Below, in pieces: positions 1 to 64,000 of a DNA stretch of 64,000 nt. Under the pieces are notes generated by a model. It made no database searches, was not told the origin of the DNA, and worked only from the letters and a program-made list of their open reading frames with translations. The position numbers were made by a program, and so were the translations under genes. The stretch comes from Liolophura sinensis (lineage: Eukaryota; Mollusca; Polyplacophora; Chitonida; Chitonidae), in contig NC_088299.1 in the NCBI RefSeq assembly GCF_032854445.1, positions 16,051,608 to 16,115,607 on the forward strand, in the 5' to 3' direction. The first letter of the stretch is position 1. Every line of letters starts with the position of its first letter.

Positions 1-3000
1 CTAACATGGAAGACAACCATAAAGGAAAGTCTGCTGATATGGATGAAACGTGGTCATTCTAACAAGGAAGACAAACATAAAGGAAAGTCTACTGATATGG
101 ATGAAATGTGGTCATTCTAACAAGGAAGACAAACATAAAGGAAAGTCTGCTGATATGGATGAAACATGTGGTCATTCTAACAAGGAAGACAAACATAAAG
201 GAAAGTCTGCTGAAATGGATGAAACATATGGTCATTCTAACAAGGAAGACAAACATAAAGGAAAGTCTACTGATATGGATGAAACATGGTCATTCTAACA
301 AGGAAGACAAACACAAAGGAAAGTCTGCTGAAATGGATGAAACATATGGTCATTCTAACATGGAAGACAACCATAAAGGAAAGTCTGCTGATATGGATGA
401 AACGTGGTCATTCTAACAAGGAAGACAAACATAAAGGAAAGTCTGCTGATATGGATGAAACGTGGTCATTCTAACAAGGAAGACAAACATAAAGGAAAGT
501 CTGCTGAAATGGATGAAACATGTGATCATTCTAACAAGGAAGACAAACACAAAGGAAAGTCTGCTGATATGGATGAAATGTGGTCATTCTAACAAGGAAG
601 ACAAACATAAAGGAAAGTCTACTGATATGGATGAAACGTGGTCATTCTAACAAGGAAGACAAACATAAAGGAAAGTCTGCTGAAATGGATGAAACATATG
701 GTCATTCTAACAAGGAAGACAAACATAAAGGCAAGTCTACTGATATGGATGAAACATATGGTCATTCTAACATGGAAGACAAACATAAAGGAAAGTCTAC
801 TGATATGGATGAAATGTGGTCATTCTAACAAGGAAGACAAACATAAAGGAAAGTCTGCTGATATGGATGAAACGTGGTCATTCTAACAAGGAAGACAAAC
901 ATAAAGGAAAGTCTGCTGAAATGGATGAAACATATGGTCATTCTAACAAGGAAGACAAACATAAAGGCAAGTCTACTGATATGGATGAAACATGGTCATT
1001 CTAACATGGAAGACAACCATAAAGGAAAGTCTGCTGATATGGATGAAACGTGGTCATTCTAACAAGGAAGACAAACATAAAGGAAAGTCTACTGATATGG
1101 ATGAAATGTGGTCATTCTAACAAGGAAGACAAACATAAAGGAAAGTCTGCTGATATGGATGAAACATGTGGTCATTCTAACAAGGAAGACAAACATAAAG
1201 GAAAGTCTGCTGATATGGATGAAACGTGGTCATTCTAACAAGGAAGACAAACATAAAGGAAAGTCTGCTGATATGGATGAAACGTGGTCATTCTAACAAG
1301 GAAGACAAACATAAAGGAAAGTCTGCTGAAATGGATGAAACATGTGATCATTCTAACAAGGAAGACAAACACAAAGGAAAGTCTGCTGATATGGATGAAA
1401 TGTGGTCATTCTAACAAGGAAGACAAACATAAAGGAAAGTCTACTGATATGGATGAAACGTGGTCATTCTAACAAGGAAGACAAACATAAAGGAAAGTCT
1501 GCTGAAATGGATGAAATGTGGTCATTCTAATAAGGAAGACAAACATAAAGGAAAGTCTGCTGATATGGATGAAACATGTGGTCATTCTAACAAGGAAGAC
1601 AAACATAAAGGAAAGTCTGCTGAAATGGATGAAACATATGGTCATTCTAACAAGGAAGACAAACATAAAGGAAAGTCTACTGATATGGATGAAACATGGT
1701 CATTCTAACAAGGAAGACAAACACAAAGGAAAGTCTGCTGAAATGGATGAAACATATGGTCATTCTAACAAGGAAGACAAACATAAAGGAAAAGTCTACT
1801 GATATGGATGAAACGTGGTCATTCTAACAAGGAAGACAAACATAAAGGAAAAGTCTGCTGATATGGATGAAATGTGGTCATTCTAACAAGGAAGACAAAC
1901 ATAAAGGAAAGTCTACTGAAATGGATGAAACGTGGTCATTCTAACAAGGAAGACAAACATAAAGGAAAGTCTGCTGAAATGGATGAAACATATGGTCATT
2001 CTAACAAGGAAGACAAACATAAAGGAAAGTCTACTGATATGAATGAAACATATGGTCATTCTAACATGGAAGACAAACATAAAGGAAAGTCTACTGATAT
2101 GGATGAAATGTGGTCATTCTAACAAGGAAGACAAACATAAAGGAAAGTCTGCTGATATGGATGAAACATGTGGTCATTCTAACAAGAAAGACAAACATAA
2201 AGGAAAGTCTGCTGAAATGGATGAAACATATGGTCATTCTAACAAGGAAGACAAACATAAAGGAAAGTCTACTGATATGGATGAAACATGGTCATTCTAA
2301 CAAGGAAGACAAACATAAAGGAAAGCCTTCTGATATGGATGAAATGTGGTCATTCTAACAAGGAAGACAAACATAAAAAAAAGTCTGCTGAAATGGATGA
2401 AACATATGGTCATTCTAACATGGAAGACAAACATAAAGGAAAGTCTACTGATATGGATGAAACATGGTCATTCTAACATGGAAGACAAACATAAAGGAAA
2501 GTCTACTGATATGGATGAAATGTGGTCATTCTAACAAGGAAGACAAACATAAAGGAAAGTCTTCTGATATGGATGAAACATGTGGTCATTCTAACAAGAA
2601 AGACAAACATAAAGGAAAGTCTGCTGAAATGGATGAAACATATGGTCATTCTAACAAGGAAGACAAACATAAAGGAAAGTCTACTGATATGGATGAAACA
2701 TGGTCATTCTAACAAGGAAGACAAACACAAAGGAAAGTCCACTCCTATGGATGAAACATGTGGTCATCCTAACAAGGAAGACAAACTTAAAGGAAAGTCT
2801 GCTGATATGGATGAAACATGTGGTCATTCTAACAAGGAAGACAAACATTAAGGAACGTCTGCTGATATGGATGAAACATGTGGTCATTCTAACAAGGAAG
2901 ACAAACATAAAGGAAAGTCTACTGATATGGATGAAACATATGGTCATTCTAACAAGGAAGACAAACATAAAGGAAAGTCTACTGATATGGATGAAATGTG

Positions 3001-4420
3001 GTCATTCTAACATGGAAGACAAACATAAAGGAAAGTCTACTGATATGGATGAAATGTGGTCATTCTAACAAGGAAGACAAAAATAAAGGAAAGTCTTCTG
3101 ATATGGATGAAACATGTGGTCATTCTAACAAGAAAGACAAACATAAAGGAAAGTCTGCTGAAATGGATGAAACATATGGTCATTCTAACAAGGAAGACAA
3201 ACATAAAGGAAAGTCTACTGATATGGATGAAACATGGTCATTCTAACAAGGAAGACAAACATAAAGGAAAGTCTACTGATATGGGTGAAACATGGCCATT
3301 CTAACATGGAAGAAAAACATAAAGGAAAGTCTACTGATATGGATGAAATGTGGTCATTCTAACAAGGAAGACAAACATAAAGGAAAGTCTTCTGATATGG
3401 ATGAAACATGTGGTCATTCTAACAAGAAAGACAAACATAAAGGAAAGTCTGCTGAAATGGATGAAACATATGGTCATTCTAACAAGGAAGACAAACATAA
3501 AGGAAAAGTCTACTGATATGGATGAAACATGGTCATTCTAACAAGGAAGACAAACATAAAGGAAAGTCTACTGATATGGATGAAATGTGGTCATTCTAAC
3601 AAGGAAGACAAACATAAAGGAAAGTCTGCTGAAATGGATGAAACATATGGTCATTCTAACAAGGAAGACAAACATAAAGGAAAAGTCTACTGATATGGAT
3701 GAAACATGGTCATTCTAACAAGGAAGACAAACATAAAGGAAAAGTCTGCTGATATGGATGAAACGTGGTCATTCTAACAAGGAAGAAAAACATAAAGGAA
3801 AGTCTACTGATATGGATGAAATGTGGTCATTCTAACAAGGAAGACAAACATAAAGGAAAGTCTGCTGATATGGATGAAACATGTGGTCATTCTAACAAGG
3901 AAGACAAACACAAAGGAAAGTCCACTCCTATGGATGAAACATGTGGTCATCCTAACAAGGAAGACAAACATAAAGGAACGTCTGCTGATATGGATGAAAC
4001 ATGTGGTCATTCTAACAAGGAAGACAAACATAAAGGAAAGTCTTCTGATATGGATGAAACATATGGTCATTCTAACAAGGAAGACAAACATAAAGGAAAG
4101 TCTACTGATATGGATGAAATGTGGTCATTCTAACATGGAAGACAAACATAAAGGAAAGTCTACTGATATGGATGAAATGTGGTCATTCTAACAAGGAAGA
4201 CAAACATTAAGGAAAGTCTGCTGATATGGATGAAACATGTGGTCATTCTAACAAGGAAGACAAACATTAAGGAAAGTCTGCTGATATGGATGAAACATAT
4301 GGTCATTCTAACAAGGAAGACAAACATAAAGGAAAGTCTACTGATATGGATGAAACGTGGTCATTCTAACAAGAAAGACAAACATAAAGGAAAGTCTGCT
4401 GATATGGATGAAACATGGTC
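1..4420. repeat. 58-60 bp satellite array, about 75 copies
   Basis: Units of 58-60 bp are repeated head to tail from the left edge to about 4420, so the array continues outside the window. Each unit contains GTCATTCTAACAAGGAAGAC followed by ACAAACATAAAGGAAAGTCTGCTGATATGGATGAAAC-like sequence in two halves. Higher-order structure is visible: the stretch around 404-650 recurs at 1226-1472 (offset 822), and a variant unit with AACAAGAAAGAC recurs near 2180, 2600, 3130 and 3430. On the minus strand each unit has a long pyrimidine tract ending in TTGTTAG, which resembles a 3' splice acceptor. The array lies in the intron after USP5 exon 18. The many short reading frames through it are by-products of the repeat and are not genes. 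Confidence 0.97.
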
Positions 4421-4499
4421 AATGTCAATCTTCCATCCCAAAAAAGTGAGGAGAAGAGAAAAGAAAGCAAATATTAAAATTAGTGGCATGGATGATTTG

Positions 4500-4546
4500 A
4501 AGACAGACAGACACACAGACAGACAGACAGACAGACAGACAGAAAG
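4500..4546. repeat. (GACA)n microsatellite
   Basis: A run of GACA tetranucleotides with one CACA interruption lies just past the end of the satellite, in the USP5 intron after exon 18. Confidence 0.9.
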
Positions 4547-4640
4547 ACTGCAAGAGCAGGCTTGCAAATATTAATAACGAGATTTTAATGTTTAAATGCT
4601 AATGTTATTAAGGAAGGAAGATGTTGAGAAAGTAACTCAC

Positions 4641-5287
4641 AGTTGCTTTCAAGGCCATAGATGCTTGTTCAATGGTAAATCCCATGGAGACAATCATAGC
4701 AACTGCTTCTTCATTGGGTGAAAAGGAATCTTTTGACTTTTTGGGAAGCTGAAGGGGAACTTCAAAATCTGCAAATAAATCCCAGAAGAGAAATCATGAC
4801 CAGTTATATGTACAATTTATCATTAATAATGCTCCTAAGTTGATCCTTCCTTCCCCCTGACATTTTTCATCACTCAAAGTTTATACATTGTCTGTGATGA
4901 AATATCGGCCATATTGGGATGTTGATGGGTAATAACACATTAAAGTGCATACATTATCTCCTGTCCACACCTAGGTAGTCAAGACTTCAGAAGTATGTCA
5001 TATAGGAAAGCAGTATATATACACAAAAAAGAAATGTGAAAATACAGCCTTACTGAGTTCACAAAACCAAGTGATGATTTTACATCATTTCTTTTTTGGC
5101 AGCTATCACTGTCCCATACACAGCAGTCAGCAGCAGTCCCTACCTGGGTCTCCCATATGCTCCATCACCCAGTTCATGGCAGCTTCTACACCTGTATTTT
5201 TTGTATGGTATACTGCTTTTCGACAGCCTTCCCTTGCAAACCCCATTTCTGTTAGCTGAGTGACAACGGATTCGTCAATCTGAATCT
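4641..5287 (-). CDS. USP5: USP5 exons 17-18: UBA1 and start of UBA2
   Basis: Exon 17 (5144-5287) encodes [20 protein letters not shown] and then [15 protein letters not shown], a complete UBA1 with the MGF loop. Exon 18 (4641-4768) encodes DFEVPLQLP, a linker, then [19 protein letters not shown] and ALKAT, the first half of UBA2. Exon 18 ends in phase 0 with donor GTGAGT. The expected next exon (the vertebrate NNSLERAVDWIF part) is not found in 1-4640. Confidence 0.92.
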
Positions 5288-8200
5288 CTGAAACAGGTAA
5301 TCAACATCAGGTATGCAATCCCATGAAGAAAGTCATGTGACCCAGCACAGGTAGGCCTACATACAAATGTATATGACAAGAATTTACCCACAATAACCTA
5401 TTTTTCAGCTAAAAATATACTTTCTTTATTCTTTTCAATCCATTATTTTTATGCACAATGATTTACAAAGTATTCATGAGCGTCTGACTGACACAATGTT
5501 CCGTGTTTTGGTTTATGAGTTGAGGAACGTGAGAACAAACACACAGGGGCACGAAAAAACCAAACCACATCATGAACACACCAAACCTGGTGATCAACAC
5601 ACAAAACCTGGTCATGAACATACCAAACCTGGTGATGAACATACCAAACTTGGTCAGTGAAGCAATGCCAGTTGTATTGTGGTGTGCTGGCCGCCGTGGT
5701 ATAAGTGAAATATTCTTGAGTACAGCGTAAAACACCAATCAAATAAATAATAAATATTGTGGTGAGTTGTTACAGTCAGCAGGCTGCATTACTGTTTCCA
5801 GAGTAAAACAAGCATTCTGGAAATAATAACTACATGTAAAAGTACATCTTTATGGCTGGCTGTATCATAAACCTATGCCCGCAGCACCGGGGTTCTGGGG
5901 ACTGCTCTTAATCCCCTGGCTATAGCAGGAAGGCCGAGACTACAACATACCTCAGCTGGTCTGTTCTGGGGACCAATCTTCCTCGCCTGGGTGTAGGAGG
6001 AAGGCTGAGACCACAACATACCTCAGCTACTCTGTTCTAAGGACCGCTCTTCCTCCCCTGGCTGTAGGAGGAAGGCTGAGACTACAACATATCTCAGATG
6101 CTCTGTTCTGGGACCGCTCTTCTTCCTCTGGCTGTAGGAGGAAGGCTGAGACCACAACATACACAGCTACTCTGTTCTGGGGACAGCCCTTCCTCCCCTG
6201 GCTGTAGGAGGAAGGCTGAGACTACAACATACTTCAGCTCCTCTGTTCTGGGCACCGCTCTTCCTCCCCTGGCTGTAGGAGGAAGGCTGAGACTACAACA
6301 TACCTCAGCTGCTCTGTTCTGGGAACCGCTCTTCCTCCCCTGGGTGTAGGATGAAGGCTGAGATAACAACATACTTCAGCTACTCTGTTCTGGGGACAGC
6401 ACCTTCCTCCCCTGGCTATAGCAGGAAGGCTTAGCTTACAGCATACCTCAGCTGCTCTGTTCTGGGAACTGCTCTTCCTGGCTGTAGGAGGAAGACTGAG
6501 ACCACAACATACGTGTCTGTTCTGGGGACAGCTCTTCCTCCCCTGGCTGTAGGAGGAAGGCTGAGACTACAACATACATGTACCTCAGCTGGTCTGTTCT
6601 CGGGACAGCTCTTCCTCCCCTGGCCGTAGGAGGAAGGCTGAGATTACAACATACCTCAGCTGGTCTGTTCTGGGGACAGCTCTTCCTCCCCTGGCTGTAG
6701 GAGGAAGGCTGAGATTACAACATACCTCATCTGCTCTGTTCTGGGGACCGCTCTTCCTCCCCTGGGTGTGGGATGAAGGCTGTAATTACCACACGCCTGG
6801 TTCATCTGCCAATTCTGGGGACAGCAGTTCTTCCCCTGGATGTAGGAGGAAGGCTTGGATTACAACATACCTGGTTCATCTGTCTGTTCTGTTGGCAACT
6901 CTTCCTCCCCTGGCTGCATACCCTGACCCCTGAGAGGAGACAGGTCCAAAGTGTCGGGGACATCAACAGAGACATCTGAAATCAGAAACCCATATACAGG
7001 TATATGCAACAACACATCAGAGTGCAACACAGCCAACATGCGTGATATCAACTGTAACACTTCATTACCGTTAAAGGATTATTGATAAGATGCTGTTTTT
7101 CTCTTTGATAGACATTTCTTTGGAGCACATGTGGATGAAACTGGGACGCCCAGCAGATAACACACCCCACTGTAGAATACACAGAGGTTATTGAACGGTG
7201 AGTTTTGAATACCATAAATACTTTTCCAGGGAGAACTGGAAATGATAAACCATGAGGAGACATTTCCATCTTTCACAAGAAAAATATTTGTGGCATTCAA
7301 CTTTCACTAAGCAATATTCCATTTACTATTTATATTTCAACAATGTCACTTATCATTTTGTGTATTTGAATAAGGTTAAGCAGAGACTCAAATCAGTAAA
7401 ATCTCACCTAACTTCTTGGGCACCCAATCCTCTCCTATGGTGAACTTTTTTAACTGAATCACTAAGAAGTCTGGAAATGTTGACAATCTGGTTGTTCTGA
7501 AAAAATAAAATAAATATGGAATTTCAAAGCAGACATTCTGAAGTTGGTAAAAAAAAAGCATATTACCCGATCCTATGCAAACCTTCCAATCGAGTTATAT
7601 ATTCTTGTTATATTAGAATAGCAAAATCAGAATGTCTAATCTGACTAATGGAAATTCAAATGTTCATCGATGCACAGAGACCTGGAATACTACATTGCTA
7701 CATTGTACATACAAAAAACTTACTGCTGAGCTTTGCACTTGGACTGGAGAGCTGAGCTGTAGAAATCATCTATAATCACTGTGGCAGCGAAAGATTCTAT
7801 ACATGACTGTAAAGGAATTTGGGGACGAACTATTTCTGATGGATCTCTACAATGCAGATAAAAATAACCAAATTGCCTTCAGTAATTAATCACAACCGTC
7901 AAAATCATTAACTTTGTCACATCATTAAATATGATAAAATTTAACAGTAAGATGAAAAAATGGGAACAGAGAAACCTTGTAATTTGTAGATTGAGAAGAA
8001 AGTGGCACAAGTCTATAAAATCAAAATCTGGAACACATGACCTTGCAATAGGCTATCCATCAAGACAGAAATATCTGATATTTTGAAGTTGATGAATTTA
8101 ACTCAAATCCTTTCAAAGTCACATGACTGAACAGACAAATGAGATCATGGAAGTGCCATGGGTGATTTAAAATGCACAAGTGGACAAACAATATCCAAGG

Positions 8201-11200
8201 AAATTCAATGACAACATTCCCTTTCTTCTACAAACTTTTTTATATCAGAACATGAACAAACCCTCAAGATTTTTCTCAAGCAATAAAGCTTTTCTGAACT
8301 TAAATTTACTCCACAGATTTCTCTTTTCAAATAGTTTGTAATTCATATATTTACTGTATCCTTATAGAAAATGCATTTACACATGAAGTATTTAAAGCTT
8401 ACCAGCAAGCCATACATACAGATGTCTCTTGTGATGTGTTGGGTTGGGTTGTGTTGTTACTACAGGTGAAACAGAGAAGATTTTCATTCTAGGAATATGT
8501 ACTTACATTTTCTTTGACTCTACTGCCAGCTGTTGCTTTTTTGCTTCATAGGCCAAGACTTCATCTACAGAAAACAGTAAATACAGGGTCAGACAATGTG
8601 AAATTTGAATTCTATGTATACATGAACATGTACAATGTCTAAGAGATGAATAACCAAGTTCACAAATTACAAACCATCCTAAATTCTTCTCATCATTTCA
8701 TTGTTTTGTAAATAAAATATACCTACTGCAAATAAATTATGAAATGAATTTATCTCTGAGGTAAAAACAATTATTTTTTAATCCAGATTCCCTTTATTAT
8801 AATTTTCCAAATATTTCCAAACACACAAAATCAACATTAAAAGCAGTCTGTTAGTGACACGGCTGTCTACTCTGGTCTTTCTCACCTTTGTTTACAGCAG
8901 CCTCTAGGGGGATGTTCAATGAGAGCAGGTACTCTGAACGTTTACTATAGCGCACCTTGCTCGACCCCCCACACTGGACCCTCTCCTCTACCTCATACTT
9001 GAAGCTGTCAGTTGGATTTTCTGTCCCTCGACTGTTTCTCTAAAATCAGTTTCCATGACAAAGGCTGGTGAGCTACCACTTCTTCTACATGTACAACCTT
9101 GGTATACAATCACACCTGTTAGCTGAGCACTGGAGTTCTCAGGCACCATTTAACTGTAATATACTCTGTCTAATGCTTTAACTGTCACTTGATGTCACTC
9201 ATACATGTGCTATACCTCACCCATCTTTTTACCTCTAAAACTGAAAGTTTTCAGAAATTTTTGTTTCAACCATTACATGCATTCTGAAAATCTATTTTAC
9301 AAATGTACCAATATTTGTACAATAAACTTTTTTGATGGAACCACGTGAATTACATATATATTCTCCCAAAACAGAAACTCATGCATGTATGCCAGTGGTG
9401 GACAGTGGACACAGATGGTGGACCCAGATGGTGGACCCAGATGGTAGTCCCAGGTTCTGAGATGAACATCCAACTGTGTTCTTGCTGAATGAGTTACTCC
9501 TGCTTATTTTTATCATTACACACATTCTTGTTTCCTCATTTTGTTACTTAGCTAAAACTGCCAGTGTATTTACTTAATTAGCCTACCCTGAACCAAAGCA
9601 GGTGTTTCACTTATTTCCCTCTAAAATAACTGTACCTCTATGACATTAATGATGTGGAGGAGGAATTCTTGAGCATCTTGTTGTCGTTTGGTGGAGAACT
9701 CTGGATGACCGCGACCAATCAATGACTTGAACATCTGAGGACGGATTCCTCTGGGGGCCTACAATATAAGCCACATAAACTGGATACATATTTGACATAT
9801 AAATTTTCAACAAAGTCATATGACACACTGACAGGAGTTGTGACCGTGCCTACCAGGGGTCCACTGTGAGTTAAATATGGCTCTGTGCAGTAAAGCGGGT
9901 AGGGGGTTGATTGACAGGGACTGTAATTCTACTAAATTTGTCACAGTATATTTGGGACTTTGTATTTAGTTATTGTGGTAGTCAACCTGAGCATACTCAT
10001 ACAATGGAACTATAAACACAAATTTAAACTCCTCACATTTCTGAACCAGAACAAACAGATGATACCTGAACTTTGTCTTCTGTCCCCTCTGGTATTGGCT
10101 GAGAGTAGTCACCTGACAGCAAACCGTGACCAAACTTTGCCCTGTCTCAATAGAAATAGGCAAAGTGTGCACGAACTCAAAGACATTATGGGTCACACTA
10201 ACTAAGTCAAAAACAAGATGTGTTACAGATGTGATCTGTCAAGGAGGAGTGTCCATGTCTCAGGACAACTGCCAAGCTACTCACACCCTGGTCAGGATGT
10301 GTTGCCTTTAGTTAGCAAGAATCACTGTATTTTGTAACTAGCCAAATAACCATAGACTTGAGCAATTTCCTACATTTACCTGTCACAGAACAGTGACCTG
10401 AATATCAAGTTCATGTGTACTTGGTACTTTAACTTTAGTCATAATCAAAGATGATAAAATAAAATGTGACACACTGCCTGGTTAGGAGACACCCAACAGC
10501 TTGTGGTGGGCAGTGGGCATACACTGTACAACAACTAAACCTCCCACATTGTCATCAGGTGGTTTGCAACAATAGTACAGTATTTGATACTTTTGATTAG
10601 TGACTATGGATTTTTTGCCCAAAACCTTCAGTATGTCATCTACTACAGATTCTGGATAATACAAATACATACAAAATATTCAAACCTTGACTGCACACAA
10701 TTTTAAAATAAACTTTGCCAAGGAACTAGCTCTATACAACATTTAACGCCAAAAAATCAACATTTACCCTTAAAAGTACAGTGTACTTTGGGCAAGCTGG
10801 ATAAAGACAAAAATTTTAAGCACTTTACATTTGAGTGTTGAAATCAGATGTAGGGTCACTGGGCGCGTCATCAAATATCCTTTCAGCAGCCTCTGCATAT
10901 CTGGGAAAGAGGTATAAAACAGCTGAACTGTCTGAGGTCATACATATGTCACTGCACACTGCGTTCAATTCTGAGTATGTACAATGAAAGCAAAGTCTCA
11001 CATCGAACATGCTGCCATACAACAAGACAGCCTCTGCAGACTTGTCACTAGGTTAGAGCAACACATGGTAGATCTCAACAACCTTAATCTCAATTAAGAT
11101 TTTAAACAAGCACAGTATTAAGTTTAATCCTGACTAAAGTACCAAGTGTTAAGACTTAAGCTTCAGTAATGTACATGTATAATGTACTTTTTAACAACTG

Positions 11201-14200
11201 TTCTCTGGTCAAAGGATAATGTCTTAAGTTTTTTCTCATTTACAGAATATTTGTAGGACCAAAAACACTCTGCTCTTACTTGTATTGCGTAAAATGGCCA
11301 TTATTACACAATTTCTTTACAAAGACATATGCTCTTGAAAAACACATGTTTTCAGAAAGAATGTCTCTTCGCACATCCAACCACAGAGAACCAACAGTCT
11401 CAAGGAATCAAAGGACTAAAAATTAACTGGTCAATTTACCGCTTCTGAAAGTCTGGGACTGTGAAGAGGATTTGCATGACGGAGTTCATATAGCAGCTGT
11501 TGCCAAGGTTACGGATGCCAGTGAGTCCAGGTCCATAGACTGGGATGAGTTTATTGCCCGCCTCCTGGATCACGTCCCACTCTCCAACCTTCTGGTTCAG
11601 ATCAATCTCCATCTCGATCATTGTTTTCTCTGTCTGAAACACAGCACATTAAACACTTAGACCTACACAATTCGCTGTATGAACCGCAGCACATTAAACA
11701 CTTAGACCTACACAATTCGCTGTCTGAAACACAGCACATTAAACACTTAGACCTACACAATTCGCTGTCTGAAACACAGCACATTAAACACTTAGACCTA
11801 CACAATTCGCTGTCTGAAACACAGCACATTAAACACTTAGGCCTACACAATTCGCTGTCTGAAATGTAGCACATCAAACACTGAGGCCTACACAATTCTC
11901 TTTCTGAAACGCAGAACATCAAACACTGAGCCCTACACACTTCTCTGTCTGAAACGCAGCACATCAAACACTGAGGCCTACACAATTCGCTGTCTGAAAT
12001 GTAGCACATCAAACACTGAGGCCTACACACTTCTCTTTCTGAAACGCAGAACATAAAACACTGAGCCCTACACACTTCTCTGTCTGAAACGCAGCACATC
12101 AAACACTGAGGCCTACACACTTCTCTTTCTGAAACGCAGAACATCAAACACTGAGGCCTACACACTTTTCTGTCTGAAACATAGCATGTCAGACACTGAG
12201 GCCTACACACTTCTCTGTCTGCAATGCAGCATGTCAAACACTGAGGCCTACACACTTCTCTTTCTGAAACGCAGAACATCAAACACTGAGCCCTACACAC
12301 TTCTCTGTCTGAAGTGCAGCACGTCAAACACTGAGGCCTACACACTTTTCTGTCTGAAACATAGCACGTCAGACACTGAGGCCTACACACTTCTCTGTCT
12401 GAAACACAGCACATCAAACACTGAGGCCTATGCACTTATGTTTGAATCCCACCTCATTTTTACTATCCACTGAGTCCCTAAAACGCCCGAAATGTGATAT
12501 GTCAAAAGACGCACTGGTAAACCATCTTTCAACAGTAATCCAGCCGTTTAAACTTTCAAATCAAACAACTCAAATCAACGTCTGCCATCTTTGGAAGTTT
12601 TTTTTTCAACTTCGGTCAAGACGATGGGTCACTAAATGTTTGGCCAGATAAGGGTACAGTCTCACCTTTTGTATGGCTGCTATGTTTATTCCCCACTGAG
12701 CTAATAGTTTGGCATGATAAGCGTACAGTCTCACCTTTTGTATGGCTGCTATGTTTATTCCCCACTGAGCTAAATGTTTGGCCAGATAAGGGTACAGTCT
12801 CACCTTTTGAATGGCCACTATGTTTATTCCCAATAAGGGTACAAGCTAATCTTTTGCATGGCAGCTATGTTTATTCCCCACTGGGCAAATAGTTTGGCCA
12901 GATAAGGGTACAGTCTCATCTTTTGTATGGCAGCTATGTTTATTCCCCACTGAGCTAATAGTTTGGCCAGATAAGAGTACAGGTTCACCTTCTGAATGGC
13001 CACTATGTTTATTCCCAATAAGGATACAAGGTAATCTTTTGTATGGCTGCTATGTTTATTCCCCACTGGGCAAATAGTTTGGCCAGATAAGGGTACAGTC
13101 TCACCTTTTGAATGGCCACTATGTTTATTCCCAATAAGGGTACAAGCTAATCTTTTGCGTGGCAGCTATGTTTATTCCCCACTGGGCAAATAGTTTGGCC
13201 AGATAAGGGTACAGTCTCACCTTTTGTATGGCAGCTATGTTTATTCCCCACTGAGCTAATAGTTTGGCCAGATAAGGGTACAGTCTCACCTTTTGAATGG
13301 CCACTATGTTTATTCCCAATAAGGGTACAAGCTAATCTTTTGCATGGCAGCTATGTTTATTCTCCACTGGGCAAATAGTTTGGCCAGATAAGGGTACAGT
13401 CTCACCTTTTGAATGGCCACTATGTTTATTCCCAATAAGGTTACAAGCTAATCTTTTGCGTGGCAGCTATGTTTATTCCCCAATGGGCAAATAGTTTGGC
13501 CAGATAACGGTACAGTCTCATCTTTTGTATGGCTGCTATGTTTATTCCCCACTGGGCAAATAGTTTGGCCAGATAAGGGTACAGTCTCACCTTTTGTATG
13601 GCAGCTATGTTTATTCCCCACTGAGCTAATAGTTTGGCCAGATAAGAGTACAGTCTCACCTTTTGAATGGCCACTATGTTTATTCCCAATAAGGGTACAA
13701 GCTAATCTTTTGCATGGCAGCTATGTTTATTCTCCACTGGGCAAATAGTTTGGCCAGATAAGGGTACAGTCTCACCTTTTGAATGGCCACTATGTTTATT
13801 CCCAATAAGGTTACAAGCTAATCTTTTGCGTGGCAGCTATGTTTATTCCCCACTGGGCAAATAGTTTGGCCAGATAACGGTACAGTCTCATCTTTTGTAT
13901 GGCTGCTATGTTTATTCCCCACTGGGCAAATAGTTTGGCCAGATAAGGGTACAGTCTCACCTTTTGTATGGCAGCTATGTTTATTCCCAATAAGGGTACA
14001 AGCTAATCTTTTGCATGGCAGCTATGTTTATTCCCCACTGGGCAAATAGTTTGGCCAGATAAGAGTACAGTCTCACCTTTTGAATGGCCACTATGTTTAT
14101 TCCCAATAAGGGTACAAGCTAATCTTTTGCATGGCAGCTATGTTTATTCCCCACTGGGCAAATAGTTTGGCCAGATAAGGGTACAGTCTCACCTTTTGTA

Positions 14201-17200
14201 TGACAGCTATGTTTATTCCCAATAAGGGTACAAGCTAATCTTTTGCGTGACAGCTATGTTTATTCCCCACTGGGCAAATAGTTTGGCCAGATAAGGGTAC
14301 AGTCTCACCTTTTGTATGACAGCTATGTTTATTCCCAATAAGGGTACAGTCTCATCTTTTGTATGGCTGCTATGTTTATTCCCCACTGAGCTAATAGTTT
14401 GGCCAGATAAGGGTACAGTCTCACCTTTTGTATGGCTGCTATGTTTATTCCCCACTGCGCTAATAGTTTGGCCAGATAAGGGTACAGTCTCATCTTTTGT
14501 ATGGCAGCTATGTTTATTCCCCTCTGAGGTAAGTGTTTGGCAGTGCTACAGATGAGGGGCATACACGTGTAAACACACTTTAAAATTGGATGATAAGCTT
14601 CTAAAGCAGAGCATACTGTATACGCCAGAAGATTTGTGTGTATGCCCAAGATCCCGAAAGTTCCTGTGCCACCACCCACAGCTGTGGAGAAGGCCTACCG
14701 TGATATTTCTCTCTGCGACATTCTCAAGTGTTTGCTATGAAAAAGAATTAGCAAAGGGTTTGAAATGGTCTTTTTGGTTGCTATACTTCAAGTTCTGCTT
14801 CTGTATTGCACAAAATCATCCTAATATCGCTTCCAAATGTCTGATTTCAATTCCCCCCAAATCGTCATTCTGCAGTTTTAAAGTATCATCGAGGGTCCAG
14901 TTCCTGACATATGCCCGTAGCTATGATTTCATGAAGAGACAAGCTAATGCAACGAAATAAAAATATCATGAGAACAGATAGTAACATATGCACAGGAATA
15001 CTTCAGATTTATACTATACACTGCTAATAATTAAAGCACAAAATAATAAATGCTTGTCTTCAAATGTAGGCCCTACATTTGGATTCAGCTTACATGTATA
15101 TCAACAACCGTTTTATCATCTTTTGACACAAAGAAGGCAGTTGTTGACAAGTTTGTATGGGCCAAGAAGTGTTTAGACAGGTAAAAGAAAATTTACCTCT
15201 GGCATCTGGCAGGTTACCATAGAAAAAAATAATACTACAACCCCTTCTATCAAAGCACAAGGAATGAAAAGTACAGAATAAAACTGTCAGTGAATGAGTT
15301 ACTGAAATAAACCTCACACAGATTGATACGAAATAAATGTGTTAACTTCAATGAAATTCATTCCTCTTGTGGAAGAGTTGAAATAATTACTTTATTCCAG
15401 AACGTTTTTGGGCAATTTATATGTAGGTCTACATCTACTTGTATACAAGATAGTCCTGTGTAACTACAAAGGAAGAATCTCTGTACGTATCGATTTATGT
15501 ATACATGTATGCACATGTCTTTTCTTCACTCCTTTCACTCAATCAACTTCATACTTTCCAGGTGTATTACTGGTGACCCAAAATAGTTAAGTGTGGAGTA
15601 CTTGAAAAAAAACAACTCTTTTCTGCGGTATCGCATACTTGGAAAGTCAGAAGTAATTAACATACTCCTTATCTTTCAAAGTCGGGAATACCGTATCCCC
15701 TCTGACAAAAAATTATCTGTAGCACTGGTTTGGCCAGATAAGGGAACAGGCTCACCTTTTGCATGGCTGCGATGTTTATTCCCCAGTGAGCTAAATGTTT
15801 GGCTAAAAAAGGGTCCTCCACCATGTCATCTTCATCGTAAGAGAAAACATCTGTAGTCAAAAAAGCAAGGAGAACTAGTGCAATTACAAATACCTTTACA
15901 TTCACATTTCATATACTTTTATTGATAATGATTCAGCAATGTGAAATTTTCTTCAACAGATATCTAAATGTATGTACAACATACTGACCAAATCAGACCA
16001 GGCACGTAGACAAGAACTATAGAATAATAATCTTGAAAAATGTACCTAGACATAAAGAATTCTTATATTGGGCCCTGACGGGTTGAATATACTTGAGATT
16101 TGGTATACACTGACACGCTTTCCCTCATTTTGTCAGTGTCACCCTCATGTGTCATTTGACACATGTAGAAGCCTTACCTGCCCCGTTGGGTGTTATAGTG
16201 CCCAGCTTGACAGCCAGTGGGTACTTGGTCTTGGCGTAAGCCTCCAAGGCATGGTTATTACCACCACTCCCATCAAAGAACTTCCTGCCGCAGAGGATGC
16301 TGCCATCCGTGAGGTTCAGCCAGAGGTTAGAGGTCAAATCACACTGCTCACACTTCCAGCCTGTAGGTGGGATCTTCTTCCCATTGTCTAACTGTTGTAG
16401 AGACTCAGCATACCTGCAGCACAGAACCAAACATGTGTATTATTATATTTATTTGATTGACTTATTTATTTAATTGTATGCAGTACTCAAGAATATTTCA
16501 CAGAAATGAAGGTCAGCATTATGGTGGGAGGAAACCGGGCAGAGCCTGGGGGACACCCACGATCATTATTGCTGACAGTTGCCCCAAGTTGCTGACAGAC
16601 ATTTCAAAATAAAACTGGAGAGGAAGCCTGCATGATCTAGACTTGAACTCACAGTGATCGTATTGGTGAGAGGCTCCTGTGTCATTGTGCTGCACCAGCA
16701 CACTAAGCACTAGGCATAATATGTTCAGAAATAAATCAACCAGATGCTGTGGTCTTTTGACCAGGCCTATGCCTATACATCAACTTGGCTTCTGACAGAA
16801 ATCACAATAATCAAGTTTATTTATAACCTTCGGCAAAGAGATTATGTTCTTGCCGGTGTTTTTTCTATCTGTTCAGAAACTTTGGGCAGATTTGGCTGAC
16901 AGTTTGTACACAGCTTGAGTCAAGCAACAACCTATGGTGGTCTAGATCTAGATACACATACAGGATATGCTCACCATAGTTCACACAGATCACTGTTCAC
17001 CACTGTACACAGCTTGAGTCAAGCAACAACCTATTGTGGTCTAGATCTAGATACACACACAGGATATGCTCACCATAGTTCACAACGATCACTGTTCACC
17101 ATTGCACACGGCTTGAGTCAAGCAACAACCTATTGTGGTCTAGATCTAGATACACATACAGGATATGCTCACCATAGTTCACACAGATCACTGTTCACCA

Positions 17201-20200
17201 TTGTACACAGCTTGAGTCAAGCAACAACCTATGGTGGTCTAGATCTAGATACACACACAGGATATGCTCACCATAGTTCACACAGATCACTGTTCACCAT
17301 TGCACACGGCTTCAGTCAAGCAACAACCTATTGTGGTCTAGATCTAGATACACATACAGGATATGCTCACCATAGTTCACACAGATCATTGTTCACCATA
17401 GCCATATAGGATAGATATGCAGAATACTGTCCCTTGGTAGGGTGGGGCGATTTGTGCCTTTAGCTGTGGAGGAGATTTGCACTCTCAGAGGGCATTCCAG
17501 CTTATTTATTTATTTTAAGAGCATACCTGTATGTAGGGCTGTAGTGTCAAACTGTCCCACAGATCAGGTACATATCTGCATAAGTATTGTAGTGGCACAA
17601 ACAGTGTTAGACACGTGATGTTAAACAAGTGTAAATTTAACCCACAAGCACCATTAAAATTATTGTTATCATGATCACACAAACATGACAGACCTACACC
17701 TTATGTGCTTTGTGTAATTTATATTTAAAGCACCATGAAAGAATATTTGCCTCATATGCCATGCTGAATGTCAGGCCTATGGTGGAGCAAATCATTGGTT
17801 GCCTGAAATTCTGTTGTCAGACAACACAAACCTTTGTGATCAGTCAAAATATGATTACCAGGCATTGCAAACCCTTGTGTTCAGTCAAAATATGATTACC
17901 GGGCATTGCAAACCCTTGTGTTAGGTCAAAGTATGAATACCAGGCATTGCAAACCCTTGTGTTCAGTCAAAATATGATTACCAGGCATTGCATACCCTTG
18001 TGTTCAGTCAAAATATGATTGCCAGACAATGCAAACTGCATACACTAAACAACTGCATAGTTTTGTAGGAACTTTAAAAGTTGATAAGCATGATAAGTTG
18101 ATAAAATATTGTGTGAAGTTATATGTGATTTACCCACAATCAAATAAAACTGCACCTTTTTTCACCTACTTAGTACAGATGCATAAATAGTTGAAGAAAA
18201 TTTCCATGAAATACTAGGTCATGAACTGCACATACACATATATACTTATATTAAAAGTAAATCAGACAAATTTTGCTCCAGCCTACTTTGAGATGATGCG
18301 CTTCTCCCCATCCCAGGTACCCGCCATTGCAGCTGCCTCCTCAAGCTTCCAAGCATCTTCTGCGCCAAGAATTCCCGCTACTGACAGTGCAACCTAGACA
18401 AGGAAACAACACCAATAGGCTCAGTCCACCATCAAATTCTACAGTTACAGGACTTATTCAATAACAACATGTTGCGCATTTTTAGTCTGTTATTATCATC
18501 ATACGCTGAGAACAGGGGTCTACTTTTCAGTGAAAATCACATTGTGAAGATTTTCAGATACATACACAGCATATGTACAATCATATTGATAACTTATTTG
18601 TACTTACTTGTATAATACAAAATACACTGAGAATTTTTACACATTCATTGTTCTATTTTTCTAGCAATCTGTTTTATATCAAAGTACTGAACATTTAATT
18701 TAGCCGATCAAAGTGATGGTAAGCAAACCGTGCCCTAATAACAGCACTTACTCTGCAGTTTAAAAACATTCCTAATCCAGAAAAAAAAGGCTGGAATCAA
18801 ACTTGAATCACAAGCATATCTTGACAAGCCTCAAAACTTCAGGTCATGCACCCCTGAGCCAGTGTAACCAAATCCATTTTTCTACTTGCACAACCTAATT
18901 TCAGTGATGGATCAACTTCACTGACTGACTGGCTGTTTAAAACTGCACTCAGTACATGTATTTCCCTTTAAATGAGAGCTTTCGGTTTCATGGCTGGAGT
19001 GAATCACCACCAGTCACCGTCAAGTCATCTGAAACTGTCCCCTAGTCTTGTACATGCAGAGTGAGTGGGTTCAAATCTATGCAAAGTCTGCAGAATGAAA
19101 ATGATGAACTTTATGTAAGAGTACAAATGTACTTATACACAGCTCATTTTCCATCAAGATTCAGAAAAAGATTCATCAAGATTAGCAAAATGTGCTAAGC
19201 ATGACTGATTCGTATTAAACACCACACTATTCAAGAATTTCCACTAATAAGACTGGTCAGTTTTATAAGTGGAAGAAACTGGAGTGCCCTAAGAAAACCT
19301 TCACCTTCTGGTAAGTTACAGACATACTTTCTGAGGTGTGACATACATGCACAGACTTTCACACTATATTGGTGGTGCAAAAATGATCTTCAACAATTGT
19401 TGTCCTGCAAAAATGGGCGGACAGGCATTGCCAATCGCTTATTGTCATCATGACACCTACAAACATTAATGGCTGGCCAATCTATAGAAGAGAATGACTT
19501 ACAATGTCTGGTAGCTCATCACATGGGAGAGGGATTTCTTTCCAGTCAGGAAGAACCACAATTGATGTTGTTTCCTCAAACTTGAATTTCTTCTCTTCCA
19601 CACTGAATCCTCCTTCAATGCCTGGAGAAAACATATAAACCAGAAGAACGATACTAGTACATGTTCTCTGAAAGACAGATTGACCAAACACAGCTATGCA
19701 CCAGTCAGACTCAAGTAATTAAATAGTAAGCTTGCACAGATAACAAGTGACCATAAGCTGGCACAGTACATGCCTTCTGAGTTACTTGTGAGCCGTGAAA
19801 GTATGGCTTGGTGGGTTTACCTACCTACCCACCTATGACGAGCTTGGTGGGTTTATCTACCTATGGCCAACTTGGTGAGTTTATTTACCTATGGCCAGCT
19901 TGGTGAGTTTACCTACCTGTGGCCAGCTTGGTGAGTTTACCTACCTGTGGCCAGCTTGGTGAGTTTACCTACCTGCGGCCAGCTTGGTGGGTTTACCTTC
20001 TTATGGCCAGCTTAGTGGGTTTATCTACCTATAGCCAGCTTGGTGGGTTTACCTACACAGGCTTAACGACCTATTCCTGACTTGGTGAGCTTACCTACAA
20101 TGTACTATTGCCAGCTTGGTGGGTTTTCCTACTTATGGCCAGCTTAGTGAGTTTACCTACCTATGGCCAGCTTGATGGGTTTACCTACTTATGGTCAGCT

Positions 20201-23133
20201 TAGGGGGTTTATCTAGCTATTGCCAGTTTGGTGGGGTTATCTTTCTATGGCCAGCTTGGTAAGTTTACCTAACTATGGTGGGTTTACCTATCTATGGCCA
20301 GCTTGATGGGTTTACCTACATATGGCCAGCTTCGTGAGTTTACTTACCTGTGGCAAGCTTGGTGGGTTTACCTACACCTATGGCCAGCTTGGTTGGTTTA
20401 CCTACACCTATGGCCAGCTTGGTGAGTTTACCTAACTATGGCCAGCTGGGTGGGTTTACCTACCTATGGCCAGCTTGGTGGGTTTGCTCTCTTTATCTTC
20501 TTCGGACTGTGGAATCTGCAAAAAATTAAACATTTAAAATCATATTTATTTGATTGGTGTTTTCAGCTCTACTCAAGAATACTGCCCTTAAACGACAGCG
20601 GATTATGATGGAAGATAACCGGGCAGAGCACGGTGACCATCTGCAGGTTGCTAGCAGACCTTCCCATGTATGAAGATGCCACCGAAGAAGATGCCACCAT
20701 GAGCTGGACTTGAACTCTAGTGACCACATTGGTGAGAGGCTCCTGGGACATTGCATCCGCTGGTACGCTAACCGCCATCTTCAAACAGCACTAGATAAAA
20801 GAGCGGTGGAAATCTGTCCTGCAACAAGGTGGCACATTACATGCTCTGTAGGGATTCCTTCAACGTCATATGACTGAAAAATTGTTAAATATGATGTTAA
20901 ACCCCAAGCACTCACTCCCCCCTAGCAGGCTTACCCATAGATTATTACTGATTGACGCTAAGCCCTAGCCTCTTCCAACTCCCTGCAGCCATATTTTACC
21001 AACCTAGAAGTGGGAGAGAAGTGATTTTCAATGAACTAATAACTGATCAATGGGACCCTCGAGTGTCAATGCCCTCTAATTGTCACTAACACCTCACAAA
21101 CAATGCTGGCGAGAGAAGTCTACAAATTTCCTGTCCAGACTGATTGTGCACCACCCTTGATGTGCTTTATGGCTGGAGTAGCAGGCCCTACTACTGAGCC
21201 AAGCCCAACTTCTCTCTCTGTCTAAACACACCAAACTAACAGCAAATATCAGTGACAGTGATAGATTAATCGATTAACTGATCACAGTGATTGATCGATC
21301 AATGGACTGATCACTGTGATTGATCGATCAATTGACTGATCACAGTCACTGATTGATTAACTGACTGACTGATATGTTGATGTGCTTCATGGCTGGAGTA
21401 CCACACTCTCCCACTAAGCCATAAAACACACAGCAGACATTAATGACAGTGACTGATTTATGGTTGAACTGACTGACCTCACCTCTTTTCTGACTCTCTT
21501 TATCCGTAGATAAACTGCACAGCTAGATGCAGTCTTTCTGTAATGTCTCTCTACATGCTTCTTGCCCAGTCCAAGAAATGTGCTCATGCAGATGTACAGG
21601 CCATTTTCACTTTCCTTCAACACAGAGAGGACATGTCATACACATATTAAGGGCATAGGTGAAATTCTATTTTATTATACATGCTCCATTCATTTTCAAC
21701 TGACATCTTAGCTGGCAATGGTGACCACGTCAACATTAAAAAGTTCTAATCATGTAATTTTTCTGTATGTGCTTCTCTCCAAGCTAGATACTTATGCTCG
21801 CCTGATTGAGCAGTTCCAAAACTGCAAACTGTTCAAGTCAGGCAATACGTTCAAATACTGACTTCTATAGGGAAATAACATAGAATGACATCATCATACA
21901 CGTGTCAGATATTATTCTCAGACATTCACAGATGTAAAATATAGAGATCGAGTACAACATCACAATATTGACATGTGTTTTCAGTTGGCCCACATAGAGC
22001 ATTAAGAAATATAAGTTTAACCTTCCATCCAAGTATGAACATTAGTTTTTACATACCATACCTTAGAACAGGGGGCTAAAAAAATAAGTTTAACCTTCAA
22101 TACATGTATGAGAGCTCAATATAAAGGAGCTCAAAAACAAGCTTACCCTTCCACTGTATGTAAATTTACAAAAAATACCTTACACCATGTAGTTAAAAAA
22201 AACCAAAAAACTGAGCAAAAAGCTTAACTGAACACCAACGCTTTTCCTTCCCCTCACAATACCTTTCCTTATTTCGTAGAGGTAAGTTAACAACCTGCGT
22301 TCTTCCTATGGGGAAAAGACCTCTTGCTACCCATCTGTAGTGATCACATATTTATCATATAGCTTCATTTTTACTTACTATATAGTCAAAATGCATGCTG
22401 TTTTTCGTCAATCAGTAGACTAACTTGCTTCAACTAAAGAACTTGCACCAACAAAATGTGGTTCATCTATAAATGTGCACAAACTCTTCAGTTTGAATAT
22501 AATTTCACTTAGTGTTGTCAATTCAGTGTTTCATTTTCATCAGCCATTTTGAAGCGTCACTAAAACCTACCTGTGGGTCTTAAATGTAAATAAGTTTTGG
22601 CATATCCTCCAGGGAACTATTATATTTCCATTGCCGACTGAACACAACTTCAATATTCATTAGTTAATCAATCTAAAAAAAAGTATTTTTAGTGCAGGTC
22701 ATTTTGGGTGCAGTCAGCACAGACCTCGTTCAGATCAGTTCCATCTAGCTGGAGTTCGGGAATCTATGACACTTTTTTCGAAAGGCGGGGATGGACTCTT
22801 GTCATCTTGAAGTTGAGCTTAATTTGTAGGCCAACATGTTTACGTCTAATCAAAGAGAGATTAACCATTTATTTTCCTTTGAATCTTGTTGGATAATTTC
22901 ACATATTATATGCAAAGTAAAAGAAGGTGAATTTATTCAAATCATTTCACCTGAAAGTGGGATGAACTTTTTAGTTTTTCTTCGCAGTACACTTATCTAT
23001 TTGTCAAAATGTATCAGTCATCATACTGTACCGGTGTGTCAAACGAGTAGGCACACTCATCCTTGTAGACTTTTTGGCCACCTTGTGGTACACGAATCTT
23101 TGGTAGATGGGGGTTCAGTAAATTAGCCAACAT
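4641..23133 (-). CDS. USP5: Ubiquitin carboxyl-terminal hydrolase 5 (isopeptidase T), partial, 3' end off the window
   Basis: USP5 is a cysteine deubiquitinase that recycles free unanchored polyubiquitin. Eighteen coding exons join with consistent phase into 703 codons without a stop. In gene order they are 23032-23133, 21483-21614, 20464-20515, 19503-19621, 18287-18393, 16178-16413, 15756-15850, 11440-11633, 10829-10900, 10066-10141, 9636-9758, 8886-9039, 8507-8564, 7724-7846, 7408-7496, 6871-6975, 5144-5287 and 4641-4768. All have GT donors and AG acceptors. The start ATG at 23131-23133 opens a protein beginning [16 protein letters not shown], like the vertebrate N terminus. The last roughly 115-130 residues, with the end of the second UBA domain and the catalytic His box, should lie left of the window beyond the satellite. 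The vertebrate protein is about 858 residues. USP5 and USP13 are paralogues; USP5 fits best, but an unduplicated USP5/13 ancestor is also possible. Confidence 0.95.
5574..5656. repeat. Short ~20 bp tandem repeat in USP5 intron 16
   Basis: Four or five degenerate copies of a unit like CCAAACCTGGTGATGAACATA are seen. Their edge abuts a SINE 3' fragment. Confidence 0.75.
5675..5754 (+). mobile_element. SINE-A family, 3' fragment
   Basis: The stretch matches the 3' half of the tRNA-derived SINE seen in full at 46181-46448. Shared landmarks are GCTGGCCGCCGTGGTATAAG, AAATATTCTTGAGTAC and the AATAAATAA tail. Confidence 0.85.
5880..6870. repeat. ~71 bp minisatellite made of USP5 exon 16 donor junction, ~13-14 copies
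   Basis: The array directly abuts the 5' splice site of USP5 exon 16 (6871-6975). Read on the minus strand, each unit holds a copy of the exon 16 tail (CCAGGGGAGGAAGAG, then CCAGAACAGA) followed by the donor GTATGTTGTAAT and about 25 bp of intron. In the copies a pyrimidine-rich stretch ending CTCCTACAG sits just before the exon-like part. Each unit therefore looks like a 40 nt mini-exon with both splice sites. The real exon end is the same sequence with few differences. Confidence 0.93.
6871..15850 (-). CDS. USP5: USP5 exons 7-16: catalytic USP domain up to UBA1
   Basis: Exon 7 encodes [18 protein letters not shown] and ends GINIAAMQK. Exon 8 carries the Cys box [19 protein letters not shown] with the nucleophile Cys. 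Exon 11 encodes [18 protein letters not shown], the QQD motif of USP enzymes. Exon 15 encodes [11 protein letters not shown] and DWVPKKL. Exon 16 encodes [14 protein letters not shown] just before the first UBA domain. Splice phases agree at every junction. Intron 7 (4.1 kb) is mostly two minisatellites plus a transposon; see those entries. Confidence 0.93.
7497..11439. other. USP5 introns 8-14, no further genes seen
   Basis: The introns between the seven small exons here are AT-rich and unremarkable. No repeat array, SINE or extra exon was recognised apart from short AT-rich runs. Confidence 0.6.
11634..12440. repeat. 45 bp minisatellite seeded on the USP5 exon 8 acceptor, ~18 copies
   Basis: The array begins exactly at the 3' splice site of USP5 exon 8. 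On the minus strand each 45 bp unit ends with GTGCTGYGTTTCAG followed by ACAGMGAA, the first exon bases (the real exon starts ACAGAGAAAAC). It thus multiplies the acceptor, its pyrimidine tract and about 8 exon bases. Because 45 is divisible by three, one minus-strand frame is open for 277 codons (11602-12435). It is out of phase with USP5 and is not a gene. In the USP5 phase every decoy leads to a stop (TGA or TAA) within the unit. Confidence 0.93.
12480..12610. repeat. Diverged dispersed repeat, also at 24150-24265
   Basis: The two stretches share an ordered set of blocks, including TGTCAAAAGAC, GGTAAACC, CAACARTAATCCA and ACGTCTGCCAT. This suggests two old copies of one interspersed element. 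No family was recognised. Confidence 0.55.
12640..14540. repeat. Minisatellite (69 bp and shorter units) copied from the USP5 exon 7 donor junction, ~30 copies
   Basis: On the minus strand each long unit encodes [18 protein letters not shown] and then the donor GTGAGACTG. The real exon 7 end reads [18 protein letters not shown] followed by GTGAGCCTG. Each unit therefore carries about 45 bp of exon 7 and its 5' splice site, plus intron bases GTACCCTTATCTGGCC. A second, shorter unit type (with CCCAATAAGG) alternates in a higher-order pattern. The array was split from exon 7 by a transposon insertion; a remnant unit remains at 15728-15755. Confidence 0.94.
14541..15727. mobile_element. Non-autonomous TIR DNA transposon, copy A (1187 bp)
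   Basis: The element starts CAGTGCTACAGAT and ends with its reverse complement ATCTGTAGCACTG, a 13 bp terminal inverted repeat. It is flanked by a 6 bp direct repeat GTTTGG (14535-14540 and 15728-15733) that looks like a target-site duplication. It is inserted in the exon 7-derived minisatellite of USP5 intron 7. A second copy is at 32479-33738, similar along most of its length. No transposase frame was seen, so it is non-autonomous. The superfamily was not identified: the TIR start recalls hAT, but a 6 bp duplication does not fit hAT's 8 bp. Confidence 0.88.
16178..23133 (-). CDS. USP5: USP5 exons 1-6: N-terminal zinc-finger region and ZnF-UBP domain
   Basis: Exons 1-2 encode [12 protein letters not shown] and [19 protein letters not shown], matching the cryptic N-terminal zinc-finger-like domain of USP5. 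Exon 3 (52 bp) encodes a short acidic linker ending KPTKLAIG; this linker is variable in the family. Exon 4 encodes [13 protein letters not shown] onward. Exon 6 encodes the ZnF-UBP core with [23 protein letters not shown] and [11 protein letters not shown]. In the vertebrate protein this pocket grips the free C-terminal Gly-Gly of ubiquitin. Key Cys, His, Trp and Arg residues are retained, so binding of unanchored chains should be intact. Confidence 0.93.
16441..16712 (-). mobile_element. SINE-A copy in USP5 intron 5
   Basis: A minus-strand copy: the T-rich TATTTATTTGATT tail complement is on the left and the tRNA-like head on the right. The head has box-B-like GTTCAAGTC on the minus strand, and the middle has the CCGGGCAGAGCCTGGGGGA block. 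It is diverged and has an internal indel. Confidence 0.85.
16900..17410. repeat. ~102 bp tandem repeat, 5 copies, USP5 intron 5
   Basis: Five nearly identical units contain CAAGCAACAACCTAT, TCTAGATCTAGATACACA and CACAGATCACTGTTCACCA. The unit length is a multiple of three, so a 164-codon plus-strand frame results. There is no similarity to USP5 exons, so this array is not exon-derived. Confidence 0.93.
17860..18035. repeat. ~40 bp tandem repeat, about 4 copies, USP5 intron 5
   Basis: Units carry ATTACCAGGCATTGCAAACC and CTTGTGTTCAGTCAAAATATG. The source is not recognised. Confidence 0.85.
19805..20463. repeat. ~33 bp minisatellite copied from the USP5 exon 3 donor junction, ~20 copies
   Basis: On the minus strand the real exon 3 ends AAACCCACCAAGCTGGCCATAG and is followed by GTAGGTAA. 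The array that starts immediately at this donor repeats that same exon tail plus donor about twenty times. Many copies keep a good 5' splice site; others have lost the GT. Reading on from the true donor meets TAA at once. Confidence 0.94.
20541..20775 (-). mobile_element. SINE-A copy in USP5 intron 2
   Basis: Minus-strand copy with ATTTATTTGATTGGTGTTTT at its left end and GGACTTGAACTCTAGTGACC, the tRNA-like head complement, at its right. It is moderately diverged. Confidence 0.88.
20787..20920 (-). mobile_element. SINE-B fragment
   Basis: It matches the right-hand part of the element at 59153-59477. Shared landmarks are AAAAGAGCGGTGGAAATC, CAACAAGG, CATATGACTGAAAAATTG and CCCCAAGCACTCACT. 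It lies directly beside a SINE-A copy. Confidence 0.85.
21250..21380. repeat. TGATCA/GATTGATC-rich simple repeat
   Basis: Interleaved direct and inverted copies of TGATCACAGTGATTGATCGAT-like sequence, about 24 bp apart, are followed by ACTGACTGACTGA. It can form hairpins. It lies in USP5 intron 2. Confidence 0.75.
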
Positions 23134-23539
23134 TTTACAGCGTGAAATCAGCAGAATAACACCGTGTATATTCTGCTCAGCACTTGTCGACGAGATTGTT
23201 TTGGCGTTTCAAAGCATGGATGAAACTTCCAGTTTCGTTTATCCATTATATAAGTCTTTTTTGACTGTTAAAAATATTAAACTTAAAAAAATAATGGACT
23301 TTCGATTCCAAACAGCTAAACGTGGGAAATTCGATGCGTTACATGCTGTCGCGTAGACAGGAAAAATTTCCAGTATGTTGAAATTACAGTCTTGTTTCTG
23401 CATAGTTTCTTGTCAAAGATAAACAATGTTATTTTCAATGTTTTTGTGGTTTAGTTCCATACTTTTGTATCACATACACAGACTGTACTAACCGATAAGA
23501 AAATAGCTATGACATCAGAAATGCTGCTGTTGAATTTAC

Positions 23540-23633
23540 CCAATCAAATTTGAGGTCTCAACGTGATCCATGTTGAAAGGTAGTCGTTGATTGGTCAAGG
23601 CGGGAACTTTGAACAGTTTGGCATTTTACGTCA
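23540..23633 (+). promoter_or_regulatory. Cell-cycle promoter module: two CCAAT boxes, E2F site, CHR, CRE-like site
   Basis: In order: CCAAT at 23540-23544, inverted CCAAT (ATTGG) at 23590-23594, GGCGGGAA at 23599-23606, TTTGAA at 23608-23613 and TTACGTCA at 23626-23633. NF-Y sites with an E2F/CDE and a CHR a few bases apart are the signature of G2/M genes bound by DREAM and MuvB complexes in animals. Vertebrate CDCA3 is a gene of this class. The motifs are read directly; their function is inferred. Confidence 0.65.
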
Positions 23634-24345
23634 AGAGGGAATCGCCACCAAGTCCGGTTTTTGTTCGATTTTGTAAGTAATTTCATTGTTTTCGTAGCAC
23701 CAAAATATATGAAGAAGTGTAAAATTGAGTTTGATAGCAGGTAATACGTGTTTCTGTACTGCTTTTAATTTGATCCGGTAGAAATTTAATAAATGTACTT
23801 TCGGATTGCTGTTGTTGCACTGTGTACAAAATATTAGGCAACACCGTCTGAAGATGGAACAATAAGCTTGCGATGTGTTCCAAGGTATCAGGTCATTTCT
23901 TACCCAAATCACTAGTCCTTTCGGGGATTTGTTACGCCGAGGCTCCTATTTACATCACGTGGCAGAGGGTATGATGCCAATCCATCATAATACCCATCAA
24001 GACCCGTTACTTGGTAGGCCTACATACATGTATAACTAGCGCAAAGCTGGCTGGACGTGCCTACCGTAACGCCTAGCTTCGCTCATATGGACTTCCACGT
24101 GAACAATTTCACCTTAAAATATACTGAAAAATATACACTGATTCCACATCATCATTCCATTATCTGTCAAAAGACATCAAAACATGAACCGGTAAACCCA
24201 TATTTTAACAACAATCCATCCGTTGAGAATTTTGAATCAAGAAAAGCAAATGACGTCTGCCATGTTTTATGTTCGAACCTCAAGCTAAAAGTAAAAAGCA
24301 AATTAATTCGTGACAAAATATACAGCTGGCTGACTGTTCAAACTT

Positions 24346-24358
24346 AAAGATGGCGGAC
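24346..24358 (+). promoter_or_regulatory. YY1-like motif
   Basis: AAAGATGGCGGAC matches the YY1 core AAGATGGCGG. It sits inside the proposed CDCA3 5' intron and could mark an alternative start site. Confidence 0.4.
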
Positions 24359-25610
24359 CTTGGTTTGACATGTTCGATTCCAAAATCTCAGTAGCTGGAT
24401 TACTGATCAATCATAGTTTAGCAATGACAGGTTCCCATGGCAAATTTTCCATGTTTTGCAGATAGGCAGCCACCCAGGGCTCTATGTAGAAGAACTCTGT
24501 ATATGACTGGGGTAAATTAATCGTAGAATCTGCTTTTCACAATCACAGTGAGCATATCAAGAAGGTGAGCCATGACTTGACAGCAACAATGAATAGCAAC
24601 GTCAGCTTTACAACACCCTTTACATCATCTAACATATGGCTTCATTTTGTCAGATTGAGAAATCTTCATGTTCATTCATGACTTTCTTCTTTGCCATATG
24701 ATAGGAGTAGTTAAATTAAACATCACTTGTGGCAATATATGCCATCAGCTATCATGATCAAATATCACCACAGCTGACATTTGATCTGATTGAAATAGTC
24801 TAAAAGAGTAGACATTTTCAATATCGCATTGTGGCACTGTGGCAAATTTGGACATCACCGTGTTACACTTAGTGTTGAAAACTTCAAGCTGGATTAATGT
24901 AATGAGACCATTTATGATTAGCATTTTTAAATAAATTTCACATTCTGCTATTTTAACATAATGTTAATGTGAAAGACAGGCTGACAGAATTGTGGTATAC
25001 CTGGTTCCAGATGGATGGGACAATTATAGTCAAGTACAGGCACACATTTTGTCATCTTTATTTATGCAGTTTACCCTAGCATGTACATTGTGGACAGTTG
25101 TAGCGTTCTAATGTAGGCCAATTATGTGTTCATGAAATATTTCCTGTTTGAAAAGTGAGCTTGAAGAACATCATTTGTAAATATTTTGGGTAGTACCAAA
25201 CGGCCTTGAGTATGAAATGAGCAGAAACCATGTTCAACACGTACACCTATTCTCAGGAAAAAAATACAGTTATATTGTAATGAGAGCTCTTCTGAGCATT
25301 TTGAAAGTTTAAATTGTATACATGTAATTATGTTTTGAAAGCATCATGTGATGGTTGGGTTTATTCCACAGCCAATGTATATGCTAAAACATATGAAATT
25401 AATGTTTAATTAATGTTCTGAAATGCCTTCAGTTTTCCTGTGTGACTCCTGCACAGTGGAGTTAATTTCATGCATCACACATGTAGCTAAAAAATCTAGG
25501 CTGTGATGATTTTAATATTTATTGTTAGTAAGTTTCAGGTTGTTACCTTGTTCATTACAGTTTGTATTTCAGGTTTTAGTAATAACAGTGTAACTAGCTG
25601 AGCCGTAGTC

Positions 25611-27821
25611 ATGGGATCTGCAGTGAGTCACGACGCCATGGATGATTCCTATGAGGGGTCACACTCTCTAACACCTTCCAAAAGAGTTTTGTACGTGGAC
25701 CCACGGTCCCCCTCAGCTGGTATAGACAGAACACCAATACTGGTGGAGAAAACACCGCCGGCTGATGTTTTCTGGGACCCTCGTTCTCCTACTGTTGGCA
25801 TTGTCCGTACTCCTATTTCCAGTATTAACAATCGAAGTAAGTATTAAATTAATTAGGTTTTATATTCCTAAACATTTTGTTCTTCAGAAATAATTAAAAC
25901 CACCAGTGATCCTCATGGATAAATTAATCTGAGGGGCATGGTTTACTCTGATTTTAAGTGTTGCTGTCCCAACAGAATGAAAGAAGGAAACTTAGTGTTT
26001 CAGAGACCTTTTATGGGGTTTTGAATTCAACTTGTACAAATTGCAAACATTGAAAAACGCCATTTCATCAAAATGGCCAGTTCCCTCGCTCGGCCTGCTA
26101 GTGGGGGCTTGGTGACAACAGGCAGTCAAAGACAGCCATGTATTCATTTTCGCAGTCTAACGTTCGTTGAAGATCACCAACATGGTGAGCATATCTGTAT
26201 GTTACGTGGGAAAGTTTGTCAGTAACTTGTCAAGGCTGACTGCTTTACCCGGGCACTGTTCAAGTTTCCTCCACCCATACATGTAAAATCAAATGTCATA
26301 GAACAAGCGAAAAATTCTTGATGGTGCTGTAAAACAATCAAATAAATGATGTGGCCAGTAAAATGTTTTTAGTACAGTATAGCCAGTGTTCATGCACACG
26401 GAAATGTTTCAGTACAATATAATGACCATTGACAACTTTCTGGTTTGAGAGTACCTGTATATTAAATGATGTTAATGCAAATATACATGTAAATTGTAAG
26501 GTGCAAGTACTGTACTCAGTCTGACTCAGTGCTTTTTTTATTTTATTTTTTAAATGCTGGTTGCTGTGAGCTATATTATGAACAGTGTCTTTAACCTCAT
26601 GTGCGTCACATCAACCTTGACATGACGGTACCATTTCAGGCAAACAGACAGAGACAACGGAACTGATGTCTGCTGCAGAGACTGACCATGGTATGTCACC
26701 CGTGAAGTTTGACAATCTTGCCCTGAACATTGAAGATTCAGATGATGTAATGAGCAGCAAGCAGGATGATCCACTCAACCTTCACAGTCTGTCTCTGTTA
26801 GAGGAGAGTGAAGAAGACAGTTGTCAGCTCCTTCCTATCAGTCAAGGTAAGCCAGACAAGCTCATCAACCCTTCCTGATCAAATAGTCTTAGGTAGGGTA
26901 AGTGGCATTCTCTGAACTCTCAGTTCACTTAGCACCTGCATGGTATTGGTGTCGTAATAAAAGACATTGTAACAACCCTGAAATCTGGAAGGACCCAAAA
27001 CAAAGACGCTACCTTTCTGAATCCACTTTTTCCATGTTAAGACCAAATAGTAATTTCCTGAAAGGCAAGATTTAAAGTGGGCTTTAGTAATACATGTATG
27101 CGATTAGTTAACAACAAATAAAATGGGGCATCCAGTTTCAAAAGTCAGTGTCACTTTTTTCAGGTTAGAGAACTTAAAAGTTTTGAAATACCAAATATAC
27201 AATAATACAAATACCACAGCCTTTTACAAGAGCCTTGTAGATTATGAGAGATCATCTGTCCCATTGTAATCTGCCAACAGATTTTAATTACAAAACGTCC
27301 TTTCATGATTAATTTGTAATGTGTATGTGTTAGTTATTATCACCATCATTATAAAACATTATAAAAAATAAATGGAACAGCAGGGATTTCATGAAGTTAA
27401 ATTTTCTTCATAATGATAACACAGACATCTGAACACGAGTGTGTTATTCAAACTTCGCTCTGAAACGTGATTTCACATTACATTTATTTTATGTCCTTCT
27501 TTATATTTTATTCTTCTAGAAAAGCCTATCAGCTCTGAAAAAAGAATAGATTTTGGCAGTAAGCTGCCCGTCAACAAACCGCTTGCTAAACAGCTGTTCT
27601 CTAAAAGAGAGAATCGCCAAGGCAGCAGATTGAACACCTCAGACAATCGCTCGCCTCTGAGGTCACGGAACCAGGATGTTGCCTCACCAAGGAACATATT
27701 ACAACGGAAACAGATCAATTTTGTGGACAACAAGATGAACTATCGGTGTGTGAACAGTCAGAGTACTCCACCCTCTCAGGACAAGGAAAACCTCACTAAT
27801 GTGAGGCTGTGTCAGAACTAA
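25611..27821 (+). CDS. CDCA3: Cell division cycle-associated protein 3 (Tome-1)
   Basis: The coding exons are 25611-25836, 26640-26846 and 27520-27821, giving 244 residues; splice phases agree. The N terminus MGSAVS resembles the human MGSAKS start. Two repeats, VDPRSPSAGIDRTPI and WDPRSPTVGIVRTPI, match the paired DPRSP-GI-RTP motifs of CDCA3. The acidic middle has IEDSDD and LLEESEEDS. The C terminus has DKEN, a KEN box for APC/C-Cdh1 degradation, near the end as in human. In vertebrates Tome-1 promotes Wee1 turnover through SCF and so mitotic entry. The human protein is 268 residues. The gene is head-to-head with USP5. It is a disordered adaptor, so identity rests on these motifs and on synteny. 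Confidence 0.92.
26145..26352 (+). mobile_element. SINE-C copy in CDCA3 intron 1
   Basis: It shares CAGTCTAACGTTYGTTGAAGA, ATGTYACRTGGGAAARTTTGTCA, the TTTCCTCCACCCATA block and AAAATTCTTGA near the end with the copy at 53418-53665. It ends in ATCAAATAAAT. Confidence 0.75.
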
Positions 27822-28450
27822 CCTTACAGGGAACCATACCCTCACCAGGCATGGAACCTTAACACTACAAATATGAGGCTGTGTCAGAGCCAACTCCCTA
27901 CAGGAACCCACAACGTCACCAGGAATGGAATCTTAACGCCGCAAAGACGAGGCTATGTCAGAACCAACTCTCTACATGGAACCAGACATGGAGAAAACAC
28001 AGACACAAGGCAGTGTCAGAACTTACCCTGCCCATAGACACAAGGCTGTGTCAGAACTAACTCTGTCCATAGACACAAGGCTGTGTCAGAACTGACTCTC
28101 TCCATACATAGAACCACAACCTCATCAGACATGGAACTATAGTGTCACAGACATGATGCTGTGTCAGAACTCACTCTCTACATAGAACCATAGCCTCACC
28201 AGACATGAAGAACCTCACAAAGATGAGGCTGTGTCAGAACTAACTCTCTCCATACATAGAACCATAACCTTACCAGACTTGGAACCATAGCGTCACAAAC
28301 ATGAGACTGTCACATTGTGTAAGAACAAACTCTGTACATGGACCATAACCTAACTAGACGAGGAAAACCACACAAACATGAAGCAGTGTCAGAACTAACT
28401 TTCTCCCTGCATGAAACTGAAGAACATCACAAACATGAGACTATGAACTT
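27800..28450. repeat. Degenerate 40-90 bp repeat copied from the CDCA3 stop-codon region, ~10 copies
   Basis: The last codons of CDCA3 and its stop read GAGGCTGTGTCAGAACTAAC. This block recurs with changes near 27882, 27950, 28008, 28040, 28078, 28157, 28226 and 28380. The copies are separated by CTCACCAGACATGGAACC-like 3' UTR sequence. The array lies wholly in the 3' UTR, so the gene end itself has been multiplied. Confidence 0.88.
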
Positions 28451-29009
28451 TTGCCTGTTATTTTGCAGTTCAAACTAAAACACATTATGTGGTCTTTTAG
28501 TATAATCATTTTCATTTTATGGTATATCACATGTACAGATTTTGATTATATGTCAGCATTGTATGTGATGTTCAAGTATTACCCCAAACTGAGAGGGTTA
28601 TCATCTCATCAGTAAGCAATCAAACATCATATGATTGGAAACACCTTCAGTATCGTGGGCGCTGTTCTCATCAGTCATCTCTCTGATTGCTCTTCTGTTG
28701 TCTGATCATTTCATTGTACATATTACTTTTGTTGTGCATTTTATCATGACTAGATAAGGTTAAATTCAGTATTTTACAAACAGAATCTATTCAGTGTTTG
28801 TTGAATGTTTATTGTAATTATTGAAATACATAATACATGAAGTGGAAGAAAATTGTCTTGATTAGGTCTTCCATTAAGGGAAATTAATGTAAACATTTGC
28901 ACCTGTACAGGCAGCTTTGTATTGGTTTGGAATGAGGACATAAATGTCTGTCAGTACATTGTACATTTGGTGAATCATGGTGCACAATGTGCTTTAAAGT
29001 GGTCAGTGA

Positions 29010-29015
29010 AATAAA
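29010..29015 (+). terminator. Candidate CDCA3 polyadenylation signal
   Basis: AATAAA lies 1.19 kb after the CDCA3 stop and is followed by a T-rich stretch. It is the first clear hexamer found after the stop-derived repeat. Confidence 0.45.
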
Positions 29016-30136
29016 ATACTAAATGTGACATTTTTTTTAAGGAGGTTTAATCTTCTTTCATTGTACTACCTGTATATGTAGCCTTATTCTTGTTTCATAT
29101 AAATGGGGATCATTTCCTGCCTAAAGTCATTCAAACCCAAGCTCTGGTTTATTGTTCACTCCTGGAGATGATGATAGTGGCCGAGTTGGTCATACAGTGT
29201 TGTATATTACAAGAGAACAATGGTCAGTCTGAGTCCACATAGGGCAGGAGTTGGTGCCTGACTAAAATAGGTCAATCTGAGGTCTGCTAGATGGCTCCTG
29301 GCATTACCATCATTAACCACACAAGATTCAATACATTATCATTTTGCCATGTGTGTGTTACAGTGCATTATAGTACAGTGTTATGGTGTCAGATGAATGA
29401 ATGAATGATTATGGCTTAATGCCACATCAGCAGTATTTCAGCCATATCTTGCCAAGAACATTTTTAAACCTGGAGGCCATAAATGGTTTTCGACTTTCAA
29501 AAGTCGAAAGAATAGACAGATGTGATTGAGAGCAGTTAAAAAAAAGTAAACCTTAGTTAAACTCGAAAACCACAATATGTTGTAATATATTATTTAGAAA
29601 AGTTTTGCATGTTAGTTGAAGATTTGCACCTTCATACCTCCGCAATTTGACATGTTTTGAACATCTTCCCCAGTCTACCAATGTAAGCATGTTTAAAAGT
29701 AGTAAATATGCATGTGCAATGACTGACTTTTACCAAAATTGGGTGCAGCAACGGTTGAATCATAATTTGTGGCAGCAAGACAATTGGTTGGCTGTGTGGT
29801 TTCATAAGAAGTTGACTGGAGACCTCTTTTTGCCTCCATATAGTATGACGGAAGCTGTGAGTGAAATTTGATGACAATTGGCAATTAGCACCTGAATAAG
29901 TCATAAGCAGAATGCTGGTTTCTATCCCCATCTTTAACAGAAGGCCATCTAGGATTGACTTCTGTTCAAAACCATATGGCGGTCAGCTTTAATGGCTGGA
30001 AGAAACATGAGTGCCTGGATTAACCCACCTACATTTAACATGTTTAAGACAACCCAATATACTATGTAATACTATGTAATACTGCAACTGGGCTTGGAAT
30101 GTAAGAACACACCATACCATGAAAATCACAAGTTTG
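29016..30136. other. Intergenic, no gene seen
   Basis: The only recognised structure is at 29393-29465, a fragment beginning GAATGAATGATTATGGCTTA. It also occurs at 55836-55896 and is probably a dispersed repeat end. Short reading frames here have no recognisable content. Confidence 0.55.
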
Positions 30137-30362
30137 ATATATTTATTTCATTGGTGTTTTATGACATTCTCCAGAATATTTCGCTTATACAATGGCAACC
30201 AGCATTGTGGTGTGAGGAAAAAGGGCAGAGACCAAGGAAAACCCATGATCATCTACAGGTTGCTGCAAGACCTTCCCATGTATGGCCGGAGAGGAAGCCA
30301 GCATGAGCTGGACTTGAACTCACAGTGACCTCATTGGTGAGAGGCCCCTGGCATGCCTGGGT
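30137..30362 (-). mobile_element. SINE-A copy
   Basis: Minus-strand copy with TTTATTTCATTGGTGTTTTA on the left and ATGAGCTGGACTTGAACTCA on the right, next to the large minisatellite. Confidence 0.88.
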
Positions 30363-30369
30363 TACACCT

Positions 30370-32335
30370 GACAAATTGCGGTTCCAAGACAAGACACTGA
30401 CGGACAGATGCTGAACTTAGTCCTTGTATCCAAGAAAACATCTGTCAAACTGTGGTTCAAAGACAACCTCATTGATGGACAGATGCTGAACTCAGTCCTT
30501 GTATCAAAGAAGACACCTGACAAATTGCTCTTCCAAGACAAATTGCAGTTCACACAATCATTGGTGGACAAATGCTGAACCTAGTCCTTGTATCCGGGAA
30601 GACACCAGACAAATTGCGGTCCACACAATCACTGATGGACAGATTCTGAACCTAGTCCTTGTATCCCGGAAGACACCAGACATATTGCCGTTCACACAAT
30701 CACTGATGGACGGATTCTGACCTGTCCTTGTATCCCGGAAGACACCAGACATATTGCCGTTCACACAATCACTGATGGACAGATTCTGAACCTAGTCCTT
30801 GTATCCCGGAAGACACCAGACATATTGCCATTCACACAATCATTGATGGACAGATTCTGACCTATCCTTGTATCCCGAAAGACACCAGACATATTGCCGT
30901 TCACACAATCATTGATGGACAGATTCTGACCTGTCCCTGTATCCTGGAAGACACCAGACAAATTGCCGTTCACACAATCACTGATGGACAGATTCTGAAC
31001 CTAGTCCTTGTATCCCGGAAGACACCAGACATATTGCCATTCACACAATCATTGATGGACAGATTCTGACCTATCCTTGTATCCCGAAAGACACCAGACA
31101 TATTGCCGTTCACACAATCATTGATGGACAGATTCTGACCTGTCCCTGTATCCTGGAAGACACCAGACAAATTGCCGTTCACACAATCATTGATGGACAG
31201 ATTCTGACCTGTCCCTGTATCCTGGAGACACCAGACATATTGCCGTTCACACAATCATTGATGGACAGATTCTGACCTGTTCTTGTATCCTGGAAGACAC
31301 CAGACAAATTGACGTTCACACAATCACTTATGGAGAGATTCTGAACCTAGTCCCTGTATCCCGGAAGACACCAGACAAATTGCCGTTCACACAATCATTG
31401 ATGGACAGATTCTGACCTGTCCCTGTGTCCTGGAAGACACCAGACATATTGCCGTTCACACAATCACTGATGGACAGATTCTGAACCCAGTCCTTGTATC
31501 CTTGAATCCAGCAGACAAATTGCGGTTCACACAATCACTGATGGACAGATTCTGAACCTAGTCCCTGTATCCCGGAAGACACCAGACAAATTGCGGTTCA
31601 CACAATCACTGATGGACAGATTCTGACCTGTCCCTGTATCCCGGAAGACACCAGACATATTGCCGTTCACACAATCACTGATGGACTGATTCTGAACCTA
31701 GTCCCTGTATCCCGGAAGACACCAGACAAATTGCCGTTCACACAATCATTGATGGACAGATTCTGACCTGTCCCTGTATCCTTGAATCCACCAGACATAT
31801 TGCAGTTCACACAATCACTGATGGAGAGATTCTGAACCCAGTCCTTGTATCCTTGAATCCACCAGACATATTGCCGTTCACACAAACACTGATGGACAGA
31901 TTCTGAACCTAGTCCCTGTATCCCGGAAGACACCAGACAAATTGCCGTTCACACAATCATTGATGGACAGATTCTGACCTGTCCCTGTATCCTGGAAGAC
32001 ACCAGACATATTGCAGTTCACACAATCACTGATGGAGAGATTCTGAACCTAGTCCCTGTATCCCGGAAGACACCAGACATATTGCTGTTCACACAATCAC
32101 TGATGGACAGATTCTGAACCCAGTCCTTGCATCCTTGAATCCAGCAGACAAACTGCGGTTCACACAATCACTGATAGACAGATTCTGACCTGTCCCTGTA
32201 TCCCGGAAGACACCAGACAAATTGCGGTTCACACAATCACTGATGGACAGATTCTGACCTGTTCTTGTATCCCGGAAGACACCAGACAAATTTCGGTTCA
32301 CACAATCATTGATGGACAGATTTTGAGCTGGGTGG
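30370..32335. repeat. ~67-69 bp minisatellite, ~28 copies, between CDCA3 and PEX14
   Basis: Units contain GGTTCACACAATCACTGATG, GACAGATTCTGA, CCTAGTCCTTGTATCC and CGGAAGACACCAGACA. Two unit variants (TGACCTGTCC and TGAACCTAGTCC) alternate. Minus-strand frames such as NGNMSGVFRDTR repeat without conserved content. Copies on the left are the most diverged. No parent exon was identified. Confidence 0.95.
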
Positions 32336-32478
32336 GAGCTGAATTCAATGAAAACTCATTGTTGAAGAGCTGTTGAACTTACAGTCAGGCTAGCTCGGAT
32401 ATCTTCATGGGTAAAGAGACTGTCCGTTCCTTCAATGCAATTCTATAAGTGATATGTTAAACTGTACCGGTACATGCA

Positions 32479-33738
32479 AAGTGCTACAGATGAGGGTTGT
32501 ACAGGCGTAAACACGCCTAAAAAATGGATGATACGCTTCTAAAATTAAAACAGAGCGTACTGTATACGCCCGAAGCTTTATGTGCATGCCCAAGTTCCTG
32601 AAAGCTTGCGTACATACGAGATTGAAAGCAGACAGTCCTGTCAAAATTAAAAGTAAATCTCTACGTGCTCGACGTTCTCCACCACATGTTAGTTTTCAGA
32701 CACTCTACAGTAAACGTGCCTATCGTGATATTTGTGTTCTTGACATTCTCGAGTGTTTGCCATGAAAAAGATGTAACAAATGGTTAAAAATGTTTTTTGG
32801 TTACTATACTCGAAGTTTTGCGTCTGTATTCCACAAAAAAACATCCTAATACTACACCCAAACTGTGTGATTTCAGTTCTCCACGAATCGTCAGTCTGCA
32901 GTGTTAAAGTATCATGGAGGGTCCAGTTCCTGACATAAACATGTATCTCTGATTTCGTGAAAAGCGAAGCTAATGCAATGGAATAAAAATATCATGAGAA
33001 CAGCTAGCAACATATGCACAGAAACACTTCAAATTTATACTACACACTGCTAATAATTAAAGCACAAATAATAAATTCTTGTCTTCAAATGTAGGATCTA
33101 CATTTGGATGCAGCCTGTATCAACAAACGTTGTGTCATCTTTTGACCCAAAGACAGCAGTTGTTAAGAAGTCTGTAAGGGCCAAGAAATGTTTAGACTGG
33201 ATCAGGCAGGCTACCATACAAAAAAATAATACTGCAACCCCTGATTTCAATTAAAGCACAAGGAATGAAAAGTACAGAATAAACTTGCCAGTGAGTGAGT
33301 TGCTGAAATAAACCCCACACAGGTTGATGCGAAGTAAATGTATTATTTTCATTCAAATTCATTCTCTTGCGGAAGAGCTGAAATAATCACTTTATTCTAG
33401 AATGTTTGTGGGCAATTTATATGTAGGCCTACATCTACTGGTATATCGGGTAGTCCTATATAACTACAAAGGGAAGAATCTCTGCACATGTCGGCCTATG
33501 TATACATGTATCCACATGTAGGCCTATGTCTTTTCTTCACCCCACTTTCACTCGATCAATTTCACACTTTCCAGGTGTATTCCTGGTGACCCCAAATAGT
33601 GAAGAGTTGGGTATTTGAGAAAAAAAAGAGTTCTGCAGTGCTGCGTACTCGGAAAGTCAGAAGTAATTAACATACTCCCTCTGCTTCAATGTTGGGAATA
33701 CCGTACTTGCTCTGACAAAACATTTATTTGTAGCACTG
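32479..33738. mobile_element. Non-autonomous TIR DNA transposon, copy B (~1260 bp)
   Basis: Similar along most of its length to copy A at 14541-15727. Both share the GTGCTACAGATGAG start, TATCATGAGAACAG, ACACTGCTAATAATTAAAGC, TGTAGGYCTACAT blocks and a GTAGCACTG end. Flanks CATGCA and CATATA may be a decayed 6 bp target duplication. No transposase frame is visible. Confidence 0.85.
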
Positions 33739-34494
33739 CATATAAACAACAGACAATATGCTACATCTGACCAGACAAGTGGGACCTCGATACAAGGAGG
33801 ATCCCATCCATGGAAAGCTGGTTACCATCCACGTGATCAGTCAGAAACACTATACCATGTATACCTACTTTTATTCTTGAATCTCACTGAACAGATTTAT
33901 ACTTTATCTTTATTTGGTTGGTTGGTGTTGATACAATGCTCAAGAATGTTTACCGGAGGAGGAAACCAAAAAGTGCCCAGGCTAAACTGCTGACCTACTG
34001 GCAACTGCGTCCCAAGAGTTGAAAATTCTACACTTTACCACGTGCCATGTCCCACCAACAAATGAAAAATAAAACAACTTCTCCAAATGTGCATGAATGT
34101 ATATATTTTCTGAGTTTGTGAAGTTCTCTAACACCCCACCCCACCGACCCCAACCCAGGTCATCAAGGATTAGCTGTCATTCTCACACTGTACAAAGACA
34201 TCTACTTACATATACCAAAGTACATGTGGATCCCCACCGATTTTGTAGACAACTGAACAAGGAAAAATATAACGGCTATTATTTTCTGCATATAAGAAAC
34301 CAAATCAATGTATACTTGATGGCCATTAGTAATTGCTGTAAAAGGTTTTGTCAATCATGTGCTAATTTCAAATATTTCCAACAACAACTTCCAAAAAGCT
34401 CTGGCACAATGTCTTGTCCTTACAGACCTGCAGATTGATTACATTTATCTTATCATCTACAACTTCTTCTACCCCATATGTTCCAAATCACTGG

Positions 34495-34622
34495 CATCAC
34501 TTCACCCAAACCAATCCCATAGATACCAAATCCCTGGCATCACTTCACCCAAACCAACCCCATAGGTTCCAAATCCCTGGCATCACTTCACCCAAACCAA
34601 CCCCATAGGTTCCAAATCCCTA
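34495..34622. repeat. 43 bp tandem repeat, 3 copies, downstream of PEX14
   Basis: Three units contain CCAAATCCCTGGCATCACTT and CACCCAAACCAACCCCATAG. They lie about 300 bp past the PEX14 stop, probably in its 3' UTR or just beyond. Confidence 0.85.
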
Positions 34623-34909
34623 GCATTATTTTATCCATGATGCAGAATTAAATGTAAAATCATGTTTGAGAACCATGTGAAATTAACAGCTCTACAATGT
34701 CCACCACAATTAAACTTGAAAACAATCCACATGCAGTTCTCACAGCTAACATGCCTGTAGATGTACAAAATATAACCATAATTTTTCCCAGTACATCCAG
34801 ACACAACTGCACCATATTTAAATCATTTGTTGTTGTACACAGCCTTATAAGTAAACACATGGTGGGTCTGTCAGGTGACGCCCAACAAACTTTTTTTTAA
34901 TGTCCTAGA

Positions 34910-37900
34910 TCAGCTCAAGACTTTCAGTGTTGAGTCGTCTTCTACCAGAATCCCATTTTCTTTCCTCAACTCTCTGCTTGGAGACGGCTGGCTGTCTTCC
35001 TGCTGCACAGAACTTTGCTCTGCTAAAATCTGATTAGCTGGGTCTAGTTCATCACTTTCCTCTTCCTCCACATTAAAGTGTGACTCCTGCTTCATCCCAT
35101 TGTTTTTGCTGGCTGTTATCAACCCGCTGTGCGTTCTTAATCCACTGTCCCCTGGCTCACTGCTCATCCTTTCTCCAGTACTATTTGGCACATCACTCAC
35201 AGCCTCATGACTCTTGCCCTGCAACAGAGAAATTCATGGCTCATATGGTGTTGTTGTTGTTTTTACATGTGGGGGGGGGTGTTTTTTCTTTTCAGTTAAT
35301 TCATTGAACCCGAAAAGGTCAATTATGGCCATTTCCAATCCTTTCAAGGTCACAGTCCATTTTTTATGTTTAATACACCTACATGCCATTGATAATTCCA
35401 AACAGAAACTCAACCGTGTACTAAAGAACTGCTTCAACATTACTACCATACTCCATATAGCACCTAGTACGTTCGATGTTTTAAAACTTTAAACAAGTGG
35501 CTGAGGTGTGCCTAAGGTGCATGAAATTTTTATACTCAAAAAGCTCTCGAAGTTCCTATGGTGTACCTGTGGTACATCTTCTAAGTACTGATTTTTTTCA
35601 AAGTTCCTGAGGTACAGTTCAAGTTGCTTAGGTGTACTTGAGGTACATATCTCATATTCAAAAACCCGTCAAAACTCTCAAAGTTTCTAAGGTGTACCTG
35701 AGGTACATTTTTTAAGTGTTGATTGTTTCAAAGTTCCTGAGGTACAGCTGAGGAATAGGCAAGTAGCTGGGGTGTGTGTTTGCATAACATCACTGCCAAC
35801 ACCAGCAAATTTTGTACAGAAATCTAGAACGCTGAGGTCATTAGGGATGACGGTAATGAGACAGGAAGGCATGTCAAAAAAAAACCAAAACAAACAAAGA
35901 CACTGTCTCAACATTTGTTTCTAATTATACCTTATACATGCATTGTCTTCATTTAAATGTGGGTTAGACAATATGGTTCTAACCCACACGTGAAACAATT
36001 TTATTGAAGAATGCCGATTAAACAGCTCCGCTTGAGAACATAGGTGATGAGACTAAGCCTAACCAAGCCTACGTGCCTCCGTGACTGCGTGCCTCCGTGA
36101 CTACTTGCCTCACACAAGCTCCAAAGGTCAAGCTTGTCTAGTGGTGGAAGTGATATAAAGTGCACACAGAGAGCAGCACATGCGCTGTGTGCATTACTAC
36201 ATGAGGCACTTTATACCTGATAGGGCAACTTCAAGCCATAAATTGGGTAACTTTCTTTTTTTGGACAATATTAAGTCATCTATCTAAAGTTGAGTGTAAG
36301 TGTAAAGTAAACATGACTATCTCTGCTCAATGTTCAAATACACAGATATACATCTCCATCTGATGTTATACTAGAGTGAGAATTTACACTGGTACTCCAC
36401 ATATAACTGGAGAGAAAATACGTCAGTTTTTCTGAAATACGTCCTCAGTCTCACCTCTACGGCCTCACTGTCCCCAGACGGGCCGACATTCCCCGATGTC
36501 ACCGCAGGGCTTGCTGCTGATCTTTGCCAAGATGGCAGTACTGGTGTCGTCGTGGGAGCAGGAGGAAACTGACGTCTGAAAATTAGAAGAAAAGAAATAA
36601 AAAAAAAAAAGATGATTAAAGACGAATTTACAATGTAGTAGTAAGCACCCATGGAGATTCATCAATCAACCCATTTAAAACAAACTCACACGTAACCATG
36701 GCAGCAGACAATGAGGTCTGAAGCAAGGCTCAGAGATATAATATAAGTACAATGAGCTTAATGACAGAACGCTTCAATACCCTACACAAATGACTACAGA
36801 ATATTTTCCAGCATGGCGTAAAACACTAATTAAATAAATCATATGACTACACAGAAATTTACAAGCTGCACTGTTAGTCTGACACTAGGAACATCAAGAT
36901 CCACTTTATATCTTTACAAACTTTCCCATAGCAACCTAAAAATTCACTACGTTTTACTACAAACATTTCTGGGGATAGCAGAATTACTTTATATGGAGTG
37001 GTCAGATTGATGTACAAATACCTGTTGAGCAGAAGACCTTTGATAGAAGTGACTTCTGATTTGAGTTCAGTTACCAGCTGTGAATCCTGCAGTCTGCTCA
37101 AGCTAGCCTCTGTCTGCAAAATGGAAATTTCCACAAAACTGAAAATTGAAGAGACACAATTTGCAGCAAAATTCCAGAATGTTTTACTTCAGGTCTTTTA
37201 CTATCCATAACATCTAAATCTATGGCTGAACTTTGTAATTCTCAGAGCAGTGCACAAAAAGAATAAAGTTCCTTGTAAACTATTTTTTTTCTAGAAAAGA
37301 GAAATCTACACAAATTGTAATCAGTAAGACAGGTCATAAAACTTACTTCTGCTTTCCTTACATTTATGACTTTCCCGTACTCTCGATGAGTATCCCATCT
37401 AGAAACAGCTGGCACCACACGGTCCTGACTGCTTTGGTACAGGGAAAAACTTAAATGCCAGCGGAATATTTTTATGCTGTGCTGATATTACCATAGTAGT
37501 AACATCAACAGAGTAGTCTCCCTTGTAACCAATAACGTGTATCCCTCAATCATAATTTTCTAATGGTGGCAGATGACAGTTGAAAATTTACCTCTGACAT
37601 TTTTCATTCGATTTTCCGTACCAAGGGCAGCCACGACTGTGTGCTCGTGGCTAAGTTTAAATGGGTTGTGCATCAAGACTTGTGCATCCGTTAAAATTCA
37701 AATTTATAAAATTAGTTACGTTAAGCAGTGTCTAGAGACTCTGTGATTGGTCTAGGCATCATTCTAGCAGAGGAACAAGAGTGACCACTCGTCACTATTG
37801 CCCGACCTACCTTCTTGGCTCCTGATTGGATAGACAGCTCCTGAATTTGCTCCTCCTGCTGCCTTAATGTGGTCTGAATGGCCTGCAAAGTCTCCTGTAC

Positions 37901-40858
37901 TTTAACCAAAGTACTGCTCATCTCTGCTTGCACCTCTAACACTTGTGTCATAACAGATTTTTTGTGGTTTTCCTAAAAAATATGGTCTGACAACATCTTG
38001 ATAGAGCCGGTAGACGACGACACCTAATCCTCCAACAACAACAGTGAGCGCTGTGAAGTCACGCACTTTGGCCCAGGTAGATGAAGCAGGTGCTACAGGA
38101 CAGAAACAATATCAGGATTCATTCTGTAGTTCTTCTGGGCCGATTCTTTGATTTATTGCTTATTACCATACTCAGGAATTATTCATTTATACACTGAATA
38201 GCATTCAGGTTTATAGGTCAGAGTGGAGGAAAGGAGAGAGCCGCACATTAACCACCAACCTTCTACAAGTTACTGACAAACTTTCCAATGTATTGCTGCA
38301 ATTTGCCACACAAGCATTCCTGAACATGAAGGTCCAATGAACAGTGAGAGTGGAGCAATTTTCAAATTTCCTGCCTGAAAGCTAGGACAGAACCAGTATC
38401 TCAGTATCCTAGTGATCGAAAAACAAGCATCCTAACCACTCAGTCACAACTCGCTCTCCCCTTCTGACTCAGAGCTGGAGCAGAACAAGGCAGAAGCAGA
38501 AGCTCACACAATGACTGTGACAAGAGCAATGTTTTAGGTGAACAACCCCGCGCTTTGGTCAGCCTTATACAGAGGACTAACCCTGATATCTGATGTGCAA
38601 CTATATTGACTGTGTACAGGTAAATAAGTTACACTTACCCATGTGAGGAGAGTACTGCACCATGTGCCCTGTGTTTGCTGGGGTCCCCGAGGACATGACG
38701 CCGACATCTGTGCCCACATGCTCAATAACCCCTGACCTCTGCACAGCGAGCTGAACCTCAGACTCTGTTAATCCTACAGATGATTATTGGAAGACAAGAG
38801 ACAAGTTTGATCACATAACAACATCACCAAGGGAAGCATATATAAATACATGTATATTGTAACTCACCTGAAATTCTGTCCATGACTAAATAACTTTGCC
38901 AGACACCGAGAGGTCAACTGACAATACAAAGATCTTTGAAAAGGTAAATGATATTATTCTGGATATATGTAAGTTTCACCATGTAATACTAATACATTAT
39001 TATCATTATTTGCTGTAAAAATTCTCTTTTTCGGACGAAATTTCGGGTCAAGGGCACCGCTGACCACCTTATTAAGGCCACACAAACAGCGAGAGAAAGA
39101 ATTTCATAACTGCCTGACCAAGCCCGGGATTGAACCTGTCCTTCATGTATCCTTGCGATTAAAAGACAAGCATCTCAGCTGCTCAGCCACAAACTCTTCC
39201 TTTAGCCCACCAAATGAACATGTTTGAATGAGAACACAGAACACTTTACGGTTACCGGTTGTGGTTATTACTGGTGTGTCAGTCACGCAACAGCCCGTAA
39301 CATTAATGGCTGAAAGGCCTGTCTAGAGTAAAGATCCTGGCTTGTGTGTTTATGGATCATTCATACATTTCTACTTAACTCTACCAGCACTCACCCACAT
39401 TTAATTAAAGGATACATGAAATGTTGGGGTTTTATTTCTTAATATACAGTTTAGGATGCGTCCTAATATATAAAAGTGAAAAAAAGCTTCACTGGCTCGT
39501 AAAAACAGCTTTAATCCACAGTTTTCCCAAGGCCCCAATGGCCAGTCAACAAGTTAAATAATTTGCAGTCAGGACATCAATAACAATGGCTGTCAAAACA
39601 ACTCTGTGGGGTCCTAATATTGGGCACTAACCTGGTTTCGAGTTCCCAAAAACTTCATTTATGACATACATGTAATTTCTCAAATCTCCTTTTGGCATTT
39701 CTCTCACACCAAAGTGTTCATTTAAGAGTTCCTTTTTCATTTATGTGTCCAGTGTACTTACCTTTCTTTTCTTAAAAATGCCTTTTTTGTGGCAGAGAAC
39801 TGCTCTGAACGTTTGGATTCTGAAGAAAATTTACAGCTGTTGCAATCTGTAGAAAAGAACAAAAGAATTTACCTTACTGTTCACATCTAGGAGACTCACA
39901 ATAATAAATGCAACACTCTGGCTTCCCTGGCAGTCAATGATCAAGTAATACACCTCCCCTTCATTACAATCTGTCATTCTACACAGCACAATAGACTTTA
40001 GGTTAACTGCCACATGGCTGTACAAATATACAGCTTACCAACACATCCAAATGTTTATGTTTATTTATTTATTTGATTCTTCATCGAGCATACTCACGAC
40101 TCAAGAATTGTTCACACATTCAACAGCGGTCAGTTTTAAGAGTGGAAAAAAATGGAATGCCAGTCGTGAACCACCCTACCTTTAACTTTTGTTAAGCTAC
40201 TAACAAAGCGTCCCACGTGTACATTCAGACATACACCATATTGATGAAGAATGAGTTAACAGTGATACAAGCGTTATCCACCGCTTATTGTCACCAAAAG
40301 CCTCACACGCAGTCGCGAGCGAAGGAGAATCACATTTTAAGCCATGCACTGGACACTGAAAGACAAGTGCCCTTCACCATTCAGCATGTTCAAGGCTTTT
40401 TCTGTTTTTGTGAACAGACGGTTATCTAGGAAAGGAGCCAGCTATACGTAGGCCGTACCTTACACAAATTAAATGAAGTGAAATTGAAGCATAAATTGGT
40501 CAATGTAGGTCGCTGACTTCCCATTTTCTACGAAAAAAATGGTAGACTGCCTACATAACTACATATGCCGGTAGGCCTACCCAACCCATCTGTCATTCTG
40601 TTCTTGCATGTCTTGGGCTGGCCCTACAGTGTAGTGACTGTAGTCTCAACTTTAAACTTCATGATTCTCCATTAGTTCAATTAAATTACACGTTGATTAT
40701 TGTGATGATTGATCTGATAGCTGACAATCATAAACCTATCAAATTGCCAATCATCACCACAACTAATCAACGTTTAATTGAATTGAACTATTCCCTCAAC
40801 CCTTGTACTTTTTACAAGTACTTGCCAAGTTTTCCCTTGGATCATCCTGATCTGCCAT
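34910..40858 (-). CDS. PEX14: Peroxisomal membrane protein PEX14 (reading frame interrupted in this assembly)
   Basis: PEX14 is the peroxisomal docking protein that binds PEX5 with its cargo. The coding exons in gene order are 40826-40858, 39762-39846, 38639-38773, 37811-38092, 37022-37113, 36455-36575 and 34910-35218. Exons 1-2 give PRENL then IATAVNFLQNPNV, matching the Pex14 N domain. Exon 3 encodes GLTESEVQLAVQRSG. Exon 4 encodes the hydrophobic segment FTALTVVVGGLGVVVYRLY and then a coiled coil (VQETLQAIQTTLRQQEEQIQ). Exons 5-6 encode LKSEVTSIKGLLLNR and RQFPPAPTTTPVLPSWQ. Exon 7 is an acidic tail. The corrected length would be 351 residues (human 377). Two lesions are present: an in-frame TAA at 39772-39774, and a +1 shift in exon 4 near the A6 run at 37958-37963. 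Sequencing error or a decayed copy are both possible. Confidence 0.87.
35500..35770. repeat. Degenerate ~50-100 bp repeat in PEX14 intron 6
   Basis: Repeated blocks such as AAAGTTCCTGAGGTACAG and TAAGGTGTACCTGAGGTACA occur four or five times with variable spacing. Confidence 0.7.
38150..38455 (-). mobile_element. tRNA-derived SINE (family D), diverged, PEX14 intron 3
   Basis: It starts with GATTTATTGCTTATTACCATAC and ends with a tRNA-like stretch. The blocks AACCACCAACCTTCTACAAG and AAACAAGCATCCTAACCACT resemble the copies at 40056-40440 and 63160-63320. Confidence 0.6.
39100..39195 (-). mobile_element. tRNA-like SINE head fragment, PEX14 intron 2
   Basis: On the minus strand it reads GGTTCAATCCCGGGCTTGGT, a good box B, preceded by GCTGAGCAGCTGAGATGCTT. 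It is a SINE head, not a tRNA gene, because no full cloverleaf is present. Confidence 0.6.
40056..40440 (-). mobile_element. SINE family D copy, PEX14 intron 1
   Basis: The left end has TTTATTTATTTATTTGATTC and CATACTCACGACTCAAGAAT. The middle has AGTGGAAAAAAATGGAATGCC and AACCACC. It is oriented minus and is diverged. Confidence 0.6.
40820..40825 (-). other. GC-type 5' splice site of PEX14 intron 1
   Basis: On the minus strand exon 1 ends GAAAACTTG and is followed by GCAAGT, the consensus of GC-AG introns. Joining here to the acceptor before 39846 gives PRENLIATAVNFL, which matches human PREPLIATAVKFL. Neighbouring GT sites give the wrong phase. Confidence 0.75.
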
Positions 40859-41488
40859 TGTAATGGAACTGACATCACCAACCTGAAAGATGTGAAAAAA
40901 AAGCCATTAAATATAGCCATATTTAAGTGGTCATACGTCAGGCTAGGCCTACTTGTACAGTATTTTTTTGTCATTTTGTCGTTTTCATCAAAGCTCCACA
41001 CTAGACCCTACATGTAGACATGCCACATGATGAAATAAATATTCCAGCTTACTTGTACCAGCAAAAGGCAATGCCTACAGTAACTTGTCTTACTAAATTT
41101 TACTCAGCCAAAGCTAGTGATCATCATATGTCACGCACTGCTTGTCAATCTTGTTCGTGAATCGATGTCACTGTTTGTGCGTCTGAAATTGAGTGCACAG
41201 TACGTTAGTTTCGTCATGCTCGTTCAGCAAAGTTGTACGTCCACAAAATAGAATGTATGCTTGACACCTGATTTTTGTCCCCGTTCTCCATTGGCAGTTC
41301 ACAAGTCTTCCATTAGATCCACTCGATAACATATCTGAGAGGAGAATTCATGCTTGATGATCTATCCAAATTGTCCACACAAACGGATGGACCCTGCACA
41401 CGATGTCCCCATCCACCCACAGTTGTCCGAGAGACTGCATCCAACCAGCAGCACGCCGGATGTCTATAGGTAGGTCGGTACAGTGCGC
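40859..41488. promoter_or_regulatory. Divergent PEX14/PIGT promoter region (630 bp)
   Basis: The two start codons are 630 bp apart on opposite strands. On the minus strand a strong acceptor (pyrimidine tract then TTTCAG, exon edge at 40882) precedes the PEX14 ATG. A GTAAGC donor at 41047-41052 could splice a non-coding first exon to it. No TATA box was recognised. The splice proposal is inferred. Confidence 0.55.
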
Positions 41489-44400
41489 ATGGCAAGCTGT
41501 CCCGTATCCCATGAAAACATGCAGACGAAAACAGCGGCACGCTATTTTGATGTGTTCTTAATTTTTGGTGTGGCCTTCTATGCCCATTTGATCTCGGCTA
41601 AAGACAGTTTCACGGAGGAGCTCTATGTCAAGCCTCTACCTCACGGACATGTATATTTCCAGTTTCACTTCTCAACGAAATGGGAAGCTGATATCGGCTC
41701 CCCGGAAACATGTGAGCATACAACAACAACAATGAACTGTGTTAGTGTGTAACTGTAATGTTTAGCCTATCTTACTAGACAAAACGAGTTGGTCAATCTA
41801 GATTGTCTATAGGTTGCTGTTTAATTTTATATTCTGACAATTGGCGTCCTAGACACAGTCTAACATTCATTTGAGAATACTTGTCTTCCGCTGTTAAGTA
41901 GTGTGCTTATTTATATGTCACAGGAAAGTTCGTCAGTAACTTTCCAAAGGTTAGTGGTTTACCAGTCTGGTTTCCTCCGCTTATAAAATTGACCACATCA
42001 TAGAGGTTAGAAATTATTAAGAATGGCCTTGAACAACAATCAGATAAATAAATGTGGCACATTCGCAATTTTGAAAGCTGTCAATTTTTAGTTGAAATGT
42101 TGCAAGATCTTGTAGAGCCGGGTGTTAATTTTTATGGCCTAGACCTAGCAATAAACATGTTTACTTGTCATTAAAACTCCACATTGCAAATCTTGTTCCC
42201 GCACAAGGAGAAACTGAAAACACCACATACAAAGTGCTATTTTGAAGTGTTACTGTTTGATTACCTATGGAAAGCAACTGCAGCCTCAACCAATGTGAAT
42301 GGGACATACTTTATATCCCAGTTTTATCATCCACTTTAGACTTGGCTTGTGAATTCATGCTGTTGCTTAGTTGCTTTGTGAAAACCCTTCTGGTTTATAG
42401 ATTTGCCTCCTGAAAACAACAACAGGGAGATCAATCTTGATATAAATAAATATAGTGAATGTAAAGATGGCTGTTTAAATTCTCAGCTAATACTTTGGTA
42501 ATTACTACATGCAGCTTATTTGGTTTATTTACTTATTTATTTGATTGGTGTTTTACGCCGTACTCAAGAATACTTCACTTATACGACGACGGCCAACTTT
42601 ATGGTGGGAAGAAATCCATGACCATCTGCAGGCTGCTGCAACACCTTGCCACCTTGCCAGAGGAAGCCAGCCAGCTTATCTGACATACATGTAGGTCCAG
42701 ATCTGTCTCTATTAACATGTCATTAAATCTGCGCCTTTTTCTATTTGTAATTCTCAGTCCAACATTATAGATTGTTCCCCAAATCCTTGGGTGAGCTGAT
42801 CTCGGCATACAATGTACAGGAGCTCCATCTCAGCTTGACACAAGGCCTGTGGAGGTATGAGAAGTGGGGATACCCAAAGGAGGATGCCCCTCCTGGGGCA
42901 GAACTCTGGGTGTGGTTCCAAAATAACACTCAGGAGTAAGTATTTGGCTCAGTTCATCCTCTACTCCAGATACTCAACTTTGCCATAAAAATCAGGTACA
43001 TGTAAGTTACACGGGGTTGTTTTTTTAAGCCCTTAAGCTGACAAAGAACCAATTAAAGCAACAGTCACACTGTTCTTAGATAGGGATTTCTATTCCTAGG
43101 GCCTGTTCTTAGGGTAACAATAAGTGGTCAACAGTAAATATTTGTGGGTATTTTCGCAGTGTTGTGCACTCTGGTCTCTGCTATCCATAAAGCCAATCAG
43201 AATCGTTTAAGTGAAAAATTCTTAACATGGTGTTAAGCAATAATCAAATAAATACATTGCTAATCAAATATCTATGTAAATAATGAAATGAGTAGGAAGA
43301 CTGATTGCTGTTGATGAAGGACAGCGGTCAAATATTACCTCTAACAAAGGATACTTGAAAAGTTAAAGTGTCAGTCTGCAGTGTGTGATGGGGTTGTCTC
43401 AGGAAAATCATTGTGAGCATTGCTATAAAAGTGTCAGAAGTCAAAGACTGATACAGTTGTGCAGAATCAATGTATGTCTCTGTTGATAGTGTGGACAAGA
43501 CCTGGAGTGAACTGAACAATGCCCTGTCTGGCCTGTTTTGTGCCACTCTAAACTTCATGGACAATAAATCTACGACAAGTCCCAGGTGGAGTTTCCGACC
43601 AACAGGGCTGGCCACGAAGGAGTACGCCAGGGAATCTGGTTTCCTCAGGTATTCAGCCCTGCCCAGAGAAATTGCCTGTACAGAGAACCTCACACCATGG
43701 AAAAAACTGCTACCCTGTGATTCAAAGGTTTGTCTGATATCTGGTGGGTTTCTAGGGTTCTGCTATGTACATGTACTGTATTGATCTGTACATGTACTGT
43801 ATTGATCTCTACATGTACTGTATTGATCTCTACCTGTACTGTATTGATCTCTACATGACCTGAATTACTCATTCTGGCATTGATCCCAGAAAGGTTTTTG
43901 GAAATTTGTATCGGTAGACAGTAATCTTACCTCTTGATGGAAAAAACAAACTTTTCAGCACCAAAATTGGTACTTTCTGATCTTCATTTGCATCTGAAAG
44001 TGTTGGCTTTTGGCGTTTTTACTTTGAGGTCAGTGTGATTTGCTGAAGAATCTTGTGATTTGCTGAAGAATGTTGTGATTTGCTGAAGGATTTTGTGATT
44101 TGCTGTAGGATCTTGTGAGTGTTGTGATTTGCTGAAGGATCTTGTGATTTGCTGAAGGATCTTGTGATATGCTGAAGGATCTTGTGATTTGCTTTAAAGG
44201 GTGTTCTGTGTACATGTACCCTTATTCTTCTAATTTTTGGGACATATTTGTAGCATTGAAAGCAGAATATAACATTTCTTTCTAAGATTTTTTGGAAAAG
44301 TAAATATATGAGTGTGCTGTTCATTAGATGGTCTAACCCTGTGAGAAAAAAGAAACTAAATATTCCTGCTACAGTTACATATATGCTGGCTGAAAAGAGC

Positions 44401-47400
44401 AGTCCAGGTGTTCCAAAACTGAGAAATATAATATGCAAATCTGTTGAAACTTACATTACATATGTACATGTTGTTCTGAATAGATATGACATCATCTTTC
44501 ATGTAGGCCTACTTTGCACATTTTATGTTTTAAATTATAGACAAGTTAGAGTTTTTCTGCACTCTAAATTTTGATAATATTTATGACTTTAAAATTAGTA
44601 ATCTCAGTCCTACCTTGTTTGGCCCTCAGCATAGAATATGTGAAGTGCTGGTCGACCCAGTGCCCACTGACAGGTATTTTGTTGTAGGTTGGATTGTCTA
44701 CCTTGTTCAACACAGTGAAGCTGTATGATGCTAACTACCACAGTCTCAGTGTTCATATCCGGCCAGTATGCTCAGTGAGTATGTCAACATGTTATATTGT
44801 TTATTTCTGCATTGAAATAATTGCCATGGCCTCATGTTATTTATCCATTATTATCATGGTTACATGTAACCATGTGTTATCACTGACCTCTAAGCAAAAG
44901 GGTCAATGCCAAACATACCAAATATACAGTGCCACCCTCTCCCAGAAGTAAACTCACTGAAGATTACCTGCTGATCATGCCCACAGCATGTGAGGATTAA
45001 AGCAGACATAAAACGTTTAGTTTTCATTTCTTCATGGGTAGCCTCTCATGTATCATACCACAAAAAGATACAAAAAGGCTTTTTAGATTTTTTCTCAGGG
45101 CGAAAAAAAAATGGCTTTAAAATTACAGATTTTCCAAGGCCGCAACAGTCAGTCTGGAAAGGAAGCGGAATATGTTTGTGACATCAGTGGTAATAGCTGT
45201 CAATACAACTTTTTGGAAGGAACTGTCTGAATGGTGTGTAAAGAGCTGCTCCCCTGTTCCCGCTAAGCTCATCGATGAAATGAATTATTTCCGAAAAATT
45301 TCCAAACCTTGATTGAAGATATGAATCAAATAGAGCGGTCATTTAGAGATATAAGCTGTGCATTAAAAATGAAAGAAATGTTAAATTTCTTTGTTGGCAT
45401 AACTTTCTTCATTTGTCTTAAAACCATAATCTTAGTTGTACAGTTCATTTTCATCATATCCTTTAAGCACAACTGGTGAATAGTGTGTGATGGCTGTACT
45501 GTAGCTCCTTAATTTAGGCATCCTTTTTTGTTCCAGTAATTTTGATTAAAGGCAAGGTGTTTATATGAAATACATCTATTATGTTGAGCAAAATCTTCAA
45601 CAAACTATTAAAAAGGAATTGATAATTAATAACAAAGCCACATACAAAACATGTTTTTGTAAAATTTCATTTTCATCAATTAGTGGGAATTGTGCCTGAA
45701 GTTGCATTGGAGCCCACATTATGGGTTTTTAAAATGCTGTCCTGCGCTTGCCTGTGGGAACACATTGGCAGTGCAGTGTGGCATTGGAACACATGCGCAG
45801 TCCAATGCTCTGTAGGGACACACTGGCAGTGTAATGTTTTCATGGAAACACAATGGCAGTCTAATGTTCCATGGGAACACATGAGCAGTCTAATGTTCCA
45901 TGCGAACACATGGGCAATCTAATGTTCCATTGGAACAAACGGGCAGTGTGATATTCCATGTGAAGACATGGGCAGTGCAATGCTCTATGGGGACACATTG
46001 GCAGTGTAATGTTCCATGGGAACACATGGGCAGTGTGATATTCCATGCGAAGACATGGGCAGTCTAATGCTCTATGGGGACACATTGGCAGTGTAATGTT
46101 CCATGGGAACACATGGGCAGTGTGATATTCCATGCGAACACATGGGCAGTCTAATGCTCTGTAGGGAGACATTGGCAGTGTATTTATTTATTTATTTGAT
46201 GTGTGTTTTACACTGTACTCAAGAATATTTCACTTATACGACGGCGGCCAGCATTATGGTGGGTGGAAACCCGGCAGAGCCCGGGGGAAACCCACGTCCA
46301 TCCACAGGTTGCTGGTAGACCTTGCCACGTACGGCCGGAGAGGAAGCCAGCATGAGCTGGACTTGAACTCACAGCGACCGCATTGGTGAGAGACTCCTGG
46401 GTCATTACGCTGCGCTAGTGTGCTAACGCGCTAACCAACTGAGCTACGGACATTGGCAGTGTAATGTTTCATGGAAACAAAATGGCAGTCTAATGTTCCA
46501 TGGGAACACATGAGCAGTCTAATGTTCCATGGGAACACATGGACAGTTTAATGTTCCATTTGAACTCATTGGCAGTCTAATGTTCCATATGAACACATGG
46601 ACAGTCTTCCTCCACGACTGAATATTATGAACCTTACACAACAGGCCCCTGGTTAGCTGATTGCAGGACAACTTTTTTCCCTCCAAATATCAAAGAGTAA
46701 CTGTAAAATCGGAAACCTTTGTTAGCCTCATAATTCTTACACTGAAAGGAGGTTTCCGAGATTCTAACATTCAGCCAACCGTGCATTATATATAATGCGC
46801 TACCGTGGATCAACAAGCTCGAAATGACAAGTTTGCACCACAATTAAACTTGAACGCTAGGCCATTGCCAACAGTATGCCCAGTTTGGGTAGGCTGGAGC
46901 GGAAGCCGAAAGACTAGCCACAAGTCCATTCGATCTTTTTTTATGAACCGGTTGAAAGCAACTGTCCAAGCAACAACGTCGACAGCGTGCAGCCTCATAC
47001 TCATGAGTCATTCTTGTAGTATAAGGAGATCATTATACAAAGTTCTCCGCAAGCAGACCAGTCAAATCTAATCTAGAAAATGAATTGTATTTTTTTGTAA
47101 CTTTAAAAAAAAAACATTTGATTCTAGTGGTGAATTTTACCAGTAACTTAATTGGTTTACTTAAGTGATGTCAGGAACAGGACCTTGGTTTGTTTCAGAT
47201 GCCACACCCAATCCTGTCAGTTATAATTCCTGAACAAATAACATTTATGGTGCTATTGATGTTGTGGAAATCACAAAAAATAAAATACATCAAAAAGATA
47301 TATGAATAAACATAAATTAAACAATTTCCTACTGTTTATGTCTTAAGTTAATGGACTGTCTGCAAAGGAGTACTTTAAAAAAAGTTCTGTCGTTTTAAAA

Positions 47401-50400
47401 AATAAATTTCATGCAATACTAATGCGATATCTGCAGGTACGTGCTTATATGTATGTGAAAATATCCATTTTTTATTATCAGTGGAGGAGCACCATGAGTG
47501 ACATGGTATTAATATTGACATATATTTAAACTATGACTTAAACTAGATCTCAGCTGGTCTTAAATTACAACATAGCCATCTCCAGCGATGGCAAGATCTT
47601 GGTGGCTGGAGAGACCTCGGACACCGAGCTATTATTGCTAGGACACTTATCCCTTATGCCTTTCATAAATCCTGGCTAGGGTGTCTGCACAAACTTGTGT
47701 GTTTTGCAGGATGCTGATTGTACTAGGCCAGGTATAAAACTGACAAACTTGTGTGTTTTGCAGGATGCTGATTGTACTAGGCCAGGTATAAAGCTGACAA
47801 ACTTGTGTGTTTTGCAGGATGCTGATTGTACGAGACCAGGTATAAAACTGACAAACTTGTGTGTTTTACAGGATGCTGATTGTACTAGGCCAGGTATAGA
47901 ACTGACAAACTTGTGTGTTTTGCAGGATGCTGATTGTACTAGGCCAGGTATAGAACTGACACAGAACCTGGCCCTGGTATTTGATGTACCAAGAATCTCT
48001 TCAGGATCTGCAAGTATGACACATTCTTTGCTTGGTTACTTTTGTTGTCAGTTACATTTTATAAATACCTGCCATTCATGTTTGCCAATACGGTATTAAG
48101 TTTCCTCCACACTTAACTCGTAAGTTTCCTCCAGATGCTATGAGATTTCCTCCAGACACTATGAGGTTTCCACCAGATGGTATGAAGTTTCGTACAGACA
48201 CCATGATGTTCCCACCAGACTCTATGATGTTTCCTCCACACACCATCATATTCCCTCCACACACTATGAGGTTTCCATTGGATGCTGTGAAGTTTCCTAC
48301 TGACAATGTGCAGTTTCCTCCAGACAGTGGGTATTTCCACCAGACACCATTACATTTCCTCCAGACACTATGAGTTTCCACCAGATGGTATGAAGTTTCC
48401 TACAGACACCATGATGTTCCCACCAGACACCATGGTGTGTCCTCCACACACTATGAGGCTTCCTACAGACTGTGCAATTTCCTCCACACACTATGAGGTT
48501 TCCATCATATGCTGTGAAGTTTCCTACTGACACTGTGCAGTTTCCTACAGACACCATGATGTTCCCACCAGACACCATGATGTGTCCTCCACACACTATG
48601 AGGCTTCCTACAGACTCTGTGCAATTTCCTCCAGACACTGGGGATTTCTGCCATGTCCAGCTTTTGTCCACCCATATACATGTACCTGACCTCCATCAAA
48701 GGACTGATGTTTTTGACTACATGGATGTGTAAAACACCTGTCAATTACAGCAGTCAATCAATCAATCAATCAATCATGTATCTATTGTTTCTGTCCCCAG
48801 GCTGGAGTCTGAAGAAGCTGTTTAGCAGTGGACTCACCACTCAGTGTCCCCTCTCTGACATGAGCAAGGTCTATGTTGATGTCACTGACATGGAGGTAAG
48901 ATCACTGTGTAGAGATATACAATATTACTGCTATTGATGAGGCTTCAGGGACCTGATGGGGTATTGCGGTTGTCTGTCCAATTTCCGTCTCCACCATCAT
49001 ATAACTGATATTGTTATGCTGTCTTGTCAGTGCATTAGTAGAATCTTGATTCGCATCTGTGTCTGTGGGCGAGGGGGGCGTAATTTCATAAGCATGATAT
49101 CTCATGAAATAATTATGAAATTGTGACTTTTGGTGACTGCTAGAGCTCTGGTACAGCTCCTTGCTACTACTTTTCAGCTGTCTGGTACAATACATTACAT
49201 CTACACTTGGCTTTGTTTCCATTTATACCACAGAGTAAGGAATCCCCATTCCAGCTGCTGCCCGTGTCTGACTCGACTGATGTAAGATCTGGCCACACTG
49301 GGGACGTCCCCTATGCTGTGTACGATGTAGGTCTTCAGACGCGAGACGGACGCCAGTTCAACCTGGAGCTTATGTACAGCAGTCAGTTTGGCCACAGCAC
49401 TGTCAGACCCCCTCCACTCTACGCTCATCGCTACATTACAGGTAAGACTGCTCACAACTCCCAGTTATAGAGGTCCTGTCCTGTGTTTCCTTTTTCTTCT
49501 CTTACCTTTGAAGGAGAAAATTTGATGGTCGTTTCCACCAAAGATCACCACAGTTATGAAAATCGTTACAACTTGTAATGGCCTTTTTTTTTGAAACCGG
49601 TTGCGTTGTTGTAGTAGGTGGAACCATCTGCCCAGCAAGCTGTTCATGGTTCAATTCCAAATCAAGTCAAACCTCGGTAGCCTTGGTAGTACCTCATTTG
49701 TCACAAAGCATAGGAGTAATATACTATATACTTATTGTCCAGGCATCATTATAGTGTGTCTGGGTGGGACATTCCTCGTGTTGTCTTTGGCATGGCATTC
49801 CAAGGCAGCATTATAAATATGTTGGTACTGCGCCTGGCCTGTTACACAGACGTATGGTAATAACGAAATAATGCTGCAAGCAACTGTAAACCTCAAATTC
49901 AAGTAAGAGAAAGCCAAAATATGAAGTAAGGTTCATCACCCAGACAACTGAAATCTATGCGTAAAAATACTTTCATTTGTTTTTTCAGATTTTATTTTAA
50001 GAGTGTTGAAAGGCTCAAAATGTTTGAATATTTGAATACGGTGGTGGGTTTTATGAGCTGTACTGACAGTATTTAGGAACTCTGACATCATATCACCTTT
50101 TTTACCTGATGTTAATAAGAAGGAAGGAATTTTTGGGAATATTATTTCAGTAATCTTTTACTCATGGGTAAAGAGAGTTATTCCAATGTTCAGTGTTGTG
50201 ATTAGACTTGGAAAGACTTCCTGTGATGTCAGAGTTCCTAAACTTTGATAGTATGGTCCACAAAGCCCACCTTAGAATTCAAATGTTTGAATGCCTTTAA
50301 CTCTTTTCACAAAAATCTAAAAATTAAATGAAAGTATATTTGTGTGTAGTTTTAAGTGGTCTATTTAGTGATGTGTACTTTGATTTTTAAGGCTTTTCCT

Positions 50401-53116
50401 TTAAGGCTTTCTCCGCAAGTGCTGGAAGCACATAGGTAAAACAGTTCAGTACAGGTTTATGGGAATGTGTCCTTATTTTGTGTTTAATCACACTGAAATT
50501 GAACCACATTTAACATTCCCCCATGTTGTTATCTGTGAGCAGGACATGGTTTAGAGAAGGGAGGAGTCACATGTCACCTGTACAACAGCTTACCTGAGGA
50601 TTTGATGATTGTTTACTTGGAGACACTCCCCTGGTACATGAGGATGTACTACAACACATTGAGGATAGAGACTAATGGTACCATGACAGTCAGACCCAGT
50701 AAGTGATGTCAGTCTCATATGTCTGTGAACACAGGAAGTGAAAGTCGTATGTGAGAAGATGTGTCAGCAACCTGTGGATAGTCATGGGTTTCCCCTGGGC
50801 TCTGACCAGTTTCCTCCCATCATATTGCTGGGTGCTGTCATATATTGAAAGTGAAAGTGAAATATTCTTGAACACGATGTAAACCACCAATCAAATAAAT
50901 AAATAAATCAATACTATACCGTAGTATTGCTGTATTAAAGGTCCTTATCATGGGCTCTTGCTGGCTCAAATGGTTAAGGCGCTGGTTCACAGAGACTGTC
51001 AGACCATTGACCAATGAGGTTACCTGCTGGAATTTAACTCTCTTTGAAATTTGTCAGATTTCAGCCAAAGAGAGGTGGTTTCCTCTAGTTTTCTTCCGCT
51101 ACAAACCTAACTGCAGTGATACCAGTGATAAATTCTTGCGCGAACAGTAAACAAACCAATAAACTTGCAATTGTTATGTATTGGAATGTTTTAAAATTTG
51201 AGTTCGACAACATTTAGTTATGTATGCATACTTTCCAACATATCCAATTTTACAGTCATTGTTTAAATGAAAAATTTTTCAAAATGCCAATTGTAAAAGC
51301 TTATAGATAAGTGAACATTCTGTCTACCAATGTATCTTCTTCTTTTCATTGTAATGAATTAATCAATATGGTATTGAGATCTTATTTATCCGTCCCAGTA
51401 AAGCAGACATATCAAGCTTATTTCATGTGTTTACAGAGCATGTTCACTACGTCCCAGGGAAGGACAGAGAGAGACTCTACACTCTGGAACTTGTCCTCCA
51501 CCTACAGGCCTACTCCATCACATCTGTCAGATTTCAGTTTGACCGTGCCTTTCTCAAATGGACAGAGTACCCACCAGATGCCAACCATGGGTTCTATGTT
51601 AACTCTGCTGTGATCAGTGTTAAACTCCCAACCAAAAACCTGGATAAAAGGTAAGGCATGTGGTGGTAAAGAATTAATCCATTTTCGAAGCGTTTATAAA
51701 AGGTTGACTACTGTGATATTATGTGAGGTCTGTGTTACAGTGATGACCCTGTGGTGTAGACTACTGTAATATTGTGTGAAGTCTCTGTTACAGTGATGAC
51801 CCTGTGGTGTAGACTACTGTAATATTGTGTGAGGTCTGTGTTACAGTGATGACCCTGTGGTGTAGACTACTGTAATATTGTGTGAGGTCTGTGTTACAGT
51901 GATGACCCAGTGGTGTAGACTACTGTAATATTGTGTGAGGTCTGTGTTACAGTGATGACCCTATGGTGTAGACTACTGTAATATTGTGTGAGGTCTGTGT
52001 TACAGTGATGACCCTGTGGTGTAGACTACTGTAATATTGTGTGAGGTCTGTGTTACAGTGATGACCCTGTGGTGTAGACTACTGTAATATTGTGTGAGGT
52101 CTGTGTTACAGTGATGACCCAGTGGTGTAGACTACTGTAATATTGTGTGAGGTCTGTGTTACAGTGATGACCCTATGGTGTAGACTACTGTAATATTGTG
52201 TGAGGTCTGTGTTACAGTGATGACCCTGTGGTGTAGACTACTGTAATATTGTGTAAGGTCTCTATTGCAGTGATGACCCTGTGGTGTAGACTACTGTGAT
52301 ATTGTGTAAGGTCTCTGTTACAGTGATGACCCTGTTGTATAGACTGCTGTGATATTGTGTGATATCTCTGTTACAGTGATGACCCTGTGGTATAGACAGC
52401 TGTGATATTGTGTGATATCTCTGTTACAGTGATGACCCTGTGGTATAGACAGCTGTGATGTTGTGTGATATCTCTGTTACAGCGATGACCCTGTGGTTTG
52501 GACTACTGTGATATTGTGTGAGGTCTCTGTTACAGTGATGACCCTGTGGTTTTGACTGCTGTGATGTTGTGTGATATCTCTATTGCACTGATGACACTGT
52601 GGTTTAGACTGCTGTAATATTTTGTGATATCTCTATTACAGTGATGACACTGATTTAAACTACTGTAGTATTGTGTGATATCTCTGTTACAGTGAACACA
52701 CTGGTTTGGACTGCTGTGATATGGTATATTATCTCTGTTACAGTGATGACCCTAACGCTGGGTTCCTCAGGCTTCACACAGAGAGCCTCCTGCTGCAGTT
52801 GCCTACCCCTGACTTCAGCATGCCTTACAACGTCATCTGTTTAGCGTGTACTGTCGTGGCCATAGCATTTGGCTCTCTCCACAACTTGACAACTCGCCGA
52901 TTCCAGCTCGTCGACCCGAGCAAGAAGAAAGGACTCAAGGAGAAAATAAAGTCTTTTTTGCAGCGTGTTTTCAAACAAAAGCCCAAGGAAGGAAGTGTGG
53001 AGGTCAGTGATACTACTAAAGAAAGCTCAGAAGACAAATCTGGTGGAGAAAAGATGAAAAAAAAGTCTAAAGACTCTCTGGAACAAGAGGAACAATTGGA
53101 TAAAAAAGTGCTATGA
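41489..53116 (+). CDS. PIGT: GPI transamidase component PIG-T
   Basis: PIG-T is an ER-membrane subunit of the GPI transamidase. The exons are 41489-41711, 42758-42935, 43490-43727, 44688-44774, 47926-48013, 48801-48895, 49234-49441, 50543-50698, 51437-51650 and 52744-53116, giving 619 residues with agreeing phases. The start has a signal-peptide-like core [17 protein letters not shown]; an in-frame ATG at 41519 is an alternative start. Diagnostic stretches are [39 protein letters not shown] (the last Cys corresponds to the residue disulfide-linked to PIG-K in human), [23 protein letters not shown] and [17 protein letters not shown]-terminal membrane helix is followed by a cytosolic tail that is longer and more Lys/Glu-rich than in human (578 residues total). 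Introns 4 and 9 end in arrays of decoy acceptors. Confidence 0.95.
41905..42052 (+). mobile_element. SINE-C fragment, PIGT intron 1
   Basis: It shares GGAAAGTTCGTCAGTAACTT, GGTTTCCTCC and the ATAAATAAA end with the copies at 26145 and 53418. Confidence 0.65.
42530..42680 (-). mobile_element. SINE-A fragment, PIGT intron 1
   Basis: TTATTTATTTGATTGGTGTT, then TTTACGCCGTACTCAAGAAT and CACTTATACGACGACGGCCA, match the full copy at 46181. It is truncated after GAGGAAGCCAGC and lies just before exon 2. Confidence 0.88.
43768..43860. repeat. ~21 bp tandem repeat in PIGT intron 3, 4-5 copies
   Basis: Units read TACATGTACTGTATTGATCTC with small changes. Confidence 0.88.
44036..44195. repeat. ~20 bp tandem repeat in PIGT intron 3, 7-8 copies
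   Basis: Units read TTGTGATTTGCTGAAGGATC with small changes and one partial unit. Confidence 0.88.
45755..46610. repeat. ~29-31 bp minisatellite in PIGT intron 4, interrupted by a SINE
   Basis: Units contain GGCAGTCTAATGTTCCATGG and GAACACAT. The array is split by the SINE at 46181-46448. No match to PIGT exons was seen, so this array is not exon-derived. Confidence 0.93.
46181..46448 (-). mobile_element. SINE-A, best full-length copy (268 bp)
   Basis: The minus-strand copy runs from a tRNA-like head (GTAGCTCAGTTGGTTAGCG on the minus strand, box B GTTCAAGTC) through a conserved GC-rich centre (CCCGGGCTCTGCCGGGT) to the AATATTCTTGAGTACAGTGT and AAATAAATA tail. It is flanked by a 13 bp direct repeat GACATTGGCAGTG at 46168-46180 and 46449-46461. 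Other copies in the minisatellite read ACACATTGG, so the duplication looks genuine. The type resembles tRNA-derived SINEs with conserved central domains of molluscs; the family name was not checked. Confidence 0.93.
47692..47925 (+). repeat. 54 bp repeat seeded on the PIGT exon 5 acceptor, 4 decoys plus the real site
   Basis: The AG dinucleotides are at 47709, 47763, 47817, 47871 and 47925, exactly 54 bp apart. Each is preceded by TTGTGTGTTTTGC or TTGTGTGTTTTAC and followed by GATGCTGATTGTACKAGRCC. The last is the true start of exon 5 ([13 protein letters not shown]). Because 54 is a multiple of three and the frame is open, each decoy would add 18 residues ([18 protein letters not shown]) per unit. 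Confidence 0.95.
48110..48645. repeat. 21 bp minisatellite with higher-order repeats, PIGT intron 5
   Basis: Units like ATGAGGTTTCCACCAGATGGT (7 codons, MRFPPDG-like) are repeated about 25 times. Blocks of roughly nine units recur (around 48180-48330 and 48380-48640). The multiple-of-three length leaves frames open on both strands. There is no resemblance to flanking exons. Confidence 0.92.
48755..48776. repeat. (AATC)n microsatellite
   Basis: Five AATC units lie just before PIGT exon 6. Confidence 0.9.
50755..50912 (+). mobile_element. SINE-A fragment, PIGT intron 8
   Basis: Plus-strand 3' part: GTCAGCAACCTGTGGATAGT, GGGTTTCCCCTGGGCTCTG, AAATATTCTTGAACACG and CAATCAAATAAATAAAT. Confidence 0.88.
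51720..52743 (+). repeat. 53 bp repeat seeded on the PIGT exon 10 acceptor, ~19 decoys plus the real site
   Basis: Units end in GTCTGTGTTACAG and continue TGATGACCC, the first nine bases of exon 10 (TGATGACCCTAACGC). AGs fall at 51740, 51793, 51846, 51899 and so on to the real one at 52743. Units near exon 10 are the most diverged and those on the left nearly identical. In the exon phase each decoy gives SDDPVV and then a TAG stop, so a decoy choice would truncate the protein. Confidence 0.95.
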
Positions 53117-55380
53117 TGTTTTAGCTTTTAGAACGTTTTGTATGAAGAGCAGCAGTTTTCATGCATTTTTATGGATCCTATGTAATTCATGTCTACAGCA
53201 ATAATGTAAGAGATCTGCAGAAATATGACAGGATGGTAAATAATGGACATGGAATACCCCGACAGAGTCTACATGGGTGCTAACAACGAACTCTAAGCTC
53301 TAATGACTCTTAAGCTTGACCAGTTTGTTTAATTTCATAGGCCACAGCAAACATGCCCCACCCGCACTCAAATTTCAAAGAGGATGTTAAGCAGTGGCTG
53401 ACACTCTTGTAGCCATTTGGACAGTCTAACGTTTGTTGAAGACCCCCAATGTGCACATCGGTATGTCACATGGGAAAATTTGTCATTTACATGACTCAGG
53501 TTTCGTGCTTTAGCACGGGCTATCCAGTTTCCCCTGGGCACTCTGGTTTCCTTGGGGCTTTTCAGTTTCCTCTGGGCACTCTGGTTTCCTCCACCCATAA
53601 AACTGACTGTTTTTATACAAGTGTAAAATTCTTGAGCATGGTATCAAAGAACAATTAAACAAGTATTAAGCAATCTGGTTATCCAGATGTCTCAGTAAGA
53701 GCAAGAAGTACCCTATAACGTTGCTCTTTCTCTTGAACATAATCAAGTTAAATACGTGTAGTTTTAGATAAACAGAAACTTTGCAGACAATATTAGTTAC
53801 ATTGTTACTCAGTGATAGGATAGGAAATGTATGGGTGAGGTGTCGGCCAAGCTTAGTATGAGAGTTACTGACACCATATATATAATTATCAGTATCCTCT
53901 CATTGAGTAACCATATAACGAATTTACCCGGCAGAAGACCCACTAATTCAGAACAAAACACCGATGTACAGACGAAGCCCTTCAATGATATGACAATTGT
54001 TTTCACAAACAAAGGGAGATAAACTGGTCAAAAGACACATATGACACCGGCTGCAGAATAAGGCAATATGCATGTGACTGGTGTTGTTCAATATTCTGTC
54101 TGATGTGGGATAATATCAGAAAGTTACTCAAATGCTTAATGAATATTTGCAGTTTTGTTCAGGTCACAAGTATTTGATATTGTATATATGCTATGCCTAA
54201 GAGGTCTTGTTGTAAATCTTCTACAGCTGCGTTCACACCACAGAATTCGTTACATGGACTGTAGAATTCAACAAACTGCAACACATTTGCTCTCAAGCGA
54301 TTGTAGGCAAAGGGTGCAAATCATATGATATGGAGCCTGGCGTGTTTTCGTTTCACTTGGCGTATTTGACAAAACCACAAATCACACCGTGTGAACGTGA
54401 CATACTTTCGTATGCATATATAATCATATACCCTTGCATGTAACCTAAGGTTGGCTGTGAATGTCTCTGATGTTTATCTATGTCTGTATGAGAGAATGTG
54501 TGACTGAATGTTCATTTATGTGTATTTTAGGTACACTCGAAAGTACTAGGGGTGTTCAGTGTACATCTTATGCCCCTTGTATGTTTTGTATCTGAACTAC
54601 TTATAATGAAATCTGGTATAATTCTGGACATTGTATTTGCTCGTGTCTGATAAGTGCTACTTCATATTCAACAGCATGGAACGTGACATGAACACATTTG
54701 GCTGTAGATACAGTACCAAAGCTGTCGTACTGACCTTGAAAGGTGGCGGTAAACATGACTTTGTTGAAAACAGGCGTTCTAAGTTGAACGGTAGGCTTGA
54801 TACTTTCAATGTATTCATGGTCCAACCAACGATGGATTGTTGAACAGTAAAAAAGTTACCTGTGGACTTTCGTTCATTTACACTCCGTCGGTTGATTAGC
54901 ATATTGGTAGGAGAGCTACTGTACCATAACTTAAATTACCTAAACTTTCACCCACAAAAGTGCATTTTTATAGGCAAATGAATGTCACAAAATATTATTT
55001 ATGGTGCTCAGACAATTTCCCAGCGGAATATCATTCCATGTTCCCAGCAAACCTCAAAACACCGTTCTAAAATCTACAGAACTCTCAGAATCTGGAAAAA
55101 TGGCCAAGTTCGTCATGGACAAAATTTATTGCTCCTGGAAAGAGGTAGGTGTTGGTTCCAAACATTCTGGTTTCCCCTGCCCTTAAACCTGACTACTGTA
55201 TGATAGGGCAGATACCAGTCAGCAAAATAACGAGATGGACATAGCACTGATCATCTAAAGCCATCTAAGGTAACCTTTGGTTTGTGGGAACATGCAAGTT
55301 GCTTTTTGGGAACAGCCTTAAGTGCCAATGGAATTTATATGTTAATAAATGTGCATGATGCATGGTGGCGACCATTAACG
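53117..55380. other. PIGT 3' UTR and intergenic, no further gene seen
   Basis: Apart from a SINE-C copy this stretch shows no repeat array or convincing exon. No clear AATAAA was found close after the PIGT stop. Confidence 0.55.
53418..53665 (+). mobile_element. SINE-C copy
   Basis: CAGTCTAACGTTTGTTGAAG, TCACATGGGAAAATTTGTCA, TTTCCTCCACCCATAAAAC and AAAATTCTTGAGCATGG match the copy at 26145-26352. A short internal duplication of TCTGGGCACTCTGGTTTCC is present. Confidence 0.75.
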
Positions 55381-55595
55381 CTACGTTGACGGTGCTGCTG
55401 ATATATTGTGGCAACCATTAATGCCACGTTGATGGTACTGCTGATGTATGGTGGTGACCATTAACGCTACGTTGACGGTGCTGCTGATATATTGTGGCGA
55501 CCATTAATGCCACGTTGATGGTACTGCTGACGTATGGTGGCGACCATTAAAGCCGCGTTGACGGTAATGCTGGCGTATTGTGGCAGTGAGTGTGA
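55380..55595. repeat. ~46 bp tandem repeat, about 5 copies
   Basis: Units contain GTGGCGACCATTAAYGCYACG and TTGAYGGTRCTGCTGATRTA. Two unit variants alternate. Confidence 0.9.
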
Positions 55596-55634
55596 CTTAT
55601 AATAATTACGATAATATTATTTACGCCAGTATGA

Positions 55635-57215
55635 TTTCATGTTTGAGAACAGGGGAGATACGGGAATGTCGATGATTCCATGTTTGTCAACGGGAGATGT
55701 GGGAATGTCGGTGATCCCATATCTGAGAACAGAAGGGGTGCGCGGGTGCAGGAATGTCGCTGGTTCAATGTCTGGGAACAAGAGAGATGCGAGAATATCA
55801 ATGATTCCATGTTTGAGAACAATGGAGAAGCGGGAATGTCGAATGAATGATTATGGCTTAGGGACACATCGGCAATATCTCAGACATATCTTGACAATGG
55901 GAATGTCGATGATTCCACGGCTGAGAACAGGGGAGATGCGGGAATATTGATGATTTCATGCCTGGCAACATGGGAGATGCGGAAATGTCGATGATCCCTT
56001 GTCTGAGAACAAGTGAAATGCGGAAATCTCGATGATTCTTTGTCTGAGAACAAGTGAAATGTGAGGATGTCGATGATTTCATGTCTGAAAAGAGGGTGGA
56101 TGCAGAAGGTCGATGATCCCATCTCCTATAAGAACAAGGGAGATGTGAGGATCCCATGTTTGAGAACAGGGAAGATGTGGGAAGATGTCTGACAGCAGGG
56201 GAGATGTGGGAATGTGAATGATCCCATGTCTGACAACAGGGAAGTGGGGGGAATGTTGATGACTCCATGTCTGAGAACGGGAGATGTGGGAATGTGAATG
56301 ATCCCATGTCTGACAACAGGGAAGTGGGGGGAATGTTGATGACTCCATGTCTGACAACAGGGGAGATGTGGAAATATGAATGATCCCATGTCTGACAACA
56401 GGGAAGTGGGGGGAATGTTGATGACTCCATGTCTGAGAACAGGGGAGATGTGGAAATATGAATGATCCCATGTCTGACAACAGCGAAGTGGGGGGAATGT
56501 TGATGACTCCATGTCTGACAACAGGGGAGATGTGGAAATATGAATGATCCCATGTCTGACAACAGGGAAGTGGGGGGAATGTTGATGACTCCATGTCTGA
56601 CAACAGGGGAGATGTGGGAATGTGAATGATCCCATGTCTGACAACAGGGAAGTGGGGGGAATGTTGATGACTCCATGTCTGAGAACAAGGGAGATGTGGG
56701 AATGTGAATGATCCCATGTCTGACAACAGGGAAGTGGGGGGAATGTTGATGACTCCATGTCTGACAACAGGGGAGATGTGGGAATGTGAATGATCCCATG
56801 TCTGACAACAGGGAAGTGGGGGGAATGTTGATGACTCCATGTCTGAGAACAGTGGAGATGTGGGAATGTGAATGATCCCATGTCTGACAACAGGGAAGTG
56901 GGGGAATGTTGATGACTCCATGTCTGAGAACAGGGGAGATGTGGGAATGTGAATGATCCCATGTCTGACAACAGGGAAGTGGGGGGAATGTTGATGACTC
57001 CATGTCTGAGAACAGGGGAGATGTGGGAATATGAATGATCCCATGTCTGACAACAGGGAAGTGGGGGGAATGTTGATGACTCCATGTCTGAGAACAGGGG
57101 AGATGTGGGAATGTGAATGATCCCATGTCTGAAAACAGGGAAGTGGGGGGAATGTTGATGACTCCATGTCTGAGAACAGGGGAGATGTGGGAATGTTGAT
57201 GATTCTATGTCTAAC
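55635..57215. repeat. ~41 bp minisatellite with 82 bp higher-order unit
   Basis: The right part (56200-57200) alternates two 41 bp units, TGATGACTCCATGTCTGAGA plus GGGGAGATGTGGGAATG, and ATGATCCCATGTCTGACAAC plus GGGAAGTGGGGGGAATG. The left part is more diverged. All three minus-strand frames are open for over 360 codons because the unit contains no stop on that strand; they have repeat-like composition and are not genes. A foreign fragment at 55836-55896 interrupts it. On the minus strand each unit contains a pyrimidine tract followed by TCAGACATGG, which is acceptor-like. Confidence 0.95.
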
Positions 57216-57787
57216 AATGACGGATCTTAAACGTTAAATGTTTCTCCTTGTATCTCTAATTACATTTTCTTGTTGAACACATAAATGTGAAGCGTTCCCA
57301 GCAGCATGTTAGGAATATATGTGCCTCCAAACATACATTCATACGCCTATAGTCAACCACAGAGGACGTTTTGATTAATTTTCACAAAAACAATATGCAA
57401 AGGAACGTTGAACACAAACCATCAAAGAACTAAAAAAGTATGTACATGTAAAGCAGACCTCAGATCTTACTGATGACAGAGTACACGTACCAGTGTAACA
57501 ATTCTTGCCCGTATACCACGGGAAACATGCGCGCAAATAATTAGTGTTTCTCACGTCTTACACTGATTGTATCTACACGGATTTGATAATATACAGGGCA
57601 CGTACCGGTTAATTCTGGACTACTTGTAGAAATACAGAATGACTGCAACTGCATTTTACTGTTAGGTTTCATCTGATGCTTTTGATCTGATTAGTAGTAG
57701 CCTCTTTCTATCTACGCAAATCCGTATGTATAAAACGCAACGCGGTTTAAATTACGATGTCTGGTCAAACAGCTGATTAGAATAAAT

Positions 57788-57917
57788 GTATTTATTTATT
57801 TTATTGGTGTTTTACGCCGTACTCAAAAATATTTCACTTATACGACGGTGGCCAGCATAATGGTGGGCAGAAAGCGGGCCGAGCCCAAGGGAGGCCCACG
57901 ACCATCAGCAGGTTGCC
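57788..57917 (-). mobile_element. SINE-A fragment
   Basis: It has TTTATTGGTGTTTTACGCCG, TACTCAAAAATATTTCACTT and GGCCAGCATAATGGTGGGC, and is truncated after the central domain. Confidence 0.88.
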
Positions 57918-58394
57918 CAGAGCAAGATGGGTTAGTCTGATTGGCTAGGGCATGTCATTTAATTGGTTAACGAACATATCGTAGAGCAATTCGTCGTGGT
58001 ATGAATGGATGAGCGATAGTAGTGTTTCCGCCTGATAGTGACGACGTCACGTTAATTAAACGCTTTTGTCCATTGTAACTGACATATTTTTACAAGTACA
58101 CCAGTTACATGTAGGTATCACGAAATTGCATTCGAAGTTGTTTTCTGATATGCGAAAACGAAGAAGAAATCGGTAATGTTGAAATAGAAAATATTCAGCA
58201 CAAGTATATTTATAATTAACTTCGTCACCTACCTTCCAAGGGCTATTTTGATACATTTATCATTAGACAATTAGCATATCCTTTACAAGAATACCTCATG
58301 CAATATCACTGTAATCAATAAATAGAACCCTTTCTTAGTACATTACGTACGAAACAAAGCTTTCTAATGTATTACCAACAGCACAAAGACCGAT

Positions 58395-60690
58395 GCATGG
58401 CATGTCACACTGGCCTGCCTTGTGAGCTACATGTCGAACTGACCTACTTTGTATGCTGCATGTTACACTGACCTGCCTGGTGAGTTACATGTCACACTGA
58501 CCTACCCTGTGGGCTACATGTCACACCGACCTGCCTTGTAAAGTACATGTCACACTGACCTACCTTGTGGGCTATATGTCACACTGACCTGCCTTGTAAA
58601 GTACATGTCACACTGACCTACCTTGTAAGGTACATATCACACTGACCTACCTGGTGAGCTACATGTCCTGACCTACCTTGTGAGCTACCTGTCATACTGA
58701 CCTACCTTGTAAGCTCCATGCCGCACTGGCCTACTTTGGGCGATACATGTCACACTGACCTAGCTGGTGAGCTACATGTCCTGACCTACCTTGTGGGCTA
58801 CCTGTCACACTGACCTAGCTTGTGAGCTACATGTCACACTGACCTACCCTGTAAGGTACATGCCACACTGACCTACCTGGTGAGCTACATGTCGCACTGA
58901 CCTACCTTGTGAGCTACATGTCACACTGACCTACCTTGTGAGCGACATGTCGAACTGACCTACTTTGTATGCTGCATGTTACACTGACCTACCTGGTGAG
59001 TTACATGTCACACTGACCTACCCTGTGGGCTACATGTCACACTGACCTACCTTGTGAGCTCCATGCCGCACTGGCCTACTTTGGGCGATACATGTCACAC
59101 TGACCTACCTTGTGAGCTACATGTCACACTGACCTACCTTCTAAGGTACATGTCGGGACCGGTAGATCCAGGATCAATCCTTGATCGAGTCACACCTAAG
59201 ACTTTAACAGAGGAAGTTGTAACGTCCTCGCTTGGCGTTCAGCATGAAGGGGATAGTGCAACGACTGGTTGACCCATATTAGTATAATGGCTCGGGCGGG
59301 GCGGCTTACTTGCCTTCGGTAAGTCGTCTCAGTGAAGCAGCACTAAATAAAAGAGCGGTGGAAATCCGTCCCGCAACAAGGAGGCACATTACACGTACAT
59401 GCACCCTAAAGATTCCTTCGTCGTCATATGACTGAAAAATTGTTGAGTACGACGTTAAACCCCAAGCACTCACTCACTCTAAGGTACATGCCACACTGAC
59501 CTACCTGGTGACTTACATGTCGCACTGACCTACTTGTGAGCTACATGTCACACTGACCTACCTTGTGGGCTAAATGGCACACTGACCTGCCTTGTAAAGT
59601 ACGTCACACTGACCTACCTTGTAAGGTACATGTTACACTGACCTACCTGGTGAGCTACATGCCACACTGACCTACCTTGTGAGCTATATGTCACACTGAC
59701 CTACCTGGTAAGGTACATGTCACACTGACCTACATTGTGAGCTACATGTCACACTGATTAAACTTGTGAGCTACATGTCACACTTACCTTCCTTGTGAGC
59801 TACATGTCACAATGACATATCTTTTGAGGGATAGATCACACTGACCTACCTTGTGAGTTACATGTCACACTGACCTAACTGGTGAGCTACATGTCACCCT
59901 GACCTACCTTGTAAGCTACATGTCACACTGACCTACCTTGTGAGCTACATGCCACACTGACCTAGCTTGTGAGATATATGTCACACTGACCTACCTGGTG
60001 AGATACATGTCACACCGACCTAACTGGTGAGCTACATGTCACACTGACCTACCTTGTGAGCTATATGTCACACTGACCTACCTGGTAAGGTACATGTCAC
60101 ACTGACCTACATTGTGAGCTACATGTCACACTGATTAAACTTGTGAGCTACATGTCACACTTACCTTCCTTGTGAGCTACATGTCACAATGACATATCTT
60201 TTGAGGGATAGATCACACTGACCTACCTTGTGAGTTACATGTCACACTGACCTAACTGGTGAGCTACATGTCACCCTGACCTACCTTGTAAGCTACATGT
60301 CACACTGACCTACCTTGTGAGCTACATGCCACACTGACCTAGCTTGTGAGATATATGTCACACTGACCTACCTGGTGAGATACATGTCACACCGACCTAA
60401 CTGGTGAGCTACATGTCACCCTGACCTATCTTGTGACCTACATGTCACATTGACCCACCTTGTGAGCTACATGCCACACTGACCTAGCTTGTGAGATACA
60501 TGTCACACTGGCATACCTTGTAAGGCACGTCACACTGACCTACCTAGTGAGCTACATGTCCTGACCTACCTTGTGAGCTACATGTCACACTTACTTACCT
60601 TGTGAGCTACATGTCACACTGACCAACCTTGTAAGCTACATGTCATACTGGCCCATCTTGTGAGCTACATGCCACACTGCTGTAAACAGG
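58395..60690. repeat. ~29 bp minisatellite, ~65 copies, with a SINE insertion and a 377 bp internal duplication
   Basis: Units read CACACTGACCTACCTTGTGA followed by GCTACATGT with variants (CCTGGTGAG, TTGTAAGG). It is interrupted by SINE-B at 59153-59477. The block from about 59665 to 60041 repeats at about 60042-60418 with an offset of 377, nearly identical, so one duplication is recent. Confidence 0.95.
59153..59477 (-). mobile_element. SINE-B, full-length copy (~325 bp)
   Basis: It runs from GGGACCGGTAGATCCAGG to CCCCAAGCACTCACTCAC and contains GGCTCGGGCGGGGCGGCTTA, AAAAGAGCGGTGGAAATCC and CATATGACTGAAAAATTG. It is flanked by a 13 bp direct repeat TCTAAGGTACATG at 59140-59152 and 59478-59490. 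From memory, related elements are common in mollusc genomes; the family name was not checked. Confidence 0.85.
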
Positions 60691-60944
60691 ACACCCGAGC
60701 CTAACTCTCTTGGGGCCTATCCACTGAACACCCCATGCAGAGGCTGTCCTGTGTCACACAATGGTGAGAACGACCAATCGGGACCGAGTGAGAAGGCTGT
60801 GTACCCCAGCTCTGGCTCCCCTTGGGCGTATGCTGTCCCTGTCAGGTTCCACAAAGGTGAAGGCCTTCGTATAGTTTGTTACACCTCGAAGAAAAGTGTT
60901 ACCAAACATATTTTGTCAAAGTGTTGCCTGGTAAACTACACCGA

Positions 60945-61092
60945 ACGAGGGAAGGTCTTCCAACAACCTGCGGATGGTCGTGGGTTTCTCCCAGGCTCTG
61001 CCCGGTTTTCTCCCACCATAATGTTGGCTGCGGACATATAAGTGAAATATTCTTGAGTAGGCGTAAAACACCAATCAAATAAATAAATAAAC
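60945..61092 (+). mobile_element. SINE-A fragment
   Basis: Plus-strand 3' part: CAACAACCTGCGGATGGTCG, GGGTTTCTCCCAGGCTCTG, AAATATTCTTGAGTAGGCG and CAATCAAATAAATAAATAA. Confidence 0.9.
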
Positions 61093-63159
61093 AATCTACT
61101 CGGGAATGAAAATGTGTTTCTGACTCAAAAGTGCTCCTTTATGCATGTATTTCTATAAAACTGCGCATAATCTTATAGTCCATGGGCCAAGTCCTAAAAT
61201 ATGACATATTGATACCACAAAAGACGGCATATATCTATGCTATTTTTAAAATGGTGTATATCTTTAGTTCATGTTTATATATGATAACCCTAGCAAACAG
61301 GTAGCTTCACAGGGGTTTTCTCACCTGTACATGCACATACCATATCGGTCAATGTGTAGACTCAAACTTTGCTAAATGTTATGCAGTAACTAAGAATGGA
61401 ATCATTCAGAAACCATGTTCTTACTTTTGGAAATACTTCCCTTAACCAGAACTTAACCAGTTCGTGTCCGATATAATGGAATAATAAGTTTGTTGATGAA
61501 GTTGGTGAGACGCTAAATGCCTTTCTGAGTTCGACTCATGCAAAGATAAGGAGTCCAAAGTTTTCAATAATGACCGAAAGACATAGGGTATGTTCCAGGC
61601 GAATGAATGAAATCGGTATCCAAATCGTGTTCTGTTCTAGCTTAGAAGTTGTTCCTAATCTAGGCCTGAGACTTTGTTAATCAAAATGTGTATCTCAAAA
61701 GCAATTGTGACTGAGATCACAAGAAGAAAATGCATTTTCTTCCTGATATGATAACATAAGTTCCACTTCTAGACGTAGTCAAGAGACTATAAGGTGGACA
61801 GTCTAGAACTTGGGCATACATTGCCTGATCACAGCCCGTTGTAGGGCGTTCGGCACCTTTCATCGACAGCCAAATCAGTCATCATCAGGACAATGGGAGA
61901 ATGATGTCTTCGTGAACACCTGATATGTCCATCACTAGAGTTTACAAAGAAGAAGAAGAAAACAGGAAAAGGACAGACTTGCTCTTCCATTCATAGAATA
62001 TATACATTTTGAATGCAGAAGTAAAGCAGTAGTTGTGTATCAAGTACGGGAAACCCTATGAAACATTACTTATTTCATTATGGTCATCTTGTTTGAAACG
62101 CATTTTACTCACTTCTACTATTCCTGAAAAGTATTTAATGGTTTTGCATGTACTTCACGTTATTGTATTGTTTGTCCTTGAATTCAAAGTAGTCACTTAT
62201 CCTTTGAGAAAAGTATTTTGAAACCTTGGTCTAGGTGATTGTGCTTGTAAACAAAAGAAGTAAAAAGCTACCTGTATGGGCATCTGGCCAAATTGCTTAT
62301 AGCCATCTGAAAAGCCCACAAATTTTACACGCTAAAGTACAAGTCACAGGAATATTCTACTAACAGCTCATATTACCTACACTGTATGGGTAAAAAGTGC
62401 ATTGTTAAATTTACATTACTTTACAAACAATAGTAACTAGCTCTTTTGACATTTTTTTCCGTAATGTACGCAGCACCGAAAAGGATGATTATTCCCCTTC
62501 TCCAAATGTGTGATAAAGCTACCATTTTAAAAAGGTTATCATATCCTCTACTCCTACTGAGTCTATAAACCTACAAACCAGAAGCCATATCAGCAGCTCA
62601 ATTACCTGAGATGTCGGAGTACATTACCATATCAAGGAAAGTCAAAATGCAACTCGAAACTTGGAAACTATTCAGTATTTGTTATACTCACATATCAACA
62701 CCAAAAGAACAGATGGAGTACGACATTTCAAAAATCGAAACACAGACACGGAAAATAAGAGCTGGCACGTCTGGCCTTGTGTCAGCGATAGGTGTTTCTA
62801 TACTGCTCTCTGTCTTTACGGATCATAGATATACTCTTCCTCTGACAGACGGGAAGTTGAATTCAATAGGTGCAACCTGGACGTGCAAACAATCCATGCC
62901 TAATATGTTGTGTTAATGCAATTCTCTTTAATTTGTCCTCCGTGAATAATTGTTCTATTACTAAATCGATACATGAGTTCGATTTTATTGTTCGACATCA
63001 CACATGTGTTTATATAAATATGGTGGTTATTATTCATAAGAATGTGATCATTGAAGACGTCTGCTGTTCATAACGATCCTCTCAGGACAGAAAAAAAAAA
63101 CGATTAACTTTGGATAAAACTTTTAAAAGTTACACAGGCCTCATACTGTTGTTCTTGGA
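61093..63159. other. Intergenic, no gene or repeat recognised
   Basis: AT-rich unique-looking sequence. The longest reading frame (62611-62916, 101 codons, plus) has no recognised motif and no splice or promoter support. Confidence 0.5.
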
Positions 63160-63320
63160 ATGATTTACATTTATTTAAATGTTTTTTATCGCCATCATGA
63201 AGGCTATTCCAATTGCTCATTGGCTGACAGTTTCATGAGTGGAGTAAACACGAGGGCCCGAAGTAAACCACCGGCCTTTGGCAAGCAACTGACAAACCCT
63301 TCCACCTGATAGGTATAAAT
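63160..63320 (-). mobile_element. SINE family D, diverged fragment
   Basis: It has ATTTATTTAAATGTTTTTTATC, then GAGTGGAGTAAACACGAGGG, AACCACCGGCCTTTGGCAAG and CAACTGACAAACCCTTCCA, in the same order as 38150-38455. Confidence 0.55.
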
Positions 63321-63849
63321 AATCATCCACAAATCGGGCTCAGTGTGCATGCCCTGTTAGTGGAACGTGGGTGATCTCCACTGAAATTCATGCAAGATCA
63401 TACAAACACTCTTTTGAGTGCTGTTGTCCGTTTCTTGCTATGTACCAAGGCGCATAAAACAGTGGAGGCGAGGTAATGTCGATTAATGGCTATCCGAACC
63501 TCCTCCTAATTTGTATTAGTCTTGACAAACAAGCCACTTAACCACTCCCCTAGGACCTCTCCACTTATTAAATGATTTATATGAATTGTCTATAATTTAG
63601 TACAGTGGAACACAGATTTCTTTTTAAAAATTGGTTTTCAAATTGCTTGAAATCAGGCATGGAAAAATACTTTGACTAACCGATATGCCAATGTACACGA
63701 TTCCTAAGTTGTTGTACGACTATGTAAGCGAACATAACAAAAACTTTAAACTTGCCCACTGCAGTCTCGCTGTTGTGTTACGTGTGTGAAAAACCATTGG
63801 GAGGGCCAATCTCTGATAACAAGTATTTGATGCACCTCTCTAAAATTAT

Positions 63850-64000
63850 ATGGCGTGAAACATACACCACACGTCTGCTGGGGGAACCCTCCTATTGCGT
63901 GAAACATAAAACACACGTCTGCTTGATGAATCATCCTACTGTGTGAAACATGAAACACACGTCTGCTTGAAGAACCTTCCTACTGTGTGAAACATAAAAC
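63850..64000. repeat. 44-45 bp tandem repeat running off the right edge
   Basis: Units start GTGAAACATAAAACACACG at 63854, 63899, 63943 and 63988 and contain TCTGCTTGATGAA and CCTACTGT. At least three and a half copies are present, and the array continues beyond the window. Confidence 0.9.

Follow-up and report, generated by a model that had tools for sequence, protein, structure and literature searches.

The window, by which we mean the whole 64-kb stretch analysed here (G000:C5:16051608-16115607, from one haploid chiton assembly), carries USP5 on its minus strand and PIGT on its plus strand. Both genes were placed by exon-by-exon PDB matches, to entry 3ihp for USP5 and to the PIG-T entries 7w72 and 8imy for PIGT. 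Their splice sites were then read off the sequence, and the resulting exon numbers differ from those of the sequence-only reading in which the arrays described below were first noticed. Between the two genes sits a third reading frame. We take it to be CDCA3, a neighbour of USP5, from that position and a DPRSPT-type motif. A Pfam search with this CDCA3-like frame returned no matches above the cut-off, and Pfam searches of read-through frames in the 25-37 kb part of the window gave nothing useful.

Tandem repeats on exon edges of the window

TRF produced 77 rows for the window. Two very long minisatellites occupy positions 1-4421 (58-bp unit, 75 copies) and 58401-60679 (29-bp unit, 78 copies). 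Exon edges were scanned by aligning the 60 bp centred on each of 42 USP5 and PIGT edges to 4 kb on either side. Edge-spanning tandem copies turned up at five of the 42, and the other 37 gave no matches above threshold in the flanking 4 kb. Four further edges, those of exons 4 and 2b, were judged by eye and included one positive, the exon 2b donor. Multiplied edges thus number 6 of 46 in USP5 and PIGT by alignment and eye together. They comprise three donors and three acceptors, so that both the 5' and the 3' boundaries of exons are affected.

All four USP5 arrays lie, like the gene, on the minus strand. A 71-bp array on the donor of exon 14 (array 5892-6916, by TRF and edge alignment; exon 6871-6975, by edge alignment) has nine spanning copies among 13 matches, and its unit combines about 46 bp of exon with the 5' splice site. 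Exon 7, which contains the catalytic Cys box (11440-11633; 3ihp match and edge alignment), bears on its acceptor the end of a 45-bp array (11626-12437; TRF and edge alignment) with 17 spanning copies, the unit carrying TTTCAG and 8 bp of exon. A 17-residue exon that was read by eye and is here called 2b (20464-20515) encodes a peptide presumably homologous to human DPPRKKPTRLAIG. Its donor, CTGGCCATAG/GTAGGTAAA, is present in 12 copies in an array at 19826-20485 (TRF and sequence reading), each unit holding 22 bp of exon plus the donor.

The fourth USP5 array (12632-14541; TRF and edge alignment) is built of 69/47-bp copies of the end of exon 6 and its donor, 31 of them spanning the edge. It is severed from exon 6 itself, its seed (15756-15850; PDB match and edge alignment), by 1,214 bp. 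Most of this gap is filled by a dispersed repeat, found by genome search and extending at least over 14662-15657, without assigned strand. The repeat has at least 75 matches in the genome (40 scored of 344 candidates), with 70-88% identity apart from the window itself; a further copy, 81% identical, lies in the window at 32718-33670. We set aside a possible microhomology origin for the exon 6 array: judged by eye, the word repeated on the 3' side may simply begin the next copy.

The remaining arrays are on the plus strand. In PIGT, a 54-bp array (47689-47961; TRF and edge alignment) ends on the acceptor of exon 5 (47926-48013; sequence reading and edge alignment), with four spanning copies and about 36 bp of exon in each unit. 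A 53-bp array (51706-52753; TRF and edge alignment) ends on the acceptor of exon 10, the last coding exon (52744-53116; PDB match and sequence reading); 17 of its 18 matches span the edge, with about 10 bp of exon per unit. Exon sequence makes up just 8-11 bp of the unit in the acceptor arrays of USP5 exon 7 and PIGT exon 10. At 27794-28406, TRF and sequence reading identify an array in which the end of the CDCA3-like frame is copied in tandem together with its stop codon (TAA, 27819-27821). The arrays of the window run into the intron or, at the CDCA3-like stop, into the 3' region.

The sequence-only reading had listed seven arrays abutting an exon, each with terminal exon bases plus a splice site or the CDCA3-like stop in its unit. 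All seven were recovered by TRF, alignment and sequence reading, and alignment upheld the junction-spanning copies, whose failure to align had been named as grounds for rejecting the idea. Six abut their exons as described; the exon 6 donor array does not, given the gap of mostly dispersed repeat. Unit sizes do differ between arrays, but for the unit in what was called intron 3, the exon 2b donor array, TRF gives 28 bp, and longer variants also occur. The arrays also differ from each other, as had been stated in arguing against one spreading satellite. Genome-wide searches with two of the seven units (USP5 exon 6 donor and PIGT exon 10 acceptor; very common words skipped) found each at its own locus only, the exon 6 unit also returning the exon 6 copy at 86% identity, and neither of these two behaved as a dispersed satellite with one unit at many loci. 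The claim that the pattern had not been described does not hold, however: excerpts of two papers describe the same structures in amphioxus as "mirages" (PMC3087553, PMC3902484).

Junction arrays in other chiton genes

Because the window was chosen by a reader who had already noticed the pattern, we turned to other genes. Pfam models for myosin head, cullin, CCT/HSP60, USP and aldehyde dehydrogenase served to locate exons, and regions were picked before any sequence letters were seen. The sample consists of nine CCT, five cullin and ten myosin clusters, followed by nine USP/aldehyde-dehydrogenase stretches; the remaining clusters and isolated matches were left out. One case was visible beforehand, a CCTa exon with three tandem matches 109 bp apart in the CCT match table. 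All nine multi-exon CCT clusters were included regardless of it, and this exon proved to be a mirage. The first sample covers 24 gene regions (235,774 bp) with 142 matched exons; family models built from that sample raised the set to 173 exons and 291 edges. Of these edges, 71 were called without a partner, and some sampled introns probably hold unrecognised exons. The USP/aldehyde-dehydrogenase stretches served as a replicate (36,809 bp, 9 arrays, 44 edges). Its edges numbered 38 at first count; three model matches bridge introns, with the U7 donor inside one of them.

Arrays were accepted with a TRF unit of 15-250 bp, at least 2.9 copies and a score of at least 80. Each first-sample case was inspected by eye and needed both a listed edge and exon bases in the unit. 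An automatic filter requiring at least two spanning copies gave 14 edges. Manual review removed four of them, and two more, the second CULe donor and the MYOf donor, joined once the exon set had been extended, leaving 12. Those dropped were the CCTf exon 0 donor (wrong edge), the CCTf exon 0 and CULe exon 2 acceptors (the unit stops at the acceptor and includes hardly any exon, or none) and the MYOa exon 1 donor (an exon duplication, probably of mutually exclusive exons). Arrays lying against an edge but lacking exon bases (CCTg, U5 and the CCTf exon 0 donor) were not counted.

Several features of the sampled regions and of the assembly may be recorded here. The MYOa region (L026-L027, G000:C1:26636900-26650500) contains several myosin exon segments as diverged tandem exons, which are probably mutually exclusive. 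A single CCT gene (L011, G000:C8:53404050-53412700) has two donor mirages, and one of its exons is flanked by two more arrays that abut acceptor and donor without clear exon bases. On contig G000:C99, cox1 matches seven times at a spacing of about 15.5 kb, and once on contig C632; the C99 series appears to be a tandem multimer of the mitochondrial genome, either an artefact of assembly or a large insertion in the nuclear genome. Mitochondrial reading frames, all but cox1 named by eye, run in the order nad3-nad2-cox1-cox2-atp6, as fits a chiton.

Arrays occupy 31.1 of the 235.8 kb of the first sample. Twelve of its 55 arrays contain a listed exon edge (nine donors, three acceptors), where uniform seeding predicts 2.1-2.9 and a GC-adjusted expectation is 2.8-3.8 (p 3e-6 to 5e-4); they are found in 9 of the 24 gene regions. 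Two of the nine replicate arrays contain a known edge, the U3 acceptor and the U7 donor, against 0.45 expected from 44 edges (p = 0.08; with the first count of 38 edges, 0.39 expected and p = 0.06). A third junction array of the replicate is at the donor of an exon that the model search missed, in a gene that we take to be USP12/46-like (L038, G000:C8:30702050-30707000). Its 99-bp unit holds about 84 bp of exon plus the donor, and the array extends over oriented positions 2898-3718.

When known edges are pooled, 14 of 64 arrays contain one, against 2.6-4.2 expected, a 3.3- to 5.4-fold excess (p 6e-7 to 1e-4). The overlap with junctions above random expectation that the sequence-only reading had anticipated is present in an independent sample. 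The 14 edges are about 4% of the approximately 335 listed in the sampled genes (291 in the first sample and 44 in the replicate), and 12 of 33 regions have a junction array, counting the one at the unlisted exon. Whichever of five thresholds was applied, the gene-bootstrap interval for the excess ratio did not include 1, on counts that contain the erroneous CCTf edge. The excess is smaller, about twofold, in a test conditioned on introns: across 110 paired introns, 9 of 32 arrays contain an edge against 4.47 expected (p = 0.04), the unconditioned expectation for the same introns being 3.43 (p = 0.005). An earlier and smaller version of this test, on the first 61 introns, gave 5 of 14 against 1.89 (p = 0.043). 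The conditioned figure for 22 introns of the window, with the severed exon 6 array scored as non-edge and the exon 14 array outside the set, is 4 of 13 against 1.24 (p = 0.037).

Size, sequence and origin of the arrays

Junction units measure about 28-136 bp, differ between loci and reach 49 copies. Junction arrays have a median length of 690 bp, compared with 252 bp for other arrays (p = 0.006). In a post hoc split, 75 arrays (at least 1.8 copies, score of at least 50) were divided at a TRF score of 300. Twelve of the 39 large arrays contain an edge against 2.27 expected, whereas only one of the 36 small arrays does, against 0.96 expected, and this lone case is a marginal 18-bp match of 2.2 copies. 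The contrast is significant (Fisher p = 0.0016), with the reservation that it was drawn post hoc and that small arrays are few; it also appears, again post hoc, among units of at least 25 bp (12/31 large versus 0/14 small, p = 0.0085). The exonic share of the unit, compiled by hand for 18 arrays, does not differ from a uniform distribution (KS p = 0.56). Such an even spread argues that the unit breakpoints are not located at the splice junction.

Eighteen arrays were entered in a test of similarity to the exon against distance from it, two of them having fewer than five copies. Rank correlation was negative in 11 of the 16 with at least five copies (mean rho -0.27, Wilcoxon p = 0.029), three of the negative values being within 0.1 of zero, and positive in 5 of 16. 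Decay toward the far end occurs in any minisatellite. In the severed exon 6 array, GT is kept in 16 of 31 copies (0.78 expected); 15 other arrays keep GT or AG in 174 of 186 copies. Over all 16 junctions, 190 of 217 copies have an intact dinucleotide, where the neighbouring dinucleotides would predict 177. Splice-site matrices were built from window and sample sites, 133 donors and 133 acceptors. Measured against the real sites, 196 of the 233 array copies at 18 junctions reach at least the tenth percentile, and 124 of the 233 score at least as high as their own authentic site. Correct gene models would imply that, among these putative decoys, the copy next to the exon is normally the one chosen. 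TRF unit lengths are not multiples of three in 13 of 18 arrays.

The excess might be explained in several ways. According to the sequence-only reading, some process starts tandem duplication preferentially at junctions; chromatin, transcription or splicing, or a sequence motif could have this effect. The excess over uniform seeding is what such targeting would produce, and it survives GC adjustment. However, the few small arrays show no excess, the breakpoints are evenly spread about the junction, and the stop codon was hit as well, where no splice site is involved. We therefore regard a preferential start at junctions as doubtful, and rank it below growth or persistence through anchoring. Alternatively, seeds might fall anywhere in the introns of a minisatellite-rich genome, and those on recognisable exon edges were the ones noticed. 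Arrays are common, the intron-conditioned tests reach just p = 0.04 in sample and window, and the replicate on its own does not reach significance; but the pooled count and the gene-bootstrap interval, the latter computed with one erroneous edge, both speak against pure chance, which we consider improbable.

Two further proposals concern the splice signals themselves. The introns could have been gained by tandem duplication of an AGGT-containing piece of exon, with the arrays as remnants, a route that the amphioxus authors proposed from mirages (PMC3087553, in the excerpt consulted) and with which the frequent presence of both AG and GT in the units agrees. Intron gain of this kind predicts repeats at both ends of an intron. 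Neither the 32 arrays of the 110 sampled introns nor the 13 of the 22 window introns include one that overlaps both edges, which leaves the proposal with hardly any likelihood. Selection for redundant splice sites, in which the copies act as back-up donors and acceptors, would fit the number of copies that retain GT or AG and look competent. The surplus above neutral expectation is small, however, and the severed exon 6 array lacks GT in half of its copies. Moreover, since most units are not multiples of three, a back-up site would rarely rescue the reading frame. Selection for redundancy is accordingly very improbable.

We favour, with a probability of roughly 0.65, the explanation that mirages come from chance duplications spanning a junction, are lengthened by ordinary turnover and become over-represented through anchoring, so that initiation need not be targeted. 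A minisatellite would be born when a short tandem duplication happens to span an exon-intron junction or, as here also, a stop codon; the duplication itself would need no targeting to junctions. The array would then lengthen through the usual turnover of tandem repeats, that is, slippage, unequal exchange and conversion. This is consistent with units made of an exon end and a splice site, in arrays that reach into the intron and recur across unrelated chiton genes. The spliced copy would be the one touching the coding exon, and the remaining copies would for that reason be intronic and tolerated. More speculatively, the exonic copy may be held constant by purifying selection and so anchor and re-feed the array, and anchored arrays might be over-represented because they become larger or live longer than free intronic ones. 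That the excess is confined to large arrays suggests, post hoc, that junction arrays grow or survive better, and not that they start preferentially. We read in the same sense the greater length of junction arrays, the breakpoints away from the junction, the closer likeness to the exon of copies near it, and the loss of GT in the severed array where the others kept their signals. Against this stand the weak intron-conditioned test, a replicate that alone is non-significant, a size contrast drawn post hoc on few small arrays, the arrays with positive or near-zero rho, and a severed array that is a single case. We put forward only tentatively the stronger statement that purifying selection on the exon is the anchor of the minisatellite: a junction-spanning duplication would have one copy protected from loss and drift, and its array would expand and endure several-fold better than arrays lying free in introns.

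Mirages were formerly a curiosity of a few lancelet genes. Their presence at some 4% of sampled edges and in more than a third of sampled regions suggests that they are a general property of some minisatellite-rich genomes, one that would have arisen independently or be common to distant phyla. They constitute natural experiments in splice-site choice, in which a tandem row can offer as many as dozens of similar and apparently strong sites; presumably the one nearest the exon alone is used. They also bear on the lengthening of introns and may mislead the prediction of genes and the mapping of short reads. From the dependence on size comes a testable idea for the growth of some tandem repeats, namely anchoring by a selected copy. 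Were anchoring true, several per cent of mollusc splice junctions would bear long rows of strong decoys, and splice-site choice there would be set by exon proximity and not by site strength.

Comparison with known systems

The founding paper on mirages is reportedly that of Canestro et al. 2002, on amphioxus Adh3. According to the excerpt of PMC3087553, which attributes the name to earlier work on Adh3 and cites further loci, the amphioxus globins BflGb6 and BflGb9 have minisatellite-like duplications of intron-exon boundaries whose repeat number varies between haplotypes while splicing is undisturbed. The excerpt of PMC3902484 describes a mirage in amphioxus PGBD5 and cites troponin C too. 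As in these cases, the chiton units span an exon-intron boundary at donors or acceptors, vary in length by locus (10-160 bp in amphioxus, in the excerpted text) and keep the AG/GT signals in many copies, though not all. The differences from the amphioxus reports are the mollusc host and the measurement of density and enrichment across 33 sampled regions. Length polymorphism and normal splicing were reported in amphioxus, whereas the chiton arrays are known from the sequence of one assembly. Further traits of amphioxus mirages are length instability between haplotypes or somatically, and concerted evolution in which copies at the cluster boundary are less homogenised; the chiton observation that bears on the latter, the correlation of similarity with distance, is mixed, with negative rho in 11 of 16 arrays.

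Other systems share parts of the pattern. Internal tandem repeats of human paralogs (PMC2812944, from an excerpt) likewise involve minisatellite variation at exon-intron boundaries, and can alter splicing; they are recent, half of them are coding, and those at boundaries can create new introns. The chiton arrays, unlike these, are intronic (one lies past a stop codon) and adjoin coding exons. Tandem duplication of splice-site sequence is also common to the Rogers model of intron gain by AGGT duplication and to potato RdRp, as excerpted from PMC4974935; the chiton introns examined differ in having repeats at one end only, with no sign of a new intron. The polyubiquitin gene UBC, with its tandem dual-specific splice sites, similarly places tandem splice-competent sites in one transcript, but its repeats are coding monomers (PMC10809524, in excerpt) and the chiton copies are intronic, putative sites. 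One abalone gene has an intronic minisatellite, by the excerpt of PMC6905558. Among the matches listed in the open-licence literature, we found the pattern neither in molluscs nor elsewhere outside amphioxus, except for the human case of PMC2812944. Judged by their sequence organisation, the chiton arrays are mirages, a known kind of structure; as far as our searches show, the taxon, the density and the size-dependent enrichment are new.
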